A DNA stretch of 64,000 nt from Closterium sp. NIES-65 (lineage: Eukaryota > Streptophyta > Zygnematophyceae > Desmidiales > Closteriaceae). A program made the position numbers and the translations under genes. The DNA lies in the NCBI GenBank assembly GCA_948144175.1, contig CANXME010002049.1, positions 186,001 through 250,000 on the forward strand, written 5' to 3'. Shown here piece after piece: positions 1-64,000 of this stretch. Under the pieces are notes generated by a model. That model was not told where the DNA came from. It saw only the letters and a list, made by a program, of their open reading frames with translations, and did no database searches. Every line of letters starts with the position of its first letter. Position 1 is the first letter of the stretch.

Positions 1-195
1 CTCCACCCAGTAGTGCGTCAGCGCTTCCCCCTTGAGCGTTCTCCCCAATCCTCTGAAGAATTCAATGGGATCATGCCCCTCCCTCTCCCAGCAGTATCGG
101 ATGTCATCCACCATCATAAGGTAATTCTTCAGCGTGGGCTCCTCTCCAGGCGCTCCTGAGAAGCGATCTGGCACCTCAATCTTAGGTGGAGCTGC
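1..195 (-). mobile_element. Ty3/gypsy-type gag fragment, cut by the window edge
   Basis: The complement of 195 to 1 reads without stops as a Gag capsid-like segment: it starts near PPKIEVPDRFSG and continues through PTLKNYLMMVDDIRYCWER to GEALTHYWVE. The pattern of a 'P.F.G' start, then Trp and 'FFRGLGRTLKGEA.THY', is that of plant retrotrans_gag domains. The reading frame is broken upstream: the charged open frame at 198-629 is in another frame, so the Gag start is either frameshifted or unrelated. No LTR or primer site could be fixed to its right. It interrupts or follows the MGAT2-like gene, whose C-terminal exons are missing to the right of it. Confidence 0.6.
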
Positions 196-999
196 ACTTA
201 TCGTTCTGCCCGTTCCCCAGCTCGCCGTTCCCCTCTCGCCAATCCCCACATGCTGATCTCCTCTTCCGGCCTCCCTGGATTCGTATCTTCCAGCAGAGAA
301 TCCGTGAAACGCCTCTCCTTCTCGCTGGCTCCGCTGATCTTCCTTATGGTCTCCCACTCTCGGTTCTGGGGTTCCACGCTGAGATCCTCCAACCCCGGCT
401 GATCGGGATCCCATCCCTGGCGCTGGCGAATTGCAGTTAGAGCCCAGTGGAGGCTCTCCCCGTCGGTCGCCCTCCTTTCCTTGATCCGCGCTGCTATTAC
501 CACTCGCGTTCGCTGTTCCTTCTTCTGCTCGGAACCCAGGCGTCTTAGTCGGCAGGTCTTGCCCCTCCATCCTCCGCGCAGGAAATCTGTGACCTGAACG
601 CAGCTGATGAGTATGTAGTTCTTGATCAAGGCCGCTCATCCCTTACGGTGCATCACCGCAGGTCCTCCAGGCGTTCGTACCTGTTCTGCTGAAATTTCAG
701 CACTGCAACTTTTTGCTTGTATGAACAAGTCTAAACCCCCTCGCAAGGGCTCCGTCAGATTGCTCCTGCTTCTCCCTACTGCTAGCTTCCTTTGGCTTAG
801 GAAAACAAGATTACGGTAAGAAGAGAAACATACAAGCAAAAAGCGAGAAACCTGAGTGCTACCCTCGACTACATTCCCTCCTCCTCCTGCCTAGGTTCCT
901 TCTGCAGCACGCTAACTCTAGTGCCAGACGCGAGTCAGCTGCACTGCTCGTGATGGCTCCTAGGTGCTAGCTGGCTCCCACTGGGCCCACTAGGCATGC

Positions 1000-1105
1000 A
1001 CTGCAATCCAGCTGGAATCGAGTTCCTAGCCTGGAATCGCATTCCCAGCTGGAATTGCATTCCCAACCTGGAATCGAATTCCCAGCTGGAATCGAATTCC
1101 CTCTT
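1000..1105. repeat. Degenerate short tandem repeat (about 19 bp)
   Basis: About five imperfect copies of a unit like CTGGAATCGAATTCCCAG follow one another, with changes at a few positions. It lies in the non-coding stretch between the gag fragment and exon 2 of the MGAT2-like gene. The rest of 630-1308 shows nothing I can name. Confidence 0.75.
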
Positions 1106-1308
1106 CTGTACCAACCTCCTCGAATTTCCCTGCACTCGGCTCTGTAAAGCGTATGTACAGTACATACCACGCACACAAAAGAAATTAGAGTACAAGTCCA
1201 GAAATGCACAATTACCTGGCTGCTGTGTAATTCACGCCTTAGCCTGCTGGCTAGGCGTTAATAACACGACACCTGACCTTACTGAATGACTAGTCCCACA
1301 GCATGTAC

Positions 1309-4300
1309 CTTTAACGCCACGAAGTGTGGATCCCTGTACCGCCCATTCTGGTCCACGTCTCCAAAACACGCTCCCTCCTCTTTCCTCTCCTCCTTCTGCC
1401 CCTCCTCCTGCCCGTTTTCCAGCCCCTCCTTCTGCCCATTTCCCTGCCCGTTTTTCCCTTTTCTCTGCCCCTCCTCTTGCTGCCCATCCCTGCGGCCTTT
1501 AAAGCTGCTGCTAGAAGGGCAGTCTAAGGGGGAGCGGTTGGGGAAGGAGCCGTTTTGGAGGTGCAGCGAGAGGGGGAAGTAGATCTGCTTGACAGGGCAG
1601 AAGGTGATTGAGCGGATGAGGGCGTCGACTGCAGGGAAGAACCCGTCATGGCTGGTGAGAGGGGGGAGTAGGCACAATATATGGGCGAAGAACAGATGAT
1701 TAATGGGGCGCTGGGGAAGTGGAGCTGTTTGACAGGGCAGAAGGTGATTGCGCGGACGAGGGCGTCGACTGCAGGGAAGAACCCGTCATGACTGTTGAGA
1801 GGGGGTGGGGGGAGATGAGTGCAGAAGGGGCGGAGAGGGAGGGAAGGAGACCATTAGGAGGTGCAGGGAGAGGGGAAGGTAGCGACGTGGAGAGGTGGGA
1901 GAGGGGGAAGTAGATCTGTTTGACAGGGCAGAAGGTGATTGAGCGGACGAGGGCGTCGACTGCAGGGAGGGAAGATCGTCGTGGCTGTTGAGTAAGAGGT
2001 GGGAAATGGGGGCAATGGGGGGACACAGAGGGTGACTGTTGAGAAGAAGGGAAACGGGAGCAAAAGGGGCGGAGAGGAAGGGAAAGAGACGTGGCAGAAT
2101 GTGATAGCACGGATGAGCGAGTCAACTGCTGGGAAGAACCCATCGTGGCTGGTGAGAGGGAGGGGGGAAGATGCGTGCACAAGGGGCGGAGAGGGAGGGG
2201 GGAAGATGCGTGCACAAGGGGCAGAGAGGGAGGGGGGAGGATGCGTGCACAAGGGGCGGAGAGGGAGGGGGGAAGATGCATGCACAAAGGGGGGAGAGGG
2301 AGGGAAGGAGACAATCAGGAGGTGCAGTGCAGGGAGAGGGGAAGGTAGAGACGTGGAGATGTGGGAGAGTGGGGAGTAGATCTGCTTGACAGGGCAGAAG
2401 GTGATTGAGCGGACGAGGGCGTCGACTGCAGGAAGGGAAGACCCCGGCCGCTATGTCTATGGCACCTAATAACCAGCAGGCACGCACCTGACAATGAGGA
2501 GGGTTTCGTTGATTCCTTGGACTTCAGACAGAGCATTTAACGCCACTCATAGGTACTCTTCCCGCCTGTGCACATACAGCACCACTATCACCACTGCCTG
2601 CTCCCCTAAGGCTCTCGGTTCTCAGCAGGCTTTTGAGACGTCTGAAAAGTCGGTTATCAGCAGGCTTTTGAGACGTCTGAAAAGTCGGTTATCAGCAGGC
2701 TTTTGAGACGTCTGAAAAGTCGGTTATCAGCAGGCTTTTGAGACGTCTGAAAAGTCGGTTATCAGCAGGCTTTTGAGACGTCTGAAAAGTCGGTTATCAG
2801 CAGGCTTTTGAGACGTCTGAAAAGTCGGTTATCAGCAGGCTTTTGAGACGTCTGAAAAGTCGGTTATCAGCAGGCTTTTGAGACGTCTGAAAAGTCGGTT
2901 ATCAGCAGGCTTTTGAGACGTCTGAAAAGTCGGTTATCAGCAGGCTTTTGAGACGTCTGAAAAGTCGGTTATCAGCAGGCTTTTGAGACGTCTGAAAAGT
3001 CGGTTATCAGCAGGCTTTTGAGACGTCTGAAAAGTCGGTTATCAGCAGGCTTTTGAGACGTCTGAAAAGTCGGTTATCAGCAGGCTTTTGAGACGTCTGA
3101 AAAGTCGGTTATCAGCAGGCTTTTGAGACGTCTGAAAAGTCGGTTATCAGCAGGCTTTTGAGACGTCTGAAAAGTCGGTTATCAGCAGGCACGCACCAAC
3201 AACAAGCCTGAGGTACCTGCTCACCAACAAGCACGCACCTGACAATGAGGAGGGTCTCGTTGATGCCTTGGACTTCAGACAGAGCATCTAAAGCACCTTC
3301 AGGTATTCGCGCCACTATCACCTGCTCCTAGCAGCACCCCTTGCATTGCACCTTGCAGTACCCTTCGCGCTCACACACACTCACAGCGCACCTGACAATG
3401 AGGAGCGTCTCATTAATGCCTTGGACTTTAGAGAGAGCATCCAGAGCCACTCTTGGGTACTCTTCCCGCCTGTGCCACTGTCACCCGCTACTCATGCTCC
3501 CATCTCTACGCTACCAGCACTTGACCGTCTGCAGGTTCGCACCTGATGATGAGGAGGGTCTCGTTGATGCCTTGGACTTTAGAGAGAGCATCCAGAACCA
3601 CTTTCAGGTACTCTGCCCTCCTGTGCCAGAGCCACTTTCAGGTACTCTGCCCTCCTGTGCCAGAGCCACTTTCAGGTACTCTGCCCTCCTGTGCCAGAGC
3701 CACTTTCAGGTACCCTGCCCTCCTGTGCCAGAGCCATTTTCAGGTACTCTGCCCTCCTGTGCCAGAGCCACTTTCAGGTACTCTGCCCTCTTGTGCCAGA
3801 GCCACTTTCAGGTACTCTGCCCTCCTGTGCCAGAGCCACTTTCAGGTACCCTGCCCTCCTGTGCCAGAGCCATTTTCAGGTACTCTGCCCTCCTGTGCCA
3901 GAGCCACTTTCAGGTACTCTGCCCTCTTGTGCCAGAGCCACTTTCAGGTACTCTGCCCTCCTGTGCCAGAGCCACTTTCAGGTACTCTGCCCTCCTGTGC
4001 CAGAGCCACTTTCAGGTACTCTGCCCTCCTGTGCCAGAGCCACTTTCAGGTACTCTGCCCTCCTGTGCCAGAGCCACTACCTGAAGGTAGTACATCTTTT
4101 GAGTCACCTCGATGTACTCAAAAGTCACCTCGAGAGCATCTAGAGCCACATTCAGGTGCTCCTCTCGCCTGTGCACATGCAGCACCACTACCACCTTCGA
4201 GACGTCTTAAAAATCACCAATACCACCTCCACTGACTGTCCCCCTGCAGCACGTGGTTACCAGCAGACACGCACCTGACGATGAGCAGGGTCTCATTGAT

Positions 4301-5970
4301 GCTTTGCACTTTAGAAAGAGCATCCAGAGCCACCTTCAGGTACTCTGCCCGCCTGTGCACATACAGCACCACTATCACCCCCACTGACTGCTCCTCTATG
4401 CCTGAGGTACCTGCTCACCAACAAGCACGCACCTGACAATGAGGAGGGTCTCGTTGATGCCTTGGACTTTAGAGAGAGCATTCAGAGCCACCTTCAGGTA
4501 CTCTGCCCGCTGGTGCACGTACAGCACCACGATCACCTGCTCCTCCTGCCCTATCCCTCCGCCTCCCCCGTGCCTTCCTCCTCCTTTTCTCTCCGCTTCC
4601 GCCCTTCCCGTTTGCGCTCTTCCCCCTCCCCCTGCCTCGGGAAATTTATCCGCATTCCGAACCGGGAGCTCGTTCCTTGCCAGGAGGTCCGGCCGAGCCA
4701 CGACGGGAGGCCACGGATTGCCGAGCCTCTTCCATTCAGCCACCGCCCGCTTCGCCTGCTGCTCCTTCCTCGCAACTTCCGCCAGCATCTTTAGCAGCAT
4801 ATCGTATTTTGAAATCTTCCTCACCAGCCTCCCTGCAACTATTCGAAGCTCCCCTCCCTCCCCCCCTCCCTTCCCTCCTTTCCCTCCTCCCTTCCCTCCT
4901 CCCTTTCCTCCTCCCTTCCCACCTCCACCCCCACCTCTCCTCCCTCCTTTCCCGCTCGCCCTTCTTTTCCCCTCAACCCCTCCGTCCTCACCCTTCTGCT
5001 GCTGCAATGCCAATGCCTGTGCGTCTCTCTCCTCTAGCTTTCGTAGCCACAGCGGCTTATGAGGAGACGAAGATTCATTCTCTCCTAACTCCTCCCCCTC
5101 CCCTCCTCCTTCCTCTTCTCCCCTTTCTCCCATCCCCTCACCTTCCTTCATTCCCCTTCCCCCTACCAGCCAGCCCCACCATCCCCTGCCTGCGCTTTTC
5201 CGCCCCTCCGCCGTTTCCCCCCCTCCGCCCCAACCTGTTCCGCTGGTCTCTCCCCTCAGCCCTGCTGTCACGCCTCCATTTGCCCCTCTGCTTACCTCTC
5301 CTCTCCCCCTTCCGCTCCCCCCTCCCATCCACCCTCCTCCTCTCCCCCTTCCGTTACTGACCACTAACGGAGCCGCTTTCAAGCCGGTTGACTGCTGCAG
5401 TCTGTTGAGTGACGTGATCGTGACGTCATCAAGGCCCAATGAGATGCGAGACGTGTGCATAACTGGTGGATCCAGACCGGTTACATACTCAGATGCTACT
5501 GTAACACTGCTGGTTACATCATCAGTTGCTCCTGTAACAGTGCTGCTTGCATTGTTGATCTTCGCTCGTGCAGGATTGCTGGTAACCAGCTTCTCTCTTT
5601 GGAACCCGCTGCGCGCCGAATCAGATACAGTGCGGCCGATTTTACTGTAGCCTGCTATAGCAAGAGAAGTATCGGCTACACTGGAGAAAGCAGTCGCATC
5701 TAGGGCAGCTAGAAAAGTTTTTCCTCGGGCAGATGAAACATCCGACGTGGAAGGGAGGAAAGTGGAGGATTGGTAGTGATGGAGGAAAAATATACCTGCT
5801 AAGAGCTGAAGGAGAAGGGCTACTGGGAGGAGAATCCGCTGAAATAGAGCCAACGTTGACTTAAACCGGAACGTTAACGGAATCCGTTTGGACTTCGTCG
5901 GTGGTTTGACGTTCGCACGTGCGTCAGCGACGAGAGATCCCCATGATTCTGAAAAAGTCATGGTCGCCAA
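1309..5970 (-). CDS. MGAT2: Alpha-1,6-mannosyl-glycoprotein 2-beta-N-acetylglucosaminyltransferase (GnT-II), partial
   Basis: GnT-II is a Golgi enzyme that adds GlcNAc to the alpha-1,6 mannose arm of N-glycans. Exon 1 is 4433-5970 (512 codons plus 2 nt, donor GTGCGT). It has a type II anchor near residues 38-62 (LLPVALLLQLLAGIFFL), a long Gly/Arg/Glu-rich stem, then the start of the catalytic fold: VIVVLYVHQRAEYLKVAL and INETLLIV. Exon 2 is 1309-1651 (acceptor CACCAG, donor GTACAT). The join restores S-HDG, followed by SITFCPVKQIYFPL and DQNGRYRDPHFVALK, matching the plant GnT-II order (from memory: LLIVSHDG, FCQVKQIF, GNPDQYGNHRSPKIVSLK). The following HHWWW region and catalytic C terminus are not found, so the gene continues beyond the window or is truncated by the gag element. 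The low-complexity stem is much longer than in land-plant enzymes. Extra exon copies lie between the exons (separate entries). Confidence 0.85.
1560..2460 (-). repeat. Array of five exon-2 copies of the MGAT2-like gene
   Basis: The 5' part of exon 2 (coding FFPAVDALIRSITFCPVKQIYFPL-like text) occurs five times. Right ends are near 1651, 1791, 1984, 2152 and 2455, on the minus strand. The first four keep an acceptor-like CAG immediately before the SHDG-like codons. Only the leftmost copy continues into the full exon with its donor. The copies differ, for example one reads VDSLIRAITFCH. Between copies 4 and 5, at about 2155-2310, there is a roughly 43-bp repeat (GGGGGGAAGATGCGTGCAC...) in four to five units. 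The extra copies are best read as duplicated pseudo-exons or alternative exons. Confidence 0.8.
2628..3185. repeat. 35-bp tandem repeat, about 16 copies, carrying a palindrome
   Basis: A 35-bp unit beginning TTTTGAGACGTCTGAAAAGT and ending GTTATCAGCAGG repeats almost perfectly about 16 times. Each unit holds the imperfect palindrome TTTTGAGACGTCTGAAAA. There are no variable spacers, so it is a minisatellite and not a CRISPR array. It lies in the intron between exons 1 and 2 of the MGAT2-like gene. Confidence 0.9.
3600..4080. repeat. 34-bp tandem repeat, about 14 copies, built from exon sequence
   Basis: The unit CAGGTACTCTGCCCTCCTGT plus GCCAGAGCCACTTT repeats with period 34. It matches part of the exon-1-end copy beside it (the minus-strand codons around EYLKVALDAL), so a piece of coding sequence has been amplified. 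Variant units (ACCCTGCC, CATTTTCAGG, CTCTTGTG) recur in a higher-order order, suggesting that blocks of several units were duplicated together. Confidence 0.85.
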
Positions 5971-6575
5971 TGTGGCGAATAAACACCTTCTGGTGTTACC
6001 ACATGCGCGAACGAAGATGCGACATTACAAGTTCAGTTGTGCGAATGAGGTAACACATCAGATCAACTGAGCCGCCGATCTGCCGAGGTGTTTCGCATCG
6101 AAGGGCAGGAGTAAGGCTCCACGAAACGAAGAACGAAGCCTATCGCAACAACAGGAACTCCTTACGACGAGGCTTGATCTACAACAGACATATGCTTCCA
6201 TAGCGATAACGAAGGGTACACATGTCTAACGAAGGAAGCTAGACAGGAGTACCTCCTATAATGGTTAGGCCTGAAGGGATGCTGCCCGAGCGCAGGAAGC
6301 GCAATGAAGAGTGGAAAGCACCTCCTCCGGTAATTATAAACTACGTCGATAGGAGCTCCATGATACAGCAAGTTCCGTTCCGACCCACTAGTCAAATTCG
6401 AATACCACTGTAGAGCGTCCATGGTCGGCCAACAGTCCCAAATGTGTCAGAAGTGTCAGAATTGTGTGGCGGGAAGAGAGTAATCAAGCACTTGTTCAGT
6501 TGAGGAAGATCCGGGATCTCGTTTGTGGCTTTCAGTTGAAGAAGAGTTGAACTCGTAAGAGCAGTCAAACTGTTG
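5971..6575. other. Upstream region of the MGAT2-like gene
   Basis: This 600-bp stretch lies between the MGAT2-like start codon and the Gypsy-1 element. It should hold the promoter of that minus-strand gene. I see only short frames without recognisable domains and no clear TATA box. Confidence 0.4.
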
Positions 6576-6580
6576 TCAAC

Positions 6581-6923
6581 TGTTACGAGTGCAATTGAGT
6601 GAACGAACGAGAATTGCACTATCGAAGCAAAAGTACAATGAGTGAAGGCATGAGCGAAGGATTATATAGCGAAACAATAGTGGTAACGGTAATGGACTGT
6701 GGTTGTCGCGCGTCGAGCCTGGGACTGAGGTTGGGAAAGTGTCGAAGCGTAGGCCCGGAGCGCGGGTTACCAGCCGAGCCGTGAGGTCGGGATGCGATGT
6801 GCGAAAAAGGGCGGGATGATGAATGATGCGATGGTCGCGAGTGGTAACGGTGCTGACTGAGGTGCTACAGTGACGTACGCGCTGGGCAGGGACGCGAAGT
6901 AAGGAAAAGGGAATTTCCTTACA
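6581..6923 (-). repeat. Gypsy-1 3' LTR
   Basis: 343 bp, starting TGTAAGGAAATTCCC and ending ACTCGTAACA in element orientation, with TG...CA ends. It contains a TATA-like CTATATAATCC. It appears identical to the other LTR. Confidence 0.93.
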
Positions 6924-6950
6924 CTACCCCCCTCCCCAAGGAGGCCCCTC

Positions 6951-8729
6951 TTACGAGAGCGCATGGACGTCGCGGAAATTTCGGCTTCGCAGATACTCGG
7001 TGAAGACAGGGTGGTTCTCAATTTTATCCAGGGGGACCCAGTTGTCTTCTGTGGGCGTTCGGTCCTTCCAGCGAATTAGGAACTCGATCCTTCGGGCTCC
7101 CCGAGGGTCGCGGACTCGGTGGCTGAGGATTTTTTCGGGGGTGATGAGTGGTTCGGTTGGGGGACGTGTCATGCTGGCTGGGCGATTTCGTGGCAGTTGG
7201 CTCGTGGATGGGATGTAAGGGCGAAGTAGGCTGACGTGGAATGACGGGCTGACGTACCAGTCAGCAGGGAGGAGGAGGTGGGCGGTGACGGGTGTGATCA
7301 TGTGGCTGATGCGAAATGGCCCACAATATCGGGGGCGAAGTTTTGGAGTGATGGGCAGGCGAAGGTTCTGAGTGTCGAGTAAAACGAGGTCGTCGGGTTG
7401 ATAAGTAACGGGTCTGCGATGTCGATCGGCGTTGCGTTTAGCGATGATGTTTGATTTTTTTATTGCTTCTGCTGCCCTGGTCCGTGCTGCTTGCAGAATC
7501 TCGGCGAATTGTTGTGCTCGTGGGACGGGGTTGTCGGGATTCGGTGTCATGGGTACTGTTGGGTCCTGTCCGTAATTTAAATAAAACGGCGACTGTTGCG
7601 TCGTGGCTGATGGTGCGTTATTGTATGCGAACTCGATGAGTGGCAGCTGCTGTTCCCACGTATTCGGGTCGTCGCACGTGGCTCGAATCAGCTGCTCCAT
7701 GGTCTGATTTGTCCGTTCCGTCTGTCCGTCGGTTTCGGGGTGATAGGATGAACTGAACTGTAAGCGCGTGCCGAACTGCTGCCACAGGTTCCGCCAGAAG
7801 TTGCTGGTGAATTTCGTGTCCCTGTCGCTGATGATCGACGCGGGTATCCCGTGCAGTCGTACGACGGTGGAGATGAATAGTCGGGCGGTTTCTTCGGCTG
7901 TGATGGATTTCCTGCATGCTGCGAAATGAGCCATTTTCGTTAGTCGATCGACGACGACCAGGATCGCGTCATTCCCACTCGCCCCAGCTGGTAACCCCGT
8001 GACGAAATCCATCGTCACCTGCTGCCAAGCACGCTCTGGAGGCGGGATGGGTTGTAATTGCCCCGCTGGTCGCTTCCTGCTTGACTTCATGAGCTGGCAA
8101 GTGGGACACGATGCCACGTGTCGTTGCACATCAGTCAACATTTCTGGCCAGTAGTAGTACCGCTGCAGCTGCTGCCGTGTTTTTTCTACCCCGAAATGTC
8201 CCGAGGTAACTCCGTCGTGTGCTTCCTGTAACAGTAGTTCCCGCAGTAACGTGTATCCCGGTATCCAGATGCGGTCGGTTCCAGTTTTTACGTAATAGAC
8301 TCCTTTTGCCGCTGCGAATTGCTGTGAGTTGCCTCCTGTGAAGAACGGGTCTGTTTGATATCCGTGGGTAAATAGGCCGGTAAGCAGTGGGCTGGTCTGG
8401 GCGAGTAGTATCGCGTGGATCTGGGCAGTGGGGCGGGTCAGTGCGTCGGCGATATTCGATGCTCCTTTTTTGTATGTGACCGTATAGTGAAAATTCGACT
8501 CGAGGAAATCGAGCCATCGAATCTGTCGTGGGTTGAGGTGGGGCTGTGCGCGGAGGTACTGTAGAGATCGGTGGTCTGTCCGTACTGTCACGTCTGCGCC
8601 AGTCAAGTAGCAGCGCCAAACTTTGAATGCATGCACGATCGCGAGCATTTCGCGGTCGTGTATCGGGTAATTTCGCTCAGGCGGATGTAGTTTTCGTGAT
8701 TCGTAGGCGATGGGTTGGAGGCCGTTGCC
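6951..8729 (-). CDS. Gypsy-1 pol, 3' part: RNase H end, integrase and chromodomain
   Basis: Continuous frame downstream of a stop at about 8742. It carries the end of RNase H (YPIHDREMLAIVHAFKVW, TVRTDHRSLQYL), an integrase zinc finger (HFGVEK...CPTCQLMK), the integrase core with its Asp-Asp-Glu positions (TMDFVTGLP, ISDRDTKFTSNFW, SSYHPETDGQTER), a GPFRI-type module, and a C-terminal chromodomain (ILSHRVRDPRGARRIEF, LIRWKDRTPTEDNWVP) that retains aromatic residues. In family terms the integrase inserts the cDNA and the chromodomain guides it to marked chromatin. The natural product would be one Pol polyprotein, so this segment alone is cut off by the upstream stop. Confidence 0.9.
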   Translation of the reverse strand, partial: GNGLQPIAYESRKLHPPERNYPIHDREMLAIVHAFKVWRCYLTGADVTVRTDHRSLQYLRAQPHLNPRQIRWLDFLESNFHYTVTYKKGASNIADALTRPTAQIHAILLAQTSPLLTGLFTHGYQTDPFFTGGNSQQFAAAKGVYYVKTGTDRIWIPGYTLLRELLLQEAHDGVTSGHFGVEKTRQQLQRYYYWPEMLTDVQRHVASCPTCQLMKSSRKRPAGQLQPIPPPERAWQQVTMDFVTGLPAGASGNDAILVVVDRLTKMAHFAACRKSITAEETARLFISTVVRLHGIPASIISDRDTKFTSNFWRNLWQQFGTRLQFSSSYHPETDGQTERTNQTMEQLIRATCDDPNTWEQQLPLIEFAYNNAPSATTQQSPFYLNYGQDPTVPMTPNPDNPVPRAQQFAEILQAARTRAAEAIKKSNIIAKRNADRHRRPVTYQPDDLVLLDTQNLRLPITPKLRPRYCGPFRISHMITPVTAHLLLPADWYVSPSFHVSLLRPYIPSTSQLPRNRPASMTRPPTEPLITPEKILSHRVRDPRGARRIEFLIRWKDRTPTEDNWVPLDKIENHPVFTEYLRSRNFRDVHALS

Positions 8730-8741
8730 GAAGTCCTGTAA

Positions 8742-9311
8742 CTATACAGCTCCGATGGCGATGTCACTTGCGTCGGTAACCACTTCGAAAGGGCGGTGGG
8801 GATCAGCGATGCGTAGGACGGGTGGTGAGCAGAGAACGTTTTTTAGGGCAGAGAAGGCAGCATGCTCTTTCTCCCCCCACGTAAAAGCGACCCCCTTACG
8901 CAGTAAATCAGTTAGTGGGGCTGTTAAACGTGCCATGTCGGGCACGAACCGTCGAACGTAATTAACAAACCCTAAAAAACTCTGCAGTTCCGTGATGTTC
9001 GTCAGGGGGCGCCACGCTTTTACTGTGTCCAGCTTCTTTGGTTCAATCTCAACCCCAGCCTCTGAAATGACGTGACCTAAAAACTCTAGCCTATCCTTAA
9101 AAAACTCGCACTTGGAGCCCTTGGTGAGCAGCCGATGTTCCTCTAAAACCTTAAAAACTGCTTCAAGATCTGCTAAGTGTTGCTGCTTATCCCGACTGTA
9201 AACGAGGATATCGTCGAGGTAAACGATCACGCATTTATCTAAAAGTGGCCTAAATGCCTCGTTCATGGTCATCTGAAAAGTCGCAGGCGCGTTCGTCAAC
9301 CCGAAGGGCAT
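8742..9311 (-). CDS. Gypsy-1 pol, middle part: reverse transcriptase core
   Basis: The frame MPFGLTNAPATFQMTMNEAF is followed by the catalytic YLDDILVYS, then LGHVISEAGVEIEPKK and RNase H start text FEVVTDASDIAIGAV. It ends at a TAG where related elements read VLMQD, and it is preceded by a TGA at about 9396 where SKIDLRSGYHQ is expected. The frame is continuous with the segments on both sides, so single base changes explain both breaks. This copy cannot make full-length Pol without readthrough. Confidence 0.9.
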   Translation of the reverse strand: MPFGLTNAPATFQMTMNEAFRPLLDKCVIVYLDDILVYSRDKQQHLADLEAVFKVLEEHRLLTKGSKCEFFKDRLEFLGHVISEAGVEIEPKKLDTVKAWRPLTNITELQSFLGFVNYVRRFVPDMARLTAPLTDLLRKGVAFTWGEKEHAAFSALKNVLCSPPVLRIADPHRPFEVVTDASDIAIGAV

Positions 9312-9395
9312 TACTGTATACTCGAATGACCCGTACCTAGTCCTAAATGCTGTTTTTGCACAGTCCGATGGTTCGACGCGAATCTGATGGTAACC

Positions 9396-10547
9396 TCACC
9401 GTAAATCTATTTTCGAAAAGACACGTGCTGTTCGCAGTTGGTCAATCATTTCGTCGGCGCGTGGGATGGGGTATCGCGATTTGACTGTTACTCGGTTAAG
9501 CGCTCGGTAGTCGATGCACATGCGAAAACCTCCGTCTTTTTTCGGTGTGAACAGTATGGGTGCGGCGAACGGTGACGAGCTCGGTCGAATAAACTGCTTC
9601 TCTAACAGGTAATCTAACTGCTTCCTTAACTCGTCGAGCTCGGGCTGTGTCAGTCGAAATTGCCGCTGTACTGTTGCCTGTGCCCCCGGTTCTAGCTCGA
9701 TCCTATGGTCGTGCGCTCGCTGAGGTGGCAGTCCCTGTGGTAAATCATCCGGAAATATCCCCGGGAACCGTTTCAGTAGTGCCTGTAATTCGGTCGGTAC
9801 GGCTGCTAGCAGTTTCTGTAAATCATTCTGCTGCTCGTCTTTTTCTACTACTGCGATATCCACTGCGTACACGTCAGCTCCAGCAGCGACAGCCCGTTTC
9901 ATCGCGATGGCGTTGACCTGGACTGTCGAAGATTCGGGTGGCCGCCAGCGAGGTAGGACGACCCAGTTACCGCTACTTCGCACTGTGCAGCTCCCCGTCG
10001 TCCAGTCGATCCGTGGGCTGTACCGTCGCAGCCAATCACGTCCCAGTAAAATGTCGTGCCCATCCAGCGTCGTTGCGAGCATTTCCTGTGTAAACCCGAA
10101 GTTTCCCCCGCAGCGGACTTTTACTCGCTCCACTTTTTCTCGTATGGCCAATGGCGTGCCGTCGACTAAGCGTGCATCTATCTCAGGTAAACATCGGGTA
10201 AGTGTTAACTGTAATTTCCGTGCGGTTGCAGTATTAACTAAGCTGTGACTTGCTCCTCCATCAATGAAGATTTTCACTGCTGCTCCCTGTATTTTCCCGT
10301 AGATCAGTACCGGGCAATCCGTCGCTGTACCCTCCTTATTCATCCGAGCCCGATCGATGGCGTGAATCGGTACTGTGACTCGGTGAGGGTCGGTGTGGTT
10401 GGGCGAGCAGGCAGTCTCGTCAGTAGTTGGCCCAACTTCTACTGACTGCTGGCGTTTCCCTGCCTCTGAGACTCCTTCCCCTGCTCTGCTCCTCGACGCC
10501 TCAGCTCCTCTGGACATTCGCTCTTGCGATGGCCCGGCCGGTTGCAA
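9396..10547 (-). CDS. Gypsy-1 pol, 5' part: protease and N-terminal reverse transcriptase
   Basis: The frame overlaps the end of gag by 109 nt and lies in the -1 frame relative to it. It holds an aspartic protease with active-site text [11 protein letters not shown] (Asp kept, but Gly where most elements have Ser or Thr) and the flap-side ILGRDW-like [12 protein letters not shown] text follows: [34 protein letters not shown] and [15 protein letters not shown]. It ends in a stop at SKIDLR. Entry is expected by frameshifting at 10454-10460, so the first residues of the open frame are probably not translated from an ATG. Confidence 0.9.
10419..10460 (-). promoter_or_regulatory. Predicted -1 ribosomal frameshift signal between gag and pol
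   Basis: In gag frame the text reads CAG-GGA-AAC, giving the slippery heptamer G GGA AAC at 10454-10460. A 7-nt spacer follows. Then comes a 28-nt hairpin (10419-10446): GTCAGT pairs with ACTGAC, and AGTTG with CAACT, with a 3-nt bulge and a short loop. The gag stop TAG lies inside the 5' arm. A -1 slip joins gag to the protease frame exactly, as ...[11 protein letters not shown]. All three parts match the known -1 frameshift design (X XXY YYZ, 5-9 nt spacer, stem-loop). Confidence 0.8.
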
Positions 10548-11617
10548 GCAAAGCAGCGCCCTCTAAATGGCGTGGCAGCTGCATTCGTTGCGACGGCATG
10601 TACAGTGGCGTGCTCGATCGGTCCCCGAGGGCGATGTCCGAAATAGGACCCCGGTCTCGGTCGGCGTAGGATATCGATTTTCTCGGCGAGCGCGAGGATT
10701 TCGTTGAAATTTGATAGCCCGCGTAGCATTATCTCGTGCGATATATCCGGCTTCAGACCTCCGACGTAACGGTCCACCCGCTCCGCCTCGTGCATGTAGC
10801 CGACCTGTTCGCAAAGTGCGAGAAAACCGCTGGTGTAGTCTTGAACCGACCCGAGCTGGCGCCAAGTGCGCAGTTTCTGACGCGCCGAAATCGAAGCCGC
10901 GATCGGCTCAAAACGCGCCCGAAGCCCTGCGCACCACGCATCCCACGTGCTGTATTGGGCTGTTTCGCAGAACGAACTCCAGGTGACAGCTGGACCCGAG
11001 GGCCCTTCCTCGTGCGACGGTGGCTCGTAGGCGCGTGGCGACGTCACGATGACTCGCCACCAGTCCATGGCGGGGCCCCTGAGTAGTGAAACCGCATACC
11101 GAATCTTGGCGGCGTCCGACTCGACGTAGTTGGCGTCGAAAAACACATTCATCGTGAAGACCCACGATTGAACTGTCGGGCCGCCGCGTTGGCTTGGGTC
11201 GAAGCAGGGCGGGCGTTGCGGCTTGAGTGGCATTGGGGCCATCATGGCGTTTTCACCACTTGTCGTCGCAAACTCCACGTGCCGACGGGCTTCTCGGGGC
11301 TCCCGTGGGCTTAGCGTGCTCCTGTTCCCTCCCATGCCGGGCATCGGTTGGGCTGCGCCGTCACTGGCTGCGCCTGAGCGCTGTCCCGTGCTGTTGTGTT
11401 GCGTTGGTGTGCCGGATGAAATGATAATCGGCTCCTCCGAATGTACAGAGACATTGGTTGGTGCGTGGGATGTTGTCGGAGCATTCACCGTTGACTGTTG
11501 ACGGGCGGAGTCACGTTCCGCCGTGAGCGTCGCGATTTCAAGCACCGAATCCTCCAATTGTCGCACGAGACGATCGAGTTGCTCCTGCGTCAACGTGGCG
11601 AGATTGAGGTCGGCCAT
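10439..11617 (-). CDS. Gypsy-1 Gag
   Basis: The open frame reaches 11683, but the better start is [20 protein letters not shown] at 11617, which begins a coiled-coil-like helix. The capsid region follows ([67 protein letters not shown]). Near the end is one CCHC zinc knuckle, [14 protein letters not shown]. This protein packages the element RNA. It ends at 10439 just after the slippery site. Confidence 0.9.
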
Positions 11618-11798
11618 GGCGGGGGTGTCGGGCAAGCTCAGCGAGAGCCTCGGTCGTGGCCGTGCGTGCTTGCGAGAGAGCACTACGAGCGGCGGTGCTG
11701 TGTCGCTGAGAGACGTCTACCCCCCCCAAAAATTGAGATAGTGGGAAGCGAAGGTGTGGATGCGGTCCGAGATGAGATCGTAGGCTCTGAATACCAAG

Positions 11799-12141
11799 TG
11801 TTACGAGTGCAATTGAGTGAACGAACGAGAATTGCACTATCGAAGCAAAAGTACAATGAGTGAAGGCATGAGCGAAGGATTATATAGCGAAACAATAGTG
11901 GTAACGGTAATGGACTGTGGTTGTCGCGCGTCGAGCCTGGGACTGAGGTTGGGAAAGTGTCGAAGCGTAGGCCCGGAGCGCGGGTTACCAGCCGAGCCGT
12001 GAGGTCGGGATGCGATGTGCGAAAAAGGGCGGGATGATGAATGATGCGATGGTCGCGAGTGGTAACGGTGCTGACTGAGGTGCTACAGTGACGTACGCGC
12101 TGGGCAGGGACGCGAAGTAAGGAAAAGGGAATTTCCTTACA
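11799..12141 (-). repeat. Gypsy-1 5' LTR
   Basis: Second 343-bp LTR, apparently identical to 6581-6923. The primer-binding site follows directly on the minus strand after a CT spacer (11783-11796). Confidence 0.93.
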
Positions 12142-12192
12142 TCAACCATTGGATGCGATTTCTTACACTAAAATCCTGCACTTCTAAAAACC

Positions 12193-12523
12193 TGTAAGGA
12201 ATTTTCTCGACATTCCTTAGCGCGCCCTGCAACATCGCGTACAGCCGCAGCCGCTGTTCGCCCGTTACTGCTAACGGGGCTTCACCGACTTCGCGCGCAC
12301 TGTTTCACCAAACCTCGCACTGCTGGCCCGCCCGGCCGTGTCGGCCTACGCTTCGGGACTAGCCCGAGCCTCGCTGCCAGCGTAGCACCAGCTAGCTCGC
12401 ACGCACCGCGTTACCGTTTGCATGTTTCGCGTATAAATGTTCGCTCATGCCTTCGCTCACATTTTGTACTCGTTTGACACCTTAGTGCAATCCTCGCTAC
12501 CTCGATTCATTGCACCCGTAACA
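12193..12523 (+). repeat. Solo LTR of a relative of Gypsy-1
   Basis: A 331-bp segment starts TGTAAGGAATTTTC and ends TGCACCCGTAACA. It shares the ends and blocks such as GCTCATGCCTTCGCTCAC with the Gypsy-1 LTR, but in the opposite orientation. A 5-bp duplication AAACC flanks it (12188-12192 and 12524-12528). There is no internal region, so it is the scar of LTR-LTR recombination. It holds a TATA-like CGTATAAATG. Confidence 0.92.
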
Positions 12524-12830
12524 AAACCTTTATTTCGACACGCATGTGTCGCTCAGTAGCTTTCGCCACCGAACCATCAAGTGAATCGTTATCTGTAAAT
12601 CAGGAATACATTCAGAACTTCACGCATGTGCAATCATTAGGCTCAACCATTTCAAAGAAATGATATACCGTCTCTCACAGAAGAATAATATCACCCGACT
12701 GTACAAGTGTTTGGATCGGCCTATATCGCAGAATGTGGAGCTCTCCAGGCGCCATGCCGATGACATCATCAAGCCTGGAGGTTTGGAAGAGGTTTGGAAG
12801 AACAGAGTGTGAGTTTCAGGAAAGAAAAGC

Positions 12831-12863
<33 letters not shown>

Positions 12864-13050
12864 AGGGAAGAACAGATAACAGGGTTGAAAGATACATGAA
12901 TACGAAAGCCTCTTGTTCAAACGGAACATGAAATAGATGTCACACCTCAAAAGGAACTCGGGATATGAGAAGTTCAGCTTATTTTCCTCTCTTCTCTGAG
13001 AACCCGAATACTCCACCTTGCATCCTAGAATCCATTTTTTCAACCTATAT
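12524..13050. other. Region downstream of the SLD5 gene with a poly-G tract
   Basis: No gene is visible. A run of about 27 G occupies 12834-12860. The last coding exon expected for SLD5 should lie near here but cannot be identified. Confidence 0.5.
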
Positions 13051-13453
13051 AACTCACTGGGGATCAATCTCTACAGACAGAAGAAGGCGTGTGGAGGCAC
13101 AGAACATGCAAACATATCAACGGCTCAAATGCGTGATGTTTTGCCTGCCTTCCCTGTTATTCGATTCCGAAAATTCTCAAAAGCTGTTTGATCTATTGAA
13201 CCAGTTACTCCTCAGTAATACTCACTGGGTCCAGCTCAACAGATGGTAGGGGACTGGTGGCCACTCAGAACACAAGACGTGAACAGAACACTAATGTCCC
13301 AGCGGTAATAAGTCACAACCTGTTACCCCTGGTTGCACTCACTCTGGGTCCAGCTGAACAGACAGCAGAGGGCGAGTGGCCACACAGAACACAAGATGTG
13401 AACCAAACACAGCCGTTATAAGTCACAACCTGTTAAACCTCTGTATTACTCAC

Positions 13454-17558
<4,105 letters not shown>

Positions 17559-18425
17559 CGATCTTCTCTTCTCACGAGGGAAAGCAAAAGGAGTCGGAGG
17601 TCTGCTTTAGTGGGAGAATGTATTTCTACAAATTTCAGAGCGATTTTGAGAAGACACACCAACAATATTGCAACCAGCGGGTCCCATCAATCTGAGAACG
17701 TACGCACGGACCTTTGGGAATGCTAAAAAACCCTCATGAGAATTCTGAAAAGCATTCTCCGACACCGATCGGCGGAAACCAGCACAGAGATTCAAACGGG
17801 CGAATTAGGCAATGAGGCTAACGGCTGGTCCTGCACGATCCGAGAAGTTCGCGGCTCGTTTAGTCCTCAAGCTACCAGCGTACACCCCACATCGTATCCT
17901 ACACCATTGTGTAAAACTGATGTTCACAGTACATTCCGGAATACCGCTGAAATGATTTCAATATGGCTGGTGACCCTTAAGCTACTAGCGACTGCGCTCC
18001 CCACAGGGCAAATACGACATATGAAAGAGTAGTCTATGTGTGAAGCACACCCGCGTAGGAGTTTTTCGACTTATCCAGCATTTATTGTCAAATCTGGCAT
18101 AACATGATGAAACTCTTGAGCACAGCACAATTCATGAAGAATTGAACGAGGCAGGGATTATTCAGCATTTGAAATTCAGTTTCACGAGGCCAGTTTCAAG
18201 CAGAATCACGGAATGATTTAACCTCATTGGTTGCGATATCCAATGCGACGTAGACGCTTTGTACCACAACCAAAGCTCGAGCGTCAGAAGAGGAGTTCAG
18301 ACGATGGTTGCACATCGAATGCAGCTGTTCCCGATGTTGCATTCTTCGAGTGAAGAATATAAGTTGCCTAAAAGCATTTTGGTCACATTACAAGGTGTGA
18401 TATTGTGATCACACCTAAAACCCAG
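17559..18425. other. Intergenic region between SLD5 and the TAF1A-like gene
   Basis: AT-richer than its surroundings and without recognisable coding text. It should contain the SLD5 promoter (minus strand) and the 3' end of the TAF1A-like gene. No TATA box or polyadenylation signal could be assigned with confidence. Confidence 0.4.
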
Positions 18426-18429
18426 TCCC

Positions 18430-18730
18430 GATGTCTGCTTTCAATGGTTGCCACACGGACGAGGCAAGGCCATGGCGATTTCTTTGCAACAACTGTACGC
18501 TTAATTAATGGTAACACTTACCGTATTACTGGTACCAGTACACCCATTACACTTTCCCTCACATGTCCAGAAGTAATGTGTCTCCCAGTTCCACCCTCTG
18601 CCACCCAGCTGCTGCCAGTGGTTGCCACAGAGGCATGGGAGGCAAGGCCATCGCAATCTCTTTGTACTCCTTATAGACTTCCTCGTGCCACGAGGCTGGC
18701 CAGCTCCGCATGCCCTGTTCTACGGTGGCC
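18430..18730 (-). repeat. Two copies of a late TAF1A-like exon
   Basis: Near 18600-18730 the minus strand reads TVEQGMRSWPASWHEEVYKE and IAMALPPMPLWQPL. A diverged copy of the last part lies near 18425-18480 (same GGCAAGGCCATGGCGATTTC pattern). Confidence 0.5.
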
Positions 18731-21700
18731 GCATATGGGTTACAGTTATTGCTGTTATGGACAGTGTTGCTGTTGCTTTCATGACTGTTGTTATTGTTTC
18801 TGTTCTTGTTGTGAGAGCTGTACAGAAGAAGTGAAACTGAGGCTTTCCACGTCAGCAGTGCCTTCATCCTCTTTAGAAGCTGCTCCTTTGCAGGGCTGTG
18901 GCTTCTACTTTCTGCACGGGTGTCAAAGGGAGGTGTGCAAGAAAAATGATTATTTTCCAAGAGTATAAGAGAATTCCCATTCGTACTGCTTGATTCAAGT
19001 GTGCATATGTTACATCTCACAATACCGAGCCCATCCCTTTCACACTGCACACATCCATCACCCACCTTGCAGCCGATCAATGAGCCTCAACTGCCTCTTC
19101 ACATGCCCGATGCCGAACTGCACCGCTTTCCACCACTCCCTCCTCTCCCACCACACCTGCAGCACCACTTTCCTGGCCCTCGCTTCCTTCGCTGCTGCTT
19201 CTTTTCTCGCTGCACCTTCCCCTCTCCTTCCCCCATCTCTCTCCCCTACTACAGCTGCCACTACTGCTGCCCCTCTCCCAGCCGCACCAGCAAAGGCTGA
19301 GAGCCACACAGCCTTTATGATCCCTGCCAGTCCCCACCAAGCAGCCAGTCCCCACCAAGCAGACAGTGCACTGCTGGTGGTGGCACCGAGGGCGTCCAGA
19401 TGCACTGCCAGCGTGCTCATGAGGAGAGAGGGGCCGCACGTGCCTGTATAGGGTGGAAGGGGAAGGGGTGTGAGTGAACGGGTGTGATTCTAACAGCCCC
19501 CATCAGGCAGGCGAGATCAAGGACTCTGGTGCTGCTGCTGGCAGCAAGCGCGTCCACATGCAGTGCTAGAATGGCCATGAGGAGAGAGACGGCCGCACGT
19601 GCCTGCACACAGGGGAATGGGACGGGGGCGGGGGTGAGAGAACGAATGTGAGCGTGGCAATGACTCCCTCCATCCCTCCCAGCCAGCCCCCCCCACCAGG
19701 CAAGCAGGCAGGGACTCTCTGGTGGTAGCAAGCGCGTTCAGATGCAGTGCTAGAATGGCCATGCGGAGAGACGGGCCACATGTGCCTGCACAGGGGAGTT
19801 GGATGGGTGTGGGAGGGGGATGGACTGAGAGGCATGGCATGGACACAGGAGGGCATCAGCCAAAGCACCTCCTCCTTCCACTTCCTCCCTCACTCCATCC
19901 CTCCCTCCCTCCTTTAATTTCTGTCACTCCCTCACTACCATTCTCCCACTCTCCTTCTCACTCCTCTTCTTATCACCTGCTAGACCCAGAGGCAGCACGC
20001 CTCGCATGGCATGGGAACAGGATGAAAACAACTGCTACAAAGCATCCGTCACTCCCACCCACTCCCACTTCCTCCCTCTCTTTCCCCCTCATCCACTTCT
20101 GCTTCTCACCTGCTAGCCCCAGAGACAGCGCGCCTCGCATGGCATGGGCACAGGAGGGCATCAGCCGAAGGACCTTACCCTCCCCCTCTCTCCTTCACTC
20201 CCTCCCTCGCTCCCTCCACTCCCTCCCTCACTCTCTCTCTCACTCCCTCCCTCACTCCCTCCCTCACTCCCTCCACCTGCTTCTCACCTTGTAGACCCAG
20301 AGACAGCACGCCTCGCATGGCATGGGCACAGGAGGGCATCAGCCGAAGGACCTCCAAATGACATTGCAGTAGAGTGAGGGAGTGAGTGAGAGAGTGAGTG
20401 AGGGAGTGAGAGGAGGATGGGGGTAGGGGGGATTCCTGAAGTTGGACGCACTGTAGCAGCAAGGCGCGGATCCTGAGAGCAGGGAGGGAAAGAGAGACAG
20501 TAAGAGGTAAGGGAAGACGCACATGGGAGGGAAAAAAGCAAATGAGCAGGGGAAGGGAGTGGGTGGAATGCACATGTGGAAGTTCGAGAGTCCTGAAGCT
20601 GCACGCACTCAAGCAGCAAGGCGCGGATCCGGAGAGCAGGGAGGAAGGGGGAAGATGGATAAGCGCACGGGAAGGAAAGCAGCAAGGCAGAGGGAAGGGA
20701 AAGAGGCATATGGGAAGAAAATTACATGACAGGGGGAGAGGACGGAGGAAGAAGAGTGAGAAATACTATACGACCCTTTTTTATTTTCATTTTTAATGTG
20801 GAAGGTAAAATAATACAAGTGGTCATTTAGGCATTTGAAATACTGAAAAAGGTTACTGAAGTTACCAACTTAGCCATAAGTTCTGCACTAAACCATGCCC
20901 TGAGTGCAGGACTAAGCCCTGAGTAGTACCTGAATGGATGGATGGAGCGTGCAACAGCAGGCAGGCACGAGCGGTGCAGAATGTCCAGAGCCACTCTCAC
21001 TCCTCTGGTGCCCTGGGCCGCAAGAATCTGTGTCAGAAAGAAAGGGACGGATACGAGAATCAGCAGCAAGGGAGTGGGGCGAGAGACAGTGAGATATCAG
21101 TGACAGGGCAGGCAGGCACGAGCGGTGAAGAATGTCAAGGGCCACTCCCACTCCTCTGGGGCCCTGGGCCACGAGAATCTGCAGAGAGGGAGTGAGAGAA
21201 GAGGGCGAGGAGACAGGAGGGGAGGGGAAAGATAAGTGAGATCAGGAGGATGCAGGAGAGGAGAAGGATGTCAAGAGCCGCTCTCACTCCTCTGTAACCC
21301 TGAGGTACACGAATCTGCAAGGCAGGAAATGGGGTTGGAAGGAAAAACGGAGAAGAAGGGATAAGTGCAAGGCAGGAAATGGGGTACAGTTGGGGCATAT
21401 CTGCTCTAGAGGCATGCAGGTGAACGAGGGGCACTAGAGCCGGGATGCAGAGGGGATCGGCTTGCAGTGTGTGCAGGAGGAAGGAGGCAGACTCTTGGAA
21501 GAGCTCGAGGGAGCAACGGGAGAGAGGAGGCAGGCGGAATGGGGTGGGGTGGAGGAGGAGAGGGATGGGGTTCAGGGAGAAGCTTACCTGAACTAGAGGC
21601 ACGAGGGATGGGATGCAAAGGGGATCGGCTTGCAGTGTGCGGATGCTGCTTCCCCGGAGACTCGACTCAAAACACGTCCTCCGAGAGCTTGAGGGAGGCG

Positions 21701-24700
21701 GAGTGCGGCGTGGTAGGGTAGGTGGGGAGAATGGGACATAGGAGGAGCTTACCTGCACTAGAGGCACTAAGGCTGGGATGCAGAGGGGGTCGGCTTGCAG
21801 TGTGTGCAGGAGGAAGGATGCTACCTTGCGAGAGAGCAAGGGAGCGGCGAGAGAGAGGAGGCAGGCGGAATGGGGTGGCGGGGGAGGTAGGAAGAAGCTC
21901 ACCTGCACTAGTGGCACTAAGGCCGGGATGCAGAGGGGGTCGGCTTGCAGTGTGCGCAGGAGGAAAGAAGCCGCTTCCCGGGATAGCTCGAGGGAGCGAC
22001 GGGAGAGAGGAGGCAGGCGGAATGGGGTGGAGGGGGAGGGAGGAGGTGGGAGGATGAGGGGGCAGATGAGCGGGTCAAGATCTGCTTTGTGGGGGTGGGG
22101 GGAAGTGGAGGGAAGGAGGGATGGAGAGGATAAGAGAAAAAGACGAGACGGTGTGAGAACGGAAAAAAATGAGGGAGAAAGAGAAGTGCAGGGGGATGGG
22201 GGAAAAGGGGAAAGGAAGGGGGGTGAGAGGTATCGAGGACGAGCAGATAGAAAACGGTGGTGGATGCAGAAAGATAGAAACGGTGACAGAGAGACGAATC
22301 ATAACTGTGTGAAGGGAGAAAATAGAGGGTGCAACAAAGCGAGGGAGTGGGTGGAAGGAGAGGGACGGACAGCAAGAGGGGAGGGACGGAAACAAGTGGG
22401 CCACACAAAACGGCAAGAGACATGACTCGAGAAAAAGTCCCGACACGCACCATATTTCCATGGCACAACGTATCTTGGAGCCTTTCCTCCCCCTCCTGCT
22501 TCTCTCCTTCCCCCTCCTCCTCCCATCCAGCCACTCTCCCCACTCCCCTCCATTGCCTCCCTCACTCCACCCATTCTTCCGCCCTCCCCTCCTCCCTTCT
22601 TCCACACTCTCCAAGCAAACGTCTCCTCCACCACCCTCCTTCCTCCTCTCCCCCCTCCTCCCCCATCCTCCTCCTCTTCTCCCTCCCCTTCCACCTCCTC
22701 CTCCCCCTCTTCCTCCTCCTCCTCCCCATCCTCCTCCCCATCCCCCCTGCCTCGCTCTCTCCCCCCTGCCATCACCTTCACCCCCTTCCCAAACGCCTTA
22801 CACAGGCTCGCAGCCAGAACCCCACTGCTTGCCTCCTCTCTGCTTGCTTCCCACGCTTCCTCTAAAGTACAGTCTAGCACGAAGGGAGGGTTGAGGGGCA
22901 GAGGCCTTGGAGGAGGATGGGGGGGAAGTTGGGGGGAAAAGGGTTCTCCACTAGAAAGATTCCAGAAACCAGCAGTGTATGCCTCTCCTTCCGATGCCAT
23001 TTCAGTGATATTCGAGCCTGTAACGGCGTAACAACCGCCGTCGTTATCGTCGTAACCACCAAAACGCATCAACTCCTGCTCGATCCACCCATCCCCCTCC
23101 TCCTCCTCTTCTTCTTCTTCGTCCTCCTCCCTTCCTCCTATTCCCCTAATGTACCCTCGCCTCTTGCCCCTTCCCCCTCCAAAACTACTCCCCTTTGACC
23201 CACCCTCCTGTTGCTCCCTCCTCCTCTTCCTCCTCTCCCATTGGTCCAGCAGCGCCAGCTCAGGAACCTCCACGTCAGCGCCACGATCACCATCACCATC
23301 ACAATCCCCATCACCCATATCCACATCCATATCCCCATGCATGCCCCCATCCGTCGCTCCATCCATCCGCCCATGATTGTCCCTCTCCCCATCATCCATT
23401 CCATCCATGTCTGAATTGAAGCCGTGGTGGGTATGCGAGGTGGAGGGCAGCTGCAGGAGGTCCTTCTGGGCGGCAGAGAGCCAGTGGGAGTACTGGATGA
23501 GCGCGCAGAAGAGGAGAGGAGAGGGGTCGGAGCGATAGGGGGGGAGGTTGACCACCCTGCACGGACAGGGGGAGTGGCAGGGAAGCAAGAACGGGAGAGC
23601 CAGTGGGAGTGCAGGTCATGATTCATGAGATCAAGTCCCTTAACTTAAGTACATCGGAAATGGACAAGAGATGGATGGGTGGCAAATCGGGGGCAATTCC
23701 AACCCCAATGAGACCGGGTGAAATCTCCAATTGGTGGGTTGGAGATTTCGGTTGATCACATTTGGGTGAGGTTGGTTGGGATGTTGGTAATACCCAACCC
23801 GCACAAACTGCAAACTACACTAAAAATGTTAAAGTTGAGGGAAGGGTTACCTCTAGGTTCACCACACCACACTGCACAGACAGAGGGAGTGGGGGACGGG
23901 GGAGGGGAGCACTATTAAAGGGAAGGACTGACCAGACCAGGGCCTCCGGTCCCATCCCAGCATAGCATCCATATTCCCGTAACACAGCGAGGCCCAGAGG
24001 TTGTAAGACACAGCGAGTACTATTCCCCTAGCACCAGACTGCTGCTCCCTCAGAATTATGTCTGAAGATCGAGAGGAAGGGACGGACTGACCAGACCAGG
24101 GCCTCCGGTCCCACCAGCATAGCATCCATATTCCCCTAACCAAATCCCGAATCATCTCCTAACACAGGGTTTTCGAGGATTTGTATAAGCACCTTGGAAA
24201 TGGAAGGGAGCTCACGTTTGCAGCGTTTGGAAGGCAGCGTCGAACTCGTTGGTCTCCATTTGGCACTTGGCTAGGTCTAGTAGCATCTGCCCCTTGCGCC
24301 TCTGATAGGGGGGGAACAAGGAGTATGGCACGTGGTAAGGAGAGAGGTTGAGGGAGGTTGAGAGAGGTTGATTGGAACGCAGCATCGAACTCGCTGGTCT
24401 CCATCTGGCACTTGGCGAGGTCCAGCAGCATCTGCTCCTTGCGCCTCTGATAAGAAAGGGAGGGGGGGGTTGTGGAGTGGTTGAGAGTGGTTTGAGGAAA
24501 AGGCAGCATCGAACTCGCTGGTCTCCATCTGGCACTTGGCTAGATCCAGCAGCATGTGCTCCTTGCGCATCTGATACGGGGAACATGGATGGGTTATGGA
24601 GTGGTTGAGTGAGGTTGAGGGAGGTTCGAAGGGAAGGCAGCATCGAACTCGCTGGTGCCCATGTGGCACTTGGCTGGATCTAGCAGCATCTGCCCCTTGC

Positions 24701-27700
24701 GCCTCTGAGGTGTGGGAGAGGGAAAGGCATGACACGTGGTAGCGAGCGAGGTTGAGCGAGGTTGGGGGAGGTTGAGGGAGGTTGAGGGAGGTTGAGGGAG
24801 GTTGAGGGAGCACTGAAACAAACACATTGGTCTCCATGTGGCACTCTACAGCATCTGCCCGGAGCAGAAAGGGGTTGTGGAGTGGTGGAGTGAGGTTGAG
24901 CGAGGTTGGAGGGAAAGGGAGTTCGTCTTCTTTGTGTGACGAATGGTAGGAACGGAGGTTGAGAGAGGTTGAGGGTAAGGCAGCACCGACACAAACTCGT
25001 TGGTCTCCTTGTGACACTTGGCTAGGTCCAGCAGCACCTGCCGCTTGCGCGTTTGAGATGTGCGAGAACAGGGAGGGGTTGTGGAGTGGTTGAGTAAGGT
25101 GGAGGGAGGTTCGAGGGGAGGCCAGCATGAGCACGAACTCGTTAGTCTCCATCTGACACTTGGCTAGGTCCAGCAGCACCTGCCCCTTGCCCGTTTGATC
25201 GGGGAAAACGGTACGGCATGTGGTAGGGAGGTAAGGAAGGTTGAGGGAAGTTGAGGGAAGTCGAGGGAAGTTGAGGGAAGTTGAGGGAAGTCGAGGGAAG
25301 TTGAGGGAAGTCGAGGGAAGTTGAGGGAAGTTGAGGGAAGTTGAGGGAAGTCGAGGGAAGTTGAGGGAAGTCGAGGGAAGTGGAGGGAAGTTGAGGGAAG
25401 TCGAGGGAAGTGGAGGGAAGTTGAGGGAAGTCGAGGGAAGTTGAGGGAAGTTGAGGGAAGTCGAGGGAAGTTGAGGGAAGTCGAGGGAAGTTGAGGGAAG
25501 TTGAGGGAAGTCGAGGGAAGTCGAGGGAAGTCGAGGGAAGTTGAGGGAAGTTGAGGGAAGTCGAGGGAAGTGGAGGGAAGTTGAGGGAAGTCGAGGGAAG
25601 TCGAGGGAAGTGGAGGAAAGTTGAGGGAAGTTGAGGGAAGTTGAGGAAAGTTGAGGGAAGTTGAGGGAAGTCGAGGGAAGTTGAGGGAAGTTGAGGGAAG
25701 TCGAGGGAAGTTGAGGGAAGTTGAGGGAAGTCGAGGGAAGTTGAGGGAAGTTGAGGGAAGTCGAGGGAAGTCGAGGGAAGTCGAGGGAAGTCGAGGGAAG
25801 TTGAGGGAAGTCGAGGGAAGTCGAGGGAAGTCGAGGGAAGTTGAGGGAAGTCGAGGGAAGTCGAGGGAAGTCGAGGGAAGTTGAGGGAAGTTGAGGGAAG
25901 TTGAGGGAAGTTGAGGGAAGTGGAGGGAAGTTGAGGGAAGTTGAGGGAAGTGGAGGGAAGTTGAGGGAAGTTGAGGGAAGTTGAGGGAAGTTGAGGGAAG
26001 TTGAGGGAAGTCGAGGGAAGTTGAGGGAAGTTGAGGGAAGTGGAGGGAAGTGGAGGGAAGTTGAGGGAAGTTGAGGGAAGTTGAGGGAAGTTGAGGGAAG
26101 TCGAGGGAAGTCGAGGGAAGTTGAGGGAAGTCGAGGGAAGTCGAGGGAAGTCGAGGGAAGTTGAGGAAAGTTGAGGGAAGTCGAGGGAAGTCGAGGGAAG
26201 TTGAGGGAAGTTGAGGGAAGTTGAGGGAAGTCGAGGGAAGTTGAGGGAAGTTGAGGGAAGTTGAGGGAAGTCGAGGGAAGTCGAGGGAAGTCGAGGGAAG
26301 TTGAGGGAAGTCGAGGGAAGTCGAGGGAAGTGGAGGGAAGTTGAGGGAAGTCGAGGGAAGTTGAGGGAAGTCGAGGGAAGTTGAGGGAAGTTGAGGGAAG
26401 TCGAGGGAAGTTGAGGGAAGTCGAGGGAAGTTGAGGGAAGTTGAGGGAAGTCGAGGGAAGTGGAGGGAAGTTGAGGGAAGTGGAGGGAAGTTGAGGGAAG
26501 TTGAGGGAAGTTGAGGGAAGTTGAGGGAAGTCGAGGGAAGTTGAGGGAAGTCAAGGGAAGTTGAGGGAAGTTGAGGGAAGTTGAGGGAAGTCGAGGGAAG
26601 TCAAGGGAAGTTGAGGGAAGTTGAGGGAAGTTGAGGGAAGTCGAGGGAAGTTGAGGGAAGTTGAGGGAAGTTGAGGGAAGTTGAGGGAAGTTGAGGGAAG
26701 TCGAGGGAAGTCGAGGGAAGTCGAGGGAAGTTGAGGGAAGTCGAGGGAAGTTGAGGGAAGTTGAGGGAAGTTGAGGGAAGTTGAGGGAAGTTGAGGGAAG
26801 TTGAGGGAAGTTGAGGGAAGTTGAGGGAAGTTGAGGGAAGTTGAGGGAAGTTGAGGGAAGTTGAGGGAAGTTGAGGGTAGTTGAGGGAAGTTGAGGAAGT
26901 GAGGAAGTCGAGGGAAGTCGAGGGAAGTTGAGGGAAGTTGAGGGAGGTGCAAGGAGGTTGAGGAAGGTTGACAGCAAGGTAGCATGAAAGCGAATTCGTT
27001 TGTCTCCTTCATCTGGCACTTGCGCCTCTGAGGGAGGTTGAGAGGGCAAGGGGGAGCGTTGGAAATGGCATGTGATAGGGAGGTTGACGAAGGTGAATTG
27101 AGAGGGAGGTTGAGAGAGTGGTACCTACCTGGACCTTATATCAGAACCAAGCTTTCCCCCTTCAAACCACAACCCAGCTCCTCATAATTGCACGCATCAC
27201 CTCTCTTACACCACCCACTAGGGATGAGCAAATGGCGAACTCGAACACGTTTGGGTTCGAGTTCGCTCGAACATCATCTTTTCCCGAACCGAACACAGTT
27301 CGGTTCGGCGAACACTTTGAGCAAAAAATGGTGTTCGCCGTTCGCCTGTGAAGGCGTGTTCGGGCGAACCTCGAACAGTGTTCGTGTTCGTCACGGGCAA
27401 ATTGCAGCGGCGGCCCGAACACGAACGTGTTCGGGCGAACATCGAACACTGTTCGGCGAACATTTTAAGCCAAAAAAAAATACCTGTTCGGTTCGCCTCG
27501 AACACGTTCGAGGCGAACCGAACAGGTGTTCGCCACCTTGCTCATCCCTACCACCCACACACACCACCTACTTCCCTCCTTCTTCTTCACCTCCTTCTTG
27601 AGAGCTTTCGCTTGCATGAACACCACCCATCTTCTCCTCTCAAAGCAATATTCATCCTATAACTTCCACCCACGCACACCGCACCAACCCTCCCCCTGTC

Positions 27701-30700
27701 ACCACTCACGTCATACTCTTGCTTGAGAGCTATCGCTTGCATGAACACAAACCATCTATCCCTTCACAGAAGAAACCACAAATCTCCACCACTCACACTC
27801 TCTCCACTGCCCCTGCCCCGTGCACTCACGTCATCCTCTTGCTTGAGAGCTATCGCCCGCCTGCATGAACACCACCAGTCGCCTCCTCTCACTGCAGGAC
27901 CCGCGCACACCACGCCTACTCCCCCTTCACTCTGACACCATCCCACACACCACAGCCCTGCTCAGTGCTTCTTTCACTCACGTCATCCTCTTGCTTCAGA
28001 GCTATCGCCCGCCCGCATGAACACCACCAGTCGCCTCCTCTCCGAGCCGTGATCATCATAATAATACACTACCCATACGCACCAGCAGCCATATTCCCCC
28101 CATCACCACTCACATCGTCCTCTTGCTTGAGAGCTATCGCTCGCATGAACACCACCAGTCGCCTCCTCTCTGCCCTCCGCCGCTCACTGCTGCTGCTGCT
28201 GCTGCCACCACCACCACCAGCAGCAGCAGCACCACCACCAACGCTCCCACTGCCTCTGCTGCTGAAGCCCTTGCGCCACAGCTCTCGCAGCAGAACGAGC
28301 GCTTGCTGGGGGAGGGAATCAAAGAAAAGAGGAAGGCAGACAGGCAAAAGTATCAGGACTGCCCTCCCACATGCAGCACTGTCCCTGCAGCTGCTGAAGC
28401 CCTTGCGCCAGAACTATCGCAGCAGCACCAGTGCTGCCAGCACGCCTGCTATGTGCATGCATACTTCATACCAGAGTTTACTTTTGAGGCGCCTCAAAAG
28501 TCGTCTATGTGCATGCATACTTCATACCAGAGTTTACTTTTGAGGCGCCTCAAAAGTCGTCTATGTGCATGCATACTTCATACCAGTGTTTCCAGCTCAG
28601 GAGGCTTTTCGGAAGCGAAGGGTTTTTCAGATCTGCGTTTTTTTCACTTGATTTTTTCACTGTTGTTCCTTTGCTTAAGCGTCCAGTCAACCACTGCAGC
28701 CCTTCGAACATGATTCAAGGTGCATACTTCAAACCAGAGTTTCCAGCTCAGGATGGCTCCTCCTTACCTGGGATTCCAGCCATATCTGTTCATGTACAGC
28801 GCTCCGAGTCACCTCAGCATCCTTACCCGCATCCATCAGAGCCGCCAGCACGCCTGCCGCCTGCTGCACCTCCTGCCTTTCCCTCACCTGGTGCTAGTGA
28901 CCTGAACTCAAGCCTCTGGTTTGGGGCTTGGGACTCTGGTTTTCCCTTACCTGGGATTCCATCCAGCCAAATGGGTTCGTCAACAGCCCTCCTGGTCACC
29001 TCAGCATCCTTATCCGCATCCATCAACGCGGCCAGCACCCCTGCTGCCTGCTCCACGCCCTACCGTCCTGTGATCAATGCAAGGGGTTTCTCCTTACCTG
29101 AGACTCGAGCCATATTGGTTCATCCACAGCCCGTCTTGTGACTTCAGCGTCCTTATCCGCATCCATCAGAGCCGCCAGCACGCCTGCTGCCTGCTCCACC
29201 TCCCCTCGGAACATCATCCTCCTTAAAAGCCGCCTCAGCATCTGCCGGTGCACCGCTGGCAGACGAATGCAGCCGCCCCGGAAGCCCAGCGTGCGGGCGG
29301 CACTCCGGCCGCGCCGCCCGTCTGCGGTGAGGGCGGTGAGATCGTTGCCGTAATCCAAATGCCGCCACTCTTGATTGGATGTGAACCGGAAGGGCGGGAG
29401 AGTCGTGTTGGGTGCAGTTGATGCAGCTGCTGCTGCTGCTGCTGCTGCTGCATCAGCAGCAGCAGCAGGAGCGGAGCGAAGACGAGCAGAACCAGCACCA
29501 GAACCACCAGCAGCAGCACCAGAAGCATTACCAGAAGCTGTGGCGACTCCTCCTCTTTTTGGGGTTGCATTCTTCCTGCGATTCTGTTGCCCCTCTTTCT
29601 CTCCCTCCCCTTCCAGCTGCTGCAACTGCTGCCCCTTCTGCTGCTCCTCCTGCTGTTTCAAGGGACTGGGAGAAGGAGCGACAGTATCACCAACAGCAAC
29701 AGCAGCAGCACCAGCAGAAGAGGGACGGTCAGAGCGACGGGCGATCTTAGCCCCACCGCTCTTGCGTCTCCCCTCCGCTAGCCCATCACCATCACCACCA
29801 TCAACACCTGCAGCATCGCCTGCAACTCCTGAAGCAGAAGCAGCCTTTTTGGATGCTGAAGACTGGAACCGTCCGTCTCGTCCATGCGCCGTTCCCCCTC
29901 TTTTCTGCACCCTCTCTCCCCACGCCTGCTGCCCCGCAACAGTGCGCAGGGCGAGGAGGGTGCGAGAGTTCTGCATGTTGGAAACGGGGGGCTGGACTTT
30001 CTTCTTTCTCGGATCTGCACACACAAAGAGGACATGGGGAAGGAAAAAAGAAACGAATCGGTGGGGACAGTGAATCTTTACCCCTGAGCCTGATAACAGG
30101 TGAGTTTTTAGTCGACTCTGAAATCACCTCCCAAACCCCACAGTAGCAAGCCCTGGCTTGTGAACCTTGAACCCGAACCTGCAACCAGGGCCTCTAAACC
30201 CTGAACCTTGTAATCTGAGCCTGATCCCAGAACCTTGAACTTCGAAATTTGAACCTAATCCCAGAAACCCGGAACCCTGAACCTTCAAACAGGGGAATTT
30301 GCCCAGCAATTCGCTCGCCGTGCCACACCTTTCTGTGACGGAGGTGAATCCTTCTGCTGTTCCTCCACTCGCCCTCCTTCCACTCCCTCCTCCTCCTCCT
30401 CCTCCTCCTCCTCCTCCTCCTCCTCCTCCTCCTCCTCCTCCTCCTCCTCCTCCTCCTCCTCCTCCTCCTCCTCCTCCTCCTCCTCTTCCCCTTCCTTCTC
30501 CTCCCCCTTCTCCTCCCCCTTCTCCTCCTCCTCCTTCTCCTCATCATCTTCCTCCTCTTCATTATCCTCCTCCCCTTCCTCCTCCTCCTCTTCCTTCTCC
30601 TCCTCCTCTCCCTCCTCCTCCTCTCCCTCATCCCCGTCTCCCTCCTCCTCCTCTCCCTCCTCCCTCTCTCCCTCCTCCCCCTCTCCCTCCTCCTCCTCCT

Positions 30701-31085
30701 CCTCCTCTCCCTCCTTCTCCTCTCCCTCTTCCTCACCTTCCTCCTCCTCGTTCACTTCATCCTTCTCAATTATTTCCTCAGTTTTCTCCTCTACAATCTT
30801 CTTCTCCTCCACATTCTTCTCCTCATTTTCTTCCTCGGTCTCCTCGTCACTTTCCTCCTCCTCGTCCTCCCTCTCCACCTCCTCGCTCTCCTCCGCATTC
30901 TCCTCATCAATTTCCTCCTCACGCTCCTTCTCATTTTCCTCCTCACTTTCCTCCTCACTCTCCTCCTCACTCCCCTCCTCACTCTCCTCCTCACTCCCCT
31001 CCTCACTCTCCTCCTCACTCCCCCCCTCCCCAGCTCTCCAATCATCCTCCTCAGGTTCATCCTTCACAACCCGCCCGGCCGCCAT
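18430..31085 (-). CDS. TAF1A: TAF1A-like RNA polymerase I transcription factor subunit (many exons)
   Basis: TAF1A belongs to the SL1/TIF-IB complex that recruits RNA polymerase I to rDNA promoters. Likely exon 1 is about 30299-31085 (MAAGRVVKDEPEEDDW, then a very long Glu/Ser-rich stretch). Exon 2 is 29098-30014 (RLPAVHRQMLRRLLRRM, EQAAGVLAALMDADKDAEVT, DEPIWLESQ, donor GTAAGG). Later exon text in order is LLRELWRKGF, RRRLVVFMRAIALKQEDD, MLLDLAKCQMETNEFDAAFQ, CALIQYSHWLSAAQKDLLQL, LHTLQADPLCIPALVPLVQ, GPRGVRVALDILHRSCLPA, RIRALLLECVQLQ, MAILALHLNALATT and WWERREWWKAVQF. The order resembles plant TAF1A proteins (a helical repeat protein with 'EASGVLSVLL', 'HQLWYS', 'AALLPLIQ', 'RLRASL', 'MIALHL', from memory). 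Exact exon borders are uncertain because nearly every exon is present in several copies. Confidence 0.6.
19050..19445 (-). CDS. TAF1A-like exon with WWERREWW motif
   Basis: The minus-strand frame reads ARKVVLQVWWERREWWKAVQ then FGIGHVKRQLRLIDRLQ, preceded by an Ala/Arg-rich stretch and by MSTLAVHLDALGAT. It fits the C-terminal region of TAF1A, where a Trp-rich RCRWWL segment occurs in plants (from memory). Confidence 0.5.
19370..19800 (-). repeat. Three copies of the MAILALHLNAL exon
   Basis: Copies near 19380-19445, 19535-19605 and 19720-19795 read MSTLAVHLDALGATT, MAILALHVDALAAS and MAILALHLNALATT. Each is preceded by a TGCAG-like acceptor region (GTGCAGGCACGTGCGGCC). Confidence 0.8.
19840..20350 (-). 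repeat. Three to four copies of the LRLMPSCAHAMRG exon
   Basis: Copies lie near 19835-19870, 19985-20015 (partial), 20118-20165 and 20290-20350. All read MPSCAHAMRGxLSLG-like text on the minus strand. Long C/T-rich stretches (CTCCCTCACTCCCTC) separate them. Confidence 0.75.
20430..20645 (-). repeat. Two copies of the RIRALLLQCVQLQ exon
   Basis: Copies near 20435-20480 and 20590-20640 read RIRALLLQCVQLQ and RIRALLLECVQLQ, the likely counterpart of the RLRASL segment in plant TAF1A. Confidence 0.75.
20935..21320 (-). repeat. Three copies of the GVRVALDILHRSC exon
   Basis: Copies near 20945-21030, 21115-21185 and 21255-21315 read QGTRGVRVALDILHRSCLPA, QGPRGVGVALDILHRSCLPA and QGYRGVRAALDILLLSC. 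Confidence 0.8.
21415..22005 (-). repeat. Four copies of the LHTLQADPLCIPALVPLVQ exon
   Basis: Right ends are near 21520, 21690, 21830 and 22000, with spacing of about 160 bp. Three copies keep a donor (GTAAGC or GTGAGC) after CTAGTGCAG or CTAGTTCAG. The leftmost copy has lost it. The sequence between the copies (a G/A-rich stretch with GGAGGCAGGCGGAATGGGGT) is also repeated. Confidence 0.85.
22790..23556 (-). CDS. TAF1A-like central exon(s) with acidic insert
   Basis: After an acceptor (CGTGCAG, exon start 23556) the frame reads VVNLPPYRSDPSPLLFCALI, QYSHWLSAAQKDLLQLP, then a His/Asp/Gly-rich stretch. VPELALLDQWERRKRRREQQ, an acidic run and FVLDCTLEEAWEASREEASS follow. The QYSHWLSAAQ part resembles the FHQLWYSTLP segment of plant TAF1A (from memory). 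The roughly 150-residue low-complexity middle may include an intron. Confidence 0.55.
23640..24205. repeat. Intron with a duplicated segment
   Basis: No coding text is recognised. A segment of about 75 bp (AAGGACTGACCAGACCAGGGC to CAGCATAGCATCCATATTCCC) occurs at about 23922-23975 and again at about 24080-24136. Confidence 0.6.
24212..25200 (-). repeat. Seven copies of a TPR-like exon of the TAF1A-like gene
   Basis: Text like RRKGQMLLDLAKCQMETNEF followed by DAAFQ is found near 24215-24310, 24380-24450, 24500-24580, 24635-24710, 24815-24860 (partial), 24985-25060 and 25125-25200. A further fragment lies near 27000-27030. Only the leftmost copy continues into FQTLQT and a donor GTGAGC. The intron text between copies is GGTTGAGGGAGGTTGAGGGA, which is also the seed of the minisatellite that follows. 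Confidence 0.85.
25230..26945. repeat. 10-bp minisatellite, about 170 units
   Basis: TTGAGGGAAG and its variants TCGAGGGAAG, TGGAGGGAAG and TCAAGGGAAG run head to tail for 1.7 kb with almost no length changes. Because the unit is 10 bp, three units code for ten residues, so one minus-strand frame stays open for over 600 codons (LNFPQLPSTS repeated). That open frame is a by-product and not a gene. The array lies in an intron of the TAF1A-like gene. Confidence 0.95.
27219..27550. mobile_element. hAT-type MITE with 8-bp target duplication
   Basis: Inverted ends TAGGGATGAGCAA and TTGCTCATCCCTA bound a 332-bp segment without coding capacity. The flanking CCACCCAC occurs on both sides (27211-27218 and 27551-27558). 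The 8-bp target and the TAGGGATG-type end are those of hAT elements. The interior is built of GTTCG/CGAAC motifs (TTCGGGCGAACATCGAACAC and relatives), so it can fold extensively. Confidence 0.92.
27585..28145 (-). repeat. Five copies of the RAIALKQEDD exon of the TAF1A-like gene
   Basis: Copies begin near 27590, 27718, 27838, 27985 and 28120. The minus strand reads RRRLVVFMRAIALKQEDDV-like text ending in GATGACGTGAGTG, which looks like a donor (GTGAGTG). Spacing is 120-150 bp. Confidence 0.8.
28250..28435 (-). repeat. Two copies of the LLRELWRKG exon
   Basis: Near 28255-28320 the minus strand reads QQALVLLRELWRKGFSSRG. A copy near 28385-28440 reads LVLLR-like text with substitutions. It probably encodes the helix preceding RRRLVVFMRAI in the TAF1A-like protein. 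Confidence 0.6.
28450..28590. repeat. 56-bp tandem repeat carrying a 22-bp perfect palindrome
   Basis: The unit (TGTGCATGCATACTTCATAC, CAGAGTTT, then the palindrome) occurs at 28452 and 28508, and again without the palindrome at 28564. The palindrome occupies 28480-28501 and 28536-28557, with core TTTTGAGGCGCCTCAAAA. The unit also overlaps the start of an exon-2-end copy at 28715 (ATACTTCAAACCAGAGTTTC). Confidence 0.9.
28740..29205 (-). repeat. Three copies of the end of TAF1A-like exon 2
   Basis: Text coding GVLAALMDADKDAEVTRRAV then DEPIWL occurs near 28755-28860, 28945-29060 and in the exon itself (29098-29205). Each copy is followed by a donor-like GTAAGG (near 28766, 28948 and 29092). 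Confidence 0.85.
30390..31030. repeat. Triplet-type low-complexity tract coding for poly-Glu
   Basis: CTC repeats (30390-30483) and longer imperfect C/T-rich text encode an almost uninterrupted Glu/Ser/Asp stretch of over 200 residues on the minus strand. It follows the start codon at 31085 and is probably the expressed acidic N terminus of the TAF1A-like protein. The opposite frame (Pro/Ser-rich) is a shadow. Confidence 0.7.
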
Positions 31086-31262
31086 GCCGCCTGATGCCGC
31101 GGTTGCCTCACCTTAACCTTACACACACGGTTTGCTCACTCAACAATCAGGGTTAGGAACTAGCGAGTTTTGAGGCGTCTCAAAACATGCCGTCTGATGC
31201 CGCGCTTGCCCCACCTTAACCGTGCACACACGGTTTGCTCACTCAACAATAAGGGTTAGGGA
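31081..31262. repeat. Tandem duplication of the TAF1A-like start region with a palindrome between copies
   Basis: About 75 bp (CATGCCGCCTGATGCCGC ... CAACAATCAGGGTTAGG) including the translation start is repeated at 31185-31260. Between the two copies, 31167-31186, lies TTTTGAGGCGTCTCAAAA, a near-perfect palindrome. Confidence 0.85.
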
Positions 31263-31855
31263 ACGGCCTTGATCACGTGCCCAAAGTGCTCGGGGTGTAG
31301 GCCAGGGTTCAGGGTCAGCTACAAACCACCATGACTGCTATCTCAGTATAGTCTGTGCGGTTCAAACGGGTTTTTGCGGGGTTTGAATGAGTCTCGCAGG
31401 GTTCAGGGTCGGCTTGAGAGTGCGTGGGATGGAATAGCCTCGCACACTCGCTACTACGTCCGCTACTCTCGTCACGCTCGCGACTCTCCCTAAGTTCGCG
31501 ACTACGTTCGCGACTTTCGCTACGTTCGCGGCTTTCATGCACTCCCCATTTGCCGCTCCTAGATTACGCCTATTCAAGGTCCGCTCTAACACTCGGCAGA
31601 ATACGGCCCATGCCCGCTAGAAGTCGCATTGTGAAAGCTTTGCGGTAACCTGAGAAATTTAGCAGCTATCTATAGCCGTTCTGACAAGTGATGGGTATGT
31701 ATGGCGGGGCATGGGGAACTGGGTTTTGGGTGTGATCGATCACCATACACGTGGTGTGAACCCAACTGCTTCTACTGGAAAGTAAAACCTTCATTCGAAG
31801 AATGCAATATCGGAAACCGTTAATGTCAGGTACACCTAGTATTCTTATTTCAGGG
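31263..31855. other. Region upstream of the TAF1A-like gene
   Basis: No gene recognised. Degenerate repeats of a CGCTACGTTCGCGACT type occur at 31440-31545. Together with 32191-32878 this forms the shared upstream space of two divergent genes (TAF1A-like to the left, the split gene to the right). Confidence 0.4.
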
Positions 31856-31857
31856 AA

Positions 31858-32190
31858 GATACACCTAGTCCGCGTTATTTTAACCATCGCTATCTTAACC
31901 ACGCGGGGGTACTACTCCATGGTCAATATTGAATACAAGGGTAGTTTAAAATTTTATAAGGGTATAGTTAAGCGTACCCTTCGCGAGATCACGGAAGTTG
32001 CAACTCTGTTAATGCCAATGCGCCCCCTATCTCGGAGCACTAAGTGTGGGTTTTGTCAAATGGAAAACTTCTAGGGTGTATTCTAATAGCCTTGAATTCT
32101 CTGGGTGCCCATTCCATTGAACTAAAATGCACTCAGGATGTTTGAAACAAAAAAGTTCGGGTGGTTAAAATACCGCGGACTTGGTGTATC
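31858..32190. mobile_element. Possible MITE: 31-bp inverted repeats about 270 bp apart
   Basis: 31858-31888 (GATACACCTAGTCCGCG, then TTATTTTAACCATC) is inverted at 32160-32190 (GGGTGGTTAAAATACCGCGG, then ACTTGGTGTATC) with a few mismatches. The interior is non-coding and AT-rich compared with its flanks. No clear target duplication was found, so its class is unknown. Confidence 0.5.
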
Positions 32191-32878
32191 AGTCACATCC
32201 CTCCGGGAACCCGCTTTTGCCCCTGCGGGTTTTCCCTGGAGGGATTTCGCTTTTCCCGCAGTCGCCTAGCGGTGCACGCGAGGGGCGGGAGCCAACCCCC
32301 CCCCCCCCCCCCCCCCCCCGCCCCGCCCGAAAACGGGCAACCCCAGCAGGCGCCAGCTGCCGATGACGCCAGCGATCCGTGCCCTCGGGCTGGCAGTGGT
32401 CCCCCCCAACCGAACCAAGCCCCACTCTCAGTTCGTTGACGGGTTCCGTCCGGTAACCCACGGAACCCTCGCCGACGGAACCCGTCCGCGAAAGTTTCCG
32501 TGAGCTAACGGAAGCGACGCCCATCTGCGTCGCGCTCCACCGCTTTCGCCCTCGACGGGCCCGTTTCGTTTGGCGATCGACCCTTGTGACGTGTCGAACA
32601 CCCCCTACCGCTCCACGGAAGGGGCCTTTCAGCTGCATGCAAGGCGCCCCACCTCATGCAACCAACCACCAAATTTCACGTCGAGGCCAATAGGGCTCCG
32701 CCGCCCTCTACGAAAAGCTCCTCCTCCCGCCGTCGCAGAACGCGCCCTGCCTCGTCGCCCTTACACCCGAGAATGTCTCGATGGGGGGGATGGCAAACAG
32801 CTAATACCCTGAGTGCGTTCTCATTTTGTTGCTGTCTTTGAGTTTTTCTTCCCTATTTCCTAGTTTTGTTGCTGCGCC
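32191..32878. promoter_or_regulatory. Leader and promoter region of the split gene, with a poly-C run
   Basis: GC-rich sequence with a run of about 21 C near 32299-32320. It turns T-rich just before the ATG at 32879 (TTTTTCTTCCCTATTTCCTA), as in a transcript leader or a 5' intron end. No TATA box could be assigned. Confidence 0.4.
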
Positions 32879-33048
32879 ATGGCTATGGGCCCCGCCTCCG
32901 TACCCGTCATGAACGAGCCGTTGGTTCGACGCGGCCTCATGCTAATCGCAAGTGGGATCGAGGTGGAGGTGTTCGAAGACCAGTTGAATGCGGTTAGCGA
33001 GGCGCCAAAAGCAGAGCTCGATGAGAGGATGATGAACGCGGGCGTTGT
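32879..33048 (+). pseudogene. Split host gene, exon 1 (unrecognised protein)
   Basis: The start is the ATG in GCGCCATGGCTATGG. The exon reads MNEPLVRRGLMLIASGIEVE, then EVFEDQLNAVSEAPKAELDE, and ends at donor GTACGT with two bases left over. The native intron 1 was only about 80 bp: its donor side is 33049-33107 and its 3' end 40603-40622. Copia-1 sits inside it. Exons at 40623-40790, 40874-40885 plus 63636-63785, and from 63864 join in a single frame. I do not recognise the family: no known motif, signal peptide or membrane span is visible in the roughly 160 residues that can be joined. Gypsy-A splits exon 3, so this allele is probably null, hence the pseudogene call. Confidence 0.6.
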
Positions 33049-33107
33049 GTACGTTTCCTGTCGATCGTTTTGTGTTTGCCATGTTTCGGTTTACCTGTCG
33101 CTGAGTG

Positions 33108-33241
33108 TGAGAAGAATAGAACAAGAATGAATGAACTATGAATGAAGTGAGTACATATAGGATACCCTAATTGGGTTGTACCCCCTATGGGATACCCCAC
33201 TATAGCCTACACAACAGCATAAGCTATATAACGTTCTGACA
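33108..33241 (-). repeat. Copia-1 3' LTR
   Basis: 134 bp, TGTCAGAACG... to ...TTCTTCTCA in element orientation. It carries CTATATGTACTC and related AT-rich text. Confidence 0.92.
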
Positions 33242-33448
33242 CACCCCCATAGGCAAAGTGGGGGAGAACAAGGGGTCACAAGACCAGTCAAGCAAAACAG
33301 AGCAAGCTCAGGGTGGATCACAAAGTCACCACACAGTCCGAGCACAACGACAAGGCCACAAGGCCAATTCACATGCAGGAGTACACACATATATATATAG
33401 AGCTAGACAAGCAAGAGCAGGTATATATATGTGACAGTACAAGCAAGG

Positions 33449-36400
33449 TCAAGAGGAGAGCAAGAGAGGCAAGACAGGTACAAGACCCAGCTGAGTGCAG
33501 AAGCGCTGATGGTCACAAGGCGCGAGTGCCTTGGTGAACACGTCAGCAGTGTTGGCCTCAGAGGCCACGTACGCAAGCCGCAACTGTCCACGCTGCTGTA
33601 GCTCACGAGCAAGGAAGTAGCGGAGAGCAATGTGCTTCGTTCTGTTTTCCAGGCGCTGCTCTCGACACAAGGCCAGCATGGCCTTGCTGTCTACGTACAG
33701 CACTAGAGGAGAACGAGGCGGCTCTCCAAGGTCAGTCAGCAGGTAGGTGAGCCAGCGAAGCTCCTGTGCAGCCATGGCCCCGGCATAGATCTCAGCCTCA
33801 CAACTGGAGCTGAGGACAGAAGACGAGCGAGTAGCCCGCCACGAGACAGAGCCGGAACCAAGACTGAAGGTGTAACCCTGTGACGACCGCTGCGTAGCCT
33901 GGTCGTCAGCCCAAGAAGCGTCCGCGTGCCCCGTAAGGACCACTGGACTCCGCCCTCCAAGCACTAGCCCCATGCCCGACGTACTGCACACGTAGCGCAA
34001 CACCCTCTTCGCTGCAGCCATGTGCTCTGGTCCGTGTCTCCCAGGAGCAACATAGCGTGCAAGAATGCTAAGAGGGTATGCAAGGTCAGGTCGTGTGCAG
34101 GTCATCAGGTACATGAGGCAGCCAACAAGCTCTGGGTACGGGCCACTCGACTCTACGGACTCATCCGAAGGCAGAGCTGAGAGCGAGTGGCGAGTAGACA
34201 GAGGAGTGGCCTGAGGCGAGGAGTACGTGAAGCCGAAGCGCTGAAGGACCTGCTGCACCATGTGTGACTGAGTCAAGGTAATGGTGCGGCGTGCTCTGTC
34301 CCGAGTGATCTGCAAGCCAAGATAGCTGCGCAGTTCACCCAGGTCTGTGCACGTGTGTCTCTTCAGCAGCTCGGACTTCACGTAGGCAAGTCCAGCAGTG
34401 TCCGCTGTGGCAAAGACCAAGTCGTCGACGTACACGAGGATGTAGAACGGCGGCAGAGAAGTGTCAGTGCGCAGAAACAGCGAAGGGTCAGCAGTAGAGG
34501 GAGCAAACCCAAGAGCCGCAAGCGTAGTCCTCAGTGTGTCGTGCCACTCGCGCGGTGCCTGGCGGAGACCGTAGACTGGCCGTCGGAGGCTCCACTGGGT
34601 GCCAGGAGGGAAAGTCCCAGTGAAGTCAGGTGGACGGCGCAGCCAGATCTCCTCCTGCAGGCTACCCTGCAAGAAAGCTGTGCTGAAGTCAAGAGAGTGA
34701 AGCTCGTAGTCGCGCTGAGCGGCTATGTGCAGCACTATGTGCAGCAGCACCCGAAGAGTGGTCATCTTCGGGGTGGGAGAGAAGGTCTGAAAGTAGTCAA
34801 CTCCCTGCCGCTGACTGAAGCCACGAGCGACGTACCGCGCCTTGAAGACAGGTGGAGAGCCCGGCGGCCGCTTCACCCTGAAGATCCACATGCCACTGAC
34901 GATGTTCGCCCCAAGAGGGGGAACCGCGTCAACGTAGGTGCCTGTGGACTTCCAGGAAGCCATCTCTGCATCCATAGCTGCCTGCCACTGAGAGGAGTAG
35001 GGACCCTCTACGGCCTCCGCGTAAGAGCACGGAGTCGGGATGTCTAGTGCATCCGGGTCTCCCTCAGGGGCAAGCAGTACAGACGCGAGATGAGGTGAAG
35101 CAGTAGCCAGACACTGGAACTCCTCCTGCCTGTCCTCAAGGACGTCCGTGCCAAGAGCACATTCACCCCCGACGGACGGAGGACAGACAGACGCAGACTC
35201 AGCAACAAGACTGGCAGCGTAGTCTAGACGACAGCGAGCAGCAAAGTCAACGAGCTCAGCAACAAGCGCAGACGCAGCAGCGGACTCAAACGAGGGGTCA
35301 GTGACGACAGTAGCAAGAAGACGCGTGACAGTAGGACTGGCAGCGCGAAGAGAGTCCGACTCCGGGTCGGTAAGCGCAGGAAGAGAGGACGTAGGAGGAG
35401 AAGGCAAAGGGGCACGCAGAGGAGCAGTGGACGGACGCAGAGACATCCGGTGCGTGCCAGGGACAGGAGGAGGACGCTGACGCGAACCGCGACCACTAGC
35501 GCGAGCAGCACGAACAGGCGACGCGGGACGAGACGCAGGCTCACGACGCTCAACAAGACCTCCAGTAGGACCAGTGTAAGGAGAGGGAGCAGGAAGTGGG
35601 GAGGCGGGCTCTAACTGTGACTGTGACTGGACAGGCGGTGGACACTCTACAGGAGGAGAAAGACCAAGAACCTGCTGCAGGAGCGGAACGAAGTACGGCC
35701 GAGGCCGCGCGGCGACTCCAGACACAGCAGGGACAGCACCAGCACCCTTAGCACCTCCGGCAGCACCAGCGCCAACAGCACCTCCAGCGGCAGGACCTCC
35801 AGCAGCACTAGCAGCAGGACCACCGCCAGGACAGACAGCAGCAGTCTCAGCACCAGCACCCTCTGCAGCGCCAGCTCCAGTAGGACTCGCAGGCCCAGCA
35901 GCTCTGGGACCGGCGGCACCAGCACCCTCAGCAGCCGAAGAAACTCCAGCTCCAGCAGCACGCCTCCAGCGGCGAGCAAACCACTCGCGCAGCTCCTGTG
36001 GAGAGAGTGGCTCCCGCCGAGACGTAGCACCCAGAGAACCTCCAGGCCCAGCACCGCCAGACGCCACAAGGGGAGGTCCAGCGGCCGCAGGCTCCGCACC
36101 TCCAGGCCCATCAGCCCCAGACGCAGCACCTCCAGGCTCAGCAGCTCCTGACGTAGCACCCCCAGACTCAGCAGCTCCAGACGCAGCACCCCCAGGCTCA
36201 GCAGCTCCCGACGTAGTACCCCCAGACTCAGCAGCCCTAGGCTCAGCACCCCCAGTCGCAGTACCCCTAGGCTCAGCACCCCCAGGCGCAGCACCCCCAG
36301 TCTCAGCACCCCCAGGCGCAGCACCCACGTGCACGGCACCCCAAGAGTCAGCACCCCCAGGCTCAGCACCCGCAGCAGTACCAGAGTCACCAGCAACCTC

Positions 36401-37708
36401 GACCGGCTCGACTGCGTCAACCTGGGACACACCAGAAGGGGCAGGACCCTGAGGGGGAAGGGGGTCTACCGGGGGGGCACCTGGCACAAGGAAGTGTGGC
36501 GGTGGGGGGAGGGAAGGAGTGCGGTAGGGGAAGAGGCGGTAGAAGGGGACGGACTCGTCGAACGTGACGTCCTGGGAGGACAGAACACGACGAGAGGAGG
36601 GGTGGTAGAACTGCCACCCTGGGGCGTCAGGGGGGAAGCCTAGGAAGACACAGGGAGCAGCACGAGGGGACAGCTTGTCCGCAGACAAGTCGCGGACAAA
36701 CGCCCGAGATCCCCAGACACGAAACGCAGACGCATCGCCGACCTTCCCCGTCCACAGCAGAGCTGGGGAGGTCTCCGGCCGGGAGACCCTGGGGTGAAGG
36801 TTGAGCTGATGCGCCGCGTACCGAACCGCAAACGGCCACAGAAAATGGGGGGCAGCCGCATGCATCATGGACGTACGAGCGACGTCCATGACCATGCCAA
36901 TGCGGCGCTCAGCAATCCCGTTTTGCTGTGGAGAGTCCGGAAGCGTAAAGGTCTGGCGGATCCCCCGTGCACGACAGTAGGCCTGCAGAAGGCCAGAGGA
37001 GAACTCCCCACCTCGGTCAGAGTGCAGACGCAGAACAGGAAAGTCCGAGCCGAAGCTCCTCCTGAGCTGGAGACGAGCTGCGCGGATCCAGTCGATCAGC
37101 ACCTCAGTGACATCACCCTTGCTGCGCAAGGGGAAGACTGTGGTGTAACGCGAGTAGTCGTCAACCACCAGCAGGAAGTAGCGCTCGTGACCCTGCCCAC
37201 GGACGCGGGCCGGGCCCCACACGTCCATGTGAAGTGTCTGCAGAGGAGCCTCTGTCGGGGGAAACTGGGAGGAGTGAGGAGCAGCCCGGAGGCGCTTCTC
37301 GACACTGGGTACACAGGAAGGTCCTGGTCCCGAAGGAAGGGGAGGGAGAGACCGGGGGAGACCAGAGACAAGGACACGGGAAGCCATGCCCCGAAGACGA
37401 GGCAAGGAGGGGTGGCCAAGACGGTGGTGCGACAGGAGAGTCTCGTGAGACAGGAGGCGACACGAACAGGGGGCAGACTCAGGACCAGACCGGGACGCAG
37501 CAGCAAACACCTGACCCGACGCAGCTACCTGGCCAGACGCAGGGATAGGAGGAGACTCAGTGGTCAGGGTGTAGAGGCTCGACCCTGGCCGACGCGAGAA
37601 CGTGGCCAGGTGCCGACCTGTGCGTGCGTCCGTGCAGTGGGTCACCCGCAGACTCGCAGGAGAAAACTGGTGCACCCCTGCATCCTGCAGGTCAGCTCCA
37701 CTCACCAA
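33449..37708 (-). CDS. Copia-1 Pol: integrase, reverse transcriptase and RNase H
   Basis: A single long frame of about 1,400 codons. In order it holds a GAG-pre-integrase motif (HHRLGHPSLPRLRGM), the integrase core (LHMDVWGPARVRG, VVDDYSRYTTVFPL, LHSDRGGEFSS, SPQQNGIAERRIG), a variable Ala/Gly/Pro/Glu-rich linker of about 350 residues, RT (WIFRVKRPPGSPPVFKARYV, LDFSTAFLQG, catalytic ILVYVDDLV) and RNase H (VVLTGHADASWADD, SSSCEAEIYAGAMAAQELRW). No internal stops are present. It lies -1 relative to the gag-protease frame because of a small deletion near 37800, so the two are not translated as one unless frameshifted. Confidence 0.92.
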   Translation of the reverse strand: MVSGADLQDAGVHQFSPASLRVTHCTDARTGRHLATFSRRPGSSLYTLTTESPPIPASGQVAASGQVFAAASRSGPESAPCSCRLLSHETLLSHHRLGHPSLPRLRGMASRVLVSGLPRSLPPLPSGPGPSCVPSVEKRLRAAPHSSQFPPTEAPLQTLHMDVWGPARVRGQGHERYFLLVVDDYSRYTTVFPLRSKGDVTEVLIDWIRAARLQLRRSFGSDFPVLRLHSDRGGEFSSGLLQAYCRARGIRQTFTLPDSPQQNGIAERRIGMVMDVARTSMMHAAAPHFLWPFAVRYAAHQLNLHPRVSRPETSPALLWTGKVGDASAFRVWGSRAFVRDLSADKLSPRAAPCVFLGFPPDAPGWQFYHPSSRRVLSSQDVTFDESVPFYRLFPYRTPSLPPPPHFLVPGAPPVDPLPPQGPAPSGVSQVDAVEPVEVAGDSGTAAGAEPGGADSWGAVHVGAAPGGAETGGAAPGGAEPRGTATGGAEPRAAESGGTTSGAAEPGGAASGAAESGGATSGAAEPGGAASGADGPGGAEPAAAGPPLVASGGAGPGGSLGATSRREPLSPQELREWFARRWRRAAGAGVSSAAEGAGAAGPRAAGPASPTGAGAAEGAGAETAAVCPGGGPAASAAGGPAAGGAVGAGAAGGAKGAGAVPAVSGVAARPRPYFVPLLQQVLGLSPPVECPPPVQSQSQLEPASPLPAPSPYTGPTGGLVERREPASRPASPVRAARASGRGSRQRPPPVPGTHRMSLRPSTAPLRAPLPSPPTSSLPALTDPESDSLRAASPTVTRLLATVVTDPSFESAAASALVAELVDFAARCRLDYAASLVAESASVCPPSVGGECALGTDVLEDRQEEFQCLATASPHLASVLLAPEGDPDALDIPTPCSYAEAVEGPYSSQWQAAMDAEMASWKSTGTYVDAVPPLGANIVSGMWIFRVKRPPGSPPVFKARYVARGFSQRQGVDYFQTFSPTPKMTTLRVLLHIVLHIAAQRDYELHSLDFSTAFLQGSLQEEIWLRRPPDFTGTFPPGTQWSLRRPVYGLRQAPREWHDTLRTTLAALGFAPSTADPSLFLRTDTSLPPFYILVYVDDLVFATADTAGLAYVKSELLKRHTCTDLGELRSYLGLQITRDRARRTITLTQSHMVQQVLQRFGFTYSSPQATPLSTRHSLSALPSDESVESSGPYPELVGCLMYLMTCTRPDLAYPLSILARYVAPGRHGPEHMAAAKRVLRYVCSTSGMGLVLGGRSPVVLTGHADASWADDQATQRSSQGYTFSLGSGSVSWRATRSSSVLSSSCEAEIYAGAMAAQELRWLTYLLTDLGEPPRSPLVLYVDSKAMLALCREQRLENRTKHIALRYFLARELQQRGQLRLAYVASEANTADVFTKALAPCDHQRFCTQLGLVPVLPLLLSS

Positions 37709-39408
37709 GTTCGTCGAGAACGAGGGGAGGTACAGACCAGACAGGGTGCTCGAGGGGGCAGCCGGACACGGGAGGACAGTGGAGAAGTGACAGGACCCCC
37801 AGAGGGGTCAGCCAGGGAGACTGCAACCGGCCGACCAAGCGGCGTGAGTGTGGTGCGGTCTCGAAAGAAGGAGCGAGAAGCCCCTGAGTCAAGTGTGAAA
37901 GTGAGGGAGGCCGAAGCCGACGCAGTACCTGGGAGCGCAGCCTCACCAGTACCTGAGAGCGCAGACGCACTGGCACCTAGAGCAGTAGCCTCACAAGCAC
38001 CTAGCACAGCAGTACCAATGCCCAGGTCGGGCGGGAAACACCGGTAACAGTCACCCTCCTCACTAATAGTCACAGCATACATGGCAGCAAGGATAGCATC
38101 AAAGTCAAGATCAAAGATAGCTACACCAGCCCTAGACAGCTCTCCCCAGCGGGGAATCTCACTAGCCTCGGGGAACTGCTGACGCCAAGCCTCCGTCAGG
38201 CGGCCAAAGCAGCGCTGGGTGGGGTGGGCACCCCCACACTGCTCACCCGCGCGGTCGCCGGAACGAAGGACGTAGGCGCACGGACTAGTACCCCCACCCC
38301 TCTGACGCTGCGTGTACCACTCACGGAGCTGCTGGGGCGGGGGGATGTCCCGCGGACGCTGCTGCTGCTGGCGCTGACCACTACCAGAGTCGCTCCGCTG
38401 CGGGGCACCACCCCGACCAGCTCCACCCCCTCCGCCACCGCCGCCTCCACCTCCGCCACCACCGCCGCCTCCACTCCCACCGCTGCCGCCGCCACCGCGG
38501 CCTCCTCCGCCGCTGCCACCACCACCTCCGCCTCCGCCACTACTCCCACCGCCACCCCCACTCCCTCTGCCGCCTCCACCGCCACCTCCACCGCCCCCTC
38601 CAGCTCCACCCGCGCCCTTGCCCCCCTTGCCCTTGCCAGGGCGGCGTCTCCCGCTAGGGGCAGACGCCGCGCCGACCGACTCAAGACCAAGCAGGTCGGC
38701 AGCAGCAGCAGAGGCAACAGAGGGCAGTAGGGGGGAAGGAGAACACCCCTCAAAGATGGGGGTGCGAGGGTCACCACGAGAGGCTCCAACAGCGACGATA
38801 CTCTTCTCCGCCGCTAGGAGGGCCTTCTCGAGGAGGTCGACAGTGAGAGTGGTGGGACAGACTGAGAGGAAGTGGTCCCTGACTACGCGAAGGGAGTCAG
38901 GGAGGCGTGTGACTATGTAGTAGAGAGTGATGTACATGGGGGTGGTGTTCTTGGCGCAGAACTCAGCAGGAAGGGCGGCGCGGTAGCGAGTGTCACTAGT
39001 GCGGAGGTGCGTAATGAGGTCAGCGACAGTGGGAAAGGCAGTGAGATCAGGAAAGAGGTACGGTAGCATGAGACGGCTCAGTGCAGCAGTGGCAGGGGAA
39101 GAGTAGCGCGCAACTACAGCGTCGTACAAGGTCTGAGCACTCTTGTACTGACTAAAGTGCGTGCGCTCAGTGATGGGCAAGTGGCGACGCACAGCAAGAC
39201 GTGCAGCAGCATCGCGGGTGGCCCACTGAGAGCGAACAGTGGGGTCAGCATCAGCAGCAGGGGCAGGAGAGGCGCCAGAGGTGAGGTCAAAGAGGTCAAG
39301 GCCGTCCGCCCTATCGCACTGTAAGAACAGCTGCAGGTCGTCGACCCAGACCTCAAAGTAAATGGCTCGACCCTCAGCGTCAAAAGCGAGGACACTAGGG
39401 GTAGCCAT
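37702..39408 (-). CDS. Copia-1 Gag and protease
   Basis: The likely start is MATPSVLAFDAEGRAIYFEV at 39408. The Gag helical region follows (QYKSAQTLYDAVVARYSSPA, LPYLFPDLTAFPTVADLITH), then a poly-Gly stretch of about 90 residues. A knuckle of unusual spacing comes next: Cys, 13 residues, CGGAHPTQRC. The protease active site LDSGASRSFFRDRTTL is present. Compared with Copia-2 the frame shifts after SLADPSGGPV and ends early at RRTW, so the protease tail is lost in this copy. Confidence 0.88.
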   Translation of the reverse strand: MATPSVLAFDAEGRAIYFEVWVDDLQLFLQCDRADGLDLFDLTSGASPAPAADADPTVRSQWATRDAAARLAVRRHLPITERTHFSQYKSAQTLYDAVVARYSSPATAALSRLMLPYLFPDLTAFPTVADLITHLRTSDTRYRAALPAEFCAKNTTPMYITLYYIVTRLPDSLRVVRDHFLSVCPTTLTVDLLEKALLAAEKSIVAVGASRGDPRTPIFEGCSPSPLLPSVASAAAADLLGLESVGAASAPSGRRRPGKGKGGKGAGGAGGGGGGGGGGGRGSGGGGGSSGGGGGGGGSGGGGRGGGGSGGSGGGGGGGGGGGGGGGGGAGRGGAPQRSDSGSGQRQQQQRPRDIPPPQQLREWYTQRQRGGGTSPCAYVLRSGDRAGEQCGGAHPTQRCFGRLTEAWRQQFPEASEIPRWGELSRAGVAIFDLDFDAILAAMYAVTISEEGDCYRCFPPDLGIGTAVLGACEATALGASASALSGTGEAALPGTASASASLTFTLDSGASRSFFRDRTTLTPLGRPVAVSLADPSGGPVTSPLSSRVRLPPRAPCLVCTSPRSRRTW

Positions 39409-39479
39409 GACGACGACAGTGGAGCAGTGCAAGCAGTAGGGGAAGGGCACGCACTGAGAGCGGTACGGTGCTCACCGGG

Positions 39480-40340
39480 CAGGGCAGGTCGGGCGGCTCG
39501 GCAGGAGGGCGGCTTGGCGACTCGGCGGCTCGGCTGCTGGGCGGCTCAGCTCCCGGGCGGCTCGGCGGCAGGGCGGCTCGGGTGCCGGGCGGCTCAGGTG
39601 CAGGGCGGCTCGGGGGCGGGGCGGCTCGGCTGCCGGGCGGCTCGGGTGCAGGGCGGCTCGGGGGCGGGGCGGCTCGGTTGCACTGCGGCTCGGTGGTCCG
39701 GCGGTGCGGCGGCTGCTGCTGGGCGACTCGGCTGCTCCGGTACCGGGCGGCGTGGCAGTCGGCTGCGTGGGCGGCGGGGCCGCGTAGGTGAGGGCGGCGA
39801 GGCCGCGTAGGTGAAGGCGGCGAGGCCGCTCAGGTGAAGGCGGCGGGGCCAGCGTTGGTGAGGGCGGCGGGGCCGCGTAGGAGAGGGCGGCGACGCCGCA
39901 CAGCTCAGGGCGGCGAGGCCGCGATAGGAGGGGCGGCGGGGCCGCAAGAGCAGAGCGACGGGGCCGCGATGTAAGGGCGGCGGGGCCGCGACCGCAGGGC
40001 GACGGGGCCGCGATCAAAGGGCGGCGGGGTCGCGATGTAAGGGCGGCGGGGCCGCGACGTAAGGGTGGCGGGGCCGCGAGAGCAGGGGCGGCGGGGCCGC
40101 GATGTAAGGGCGGCGGGGCCGCAACGTAAGGGTGGCGGGGCCGCGACAGCAGGGCGACGGGGCCGCGAGGTAAGGGCGGCGGGGCCGCGAGAGCAGGGGC
40201 GGCGGGGCCGCGATCAAAGGGCGGCGGGGCCGCGAGAGCAGGGGCGGCGGGGCCGCGATGTAAGGGCGGCGGGGCCGCGAGGTAAGGGCAACGGGGCCGC
40301 GATCAAGGGGCGGCGGGGCCGCGATCGTAGGGTCGGCCGC
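39480..40340 (-). repeat. GC-rich leader minisatellite of Copia-1
   Basis: Units such as GGGCGGCGGGGCCGCGA(N)n, about 16-20 bp, repeat across the leader between primer site and gag. The left part (39480-39780) is built of GGGCGGCTCGG units instead. Similar arrays occur in elements C and E and in Copia-2. Confidence 0.85.
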
Positions 40341-40463
40341 TAGGGGCGGCTCGGTAAGAGAATGGCCCGAGGCGCGACTCGGGATGAGTGTGCTTCGGGC
40401 AGGAAAAAAAATCGAGTGGTGGGCCCTAGGCGCAGTTCCCACAGGGGAACCTGCTCGATACCA

Positions 40464-40597
40464 TGAGAAGAATAGAACAAGAATGAATGAACTATGAATG
40501 AAGTGAGTACATATAGGAAACCCTAATTGGGTTGTACCCCCTATGGGATACCCCACTATAGCCTACACAACAGCATAAGCTATATAACGTTCTGACA
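40464..40597 (-). repeat. Copia-1 5' LTR
   Basis: 134 bp, one visible difference from the other LTR (AGGAAACCC versus AGGATACCC). The primer site follows at its left side on the minus strand. Confidence 0.92.
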
Positions 40598-40622
40598 GAG
40601 TGTGCATTAGCTTTCCGTGCAG

Positions 40623-40790
40623 CCTGTTTTCAAGGGAGCTGTTGTCCGCCGAGCAGCTGGCCAAGATGTCGATCGAGACTTCGACGCGTGCGCGTGAAGA
40701 GATGGCGCGTCCCACGCCGATCGCTTTTGCGAACCACCACCTCCACGGCTTGCTCGGCAAGCAAGTGATTTTCGTTCTGCTGCGGACCAC
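40623..40790 (+). pseudogene. Split host gene, exon 2
   Basis: 168 nt between acceptor CCGTGCAG and donor GTGAGT. It reads LFSRELLSAEQLAKMSIETS, then ARPTPIAFANHHLHGLLGKQ and VIFVLLRTT. Its phase (two bases carried in, two carried out) fits exons 1 and 3. A second short intron (40791-40873) separates it from exon 3. Confidence 0.65.
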
Positions 40791-40885
40791 GTGAGTTTGA
40801 CACTATCCCGTCGCCTTGCGTCCTCCATGTTTAGTACTAAACCCGTGCTCACGTGCATTCGCTCTGCATGCAGCCTGACTGTGAC

Positions 40886-41261
40886 TGTGAGAGTACGACG
40901 GCTTATGCTAGCTATGCAAGCTTGCCTTTACTTTATTATGCTATTTCTAGCATAGGATAATTTTTGCATGCATGAATTTCTTGATTTCCTAGGCTAGGTG
41001 CTTTCTTATATTTTATTATAGTTATAGCACCGAGCTAGGTTGCGTGCACCGAATTCTGGCTTTTTGGTTGCCACCGAATTACCTTCTACCGAATTCGGGA
41101 AGGATCTGTTCGGGACGCTTCGCGACCCGCGGAACCTTCGTGTAACACCTGGTTACTGGGCCTTGTGTCGAGCCTATATATAGCCTCGTGTTGTACCCAG
41201 GTGATCATTCAATTCATTCAACTCACATTCTCTTTTCTGAGCTCGATCCTAGATCCTCACA
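40886..41261 (+). repeat. Gypsy-A 5' LTR
   Basis: Starts TGTGAGAGTACGACGGC and ends GATCCTCACA. TATA box CTATATATAGCC near 41170-41185. A degenerate initiator-tRNA primer site (TGCTAATCAGAGCC) follows after CT. Confidence 0.93.
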
Positions 41262-41692
41262 CTTGCTAATCAGAGCCTGTTTAGACGCGAAGTTTTTCGA
41301 CCGCTAAAACCTAGCTTTTAAAACCGCGGGGGCGACGACGGAAAGCGCCGATTTCGGGTTCGTAAACCAGTTCCGCGCTATTTTCTAACGTCCCCCTCGA
41401 ACCGGTTTTCGAACACTCCTCAGGTCCAGTGGCGAAAAAGTTGGAATTTCGACCGTCGGATCGATTCGAATCTCAACGGCCTCGAGAATTTCGCCCAAAA
41501 ACGTTGGAATTTGGAGCGTCGGATCAACTTTCTTCTCAACGGCCGAGATCAGACGCGAATTTTGATTAAGGGAGAACTACGCGACCTACAGAATCAGCCC
41601 TCGTCATTTCTGCAGTCAACTCGACTCACAGTAAGATGACCAGCGCCTGAAATTCATATATTTTCGTCGCAAATCTTCCTATAAATCGCCAA

Positions 41693-41790
41693 ATGGAGGA
41701 AAACGGTGATGATTCCATACGGAAAATTACGGAGTTACACACCAGCCTGGACCAGACGCGAGCGGCACTCCAGCGAATAGAGGAGCTTCT
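41693..41790 (+). pseudogene. Gypsy-A gag, 5' fragment
   Basis: MEENGDDSIRKITELHTSLD then ALQRIEELL matches the Gag start of Gypsy-B (MEGKGDISVQKIAELRAEHK). It is cut by the insertion of Copia-2 at about 41791. Confidence 0.8.
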
Positions 41791-41965
41791 CTATAGTGGG
41801 TTAGCCTATAGGGGGTACAGTGGGTTAGCCTATAGGGGGTACACAATTCTAAGGTTAGGTACTTGTACTGATTTCACTGTTAGTTCAATCATTCCTGTTC
41901 ATTCATTTCAACATGGTATAGAGCAGGTCCTTCGCTAGGACCGTTTTTTTAGGGCCCACCACTAC

Positions 41966-42003
41966 CTACCTACCTACCTACCTACCTACCTACCTACCTA
42001 CCT
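41966..42003. repeat. (CTAC)n microsatellite
   Basis: About nine CTAC units at the start of the Copia-2 leader. GC-rich units of the type GGCCCCGCGCTCGCCCCTAG follow to about 42700. Confidence 0.9.
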
Positions 42004-42745
42004 GCGCCCTAGGGCGCCTCGTTTTTCACGGCCCCCTAAGGCCCCGCGACCCGCGACCCGCCCCTTAGCGACTCGCGCGCCGCCCCTTAAGGCCCCGTCG
42101 GCCCACGTGCTCGCCCCTTACGGCCCCCGCGCTCGCCCCTTAGCGACCCTGTCGGCCCCGCGATCGCCCCTAACGGCCCCGTCGGCCCCGCGCTCACCTC
42201 CCTAGAGGCCCCCGTCGGCCCCGCGCTCGCCCTCAGCGGCCCCTTACGGCCCCGCGCTCGCCCCTAGAGGCCCCGAACGGCCCCGCGCTCGCCCTTAGCG
42301 GCCCCTTACGGCCCCGCGCTCGCCCCTAGAGGCCCCGAATGGCCCCGCGCTCGCCCTTAGCGGCCCCTTACGGCCCCGCGCTCGCCCCTAGAGGCCCCGA
42401 TCGGCCCCGCGCTCGCCCTTAGCGGCCCCTTAAGGCCCCGCACTCGCCCCTAGAGGCCCCGAACGCCCCCCCCCCGAACGAGCCGCCCGACCCGAGCAGC
42501 CCGAACCGAGCCGCCCTGCCCGAACCGAGCCGCCCGAACCGAGCCGCCCTGCCCAAACCGAGCCGCCCCAACCGAGCCGCCCGAACCGAGCCGCCCAGCC
42601 CAAACCGAGCCGCCCCGCCCTTCCCGAGCCGCGCCACCCTACCTGAACCGAGCCACGCCGCCCGTACTGGACCGAGCCGCCCTACCTGAGTCGCACTGCC
42701 TACTGTTTTTGGGGTGCCCCTACTGCTATTACTCCTACTACTGCT

Positions 42746-44449
42746 ATGGGTAGCCCTCCTGTGCTAGCTTTCGATGCTGAGGGCCGCCCAGTGAAGTTCG
42801 AAACCTGGCTATTCGCAACTCCCTGCCGATAGATGAGCGCGAGCACTTTGGGCAGCACAAGACTGCACAGGCACTGTACACTGCTGTCGTTGCCCGCTAC
42901 TCCTCACCGGCCTCTGCCGCACTAGGCCGTCTCTCTCTTCCCTACCTGTTCCCCGACTTAGCCTCTTTCCACACAGTCGCTGACCTCATTACGCACCTCC
43001 GCACTAGTGAGGCTCGCTTCTGTGTCGCCATGCCTGATGAGTTCCTTGCCAAGAACCCACCCCCACTCTGGCTCACTCTCTACCACCTAGTCACCCGCCT
43101 CCCTGACACTCTGCGCTCAGTCAGGGACCGCTTCCTAGCTCGCTGCCCCACTGAGCTCACCATTGCCCTCCTCGAGAAGGAACTCCTTGCAGCTGAGGCT
43201 AGCATAGTCGCTGTAGGTGCCTCTCGTGGCGATCCCCGTACCCCGTTCTTTGAGGGGTGTTCTCCTTCCCCCCTTCTTCCCTCTGTCGCCTCTGCTGCTG
43301 CTGTCGACCTCCTTGGTGCTGAGAAGGTCGGGACTGCGTCTGCTTCGAGCGGGCGCCGCAGCGGCAAGGGCAAAGGGGGCAAGGGCGGTGGCGGTGACAG
43401 CGGGGGAGGCGGTGGTGGGGGCGGTGGCGGCGGTGGGGGTGGTGGCGCGACTGGAGGGGCTAGTGGCAGCGGTGGGGGTGGTGGCGGCAGCGGCGGGGGA
43501 GGTGGCAGGGGCGGAGGCGGTGGTGGGGGTGGCGGTGGACGCGGCGGCGGCAGGGGTTGGGGTGGTTGAGGAGGTGGCGGCGGCGGTGGTGGTCGTGGAG
43601 GCACTAGCGGTGGCCAGAGCCAGCAGCACACTCCGTCGCCCCAGGAGGTCCGTGAGTGGTACTCTCAGCACGGGGGGGGGGGGGGGGGGGGGGGGGGGTG
43701 GCTTTAGCTGCACGTACGTCATTCGCACTGTTGACCGCACTGGTCAGCCGTGTGGGGGACCGCACGCCACACAGCGCTGCTTCGCTCGTCTCAACGACGC
43801 TTGGCGTGTTCAGTTCCCTCAGGCCACTGAGCTGCCCTGCTGGGTTGATCTCCTGAAGAAGGGGATTGATATTTATGCTCTAGACTTTGATGCTATTCTC
43901 ACTGCTATGTATGTGATGTCTACTAGTGGAGAGGGTGCTGAGTACTTGTGTGTGCCGCCCGACCCGAGCATTAGGACTAGTGCGTCTGCCGCTCCAGGTA
44001 CTCGCGTGTCTGCTACCCCAGGTGCTGGTGAGGCAGCTGCTCTAGGTGCTTGTGCGTCTGCCCCCCCTGGTACTGAGTCGACGGCAGCACTGCACACCTT
44101 CACACTGGACTCAGGTGCTTCTCGCTGCTTCTTTCGTGACCGCACTACCCTTGAGCCGCTTGCTCGGCCAGTTGCTGTCTCCCTCGCTGATCCCTCTGGG
44201 GGTCCGGTCATTGCGACCTCCTCCACTATCCTTCCCTGTCCTGCGGTCCCGTCGGGCACACTGTCAGGTCTCCACCTCCCCTCGTTCTCTACGAACTTGG
44301 TGGCAGGTAGTGCACTCCAAGACGGGGGTGTTCAGCAGTTCACCCCTGCCTACGAGCGCGTGACACATTGCACGTGTGCTCGTACGGGCCGCCACTTGGC
44401 TACCTTCACTTGGCAGCCGGGGTCGAACCTGTACACACTGACCACTTAG
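42746..44449 (+). pseudogene. Copia-2 gag and protease, broken
   Basis: MGSPPVLAFDAEGRPVKFET opens Gag. Compared with Copia-1 a stretch of about 60 residues is missing after it, and the frame resumes at LPIDEREHFGQHKTAQALY. The poly-Gly region includes a run of about 26 G (43673-43698), and the frame changes between 43560 and 43700. The knuckle (Cys, 13 residues, CGGPHATQRC) and protease site LDSGASRCFFRDRTTL follow. A stop TAG lies at 44447, just before the integrase frame. Confidence 0.8.
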
Positions 44450-44494
44450 TCCCCACAGGTCGCTGCGTCTGCGTCTGCGTCCGCGTCAGGTCAG

Positions 44495-45901
44495 GTGTCT
44501 GCCCCCTGCTCGTGTCGCTCTCTGGCGCACGAAACTGTCCTCTGGCACCACCGACTTGGCCACCCGTCTGTGCAGCGCCTTCGTGCCATGCACTCCCGGT
44601 ACCTTGTCTCCGGTCTTCCCAGAGTCCTCCCTCCCCTCCCACCCTCGCCTGCTCCTCCCTGTCTTCCCTGCGTCGAGGGGTGGCAGCGCGCCGCTCCTCA
44701 CTCCTCCTCGTTTCCCCCGACGACTGCTCCCTTGCAGACGCTCCACATGGACGTGTGGGGCCCAGCCCGCGTCCGTGGTCAGGGTCAGGAGAGGTACTTC
44801 CTGATAGTTGTTGACGACTACTCGCGCTACACCACGGTCTTCCCCTTGCGCACCAAGGGTGAAGTCCTTGATGTCTTGATACCTTGGATCTACAGAGCCC
44901 GTCTCGAGCTCAGCGAGCGTTTCCACTCGGACTTTCCTGTCCTGCGCTTGCACTCTGACAGAGGTGGTGAGTTCTCCTCCGACCTCTTGGCAGCCTACTG
45001 TGCTGAGCACGGCATTGAGCAGTCGTTCACGCTTCCGGCTTCTCCACAGCAGAATGGGGTTGCGGAGCGCCGCATTGGCCTGGTCATGGAGGTCGCCCGT
45101 ACCTCCTTGATCCATGCGGCTGCCCTCCACTTTCTGTGGCCGTTTGCGGTCCGGTACGATGCGCATCAGCTCAACCTCTGGCCCCGTGTCTCCTTGCCGG
45201 AGACCTCGCCCACACTGCTGTGGACGGGGGAGGTTGGCGATGCGTCGCGTTTCCGGGTCTGGGGATCTCGAGCTTTTGTCCGCGATACGTCTGCGGACAA
45301 GCTCTCCTCCCGTGCTATTCCCTGCGTCTTCCTCGGCTTTGTCCCGGACGCGCCTGGTTGGAAGCTTTACCACGCCACCTCGCGCCGAGTCTTGCCCTCT
45401 CAGGACGTCACTTTTGACGAGTCCGTCCCCTACTACCGCCTCTTCCCCTACCGCACTGCCCCGCTCCCCCCCCCGCCTCTCTTCCTCGCGCCAGGTGCTG
45501 GTGTCGTAGACCCCCTCCCCCCTCAGGGTGCCGCTCCCTCAGGTGTGTCTCAGGTAGACCCGATTGAGCCTGTTGAGGTAGCTGTCGACTCTCGTCCTGC
45601 TGTGGGTGCGGAGCCTGGGGGTGCTGAGCCTGGGGGTGCGGAGCCTGGGGGTGCTGAGCCTGGGGGTGCGGAGCCTGGGGGTGCGGAGCCTGGGGGTGCG
45701 GAGCCTGGGGGTGCGGAGCCTGGGGGTGCTGAGCCTTGGGGTGCGGAGCCTGGGGGTGCTGAGCCTGGGAGTACTGAGCCTGGGGGTGCTGAGCCGCAGA
45801 GTCCGGAGTCCGGGGGTTCTGAGTCTGGTGGTCCTGAGCCTGAGGGTCCTACACCTGGCGGAGCCCTCTCCTCGGAGCAGCAGTGGCAGCAGCAACAGTG
45901 A
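44495..45901 (+). CDS. Copia-2 integrase fragment
   Basis: GAG-pre-integrase (HHRLGHPSVQRLRAM) and integrase (LHMDVWGPARVRG, LHSDRGGEFSSDL, SPQQNGVAERRIG) are intact. They are followed by a GAEPG-repeat linker from a 15-bp minisatellite (45600-45800). The frame stops at 45899-45901 at the deletion junction. Without the stop at 44447 it would be continuous with the protease. Confidence 0.88.
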   Translation: MSAPCSCRSLAHETVLWHHRLGHPSVQRLRAMHSRYLVSGLPRVLPPLPPSPAPPCLPCVEGWQRAAPHSSSFPPTTAPLQTLHMDVWGPARVRGQGQERYFLIVVDDYSRYTTVFPLRTKGEVLDVLIPWIYRARLELSERFHSDFPVLRLHSDRGGEFSSDLLAAYCAEHGIEQSFTLPASPQQNGVAERRIGLVMEVARTSLIHAAALHFLWPFAVRYDAHQLNLWPRVSLPETSPTLLWTGEVGDASRFRVWGSRAFVRDTSADKLSSRAIPCVFLGFVPDAPGWKLYHATSRRVLPSQDVTFDESVPYYRLFPYRTAPLPPPPLFLAPGAGVVDPLPPQGAAPSGVSQVDPIEPVEVAVDSRPAVGAEPGGAEPGGAEPGGAEPGGAEPGGAEPGGAEPGGAEPGGAEPWGAEPGGAEPGSTEPGGAEPQSPESGGSESGGPEPEGPTPGGALSSEQQWQQQQ

Positions 45902-46731
45902 ATCTTGAGGCGGCACGTCCGAGGCTACCGGAGACGTTCAATCCGGATGCGAGAGACACTGACGTTCGTCGATTCATTGCGACTCTCGAAATTTACTTCG
46001 AGGCCGTTGGCTGGACGACCTCGACACACGATGCAATGCGGATTCGGCTCGCAGCGACACTGTTACGAGGCCTGGCGCTCGAGTGAATTTACAACAGCAT
46101 TAAGATCCGAGGCGAGGGGTCATGGACGCAGTTTCGGGAAGCTTTAATTCAACGTTTCGAACCAATCAACTCCAGCTACATGGCGCGGCAGCTGATTCAT
46201 CGGCATAAACAGTTCGGAAGTGTAACACAGTACACGCAGCAGATGGAGATCCTCTTCAACCGAATTACCAACCTGACCGAAGGGGAAAAAGTCCAAGCGT
46301 ATACTGAGGGGCTAAAGATGGAAATCCGCCAACAGGTGATTGCCGCGAACTACAACAGCTACCGCGACATGGTGCGTGCAACAGAGAGATTCGAACGGCT
46401 GATGCGATGTGAACCCGAGACATGACGCCACGTGCTGAACCGATCATTTGGCACGAAGCAATCGGCACCACCCACGACTGCCGACCCGATGGATATAGAC
46501 AAGATCAACGTGAAGCAGCGGCCGACAAAATATGAGAAGTGCGAATTTTGCGACGCAGCAGGACATCGACTCTTGGCGTGTTGGAAGTTGAAGAAGGTAC
46601 TAGCAGAGCTGCAGGGCAACAACAGTGCGACAACCTCGATGGCGAAAAAAGGAGGACATGATGGCGCGAATTTAAAACGCCACGACCGGCCGGTAATAGG
46701 GGAAATCGCCGAGACAAATGGAGGCTCCGCG
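45893..46731 (+). pseudogene. Gypsy-A gag, middle fragment
   Basis: VNLEAARPRLPETFNPDARD, then RRFIATLEIYFEAVGW, and after a stop IKIRGEGSWTQFREALIQRF, then GLKMEIRQQVIAANYNSYRD. The single CCHC knuckle is CEFCDAAGHRLLACW. Stops at about 46084 and 46423 break the frame. It is cut at 46731 by Gypsy-B. Confidence 0.85.
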
Positions 46732-47106
46732 TGTGAGAGTACGACGGCTTATGCCAGCTATGCTTGCTTGCCTTAATTTATTATGCTATTTCTAGCATAG
46801 GATAATTATATGCATGCATGAATTGCTTGATTTCCTAGGCTAGGTGCTTTCCTATATTTTATTATAGTTATAGCACCGAGCTAGGTTGCGTTCACCGAAT
46901 TCTGGCTTTTCGGTTGCCACCGAACTGCCTTCTACCGAATTCGGTAAGGATCTGTTCGGGACGCTTCGCGACCCGCGGAACCTTCGCGTAACACCTGGTT
47001 ACGGGGCCTTGTGTCGAGCCTATATATAGCCTCGTGTTGTACCCAGGTGATCATTCAATTCATTCAATTCACATTCTCTCTCTAAGCTCGATCCTAGATC
47101 CGAACA
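46732..47106 (+). repeat. Gypsy-B 5' LTR
   Basis: 375 bp, about 95% like the Gypsy-A LTRs by eye. It is followed by CT and the primer site TGGTAATCAGAGCG. Confidence 0.92.
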
Positions 47107-47526
47107 CTTGGTAATCAGAGCGGGTTTCCACGCGAGGTCTTCAACCGCTTATTTCTGGCCTTTAAAAACCGCGGGGGCGACGACGAAAGCGCCGATACGG
47201 GTATGTAAAACCAGTTCCACGCAATTTTTATGAGTCCCCCTCGATTCGGTTTTCGAACACTCCTCAGATTTACTGGTGGAAAGGTTGGAGTTTCGACCGT
47301 TCGATCGAGTTTCATCTCAACGGCCCAGAGAATTTCGCCCAAAAACGTTGGAATTTGGAGCGTCGGATTGATTTTCTCCTCAACGGCCATGATCGGACGT
47401 GAATTTCGCTTGGAGAGATTTACGCGACCTACAGAATTCGCGCTCGTTGATCTTTTAGTCAACTTGACTCGCACCAGCACCTAGAATTCGATTATTTTCG
47501 TCGCGCATCTTCCTGTAAATCGCCAA

Positions 47527-50391
47527 ATGGAGGGAAAAGGAGATATTTCAGTACAGAAAATCGCGGAGTTACGTGCTGAGCATAAGCAAATACATGCGGC
47601 GCTCCCACGACTCGAAAAACTCCTTGCGAACCAGTCGGCAACCGCCACAGCAGCAGCGACAACAGTAGCAGCAGCAGCAGCGGCAACACCGACAATTCTA
47701 CATGCGACAACGGCAGCAGCTACAGTTAACCTCGAAGCAGTTAAGCCGAGGCTACCGGAGGCGTTCGATCCTACAGTAAAAAGGAACGACGTTCGTCGAT
47801 TTGTAGCTGAACTCGAAATTTACTTCGAAGCTGTTGGATGCACGACCCCGACAAAAGTGTCAAAATAGTAGGTAATACAGAGTAGAAACATGGGGCCTAG
47901 GCTTAGTAGCCTAGGCCCTACCTTAGTATCGAGCGGGTTTTCACCTAGGGTGAGAGTCGAGTGAGTTGGAGAGGAGAAATTGTGAAAAGGTGTGTTTCAC
48001 TATAGGTTCAGGGGTACATATAGCATAGAAACACAATAAGGTGCACCACCAACAAAAGTTTACATAACTACACTAACTACAACTACAAGCAATTATAAAA
48101 ACATGACAAAGTATTTCGACACGCCCCCATAATGCTTGTAGGTAGGTGTGTAGTTATAGCAACAGCAGGTACCCCTACCATCTCCTCACCCTCCTCCTTC
48201 CCCTCCCCCACACTGCTGCAGAAGCAGCAGAGAAAGGGGGAAGAGAGGAGAGGTGGAGGGACGGCTGCTTGTTGCCTCACACCCGCCACCCCGGTACCAC
48301 TCCCCCTGCTCCCCCACATCCTCACACCTTCTCCCCCCAGCGGCAGCTGCAGCGGTGGGACTGAAAGAAGGAGGAGGGGAAGGGAGAGAGGTGACGCCAC
48401 ACTCCAACACCCTCCACCCCCATACCCTCCTCCCCGCGGCTGCAGGGAGACAAAGGAAGAAGGGGGTGGGAAGGAAGAAAGCCGCAGAGCGGCGAAAAGG
48501 TGTCGGTGCAGTGGTGTCAGGGGCGGCTTCAGGGAGTGCAGGGGCGGAAAGGCCCGTCGCGGGCCAGTGCCACGGGGCGCACGACGGGTAGAATAGAAGG
48601 GCCCGATCGTGTGCCTCGGGGCGCACGACGAGCAGGGCACCATCGTGTGCCACGGGGCGCACGATGGGCAGACGAAGGGCACCGTCGCGTGCCACGGGGC
48701 GCGCGACGGGCACGGAAGGAGTCACTCGCCCGTGGGCGGGACAATGTAAAAATAAAGTCGTCACGCGCCCTAGGCGCGCGACCGGAAAACCTTAGCAGCG
48801 GAAGTGTAAAGTGGGCCCACAGGCCAGGACGAACCTAGCTCCGATAACATGTCAAAATAGTAGGTAATACAGAGTAGAAACATGGGGCCTAGGCTTAGTA
48901 GCCTAGGCCCTACCTTAGTATCGAGCGGGTTTTCACCTAGGGTGAGAGTCGAGTGAGTTGGAGAGGAGAAATTGTGAAAAGGTGTGTTTCACTATAGGTT
49001 CAGGGGTACATATAGCATAGAAACACAATAAGGTGCACCACCAACAAAAGTTTACATAACTACACTAACTACAACTACAAGCAATTATAAAAACATGACA
49101 AAGTATTTCGACAAAAAGACGCAATGCGCATACGACTCGCAGCAACACAGTTACGAGGCCCAGCTCTAGAGTGGATCAACAACAGAATAGTCCAAGGCGA
49201 GGGGACGTGGGCGCAGTTTCCGGCAGCACTAATCGAACAGTTCGACACGTTGAACAGTAGCTACTACGGAACACAACGCAACAAGCCAACTAGTGGCATG
49301 GGGCGATTGGCACCACCCACGACTGCCGACCCGATGGAGAACGACGAGGGCGATGTGGAGCAGCGGCTAGCAAATAATGAGACGTGCAAATTTTGCGGCG
49401 CTACATGACATCATATCTTGGCGTGTTGGAAAATGAAGAGAAGGTGTGCAGAGCTGAAGGACAAGAACAGTGCGGCACCCCTAAAGCAGAAAACGGACAA
49501 CGTGGCAACTTCGGAGAGGGCGAAAAAAGGAGAATATGGTGGCGCAAATTTAAAACGTCACGACCAGCCGGCACCAGGGGAAATCGCCGAGACTAATGGA
49601 GGATCCGCGAAACAAGACCCTGCACCGACCGGGAAACTCCAGCCGTATACCCCGACAAGTAAGAATATTACTTCTCGTGGGTTTCAAGCCTTTATTAAGG
49701 GAGAGTCAGAAATTAAACCGGTACTGGGTATTATGGGGATCCTACTCCAGAGCACTAATACGGGTCGAGCGTTCCGAGGAGTTAATATTCTCTCCCAGCA
49801 GCACTGTTTAAAGGCTCCCCGTTCCCCACAGATGAAGCCTACACAGCTGCAAAGGCTTAGTGGAAGGTTCCAGGCCCAAGAGAAGCCGAATCGGCCTCGG
49901 ATAAATCCTTTTAACCTTTCTCAGTTGAAAACTGATACTGAAGCTGCATCTTCGAGCGCAGGACCTAGGGATAACATATTCGACGTACCCTACGATCCTA
50001 TAAGCGATACCATCTACGGATACTCGGAGCAGCAGCAACCACTAGTACTCGAGGTGATCTGCAACGGGCATCGCCTCAAGGCCCTGGTGGACAGTGGTGC
50101 GTCCCACTCGGTGTGCGACCGCGGGACGTTGGAGAAAATTGGAGAATCCTCAGAAGAAACCCAGTTTACAGCAACGATGGTGGACGGTACGAAGCTTCCC
50201 ATCCACGGCAAGCCAACACTACAGCTGCAGATAGGGGCATTGAGGTGGAAGCCGACGTTGCCGATCACGAACATCAAGGGATTAGATTTCATCTTGGGGC
50301 GAGATTTTCTGAAGCGGTTCAACCCCGAGATCGACTGGGTCAACACGAAGGCGTGCATCTACAACAACGGGAAACAAGTGGAGCTGCGAAG
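47527..50391 (+). pseudogene. Gypsy-B gag and protease in two pieces around element D
   Basis: The first piece (47527-47857) starts MEGKGDISVQKIAELRAEHK and ends in CTTPTK. After D (47858-49113) it continues at 49119 (MRIRLAATQLRGPALEWINN) to a knuckle CKFCGAT-stop-HHILACW, where a Gly codon has become TGA. The frame from 49418 holds the Gag tail and the protease: [14 protein letters not shown], then [17 protein letters not shown]. The TRIM interrupts it at 50391 after KQVELRS. Confidence 0.85.
47858..49113 (-). mobile_element. Element D: non-autonomous LTR element
   Basis: Two 264-bp LTRs (47858-48121 and 48850-49113) that look identical. The target duplication is AAAAG (47853-47857 and 49114-49118). 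On the minus strand the primer site is TGTTATCGGAGC and the purine tract ATGGGGGCGTG. The roughly 730-bp interior has no pol-like frame. It contains GCGCACGA(C/T)GGGCA-type repeats (48560-48720). Confidence 0.92.
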
Positions 50392-50477
50392 TGTCAGTAG
50401 ATCTGCACTGTGGATGCTCGATTGATCCTAGAGAGGGTTACAAGCGCGTTCTCCTGGGGGGTTATGGGCGCACTGAC

Positions 50478-52251
50478 TGTTGAGAATTTAGGAAGGCTTA
50501 GGAGCCATAGCTAGTAGAGTTCGAGTAGGAACGGTTGAGTTCGAGTGAGTTTTGGGTGAGTAGAGAAGATGGCAACAAAAGAGAGGGTGTTCACTATAGA
50601 GCGAGCAGTACAAATAGGCAAGAATGAAGAAAGGTGCACCACCATACAGAAAGTTACATGACTACAGTAATCTACACTACAGGCAGTTACAAAGCAATAT
50701 ATAGAATTATATATTATTTTGACACGCCCCCATAAGTGCCTGTAGGGAAGAATGTGTAGTCAACGCCCCCATAATGGGGTACACGAGGCAGAGTGCGCAG
50801 CAGAACGGGAGAGGGCAGGCAAGGAGGAGGAGAGAGAGAGGGAGAGAGAGGAGAGGAGGTGGTAGGTTCTGGTTGGTCACCCCCTACATCCCCTCACCCT
50901 CCCCCTCCCCCTCCCCCTCCCCCACTGCTGCAGGAGCAGCAGAGGGGGGGCAAACGGAGGAGGATGGGGCTGTAGGGCCAGGGGACCACACATCACCCAT
51001 CACCCCCACACCCGCCACCCCCAGTCCCTCCCCGGGCTCCCCCACACCCTCACACCCTCCCCCCCAGCGGCAGCTACAGCAGAGGGAACAAAAGGAGGAG
51101 GAGAAGGGGGGGGGGGGGGGGGGGGGGCGACGCACGGCCTCCCCGGGCGCCAAAGCAGGCGGCAGAGGGGGCGACGCCTGCCCCCCCCTTTCAGGTCCGG
51201 CCCCCGAAGGAGCCGCGACAGGTGACGGGAAGAAGGGGGGGGGGGCGGTGCACGTGCCCCCGGTGTGCCGCAGCTGGTGACAAGGCATGGCCGGGACAGG
51301 GTCGGGACCGCAAGTGGGCGGGGCCGAAGAGGGCGACGGGGCCGCAAGGGTGGGCGGGGCCGCAGGTGGCGACGGGGCCTCAGGTGGCGGGGCCGCAGGT
51401 GACATCGGGGCCTCTGGTGGCGGGGCCGCAACAGAGGGCGGCGGGGCCGCAAATGTGGGCGGCGAGGCTGCTGGTGAGGGCGACGACGGGGCCGCGACTG
51501 AGGGCGGCCACGGGCCGCAGGTGAGAGCGGCGACGGGGCCGCAGCTGAGGGCGGCGACTGGTCGGGCCCGCAGGTAGGTGACGAGGCCGGACCGCAAGTG
51601 GGCGACGGGGCCGTAGCAAGGGCGGCGGGGCCGCAGTGAAGGGCGGCGAGGCCGCGACGTAGGGCGGCGGGGCCGCAGGAGTAGGGCGGCGAGGCCGCAG
51701 AGTAGGGCGGCGGGGCCGCGACAGTAGGGCGGCGGGGCCGCGACAGTAGGGCGGCGGGGCCGCTAAAGCAGGGCGGCGAGGCCGCGACAGGAGGGCGGCG
51801 GGGCCGCGACAGTAGGGCGGCGGGGCCGCGACAGCAGAGAGGCGGCAAGGCCGCGACAGTAGGGCGGCGGGGCCGCTTAAGAAGGGCGGCGGGGCCGCGA
51901 CAGTAGGGCGGCGGGGCCGCGACAGTAGGGCACACCACGGGGCGTGCAGTACACTCAGTAGCAGCGGAAGGAACAGGCCAGGAACGTAACACTCTCTGAT
52001 AACATGTTGAGAATTTAGGAAGGCTTAGGAGCCATAGCTAGTAGAGTTCGAGTAGGAACGGTTGAGTTCGAGTGAGTTTTGGGTGAGTAGAGAAGATGGC
52101 AACAAAAGAGAGGGTGTTCACTATAGAGCGAGCAGTACAAATAGGCAAGAATGAAGAAAGGTGCACCACCATACAGAAAGTTACATGACTACAGTAATCT
52201 ACACTACAGGTAGTTACAAAGCAATATATAGAATTATATATTATTTTGACA
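50478..52251 (-). mobile_element. Element E: non-autonomous LTR element nested in the TRIM
   Basis: 247-bp LTRs (50478-50724 and 52005-52251, one visible difference) with target duplication CTGAC (50473-50477 and 52252-52256). On the minus strand the primer site is TGTTATCAGAGAG and the purine tract ATGGGGGCGTG. The 1.28-kb interior is GC-rich, with a GGGCGGCGGGGCCGCGACAG-type array (about 51600-51930) and no pol. It is the fourth level of the nest. Confidence 0.93.
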
Positions 52252-52280
52252 CTGACCCGCTACTGAAACAAGCCCTTTTA

Positions 52281-52352
52281 TCCCAATGGTCTAGTGGTTG
52301 GGATTCTGACATGGTATCAGAGCGGTCTCGGGTTCGATTCCCGGTGTGCGCA
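52281..52352 (+). ncRNA. tRNA-like sequence with pol III A and B boxes across the TRIM LTR end
   Basis: TGGTCTAGTGG (52287-52297) fits the A box and GGTTCGATTCC (52331-52341) the B box, 44 bp apart start to start. A D-arm (GTCT/GGAT), an anticodon-like arm (TCTGA, loop CATGGTA, TCAGA, straddling the LTR/primer-site border at 52311/52312) and a T-arm (TCGGG, loop TTCGATT, CCCGG) can be drawn. The acceptor stem does not pair and base 33 is A, so it is not a working tRNA gene. The D-arm text resembles tRNA-Glu or tRNA-Asp genes. Confidence 0.6.
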
Positions 52353-52545
52353 CGTGTAGGCCGTTGCCGCTGTGCTTAGTCTTGGGCCTCCAAGTGTGGG
52401 GGGGTGTCAGTAGATCTGCACTGTGGATGCCCGATTGATCCTGGAGAGGGTTACAAGCGCGTTCGCCTGGGTGGTTATGGGCGCACTGACCCGCTACTAA
52501 AACAAGCCCTTTTATCCCAATGGTCTAGTGGTTGGGATTCTGACA

Positions 52546-53268
52546 CGAAGCTGGACGGATACAAGGAGCGTTCCTGAAACGACACTGGCACGGTTCGAAC
52601 AGACAGTAAACGAGAGTAACACGGGTTACTTAGCACTGGTTATGGCAGCAGCAGAGGAGAAGGTCTTGGAGCAGTACAAGGATATAATGCTCGACGACCT
52701 ACCCGCAGGCGTACCTCCAGCACGCACCCACGAGCACGAGATCGTGGAGGAACCAGGTGCGAAACCCGTCTCACGTGCACCATACCGACTGAGTCCAACT
52801 GAACTGACAGACATGAAAAAACAGATAGAGTATCTACTAGACAGACAACTGATCCGCCCATCCACCTCTCCCTACGGTGCACCATTTGTCTTCACGCCAA
52901 AGCCAGACGGTAGTTTACGGATGTGCATCGACTATCGCGCACTGAACAAACAGACAGCACTGACTACAGCGCTAGAACTCATCCTACCGGATCCAGACAG
53001 AGACTACGTGGTGGAAGCAGACGCTAGTGACCAAGAAGTCGGAGCAGTACTGACGCAGCATCACGAACGCAGTTTGCAGCCCATCGCCTACCTCAATAAG
53101 AAGCTGTTACGGTGGAAGAAGGACTTAGCTGTAAGGAACGGTTCAGGAAAGATTTGGGTACCGAATTACGCCCCGCTACGGCAGATCCTATTGGAGGAGT
53201 TTCACGACGTACCTTACGCGGGACATTTCGGGAGCAACAAGACGTTAGCAGGGATAGCGAAGTATTAA
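52546..53268 (+). pseudogene. Gypsy-B pol with reverse transcriptase core deleted
   Basis: [20 protein letters not shown], the RT N terminus ([33 protein letters not shown]), then directly RNase H text (LILPDPDRDYVVEADASDQE), then directly integrase-zinc-finger text (KIWVPNYAPLRQILLEEFHD). Against Gypsy-A, two segments are missing. One is 640 nt by coordinates, bounded by CAGACAG, and includes YLDD. The other is 369 nt, bounded by AAGAAGCT. A stop follows at GIAKY. Confidence 0.88.
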
Positions 53269-53280
53269 TACTGGCCCGGG

Positions 53281-53519
53281 ATGGCAGCAGACGTGCAGCA
53301 GTTCGTCACCTCTTGCGACACGTGCCAGCGGATGAAGAGCAGCAAGCAGAAAAAAGCAGGGTTACTTCAGCCTCTACCCGTTCCAGAGCAGCCATGGCAG
53401 GTCGTTAGCCTCGACTTTATCACAGGACTTCCTTCGACCTCACGGGGGCATGATTCCATCCTCGTAGTCATCGATAAGTTCTCCAAAATGGGTCACTTCA
53501 TACTGACCAACGCCACAGC
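53281..53519 (+). pseudogene. Gypsy-B integrase fragment
   Basis: SCDTCQRMKSSKQKKAGLLQ, then WQVVSLDFITGLPSTSRGHD and KFSKMGHFILTNATA. It is cut at 53519 by Copia-3. The rest of the integrase and the chromodomain are not found on the other side. Confidence 0.85.
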
Positions 53520-56500
53520 TGAGAAAACGAACGAGAATGAATTGACTAAGGGAAACTTGGGTACAAGAACAAACCCTAGAAAGTCGTACCCCATATGTGC
53601 TACCCCACTATAGCCTATAACAGCTATGTCATATAAATCCGACACACCCCCATAGGCAAAGTGGGGGAGAACAAGGGGTCACAAGACCAGTCAAGCAAAG
53701 CAAAGCAAGCTCAGGGTGGATCACAAAGTCACCACACATTCCGAGCACAAGTTCAAGGCCACAAGGCCAGTTCACATGCAGGATTACACATATATGAATA
53801 AGGCTAGACAAGCAAGAGCAGGTGTATATATATATATGTAGCAGTACAAACAAGGTCAAGTGGTGAGCAAGTGAGGAAAGGCAGGCATAAGACCTAGCTG
53901 AGTACAGAAGCGCTGATGATTACAAGGCGCAAGCGCCTTGGTGAAGATATCAGCAGTGTTGGCCTCAGAGGCCACGTATGCAAGGCGCAGCTGACCACGC
54001 TGTTGTAGCTCACGAGCAAGGAAGTAGCGAAGAGCAATGTGCTTCGTTCTGTGCTCCACTCTCTGCTCCCGACACAAGGCGAGCATGGCCTTGTTGTCTA
54101 CGTACAGCATTGGAGGAGAACGAGGCGACTCTCCGAGGTCAGTCAGCAGGTAGGTGAGCCAGCGAAGCTCCTGTGCAGCCATGGCTCCTGCGTAGATCTC
54201 AGCCTCACAACTGGAGCCGAGAACAGAAGACGAGCGGGTAGCCCGCCACGAAACAGAGCTGGAACCAAGGCTGAAGGTGTAACCCTGTGACGACCGCTGC
54301 GTAGCCTGGTCGTCAGCCCAAGAAGCGTCTGCGTGCCCAGTGAGGACCACTGGACTCTGCCCTCCAAGCACAAGCCCCATGCCCGACGTACTACACAAGT
54401 AGCGCAACACCCTCTTCGCTGCAGCCATGTGCTCTGGTCGGTGTCTCCCAGGAGCAACATAGCGTGCCAAGATGCTAAGAGGGTATGCAAGGTCAGGTCG
54501 TGTGCAGGTCATCAGGTACATGAGGCAGCCAACAAGCTCTGGGTAGGGGCCACTCGGCTCTACGGACTCATCCAAAGGCAGAGCTGAGAGCGAGAGGCGA
54601 GTAGGCAGAGGAGTGGCCTGAGGCGAGGAGTACGTGAAGCCGAAGCGCTGAAGGACCTGCTGCACCATGTGTGACTGAGTCAGGGTAATGGTGCGGTGTG
54701 CTTTGTCCAGGGTGATCTGCAAGCCAAGGTAGCTGCGCAGTTCACCCACGTCTGTGCACGTGTGTCTCTTCTACAGCTCGGACTTCACGTGGGCGAGTCC
54801 AGCAGTGTCAGCTGTGGCAAAGACCAAGTCGTCGACGTACACGAGGATGTAGAACGGCGGCAAAGAAGTGTCGGTGCGCAGAAACAGCGACGGGTCGGCA
54901 GTAGAGGGAGCAAACCCAAGAGCCGCAAGCGTAGTCCTCAGTTTGTCGTGCCACTCACGGTGTGCCTGGCGGAGACTGTAGACTGGCCGTCGGAGGCTCC
55001 ACTGGGTGCCAGGAGGAAAAGACCCAGTGAAGCCAAGTGGGCGACGCAGCCAGATCTCCTCGTGGAGGCTGCCCTGCAAGAAAGCAGTGCTGAAGTCAAG
55101 AGAGTGCAGCTCGTAGTCACGGTGAGCAGCTATGTGCAGCAGTACCCGAAGAGTGGTCATCTTCGAGGTGGGAGAGAAAGTCTGAAAGTAGTAAACTACC
55201 TGCCGCTGACTGAAGCCACAAGCCACGTAACGCGCCTTGAAGACAGGCGGAGAACCCGGCGGCCGCTTCACCCTGAAAATCCACATGCTACTGACGATGT
55301 TTGCCCCAGACGGGGGAACCTCGTCAACGTAGGAGCCTGTGGACTTCCAGGAAGCCATCTCTGCATCCATAGCTGCCTGCCACTGAGAGGAGTAGGGACC
55401 CTCTATCGCCTCCGCGTAAGAGCGCGGAGTCGGGATGTCTAGTGCATCCGGGTCTCCCTCAGGGGCTAGCAGTACAGACGCGAGATGAGGTGAAGCGGCA
55501 GCCAAGCACTGAAACTCCTCCTGCCTGTCCTCAAGGACGTCCGTGCCAAGGGCACACGCACCCCCGACGGACGGAGGACAGACAGACTCAGACTCAGCGA
55601 CAAGACTAGCAGCGTAGTCTAGACGACAGCGAGCAGCAAAGTCGACGAGCTCAGCAACTAGGGCAGACGCAGCAGTGGACTCAAAGGAAAGGTCAATGAC
55701 GACAGTAGCAAGGAGACGCGTGACAGTAGGACTGGCAGCACGAAGAGAGTCCGACTCCGGGTCGGCAAGAGCAGGAAGAAAGGACTCAGGAGGAGAAGGC
55801 AAAGGGGCACGCAGAGGAGCAGTGGACGGACGCAGAGACATCCAGTGCGTGCCAGGGACAGGAGGAGGACGCTGACGCGAACCACGACCACTAGTGCGAG
55901 CAGGACGGACAGGCGACGCAGGGCGAGACGCAGGCTCACGACGCTCAGCAAGACCTCCAGTAGGACCAGTGTAGGGAGAAGGAACAGGCAGTGGGGAGGC
56001 CGGCTGTAACTGTAACTGTGACGGGACAGGCTGTGGACACTCTAAGGGAGGAGGAGGACCAGTAGAAAAGTGAGCAAGGACAGGACCCCCAGAGGGGTCT
56101 GCCAGAGAGACTATAACTGGCCGACCAAGCGTTGTGAGTGTGGTGCGGTCTCGAAAGAATGAGCGAAAAGCCCCCGAGTCAAAAGTGAAGGTGTGGGAGG
56201 CCGAAGCCGACGCGGTACCTGAGAGAGCAGACTCACTAGCACCTGAGGAATCAGACGCACTGGCACCTAGAGCAACAGCCTCGCTAGCACCTAGAGCAGC
56301 AGCCTCACCAGTACCTAGTGCAGCAGTCTCAATGCCCGGGTCGAGCGGAAAGCACCGGTAATAGTCACCCTCATCACTAATAGTCACAGCATACATGGCA
56401 GCAAGAATTGCATCAAAGTCAAGGTCAAAGATAGCTACTCCCGCCCTAGACAGCTCGCCCCAGCGAGGGATCTCAGTGGCCTCAGGGAACTGGTGACGCC

Positions 56501-57302
56501 AAGCGTCCGTAAGGCGGCCAAAGCAGCGCTGGGTGGAGTGCGCACCCCCGCACTGCTCACCCGCGCGTTCGTCGGTGCGTAGAACGTAGGTGCAAGGACT
56601 AGTACCCCCACCCCGCTGGCGTGCAGTGTACCACTCACGGAGCTGCTGAGGGGGGGGGGATGTCACGAGTGCGCTGCTGCTGCTGGCGCTGACCACCACC
56701 GGAGCCGACCCTCTGCGCAGCGCCACCCCGACCAGCTCCGCCTCCTCCGCCGCCGCCTCCTCCTCCGCCTCCACCTCCGCCACCTCCGCCCCCACCGCCA
56801 CCGCCGCCTCCGCCTCCGCCTCCACTGCCACCACCGACACCTCCACCCCCGCCACCACTCCCACCACCACCCCCACCCCCTCCACTGCCGCCACCGCCAC
56901 CTCCGCCACCCCCTCCAGCCCCTCCAGCGTCCTTGCCCCCCTTGCCCTTGCCGGTGCGGATTCTCCCGCTCGGGGCTGACGCAGCGCCGACCAACTCGAA
57001 ACCAACGAGGTCGGCCGCAGCAGCAGAGGCAACAGAGGGCAAAAGGGGGGAGGGGGAACACCCCTCAAAGACGGGGGTGCGAGGGTCACCACGACAGGCT
57101 CTTACAACGACTATGCTCTTCTCTTCCGCTAGGAGGGCCTTAGGAACAGTTCCCACAGGGGAACCTGCTCGATACCATGAGAAAACGAACGAGAATGAAT
57201 TGACTAAGGGAAAGTTGGGTACAAGTACAAACCCTAGAAAGTCGTACCCCATATGTGCTACCCCACTATACTCTACAACAGCTATGTCATATAAATCTGA
57301 CA
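53520..57302 (-). mobile_element. Copia-3: copia element lacking integrase
   Basis: 125-bp LTRs at 53520-53644 and 57178-57302. On the minus strand the primer site TGGTATCGAGCAGG runs almost directly into the middle of gag (LLAEEKSIVVV), so the leader and Gag N terminus are deleted. The protease continues in frame into the pre-RT linker, omitting the whole integrase. The flanks (ACAGC left, AGTAC right) do not match and the adjoining Gypsy-B sequence is missing. A deletion or a recombination between two insertions therefore accompanied it. Confidence 0.9.
53856..57117 (-). pseudogene. Copia-3 Gag-Pol remnants: partial gag, protease, reverse transcriptase, RNase H
   Basis: Gag tail with poly-Gly and knuckle (Cys, 13 residues, CGGAHSTQRC), protease (FDSGAFRSFFRDRTTL; Ser after Ala replaced by Phe), the joint GGPVLAHFSTGPPPPLECPQ, then RT (MWIFRVKRPPGSPPVFKARY, LDFSTAFLQGSL, ILVYVDDLV). 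A stop at 54771 follows VKSEL, where Copia-1 reads LLKRHTC. RNase H (HADASWADD, SSCEAEIYAGAMAAQELRW) continues to 53856. A frame change occurs in the poly-Gly region near 56640. Confidence 0.88.
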
Positions 57303-57672
57303 AGTACGACGGCTTATGCCAGCTATGCTTACTTGCCTTACTTTATTATGCTAATTCTAGCATAGGATAATTATATGCATGCATGAATTGCTTGATTTCC
57401 TAGGCTAGGTGCTTTCCTATATTTTATTATAGTTATTGCACCGAGCTAGGTTGCGTGCACCGAATTCTGGCTTTTCGGTTGCCACCGAATTGCCTTCTAC
57501 CGAATTCGGTAAGGATCTGTTCGGGACGCTTCGCGACCCGCGGAACCTTCGCGTAACACCTGGTTACGGGGCCTTGTGTCGAGCCTATATATAGCCTCGT
57601 GTTGTACCCAGGTGATCATTCAATTCATTTAACTCACATTCTCTTTTCTGAGCTCGATCCTAGATCCTCACA
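57303..57672 (+). repeat. Gypsy-B 3' LTR, missing its first 6 bp
   Basis: Begins AGTACGACGGC directly after the Copia-3 LTR and ends TCCTCACA. Gypsy-A gag resumes at 57673. Confidence 0.9.
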
Positions 57673-57901
57673 CCGCCAAACAAAACTCTGCACCGACCGG
57701 GAAACTCCAGCCGAACACCCCCGAGAGTAAGAATATTCCCTCTCGAGGTTTTCAAGCCTTTAAAAAATCCAGGGGAGATTTCGAGGCCAAGAAAAAGCCT
57801 TCAGACATTATTCAGGTACCTGAGAAGTTGGGCAAACCACTCTGGAGAGTTGAAAAGGGTCGTGCGTTCTAAGGAGTTCATATTCTCTCCCCGCAGCATA
57901 G
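57673..57901 (+). pseudogene. Gypsy-A gag, 3' fragment
   Basis: After the TSD it reads KQNSAPTGKLQPNTPESKNI and SRGFQAFKK, parallel to Gypsy-B (KQDPAPTGKLQPYTPTSKNI). It is cut by element C at about 57902. Confidence 0.8.
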
Positions 57902-59704
57902 TGTGAAATAATGAGGAATGAAGAAGAGTGGAGGTTCACTAGCAAGCAGTTGAGTACATATAGCAAACCCTAAATTGGGTTGTAATCACTATTGAGTACC
58001 CCACTGCAGGCTAGACAAACATAACATTCTGACACACCCCCATAGCCAAAGTGGGGTGTAATCAGCACAACAAGCTCAGGGTGGATCACAATGTCACCAC
58101 ACAATCTGAGCACAAGTACAAGAAGCAACAGTTTAAAGTTCACAAATGTAAGCAAAGCTAGAGGCTATCACCGAGGGCAACTGTGGAGGAGGAGGGACTA
58201 TGAGAGGAGAGGAGGTAGTGGGCGGCAGCTGAAGCTGCTGGCACACGGCGCAACTGGAGCAACTGGCACACGGGCAACTGGAGCAACTGGCACACTGGCA
58301 ACTGGAGCAACTGGCACACAGGCTACTGGAGTAACTGGCTCCGCGGCTAACTCTGAGCGGCAGGAGCAACGGACTCACGGGCGACTGGAGCAACTGGCTC
58401 ACGGGCGACTAGCGCAACGGGCTCACGGGCGACTGGCGCAACGGTCTCACGGGCGAATGGAGCTGCGGGCTTCTCGGCGGCCACCCCCCTTCAACCTCCC
58501 CAAACTATCCCACCCCCCTTTCACACACCCCCTGCTGCACCCTAGGTTCACTCACACCCCACCCCCTAGCACCACTCCGTCGACTCCCACACACCCACCC
58601 CCCTCAGCGGCAGCTGCAGCAGTGGGAGACAGAGGAGGAGGAGGAGCAGGGGAGACCACACACCCGCCACCCCCTACTCGCCACCCCCAAACCCTAACAC
58701 ATGGCAGGGCGGGATGGCGGGTAGGGAGGTTACGGGGGGGGGGGGGTGGGGGGGAAGAGGGGGGCCGACGCGCGGCCTCCCAGGGCGCCAAAGCAGGCGG
58801 CAGAGGGGGCGACGCTCGCCCCCCCCCCCCCCCCGGCCCCCTCAGGTCGCCTTGACAGGCGACAGGAAAAGTGGGGGGGGGGGGGGGGGCGGTGCACGGG
58901 TCCCCGGTGCGCCGCGCCAGGCGACGGAGCATGGCTGGGGCGGGGCTGGGGCAAGGCCGGGGCAGGGCCGCGAGAGGGTCGGGGCAGGGCCGGGGCAGGG
59001 CCACGACAGGGCGGCGATAGGGTCAATAGGGGCGGCGACGGGGCCGGTAGAGGCGGCGACGGGGCCGCTAGAGGCGGCGACGGGGCCGCGAAGAGCGGCG
59101 ACGGGGCCGCTAGGGGCGGTGACGGGGCCGCGAAGTGCGGCGACGTGGCCGCGAAGGGCGGCGACGGGGCCGCTAGGGGCGGCGTCGGGACCGCTAGGGG
59201 CGGCGACGGGACCGCTAGGGGCGGCGACGGGGCCGCGAAGGGGCCGCGAGGGGCGTGGAAGGGCGGCGACGGGCCGCGATGGGGCCGCGAGGGGTCGAGA
59301 AGGGCGGTGACGGGGCCGTTAGGGGCGGCGGCGGGGCCGTTAGGGGTGGCGACGGGGCCGCGAAGGGGCCGCGAGGGGCCTAGAAGGGCGGCAACGGGGC
59401 CGCGAAGGGGCCGCACGAGGGGCCTGAAAGGGCGGCAACGGGGCCGCGAAGGGGCCGAGAGGGGCCGAGAAGGAAATTGCGGTCGCACGCCACGGGGCGT
59501 GCAGCAGACAGAGTAGCAGCGGAAGCAGTTAGGTGGGCCCATAGGCCAGGAGCGTAGATGCTCTGATAGCATGTGAAATAATGAGGAATGAAGAAGAGTG
59601 GAGGTTCACTAGCAAGCAGTTGAGTAGATATAGCAAACCCTAAATTGGGCTGTACTCACTATTGAGTACCCCACTGCAGGCTAGACAAACATAACATTCT
59701 GACA
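57902..59704 (-). mobile_element. Element C: non-autonomous LTR element
   Basis: 133-bp LTRs (about 57902-58034 and 59572-59704, at least three differences). The minus-strand primer site is TGCTATCAGAGC and the purine tract CTATGGGGGTG. The interior is about 1.5 kb and GC-rich, with CAACTGG(A/C)GCAACTGGCACA repeats (58240-58450), G and C homopolymers and a GGCGGCGACGGGGCCGCGAAG-type array (58960-59460). No pol is present. No clean target duplication was found: a few bases of Gypsy-A seem lost at the left side. Confidence 0.88.
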
Positions 59705-59829
59705 AGGCTCCCCATTGCCCACAGGAGAAGCCTACACAGCTGCAAAGGCTTAAGGGAAGGTTCCAGGCCAAGACGAAGCTGAATTAGCCTCGGACAAATC
59801 CTTCTAACCCAACACAGTTAAAAATTGAT

Positions 59830-61219
59830 ATGGAGTCAGCAGCTTCGAGCGCAGGACCGAGGGATGATCTATTCGACGTACCCTACGATCCTATAAGCAA
59901 TACCATCTACGGTTACTCGGAGCAGCAGCAACCACTACTACTCGAGGTGATCCGCAACGGGCGACGCCTCCAGGCACTGGTGGACAGCGGTGCATCTCAC
60001 TCGGTGTGCGACCGCGGGACATTGGAGAAAATTGGAGAATCTTCGGAGGAGACCAAGTTCACGGCAACGATGGTGGACGGTACGAAACTTCCCATCCACG
60101 GCGAAGCATCATTGCAGCTGCACATAGGGGCGCTGAGGTGGAAGCCGACGTTGCCGATCACGAACATCAAGGGCTTAGATTTCATCTATGGGCGAGATTT
60201 CTTGAAGCGATTCAACCCCGAGATCGACTGGGTCAACAGGAAGGCGTGCATCTACAACAACGGGAAACGAGTGGAGCTGCGAAGCTGGACGGATACAGAG
60301 AGCGTTGCTGAAACGACACTGGCACGGTTTGAACGGACTGTGAACGAGAGTAACACGGGATACTTAGCACTGGTTATGGCAGCAGCACAGGAGGAGAAGC
60401 CGAGTTCGGAGCTACCTGCAGCAGTAAAGGAGGTGTTGGAGCAGTACAAAGATATAATGCCCGATGACCTACCCGCAGGAGTACCTCCAGCACGCACCCA
60501 CGAGCACGAGATCGTGGAGGAACCAGGTGCGAAACCCGTCTCACGTGCACCATACCGACTGAGTCCGACCGAACTGACAGACATGAAGAAACATATAGAA
60601 TATCTACTGGGCCGACAACTGATTCGCCCATCCACCTCTCCCTATGGTGCACCATTCTTCTTCACTCCAAAACCAGACGGTAGTCTACGGATGTGCATCG
60701 ACTACCGTGCATTGAACAAACAGACAGTTAAAAACAAATACCCCATACCGCGCATAGACGACCTACTCGACCAATGCAACAATCTTTTCGAAGTTGGACC
60801 TACAGTCGGGTTACTGGCAGATCAAGATGGCGGACAGCTCGATCCACAAGATGGGGTTCTGTACCAGATACGGCTCCTACGAATACTTGGTGATGCCGTT
60901 CGGACTTTGCAACGCACCAGCAACGTTTCAGGCGGAGATGAATCACATCTTACGACCCCTGCTGGACGAGTGCGTGGTGGTGTACCTGGACGACATTCTC
61001 ATCTACTCCAAGAACATGAAGGAGGACGTGGAGCATTTGCGGAAGGTGTTCGAGATCCTGCGGAAAAACAAGTTCTACGTAAAGCTGTCGAAGAGCGACT
61101 TCGCCCTGAAGAAGGTGCAGTTTCTCAGGCACATGGTTAGTGCCGACGGCGTACACGTGGTCCCGCGGAAGATCGAAGCCGTCAAGAAGTGGAAAGTACC
61201 GGAGAACGTGAAGGAGTTG
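59830..61219 (+). pseudogene. Gypsy-A protease and reverse transcriptase with one frameshift
   Basis: Protease [15 protein letters not shown] then [17 protein letters not shown] terminus [47 protein letters not shown]. Near 60785-60795 (CTTTTCG) the frame shifts by +1, and RT continues in the second frame: [32 protein letters not shown], catalytic [11 protein letters not shown]. It ends in TAG at 61220, where an ordinary codon before QFLGF is expected. Confidence 0.9.
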
Positions 61220-61258
61220 TAGCAGTTCCTAGGCTTCGCCAACTACTAGAACAGGTTC

Positions 61259-62507
61259 GTGCCGCAGTACGCAAAGATAACAGCGCCACTGACCGACCTA
61301 CTGAAAAAGGATACGCCCTTCAAATGGGATACTCCTCATCAGCAAGCCATGGAACAGCTACAGACAGCACTGACTACAGCGCCGGTACTCATCTTACCGG
61401 ATCCAGACAGGGACTACGTGGTGGAAGCAGACGCTAGTGACCAAGCAGTCGGAGCAGTACTGATGCAGGATCATGGACGCGGTTTGCAGCCCATCGCCTA
61501 CCTCAGTAAGAAGCTACACGGAGCAGAATTGAACTACCCCATCCATGACAAGGAAGCCTTAGCGATAGTCATAGCCTTCAAGGCGTGGAGGTGTTACCTA
61601 GAGGGAGCCAAGACTACAGTATACATTGACCACTGCAGTCTCAAATACCTGAAGTCGCAGCCAACGCTCTCACGGCGACAGGTGCGGTGGGTGGACTTCC
61701 TGGAACCTCACTTCCACTACGACATCGTCTACAAGCCCGGGCTACACAACGAAGCAGACGCATTGAGCCGCCCCGGACATGTAGCAGACATCCAGCTCGA
61801 CGGGATGAACCCTCTGCTCAAGGGTCTATTCCAACATGGGTACTCCGTGGACGCAGAGATTGCTACAGCACAGACCAAGAAGCTGTTACAGTGGGAGAAA
61901 GACTTAGCTGTAAGGAAGGGTTCAAGAAAGATTTGGGTACCGAATTACGCCCCACTACGGCAGATCCTATTGGAGGAGTTTCACGACGTACCTTACGCAG
62001 GACATTTCGGGAGCAACAAGACGTTAGCAGGGATAGCGAAGTATTACTACTGGCCCGGGATGGCAGCAGACGTGCTGCAGTTCGTCACCTCATGCGACAC
62101 GTGCCAGCGTATGAAGAGCATCAAGCAGAAAAAAGAAGGGTTACTACAGCCTCTACCCGTACCGGAGCAGCCATGGCAGGTCGTTAGCCTCGACTTTATC
62201 ACAGGACTTCCTTCGACCTCACGGGGGCACGATTCCATCCTCGTAGTAATCGATAAGTTCTCCAAAATGGGTCACTTCATACCGACCAACGCCACAGCTA
62301 CAGCTGAAGCAACCGCTCGCCTCTTCTTCGACCGCATCATCACCATCCACGGCGTCCCCGCTACACTCATCTCAGACAGAGACCCAAAATTCACCAGTAA
62401 GTTCTGGAAGGAGCTCATGGGACTATTGGGGACAAAGCTTGCATTGTCTTCAGCATACCACCCCCAGACTGACGGACAGACAGAGCGACTCAATCAAGTG
62501 GTTGAAT
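61259..62507 (+). CDS. Gypsy-A RNase H and integrase
   Basis: Open frame after a stop in FANY-stop-NRFV. RNase H (VVEADASDQAVGAVLMQDHG, YPIHDKEALAIVIAFKAW, YIDHCSLKYLKSQP) and integrase (HFGSNKT, SCDTCQRMKSIKQKK, SLDFITGLP, ISDRDPKFTSKFW, SSAYHPQTDGQTERLNQ). It ends at TAG in VVE-stop-LLRT, where Gln is usual. Confidence 0.9.
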
Positions 62508-63253
62508 AGTTACTGCGCACAGCTTGCAAGGACGACGTCAGCCACTGGGACACACAATTACCGACCCTAGAGTTTGCTTACAACAACGCATCACATGCGG
62601 CCACAGGGAAAACTCCTTTCTTCCTGTGTTACGGACGGGAACCACTCACACCACAGCAGCCAACCACACCGGCACACGTCCAAGCCGCACATGACTTCGT
62701 CACCACCATGCAGCAGCTATGGGAGAAGACTCAGCGACGACTCACCACGATGCAGACCTCCCTGAAGCAGTATGCCGATCGTCAGCGACGTGATCACTCA
62801 ATAGCAGTCGGAGATCAGGTGCTTCTTGACACGCGCAACTTGAAACTGTCTCACCTCCCATCCAAACTCCGGCCTCGCTTCTGTGGTCCTTTTCTCGTTG
62901 AGGCACAGGTGACACCAGTTACATTCGGCTTGCGCTTACCAGATACATGGAAGCTTCACAACGCTTTCCATGTTCAGCTACTGAAGCCCTACAAGGACCC
63001 TAACCAACAATTCCAGGGACGGCAGCTACCGCCACCACCACCTGTTCTCGTACAGGATGAACCAGAGTACCAAGTGGAATGCGTTCTCACTCATCGGCGC
63101 CGCGGTGGCAAGACCCTCGAGTTCCTGATACGCTGGAAGGGATACGACCCCAATGAGGACAGTTGGGTTGCAGAAGCTGATATGGGCAACGCACGCCATG
63201 CTCTCAAGGACTATCTTGTCAAGCAGGGTGTTTCTCACGCCACCCAGCTTTGA
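62508..63253 (+). CDS. Gypsy-A integrase C terminus and chromodomain
   Basis: LPTLEFAYNNASHAATGKTP, LLDTRNLKLSHLPSKLRPRF, CGPFLVEAQVTPV, NAFHVQLLKPYKDP, then a chromodomain (EYQVECVLTHRRRGGKTLEF, LIRWKGYDPNEDSWV) to HATQL and a stop at 63251-63253. The purine tract and 3' LTR follow at once. Confidence 0.9.
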
Positions 63254-63263
63254 GGGGGGGACG

Positions 63264-63630
63264 TGTGAGAGTACGACGGCTTATGCTAGCTATGCTTGCT
63301 TGCCTTTACTTTATTATGCTATTTCTAGCATAGATAATTATATGCATGCATGAATTGCTTGATTTCATAGGCTAGGTGCTTTCCTATATTTTATTATAGT
63401 TATAGCACCGAGCTAGGTTGCGTGCACCGAATTCTGGCTTTTTGGTTGCCACCGAATTACCTTCTACCGAATTCGGGAAGGATCTGTTCGGGACGCTTCG
63501 CGACCCACGGAACCTTCGCATAACACCTGGTTACGGGGCCTTGTGTCGAGCCTATATATAGCCTCGTGTTGTACCCAGGTGATCATTCAATTCACATTCT
63601 CTTTTCTGAGCTCGATCCTAGATCCTCACA
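63264..63630 (+). repeat. Gypsy-A 3' LTR
   Basis: 367 bp, TGTGAGAGTACGACGGC to GATCCTCACA. It differs from the 5' LTR at several bases and by a short deletion (CATTCAACT). Confidence 0.93.
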
Positions 63631-63966
63631 GTGGCGCCGTTCTCCCATTCGAGCCTGTTTGTGGTATCGCGCCCCGACGATCTGCTGGCTCCGAGGCACC
63701 ATGGCTGTCAAATGATGCACTTTGATTCGAAAGACAGGTTCGACGCGGTGAACCACCAATCTTTGCTGGTGAACGAAGTTCTCGAGTGAGTCACCGATTT
63801 GCCACCCTGCTGTCGACTTGCCGTTCTCGACAATTTCTTACTCTCCTGTCCGTTGCTTTGCAGTTGGATGAAGCGGCAGCTTCGCGCCGAGTACGAGACG
63901 ACTGGCGGGTTGTCACCGAGCACGAGCAGGGGGTGCTTAGCCTCCTCGACATGCGTCTGTAAATGA
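63631..63966 (+). pseudogene. Split host gene, rest of exon 3 and exon 4
   Basis: Exon 3 begins at 40874 (12 nt before Gypsy-A) and resumes at 63636 after the target copy. It reads SSLFVVSRPDDLLAPRHHGC, QMMHFDSKDRFDAVNHQSLL and VNEVL, with donor GTGAGT at 63786. Exon 4 from 63864 (acceptor TTTGCAG) reads WMKRQLRAEYETTGG in phase and could end at TGA 63964-63966. A donor-like GTAAGC at 63987 leaves open that the gene continues beyond the window. The family is unrecognised. Confidence 0.55.
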
Positions 63967-64000
63967 TCAAGAGTTTCGATCATCTGGTAAGCCAACCCCC

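What the first reader, a model, noticed from the sequence alone, without database searches (positions are those of the whole stretch)
1309..29205. Every host gene in the left half carries serial arrays of copied exon pieces
In three unrelated neighbouring genes (MGAT2-like, SLD5, TAF1A-like) I find at least 13 separate arrays in which an exon, or one end of it with adjoining intron, is present 2-8 times in tandem at 70-170 bp spacing. Coding text is conserved better than expected for random intron, yet only one copy per array generally has both splice sites. Exon-1-end copies of MGAT2 keep donors, exon-3 copies of SLD5 keep acceptors, and one SLD5 exon has its two halves amplified separately. 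Inference: a genome-wide process repeatedly duplicates short segments centred on exon borders, possibly yielding mutually exclusive exon variants. I do not know this pattern from the literature.
Basis: partly seen in the sequence, partly recalled or inferred. Interest (0 to 1): 0.88.

Follow-up and report, generated by a model that had tools for sequence, protein, structure and literature searches.

The report
Introns filled with partial exon copies
In this large algal-type genome most exons sampled sit beside tandem copies of their own front or back ends, made by ordinary local duplication and unequal exchange, yet these apparently unusable copies have diverged as if they once coded for protein.

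Summary
Fifteen exons of the three window genes have partial copies nearby. MGAT2 and SLD5 are confirmed; the TAF1A label is not. It extends beyond the window: 12 of 14 sampled MCM and chaperonin loci carry local duplicates, and 48 of 70 reference exons in 17 loci have a copy of at least 45 bp. The arrays recur in two to four contigs, so a one-contig assembly error is excluded.

The geometry is strict: of 36 copies holding only the exon start, 35 lie upstream; of 39 holding only the end, 39 lie downstream; 1 of 116 keeps both exact splice sites. One array grew from one spare copy to four between near-identical loci, by exon–copy recombination. Concentration on exon borders is mild.

Unexplained: copies differ from the exon mainly at synonymous sites (N fraction 0.38; simulated dead copies 0.62–0.66). 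Yet copies now change at the intron rate, and for 10 of 11 copies tested no possible donor lies elsewhere in the genome. Mutually exclusive exons are not supported.

The parts
4435..4539 (-). MGAT2 exon 1, 3' end with donor (reference copy)
   Evidence: Pfam MGAT2 E 9e-26 for exon 1 end joined to exon 2 start
3241..4379 (-). array of MGAT2 exon-1-end copies (4277-4379, 4132-4196, 3549-3626, 3394-3475, 3241-3308); GT kept in the four that reach the end
3592..4078 (-). 34-bp x 14.3 minisatellite whose unit matches a piece of the exon-1 end
2490..2592 (-). distal MGAT2 exon-1-end copy, GT kept, one stop in the compared codons
1477..1650 (-). MGAT2 exon 2, 5' end (reference copy)
1713..2432 (-). 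upstream acceptor-side copies of MGAT2 exon 2 (1713-1790, 1859-1968, 2088-2147, 2338-2432)
16896..17018 (-). SLD5 exon 2 (reference)
   Evidence: Pfam Sld5 E 9e-9, PDB
16756..16818 (-). downstream copy of SLD5 exon 2 end, donor lost
16214..16297 (-). SLD5 exon 3, the copy with both splice sites (reference; sites read by eye)
16369..16686 (-). three upstream matches of SLD5 exon 3 (16369-16438 and 16510-16579 with acceptor by eye; 16655-16686 short), unit about 141 bp
16112..16154 (-). downstream donor-side match of SLD5 exon 3 (43 bp)
14789..14899 (-). SLD5 LPRRYQSILKQA exon (reference)
14350..14708 (-). downstream copies of that exon (14635-14708 with donor, 14350-14401)
15222..15490 (-). short upstream matches of that exon (under 45 bp each)
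13453..13533 (-). SLD5 PTPDLDTFVF exon (reference)
13600..13945 (-). three upstream acceptor-side copies of that exon
13227..13394 (-). two downstream donor-side copies of that exon
29098..29202 (-). third gene, exon end AAGVLAALMDADKDAEVTRRAVDEPIWLESQ with donor (reference)
28768..29056 (-). two downstream copies of that exon end (28962-29056: 15 synonymous, 0 nonsynonymous differences in 31 codons)
28111..28164 (-). third gene, RRLVVFMRAIALKQEDDV exon end (reference); four matches within 27590-28036
28258..28302 (-). third gene, ALVLLRELWRKGFSS piece (reference); copy 28390-28434
24215..24301 (-). third gene, exon QMLLDLAKCQMETNEFDAAF (reference); five upstream copies within 24372-25190 and one short match beyond
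21903..21998 (-). third gene, exon ASFLLRTLQADPLCIPALVPLVQ (reference); copies 21421-21514, 21588-21641, 21753-21837
21107..21178 (-). third gene, exon GVALDILHRSCLPA (reference); copies 20957-21027, 21252-21314
20289..20354 (-). third gene, exon EVLRLMPSCAHAMRG (reference); copy 20114-20175 and short matches 19981-20022, 19832-19871
20436..20477 (-). third gene, RIRALLLQCVQLQ piece (reference); short match 20593-20634
19543..19602 (-). third gene, exon SLLMAILALHVDALA (reference); copies 19727-19785, 19389-19443
5961..12170 (-). Gypsy-like LTR element used as control: no local duplicates (its kind is my reading of the sequence, not tested)

Best explanation
The arrays are the product of repeated short tandem duplication inside genes, kept going by unequal exchange. 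SHOWN: partial exon copies are common in the genes sampled, start-side copies lie upstream of the working exon and end-side copies downstream, and in one recent case new units are recombinants made inside the exon homology. INFERRED: a duplication that spans one exon edge is tolerated because the working exon keeps both of its splice sites, so selection leaves just these partial copies, while duplications inside an exon or of a whole exon are mostly removed. INFERRED: the copies are not used as exons today. LEAST CERTAIN: their codon-like divergence was accumulated while they were part of working exons, most simply in diverged homologues that exchanged exon pieces with this locus and have since been lost.
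For: Local duplicates in 12 of 14 sampled MCM/CCT loci and 3 of 3 window genes. Side rule 35 of 36 and 39 of 39 by segment ends, 34 of 36 and 47 of 49 by scored splice ends. C2359 has four spare copies where C841 has one, and the three extra units join the working exon's flank and start to the old copy's exon part and spacer. The same arrays recur in two to four contigs. Copies now change at 3.49 per kb against 2.46-2.74 in non-coding DNA and 0.68 in working exons (the copy figure includes clustered and unit-shifted differences). Nonsynonymous differences between homoeologs: 15 in 2391 copy codons against 1 in 2941 working codons. Four-fold mismatch copy versus exon 0.272, JC 0.338, in 89 copies, close to the within-strain paralogue Ks peak of about 0.35 in PMC10407611 (passage read), which also reports hybrid origin and recombination between genes of different origin for strain NIES-4550 (section 8 read).
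Against: No diverged donor found: (95 matches, 31 candidates scored), for 10 of 11 tested copies nothing outside their own array and its homoeologs is as close as the working exon; for the eleventh a paralogue with its own array is equally close (83%). Novel homoeolog differences in copies are 9 synonymous and 10 nonsynonymous, fewer nonsynonymous than the 75% expected of dead sequence, so weak present constraint is not excluded. Pairs of copies with the same break still have N fraction 0.37 (17 pairs; not every such pair shares spacer homology). Simulated turnover with role swapping cannot lower the N fraction below 0.62.
Confidence: 0.5

Rival explanations
1. The copies are used: partial exon copies replace the matching part of the exon in some mRNAs by a splicing mode not recognised here, and selection keeps them coding.
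For: Mismatch rate by codon position 0.0725, 0.0514, 0.2235; 0-fold/4-fold ratio 0.19 when matched for trinucleotide context; coding gaps 10.9 against 105 per 1000; AG kept exactly in 37 of 44 and GT in 41 of 57 copies that reach a scored end; novel homoeolog changes 9 synonymous, 10 nonsynonymous.
Against: 1 of 116 copies keeps both exact splice sites; shared AG|GT near the break in 6 of 46 and 17 of 46, and N fraction does not depend on it. Present substitution rate in copies is at the non-coding level.
Confidence: 0.2
2. A process aimed at exon borders duplicates them specifically.
For: 71 of 140 exon ends in duplicates against 57.1 (P 0.0055), exon bases 49.9% against 39.7%.
Against: Enrichment is small and expected in part because working exons change slowly and so keep old duplications recognisable; 74 of 206 duplicate pairs lack annotated coding; no common motif at the breaks in the part of the output that I saw (both cut; by eye).
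Confidence: 0.1
3. Recombination load: exchange with the exon makes copies live often enough that haplotypes with damaged copies are purged.
For: Exchange between copy and exon is seen.
Against: Exchange frequent enough to select would also erase synonymous divergence, which is 0.338 (argument, not computed); swapping alone fails in simulation.
Confidence: 0.08
4. Assembly error from repetitive or hybrid reads.
For: The genome is highly duplicated, and contigs C1942 and C2331 show homopolymer-type indels in copies and exons.
Against: The same arrays occur in two to four contigs; clean MCM pairs differ by 0.1-0.7%.
Confidence: 0.02
5. Intron gain by tandem duplication of an AG|GT-bearing exon piece.
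For: Some exons have AGGT near the break (MGAT2, third gene, one CCT).
Against: Not general: 6 of 46 upstream and 17 of 46 downstream partial copies; many copies carry intron flanks with acceptors or donors.
Confidence: 0.03

Closest known systems
Tandem exon duplication and mutually exclusive exons (search listing only; family features recalled)
   Same: Homologous exon sequence repeated in tandem inside a gene.
   Different: Here 20 of 116 copies cover the reference segment and 1 of 116 keeps both exact splice sites; 15 of 17 sampled loci are affected.
Intron gain by tandem genomic duplication (PMC4974935, PMC3443670; search listing only)
   Same: Local duplication that includes exon sequence and splice-like sites.
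   Different: No general AG|GT at the break; the copies lie inside existing introns.
Unequal crossing-over between repeated exons, as in Tetrahymena (PMC6564038, search listing only; the exon-array content is recalled)
   Same: Unequal exchange between repeated exon sequence.
   Different: Here the repeated unit is a truncated exon edge with intron and is probably not part of the protein.
[quoted passage not shown]
   Same: Strain NIES-65 assembly total 876 Mb against 874.08 Mb here; widespread gene duplication; hybridisation; within-strain Ks peak about 0.35.
   Different: The passages read mention no exon-edge arrays; the identity of this genome is inferred from size only.

Membership tests
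Mutually exclusive / tandem duplicated exons | complete duplicated exons with both splice sites | tested here: not met
   20 of 116 copies cover the whole reference segment, some of which are only exon pieces; 1 of 116 keeps exact AG and GT. Acceptors of 13 and donors of 4 of the 48 exons could not be scored
Mutually exclusive / tandem duplicated exons | alternative inclusion in mRNA | not testable with these tools
   no RNA data held
Mutually exclusive / tandem duplicated exons | purifying selection on all copies | tested here: inconclusive
   historical N fraction 0.38, but present rate in copies at the non-coding level
Intron gain by tandem duplication | AG|GT inside the duplicated exon piece at the junction | tested here: not met
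   6 of 46 and 17 of 46
Unequal crossing-over tandem array | copy number differs between close relatives and new units are recombinant | tested here: met
   C841 against C2359: one exon array clearly changed among the homoeolog pairs compared
Minisatellite | short homogeneous unit repeated many times | tested here: not met
   median identity 84%, median offset 223.5 bp after masking periods up to 60; one exon-derived 34-bp minisatellite does exist at 3592-4078
Introner elements | near-identical intron sequences at many unrelated loci | not tested
   the 11 copies matched only their own gene, its homoeologs, one paralogue and another chaperonin gene (82%)
Closterium psl complex NIES-65 | assembly size | tested here: met
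   874,075,685 bases against 876 Mb
Closterium psl complex NIES-65 | sequence identity to that strain | not testable with these tools
   no eukaryote reference held; a plastid-type trnL(UAA) with group I intron was recognised by eye

The most novel reading that the evidence does not exclude
Truncated exon copies in introns stay under protein-coding constraint because they are really used, by an unrecognised way of joining a copy to the rest of the exon at RNA or DNA level, so that most genes of this organism carry several interchangeable exon edges.
Probability: 0.15. Interest if true: 0.92.

Novelty: new variant of a known kind. Interest (0 to 1): 0.62.

Why it matters
A genome in which most sampled exons carry serial partial copies makes intron growth, tolerance of duplication across splice sites, and unequal exchange directly measurable. 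The codon-like divergence of copies that should be dead is a clear, testable puzzle: it records either exchange between diverged homologues or an unknown use of partial exons. It also warns that gene models and exon-by-exon homology searches in such genomes can be misled.

Tried and rejected
Intron-gain junctions: shared AG|GT at the exon-internal break in 6 of 46 and 17 of 46 copies, with no effect on N fraction. Identity gradient from the break: none in 56 copies. Coincidence of start-side and end-side breaks: 3 of 11 exons within 15 nt, random mean 3.02. Mutation spectrum: the trinucleotide-matched ratio stays at 0.19. Detection bias: simulated dead copies through the same search give N fraction 0.63-0.66. 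Falling N/S with rising S: reproduced by sampling under a constant ratio, so it separates nothing. Role swapping: simulation stays at 0.62-0.63. A dispersed palindrome as break hotspot: 2 of 116 breaks within 25 nt, random 4.7. A 112-bp homoeolog difference at C1919/C2069 is a short-unit repeat, not an exon unit (by eye).

Limits and dropped rows: three further MCM places (C1862, C1770, C2116) and four chaperonin groups were not fetched. Copies under 45 bp were left out from then on. Copies with gaps (25 of 116) were left out. One far match (CCT_C1626 at 1545) was dropped only. The C841 unit-shift differences were left out. Splice-end classes depend on scored sites, missing for 13 acceptors and 4 donors of 48 exons, so recounts by segment ends. 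Searches used wrong orientation for three MCM loci; one search replaces them. One search was a failed script. Outputs were cut, so statements by eye rest on what was shown.
Full report
WHAT WAS CHECKED. The window lies in G000:C1751:186001-250000 of an 874,075,685-base genome with 2400 contigs. The total is close to the 876 Mb given for Closterium peracerosum-strigosum-littorale strain NIES-65 (PMC10407611, passages read). A plastid-type trnL(UAA) with a group I intron is present (the tRNA was recognised by eye). The strain identity is an inference from size.

Self-alignment shows local direct repeats over most recognised exons of the three genes. They cover 29.5%, 61.3% and 32.6% of the MGAT2, SLD5 and third-gene regions, 0 of the Gypsy-like element and 2.3% of the right half. 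MGAT2 and SLD5 are confirmed; TAF1A is not (E 0.17). Ten random 6-kb regions gave 0-3.2% in eight, and 17.4% (L055) and 18.4% (L057) in two. Of the open frames tested, one of three from L057 has weak leucine-rich-repeat matches below or near the curated cut-offs, and neither of two from L055 has a match. So I cannot say whether those two regions are genes. Transposons may be too young to be a fair control for old intron DNA.

IT IS NOT CONFINED TO THE WINDOW. Exon-by-exon searches with MCM and chaperonin profiles gave loci mostly in near-identical pairs. I took one locus of each of seven MCM pairs and 7 of 11 chaperonin groups. 12 of 14 have local duplicates, and 49 of the 67 profile hits in the fetched stretches lie more than 20% inside one. 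With one reference exon per cluster in these 14 loci and the three window genes, 48 of 70 exons have at least one copy of 45 bp or more, and 35 have two or more. MCM locus C1466 and chaperonin locus C326 have none.

ANATOMY. By segment ends, 36 of 116 copies hold only the start of the reference segment (35 upstream of it), 39 only the end (39 downstream), 20 the whole segment and 21 only its interior. By scored splice ends the classes are 36 (34 upstream), 49 (47 downstream), 8 and 23. AG is kept exactly in 37 of 44 copies that reach a scored acceptor, GT in 41 of 57; one copy of 116 keeps both. This is what tandem duplication across one exon edge leaves when the working exon must stay whole. 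Exon ends lie in duplicates in 71 of 140 cases against 57.1 expected (P 0.0055), so the concentration on borders is mild. Homology stops sharply inside the exon; I saw no common motif at the breaks in the shown part.

HOW NEW UNITS ARISE. The third gene's region is present in four contigs at 99-100% identity with its arrays. Clean MCM pairs differ by 0.1-0.7%, while several pairs with length differences show more in the global alignment. Between C841 and C2359 one acceptor-side array differs: one spare copy plus exon against four plus exon. The three extra 146-bp units start with the working exon's own intron flank and exon start and end with the older copy's exon part and spacer. That is the product of misaligned exchange between a copy and the exon, inside exon homology. 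This is the one clear exon-array event seen.

THE PUZZLE. Differences between copies fall on codon positions 1, 2 and 3 at rates 0.0725, 0.0514 and 0.2235; gaps are 10.9 per 1000 aligned coding positions against 105 in non-coding. Copy against exon: 708 synonymous, 442 nonsynonymous, 11 stop codons in 3042 codons, N fraction 0.38. By gene it runs from 0.24 (MCM C21) to 0.58 (MCM C841), with MGAT2 0.50, SLD5 0.36 and the third gene 0.34. The 0-fold/4-fold ratio matched for trinucleotide context is 0.194. Simulation with a constrained exon and dead copies, run through the same detection, gives N fraction 0.63-0.66; a copy omega of 0.3 gives 0.41-0.45. So copies accumulated most of their divergence under coding constraint, in most genes but not all.

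IS THE CONSTRAINT STILL ACTING? Between homoeologs, working exons show 5 synonymous and 1 nonsynonymous difference in 2941 codons, copies 13 and 15 in 2391, and non-coding DNA 107 in 42197 bp. In a second count, copies change at 3.49 per kb, non-coding DNA at 2.46-2.74 and exons at 0.68. That favours copies being unprotected now. But after the unit-shifted stretch is left out, novel differences in copies are 9 synonymous and 10 nonsynonymous, and 2 and 3 more look like exchange between copies. Ten of nineteen is fewer nonsynonymous than neutrality predicts, and two contigs carry homopolymer-type indels; the sample does not settle it.

WHERE COULD THE CODING HISTORY COME FROM? Mean four-fold mismatch is 0.272, JC 0.338, with moderate spread (89 copies, dispersion 1.57). 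PMC10407611 reports a within-strain paralogue Ks peak near 0.35 and, for strain NIES-4550, hybrid origin with recombination between genes of different origin. Exchange with diverged homologues, later lost, would fit. Against it, for 10 of 11 tested copies nothing outside their own array and its homoeologs is as close as the working exon. One of these ten also matches another chaperonin gene at 82%, which is less close than its own exon (90%). For the eleventh (third gene) a paralogue with its own array at C1751:288216-288578, about 38 kb beyond the window end, is about as close (83%) as its own exon. Turnover with role swapping alone fails in simulation. Use of the copies at RNA level would explain the pattern directly, but nearly all copies lack a pair of intact splice sites and a shared AG|GT is found in a minority.

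VERDICT. A real array system of partial exon copies, common in the genes sampled, best explained as tandem duplication plus unequal exchange filtered by selection. No paper describing it was seen among the listings, which cover an open-access library only and show part of the hits. The mechanism of duplication is ordinary; the extent and the codon-like divergence of the copies are not, and the latter remains only partly explained.

Noticed in passing
window 14212-14229, 28482-28499, 28538-28555, 31168-31185; also several MCM/CCT introns: A dispersed short palindrome TTTTGAG-NNNN-CTCAAAA whose four central bases are usually themselves palindromic (ACGT, TCGA, GCGC, AATT). 29 matches in the window against 2 expected, 16 of them in one minisatellite; 59 against 7 in 186 kb scanned with a 16-base core, 5 of them in the ten random regions. 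Not at array breaks.
   Followed up: partly
window 27203-27552: A roughly 333-bp element with inner inverted repeats, found in 37 further places at 92% identity or more in a capped list, MITE-like by appearance.
   Followed up: no
window 3592-4078 and 2615-3190: A 34-bp x 14 minisatellite whose unit matches the MGAT2 exon-1 end, and a 35-bp x 16.5 minisatellite holding the palindrome, both within the same intron array.
   Followed up: partly
window 25235-26971: A 10-bp unit repeated about 174 times inside the third gene; its length differs between some of the four homoeologous contigs.
   Followed up: no
G000:C1751:288216-288578 and C2331:106325-106687: A diverged paralogue of the third gene with its own three matches in a row.
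   Followed up: no
G000 C75, C97, C411, C1848 and others: 28 group I intron hits of two types (only 28 candidates scored): one type lies in a plastid-type trnL(UAA) at C411, the other at C734 is flanked by a weak bacterial-type LSU rRNA match; several contigs carry hits in alternating orientation.
   Followed up: partly
window 47848-48121 and 48841-49113: Two direct repeats of about 273 bp, 98.9% identical, 993 bp apart in the right half.
   Followed up: no
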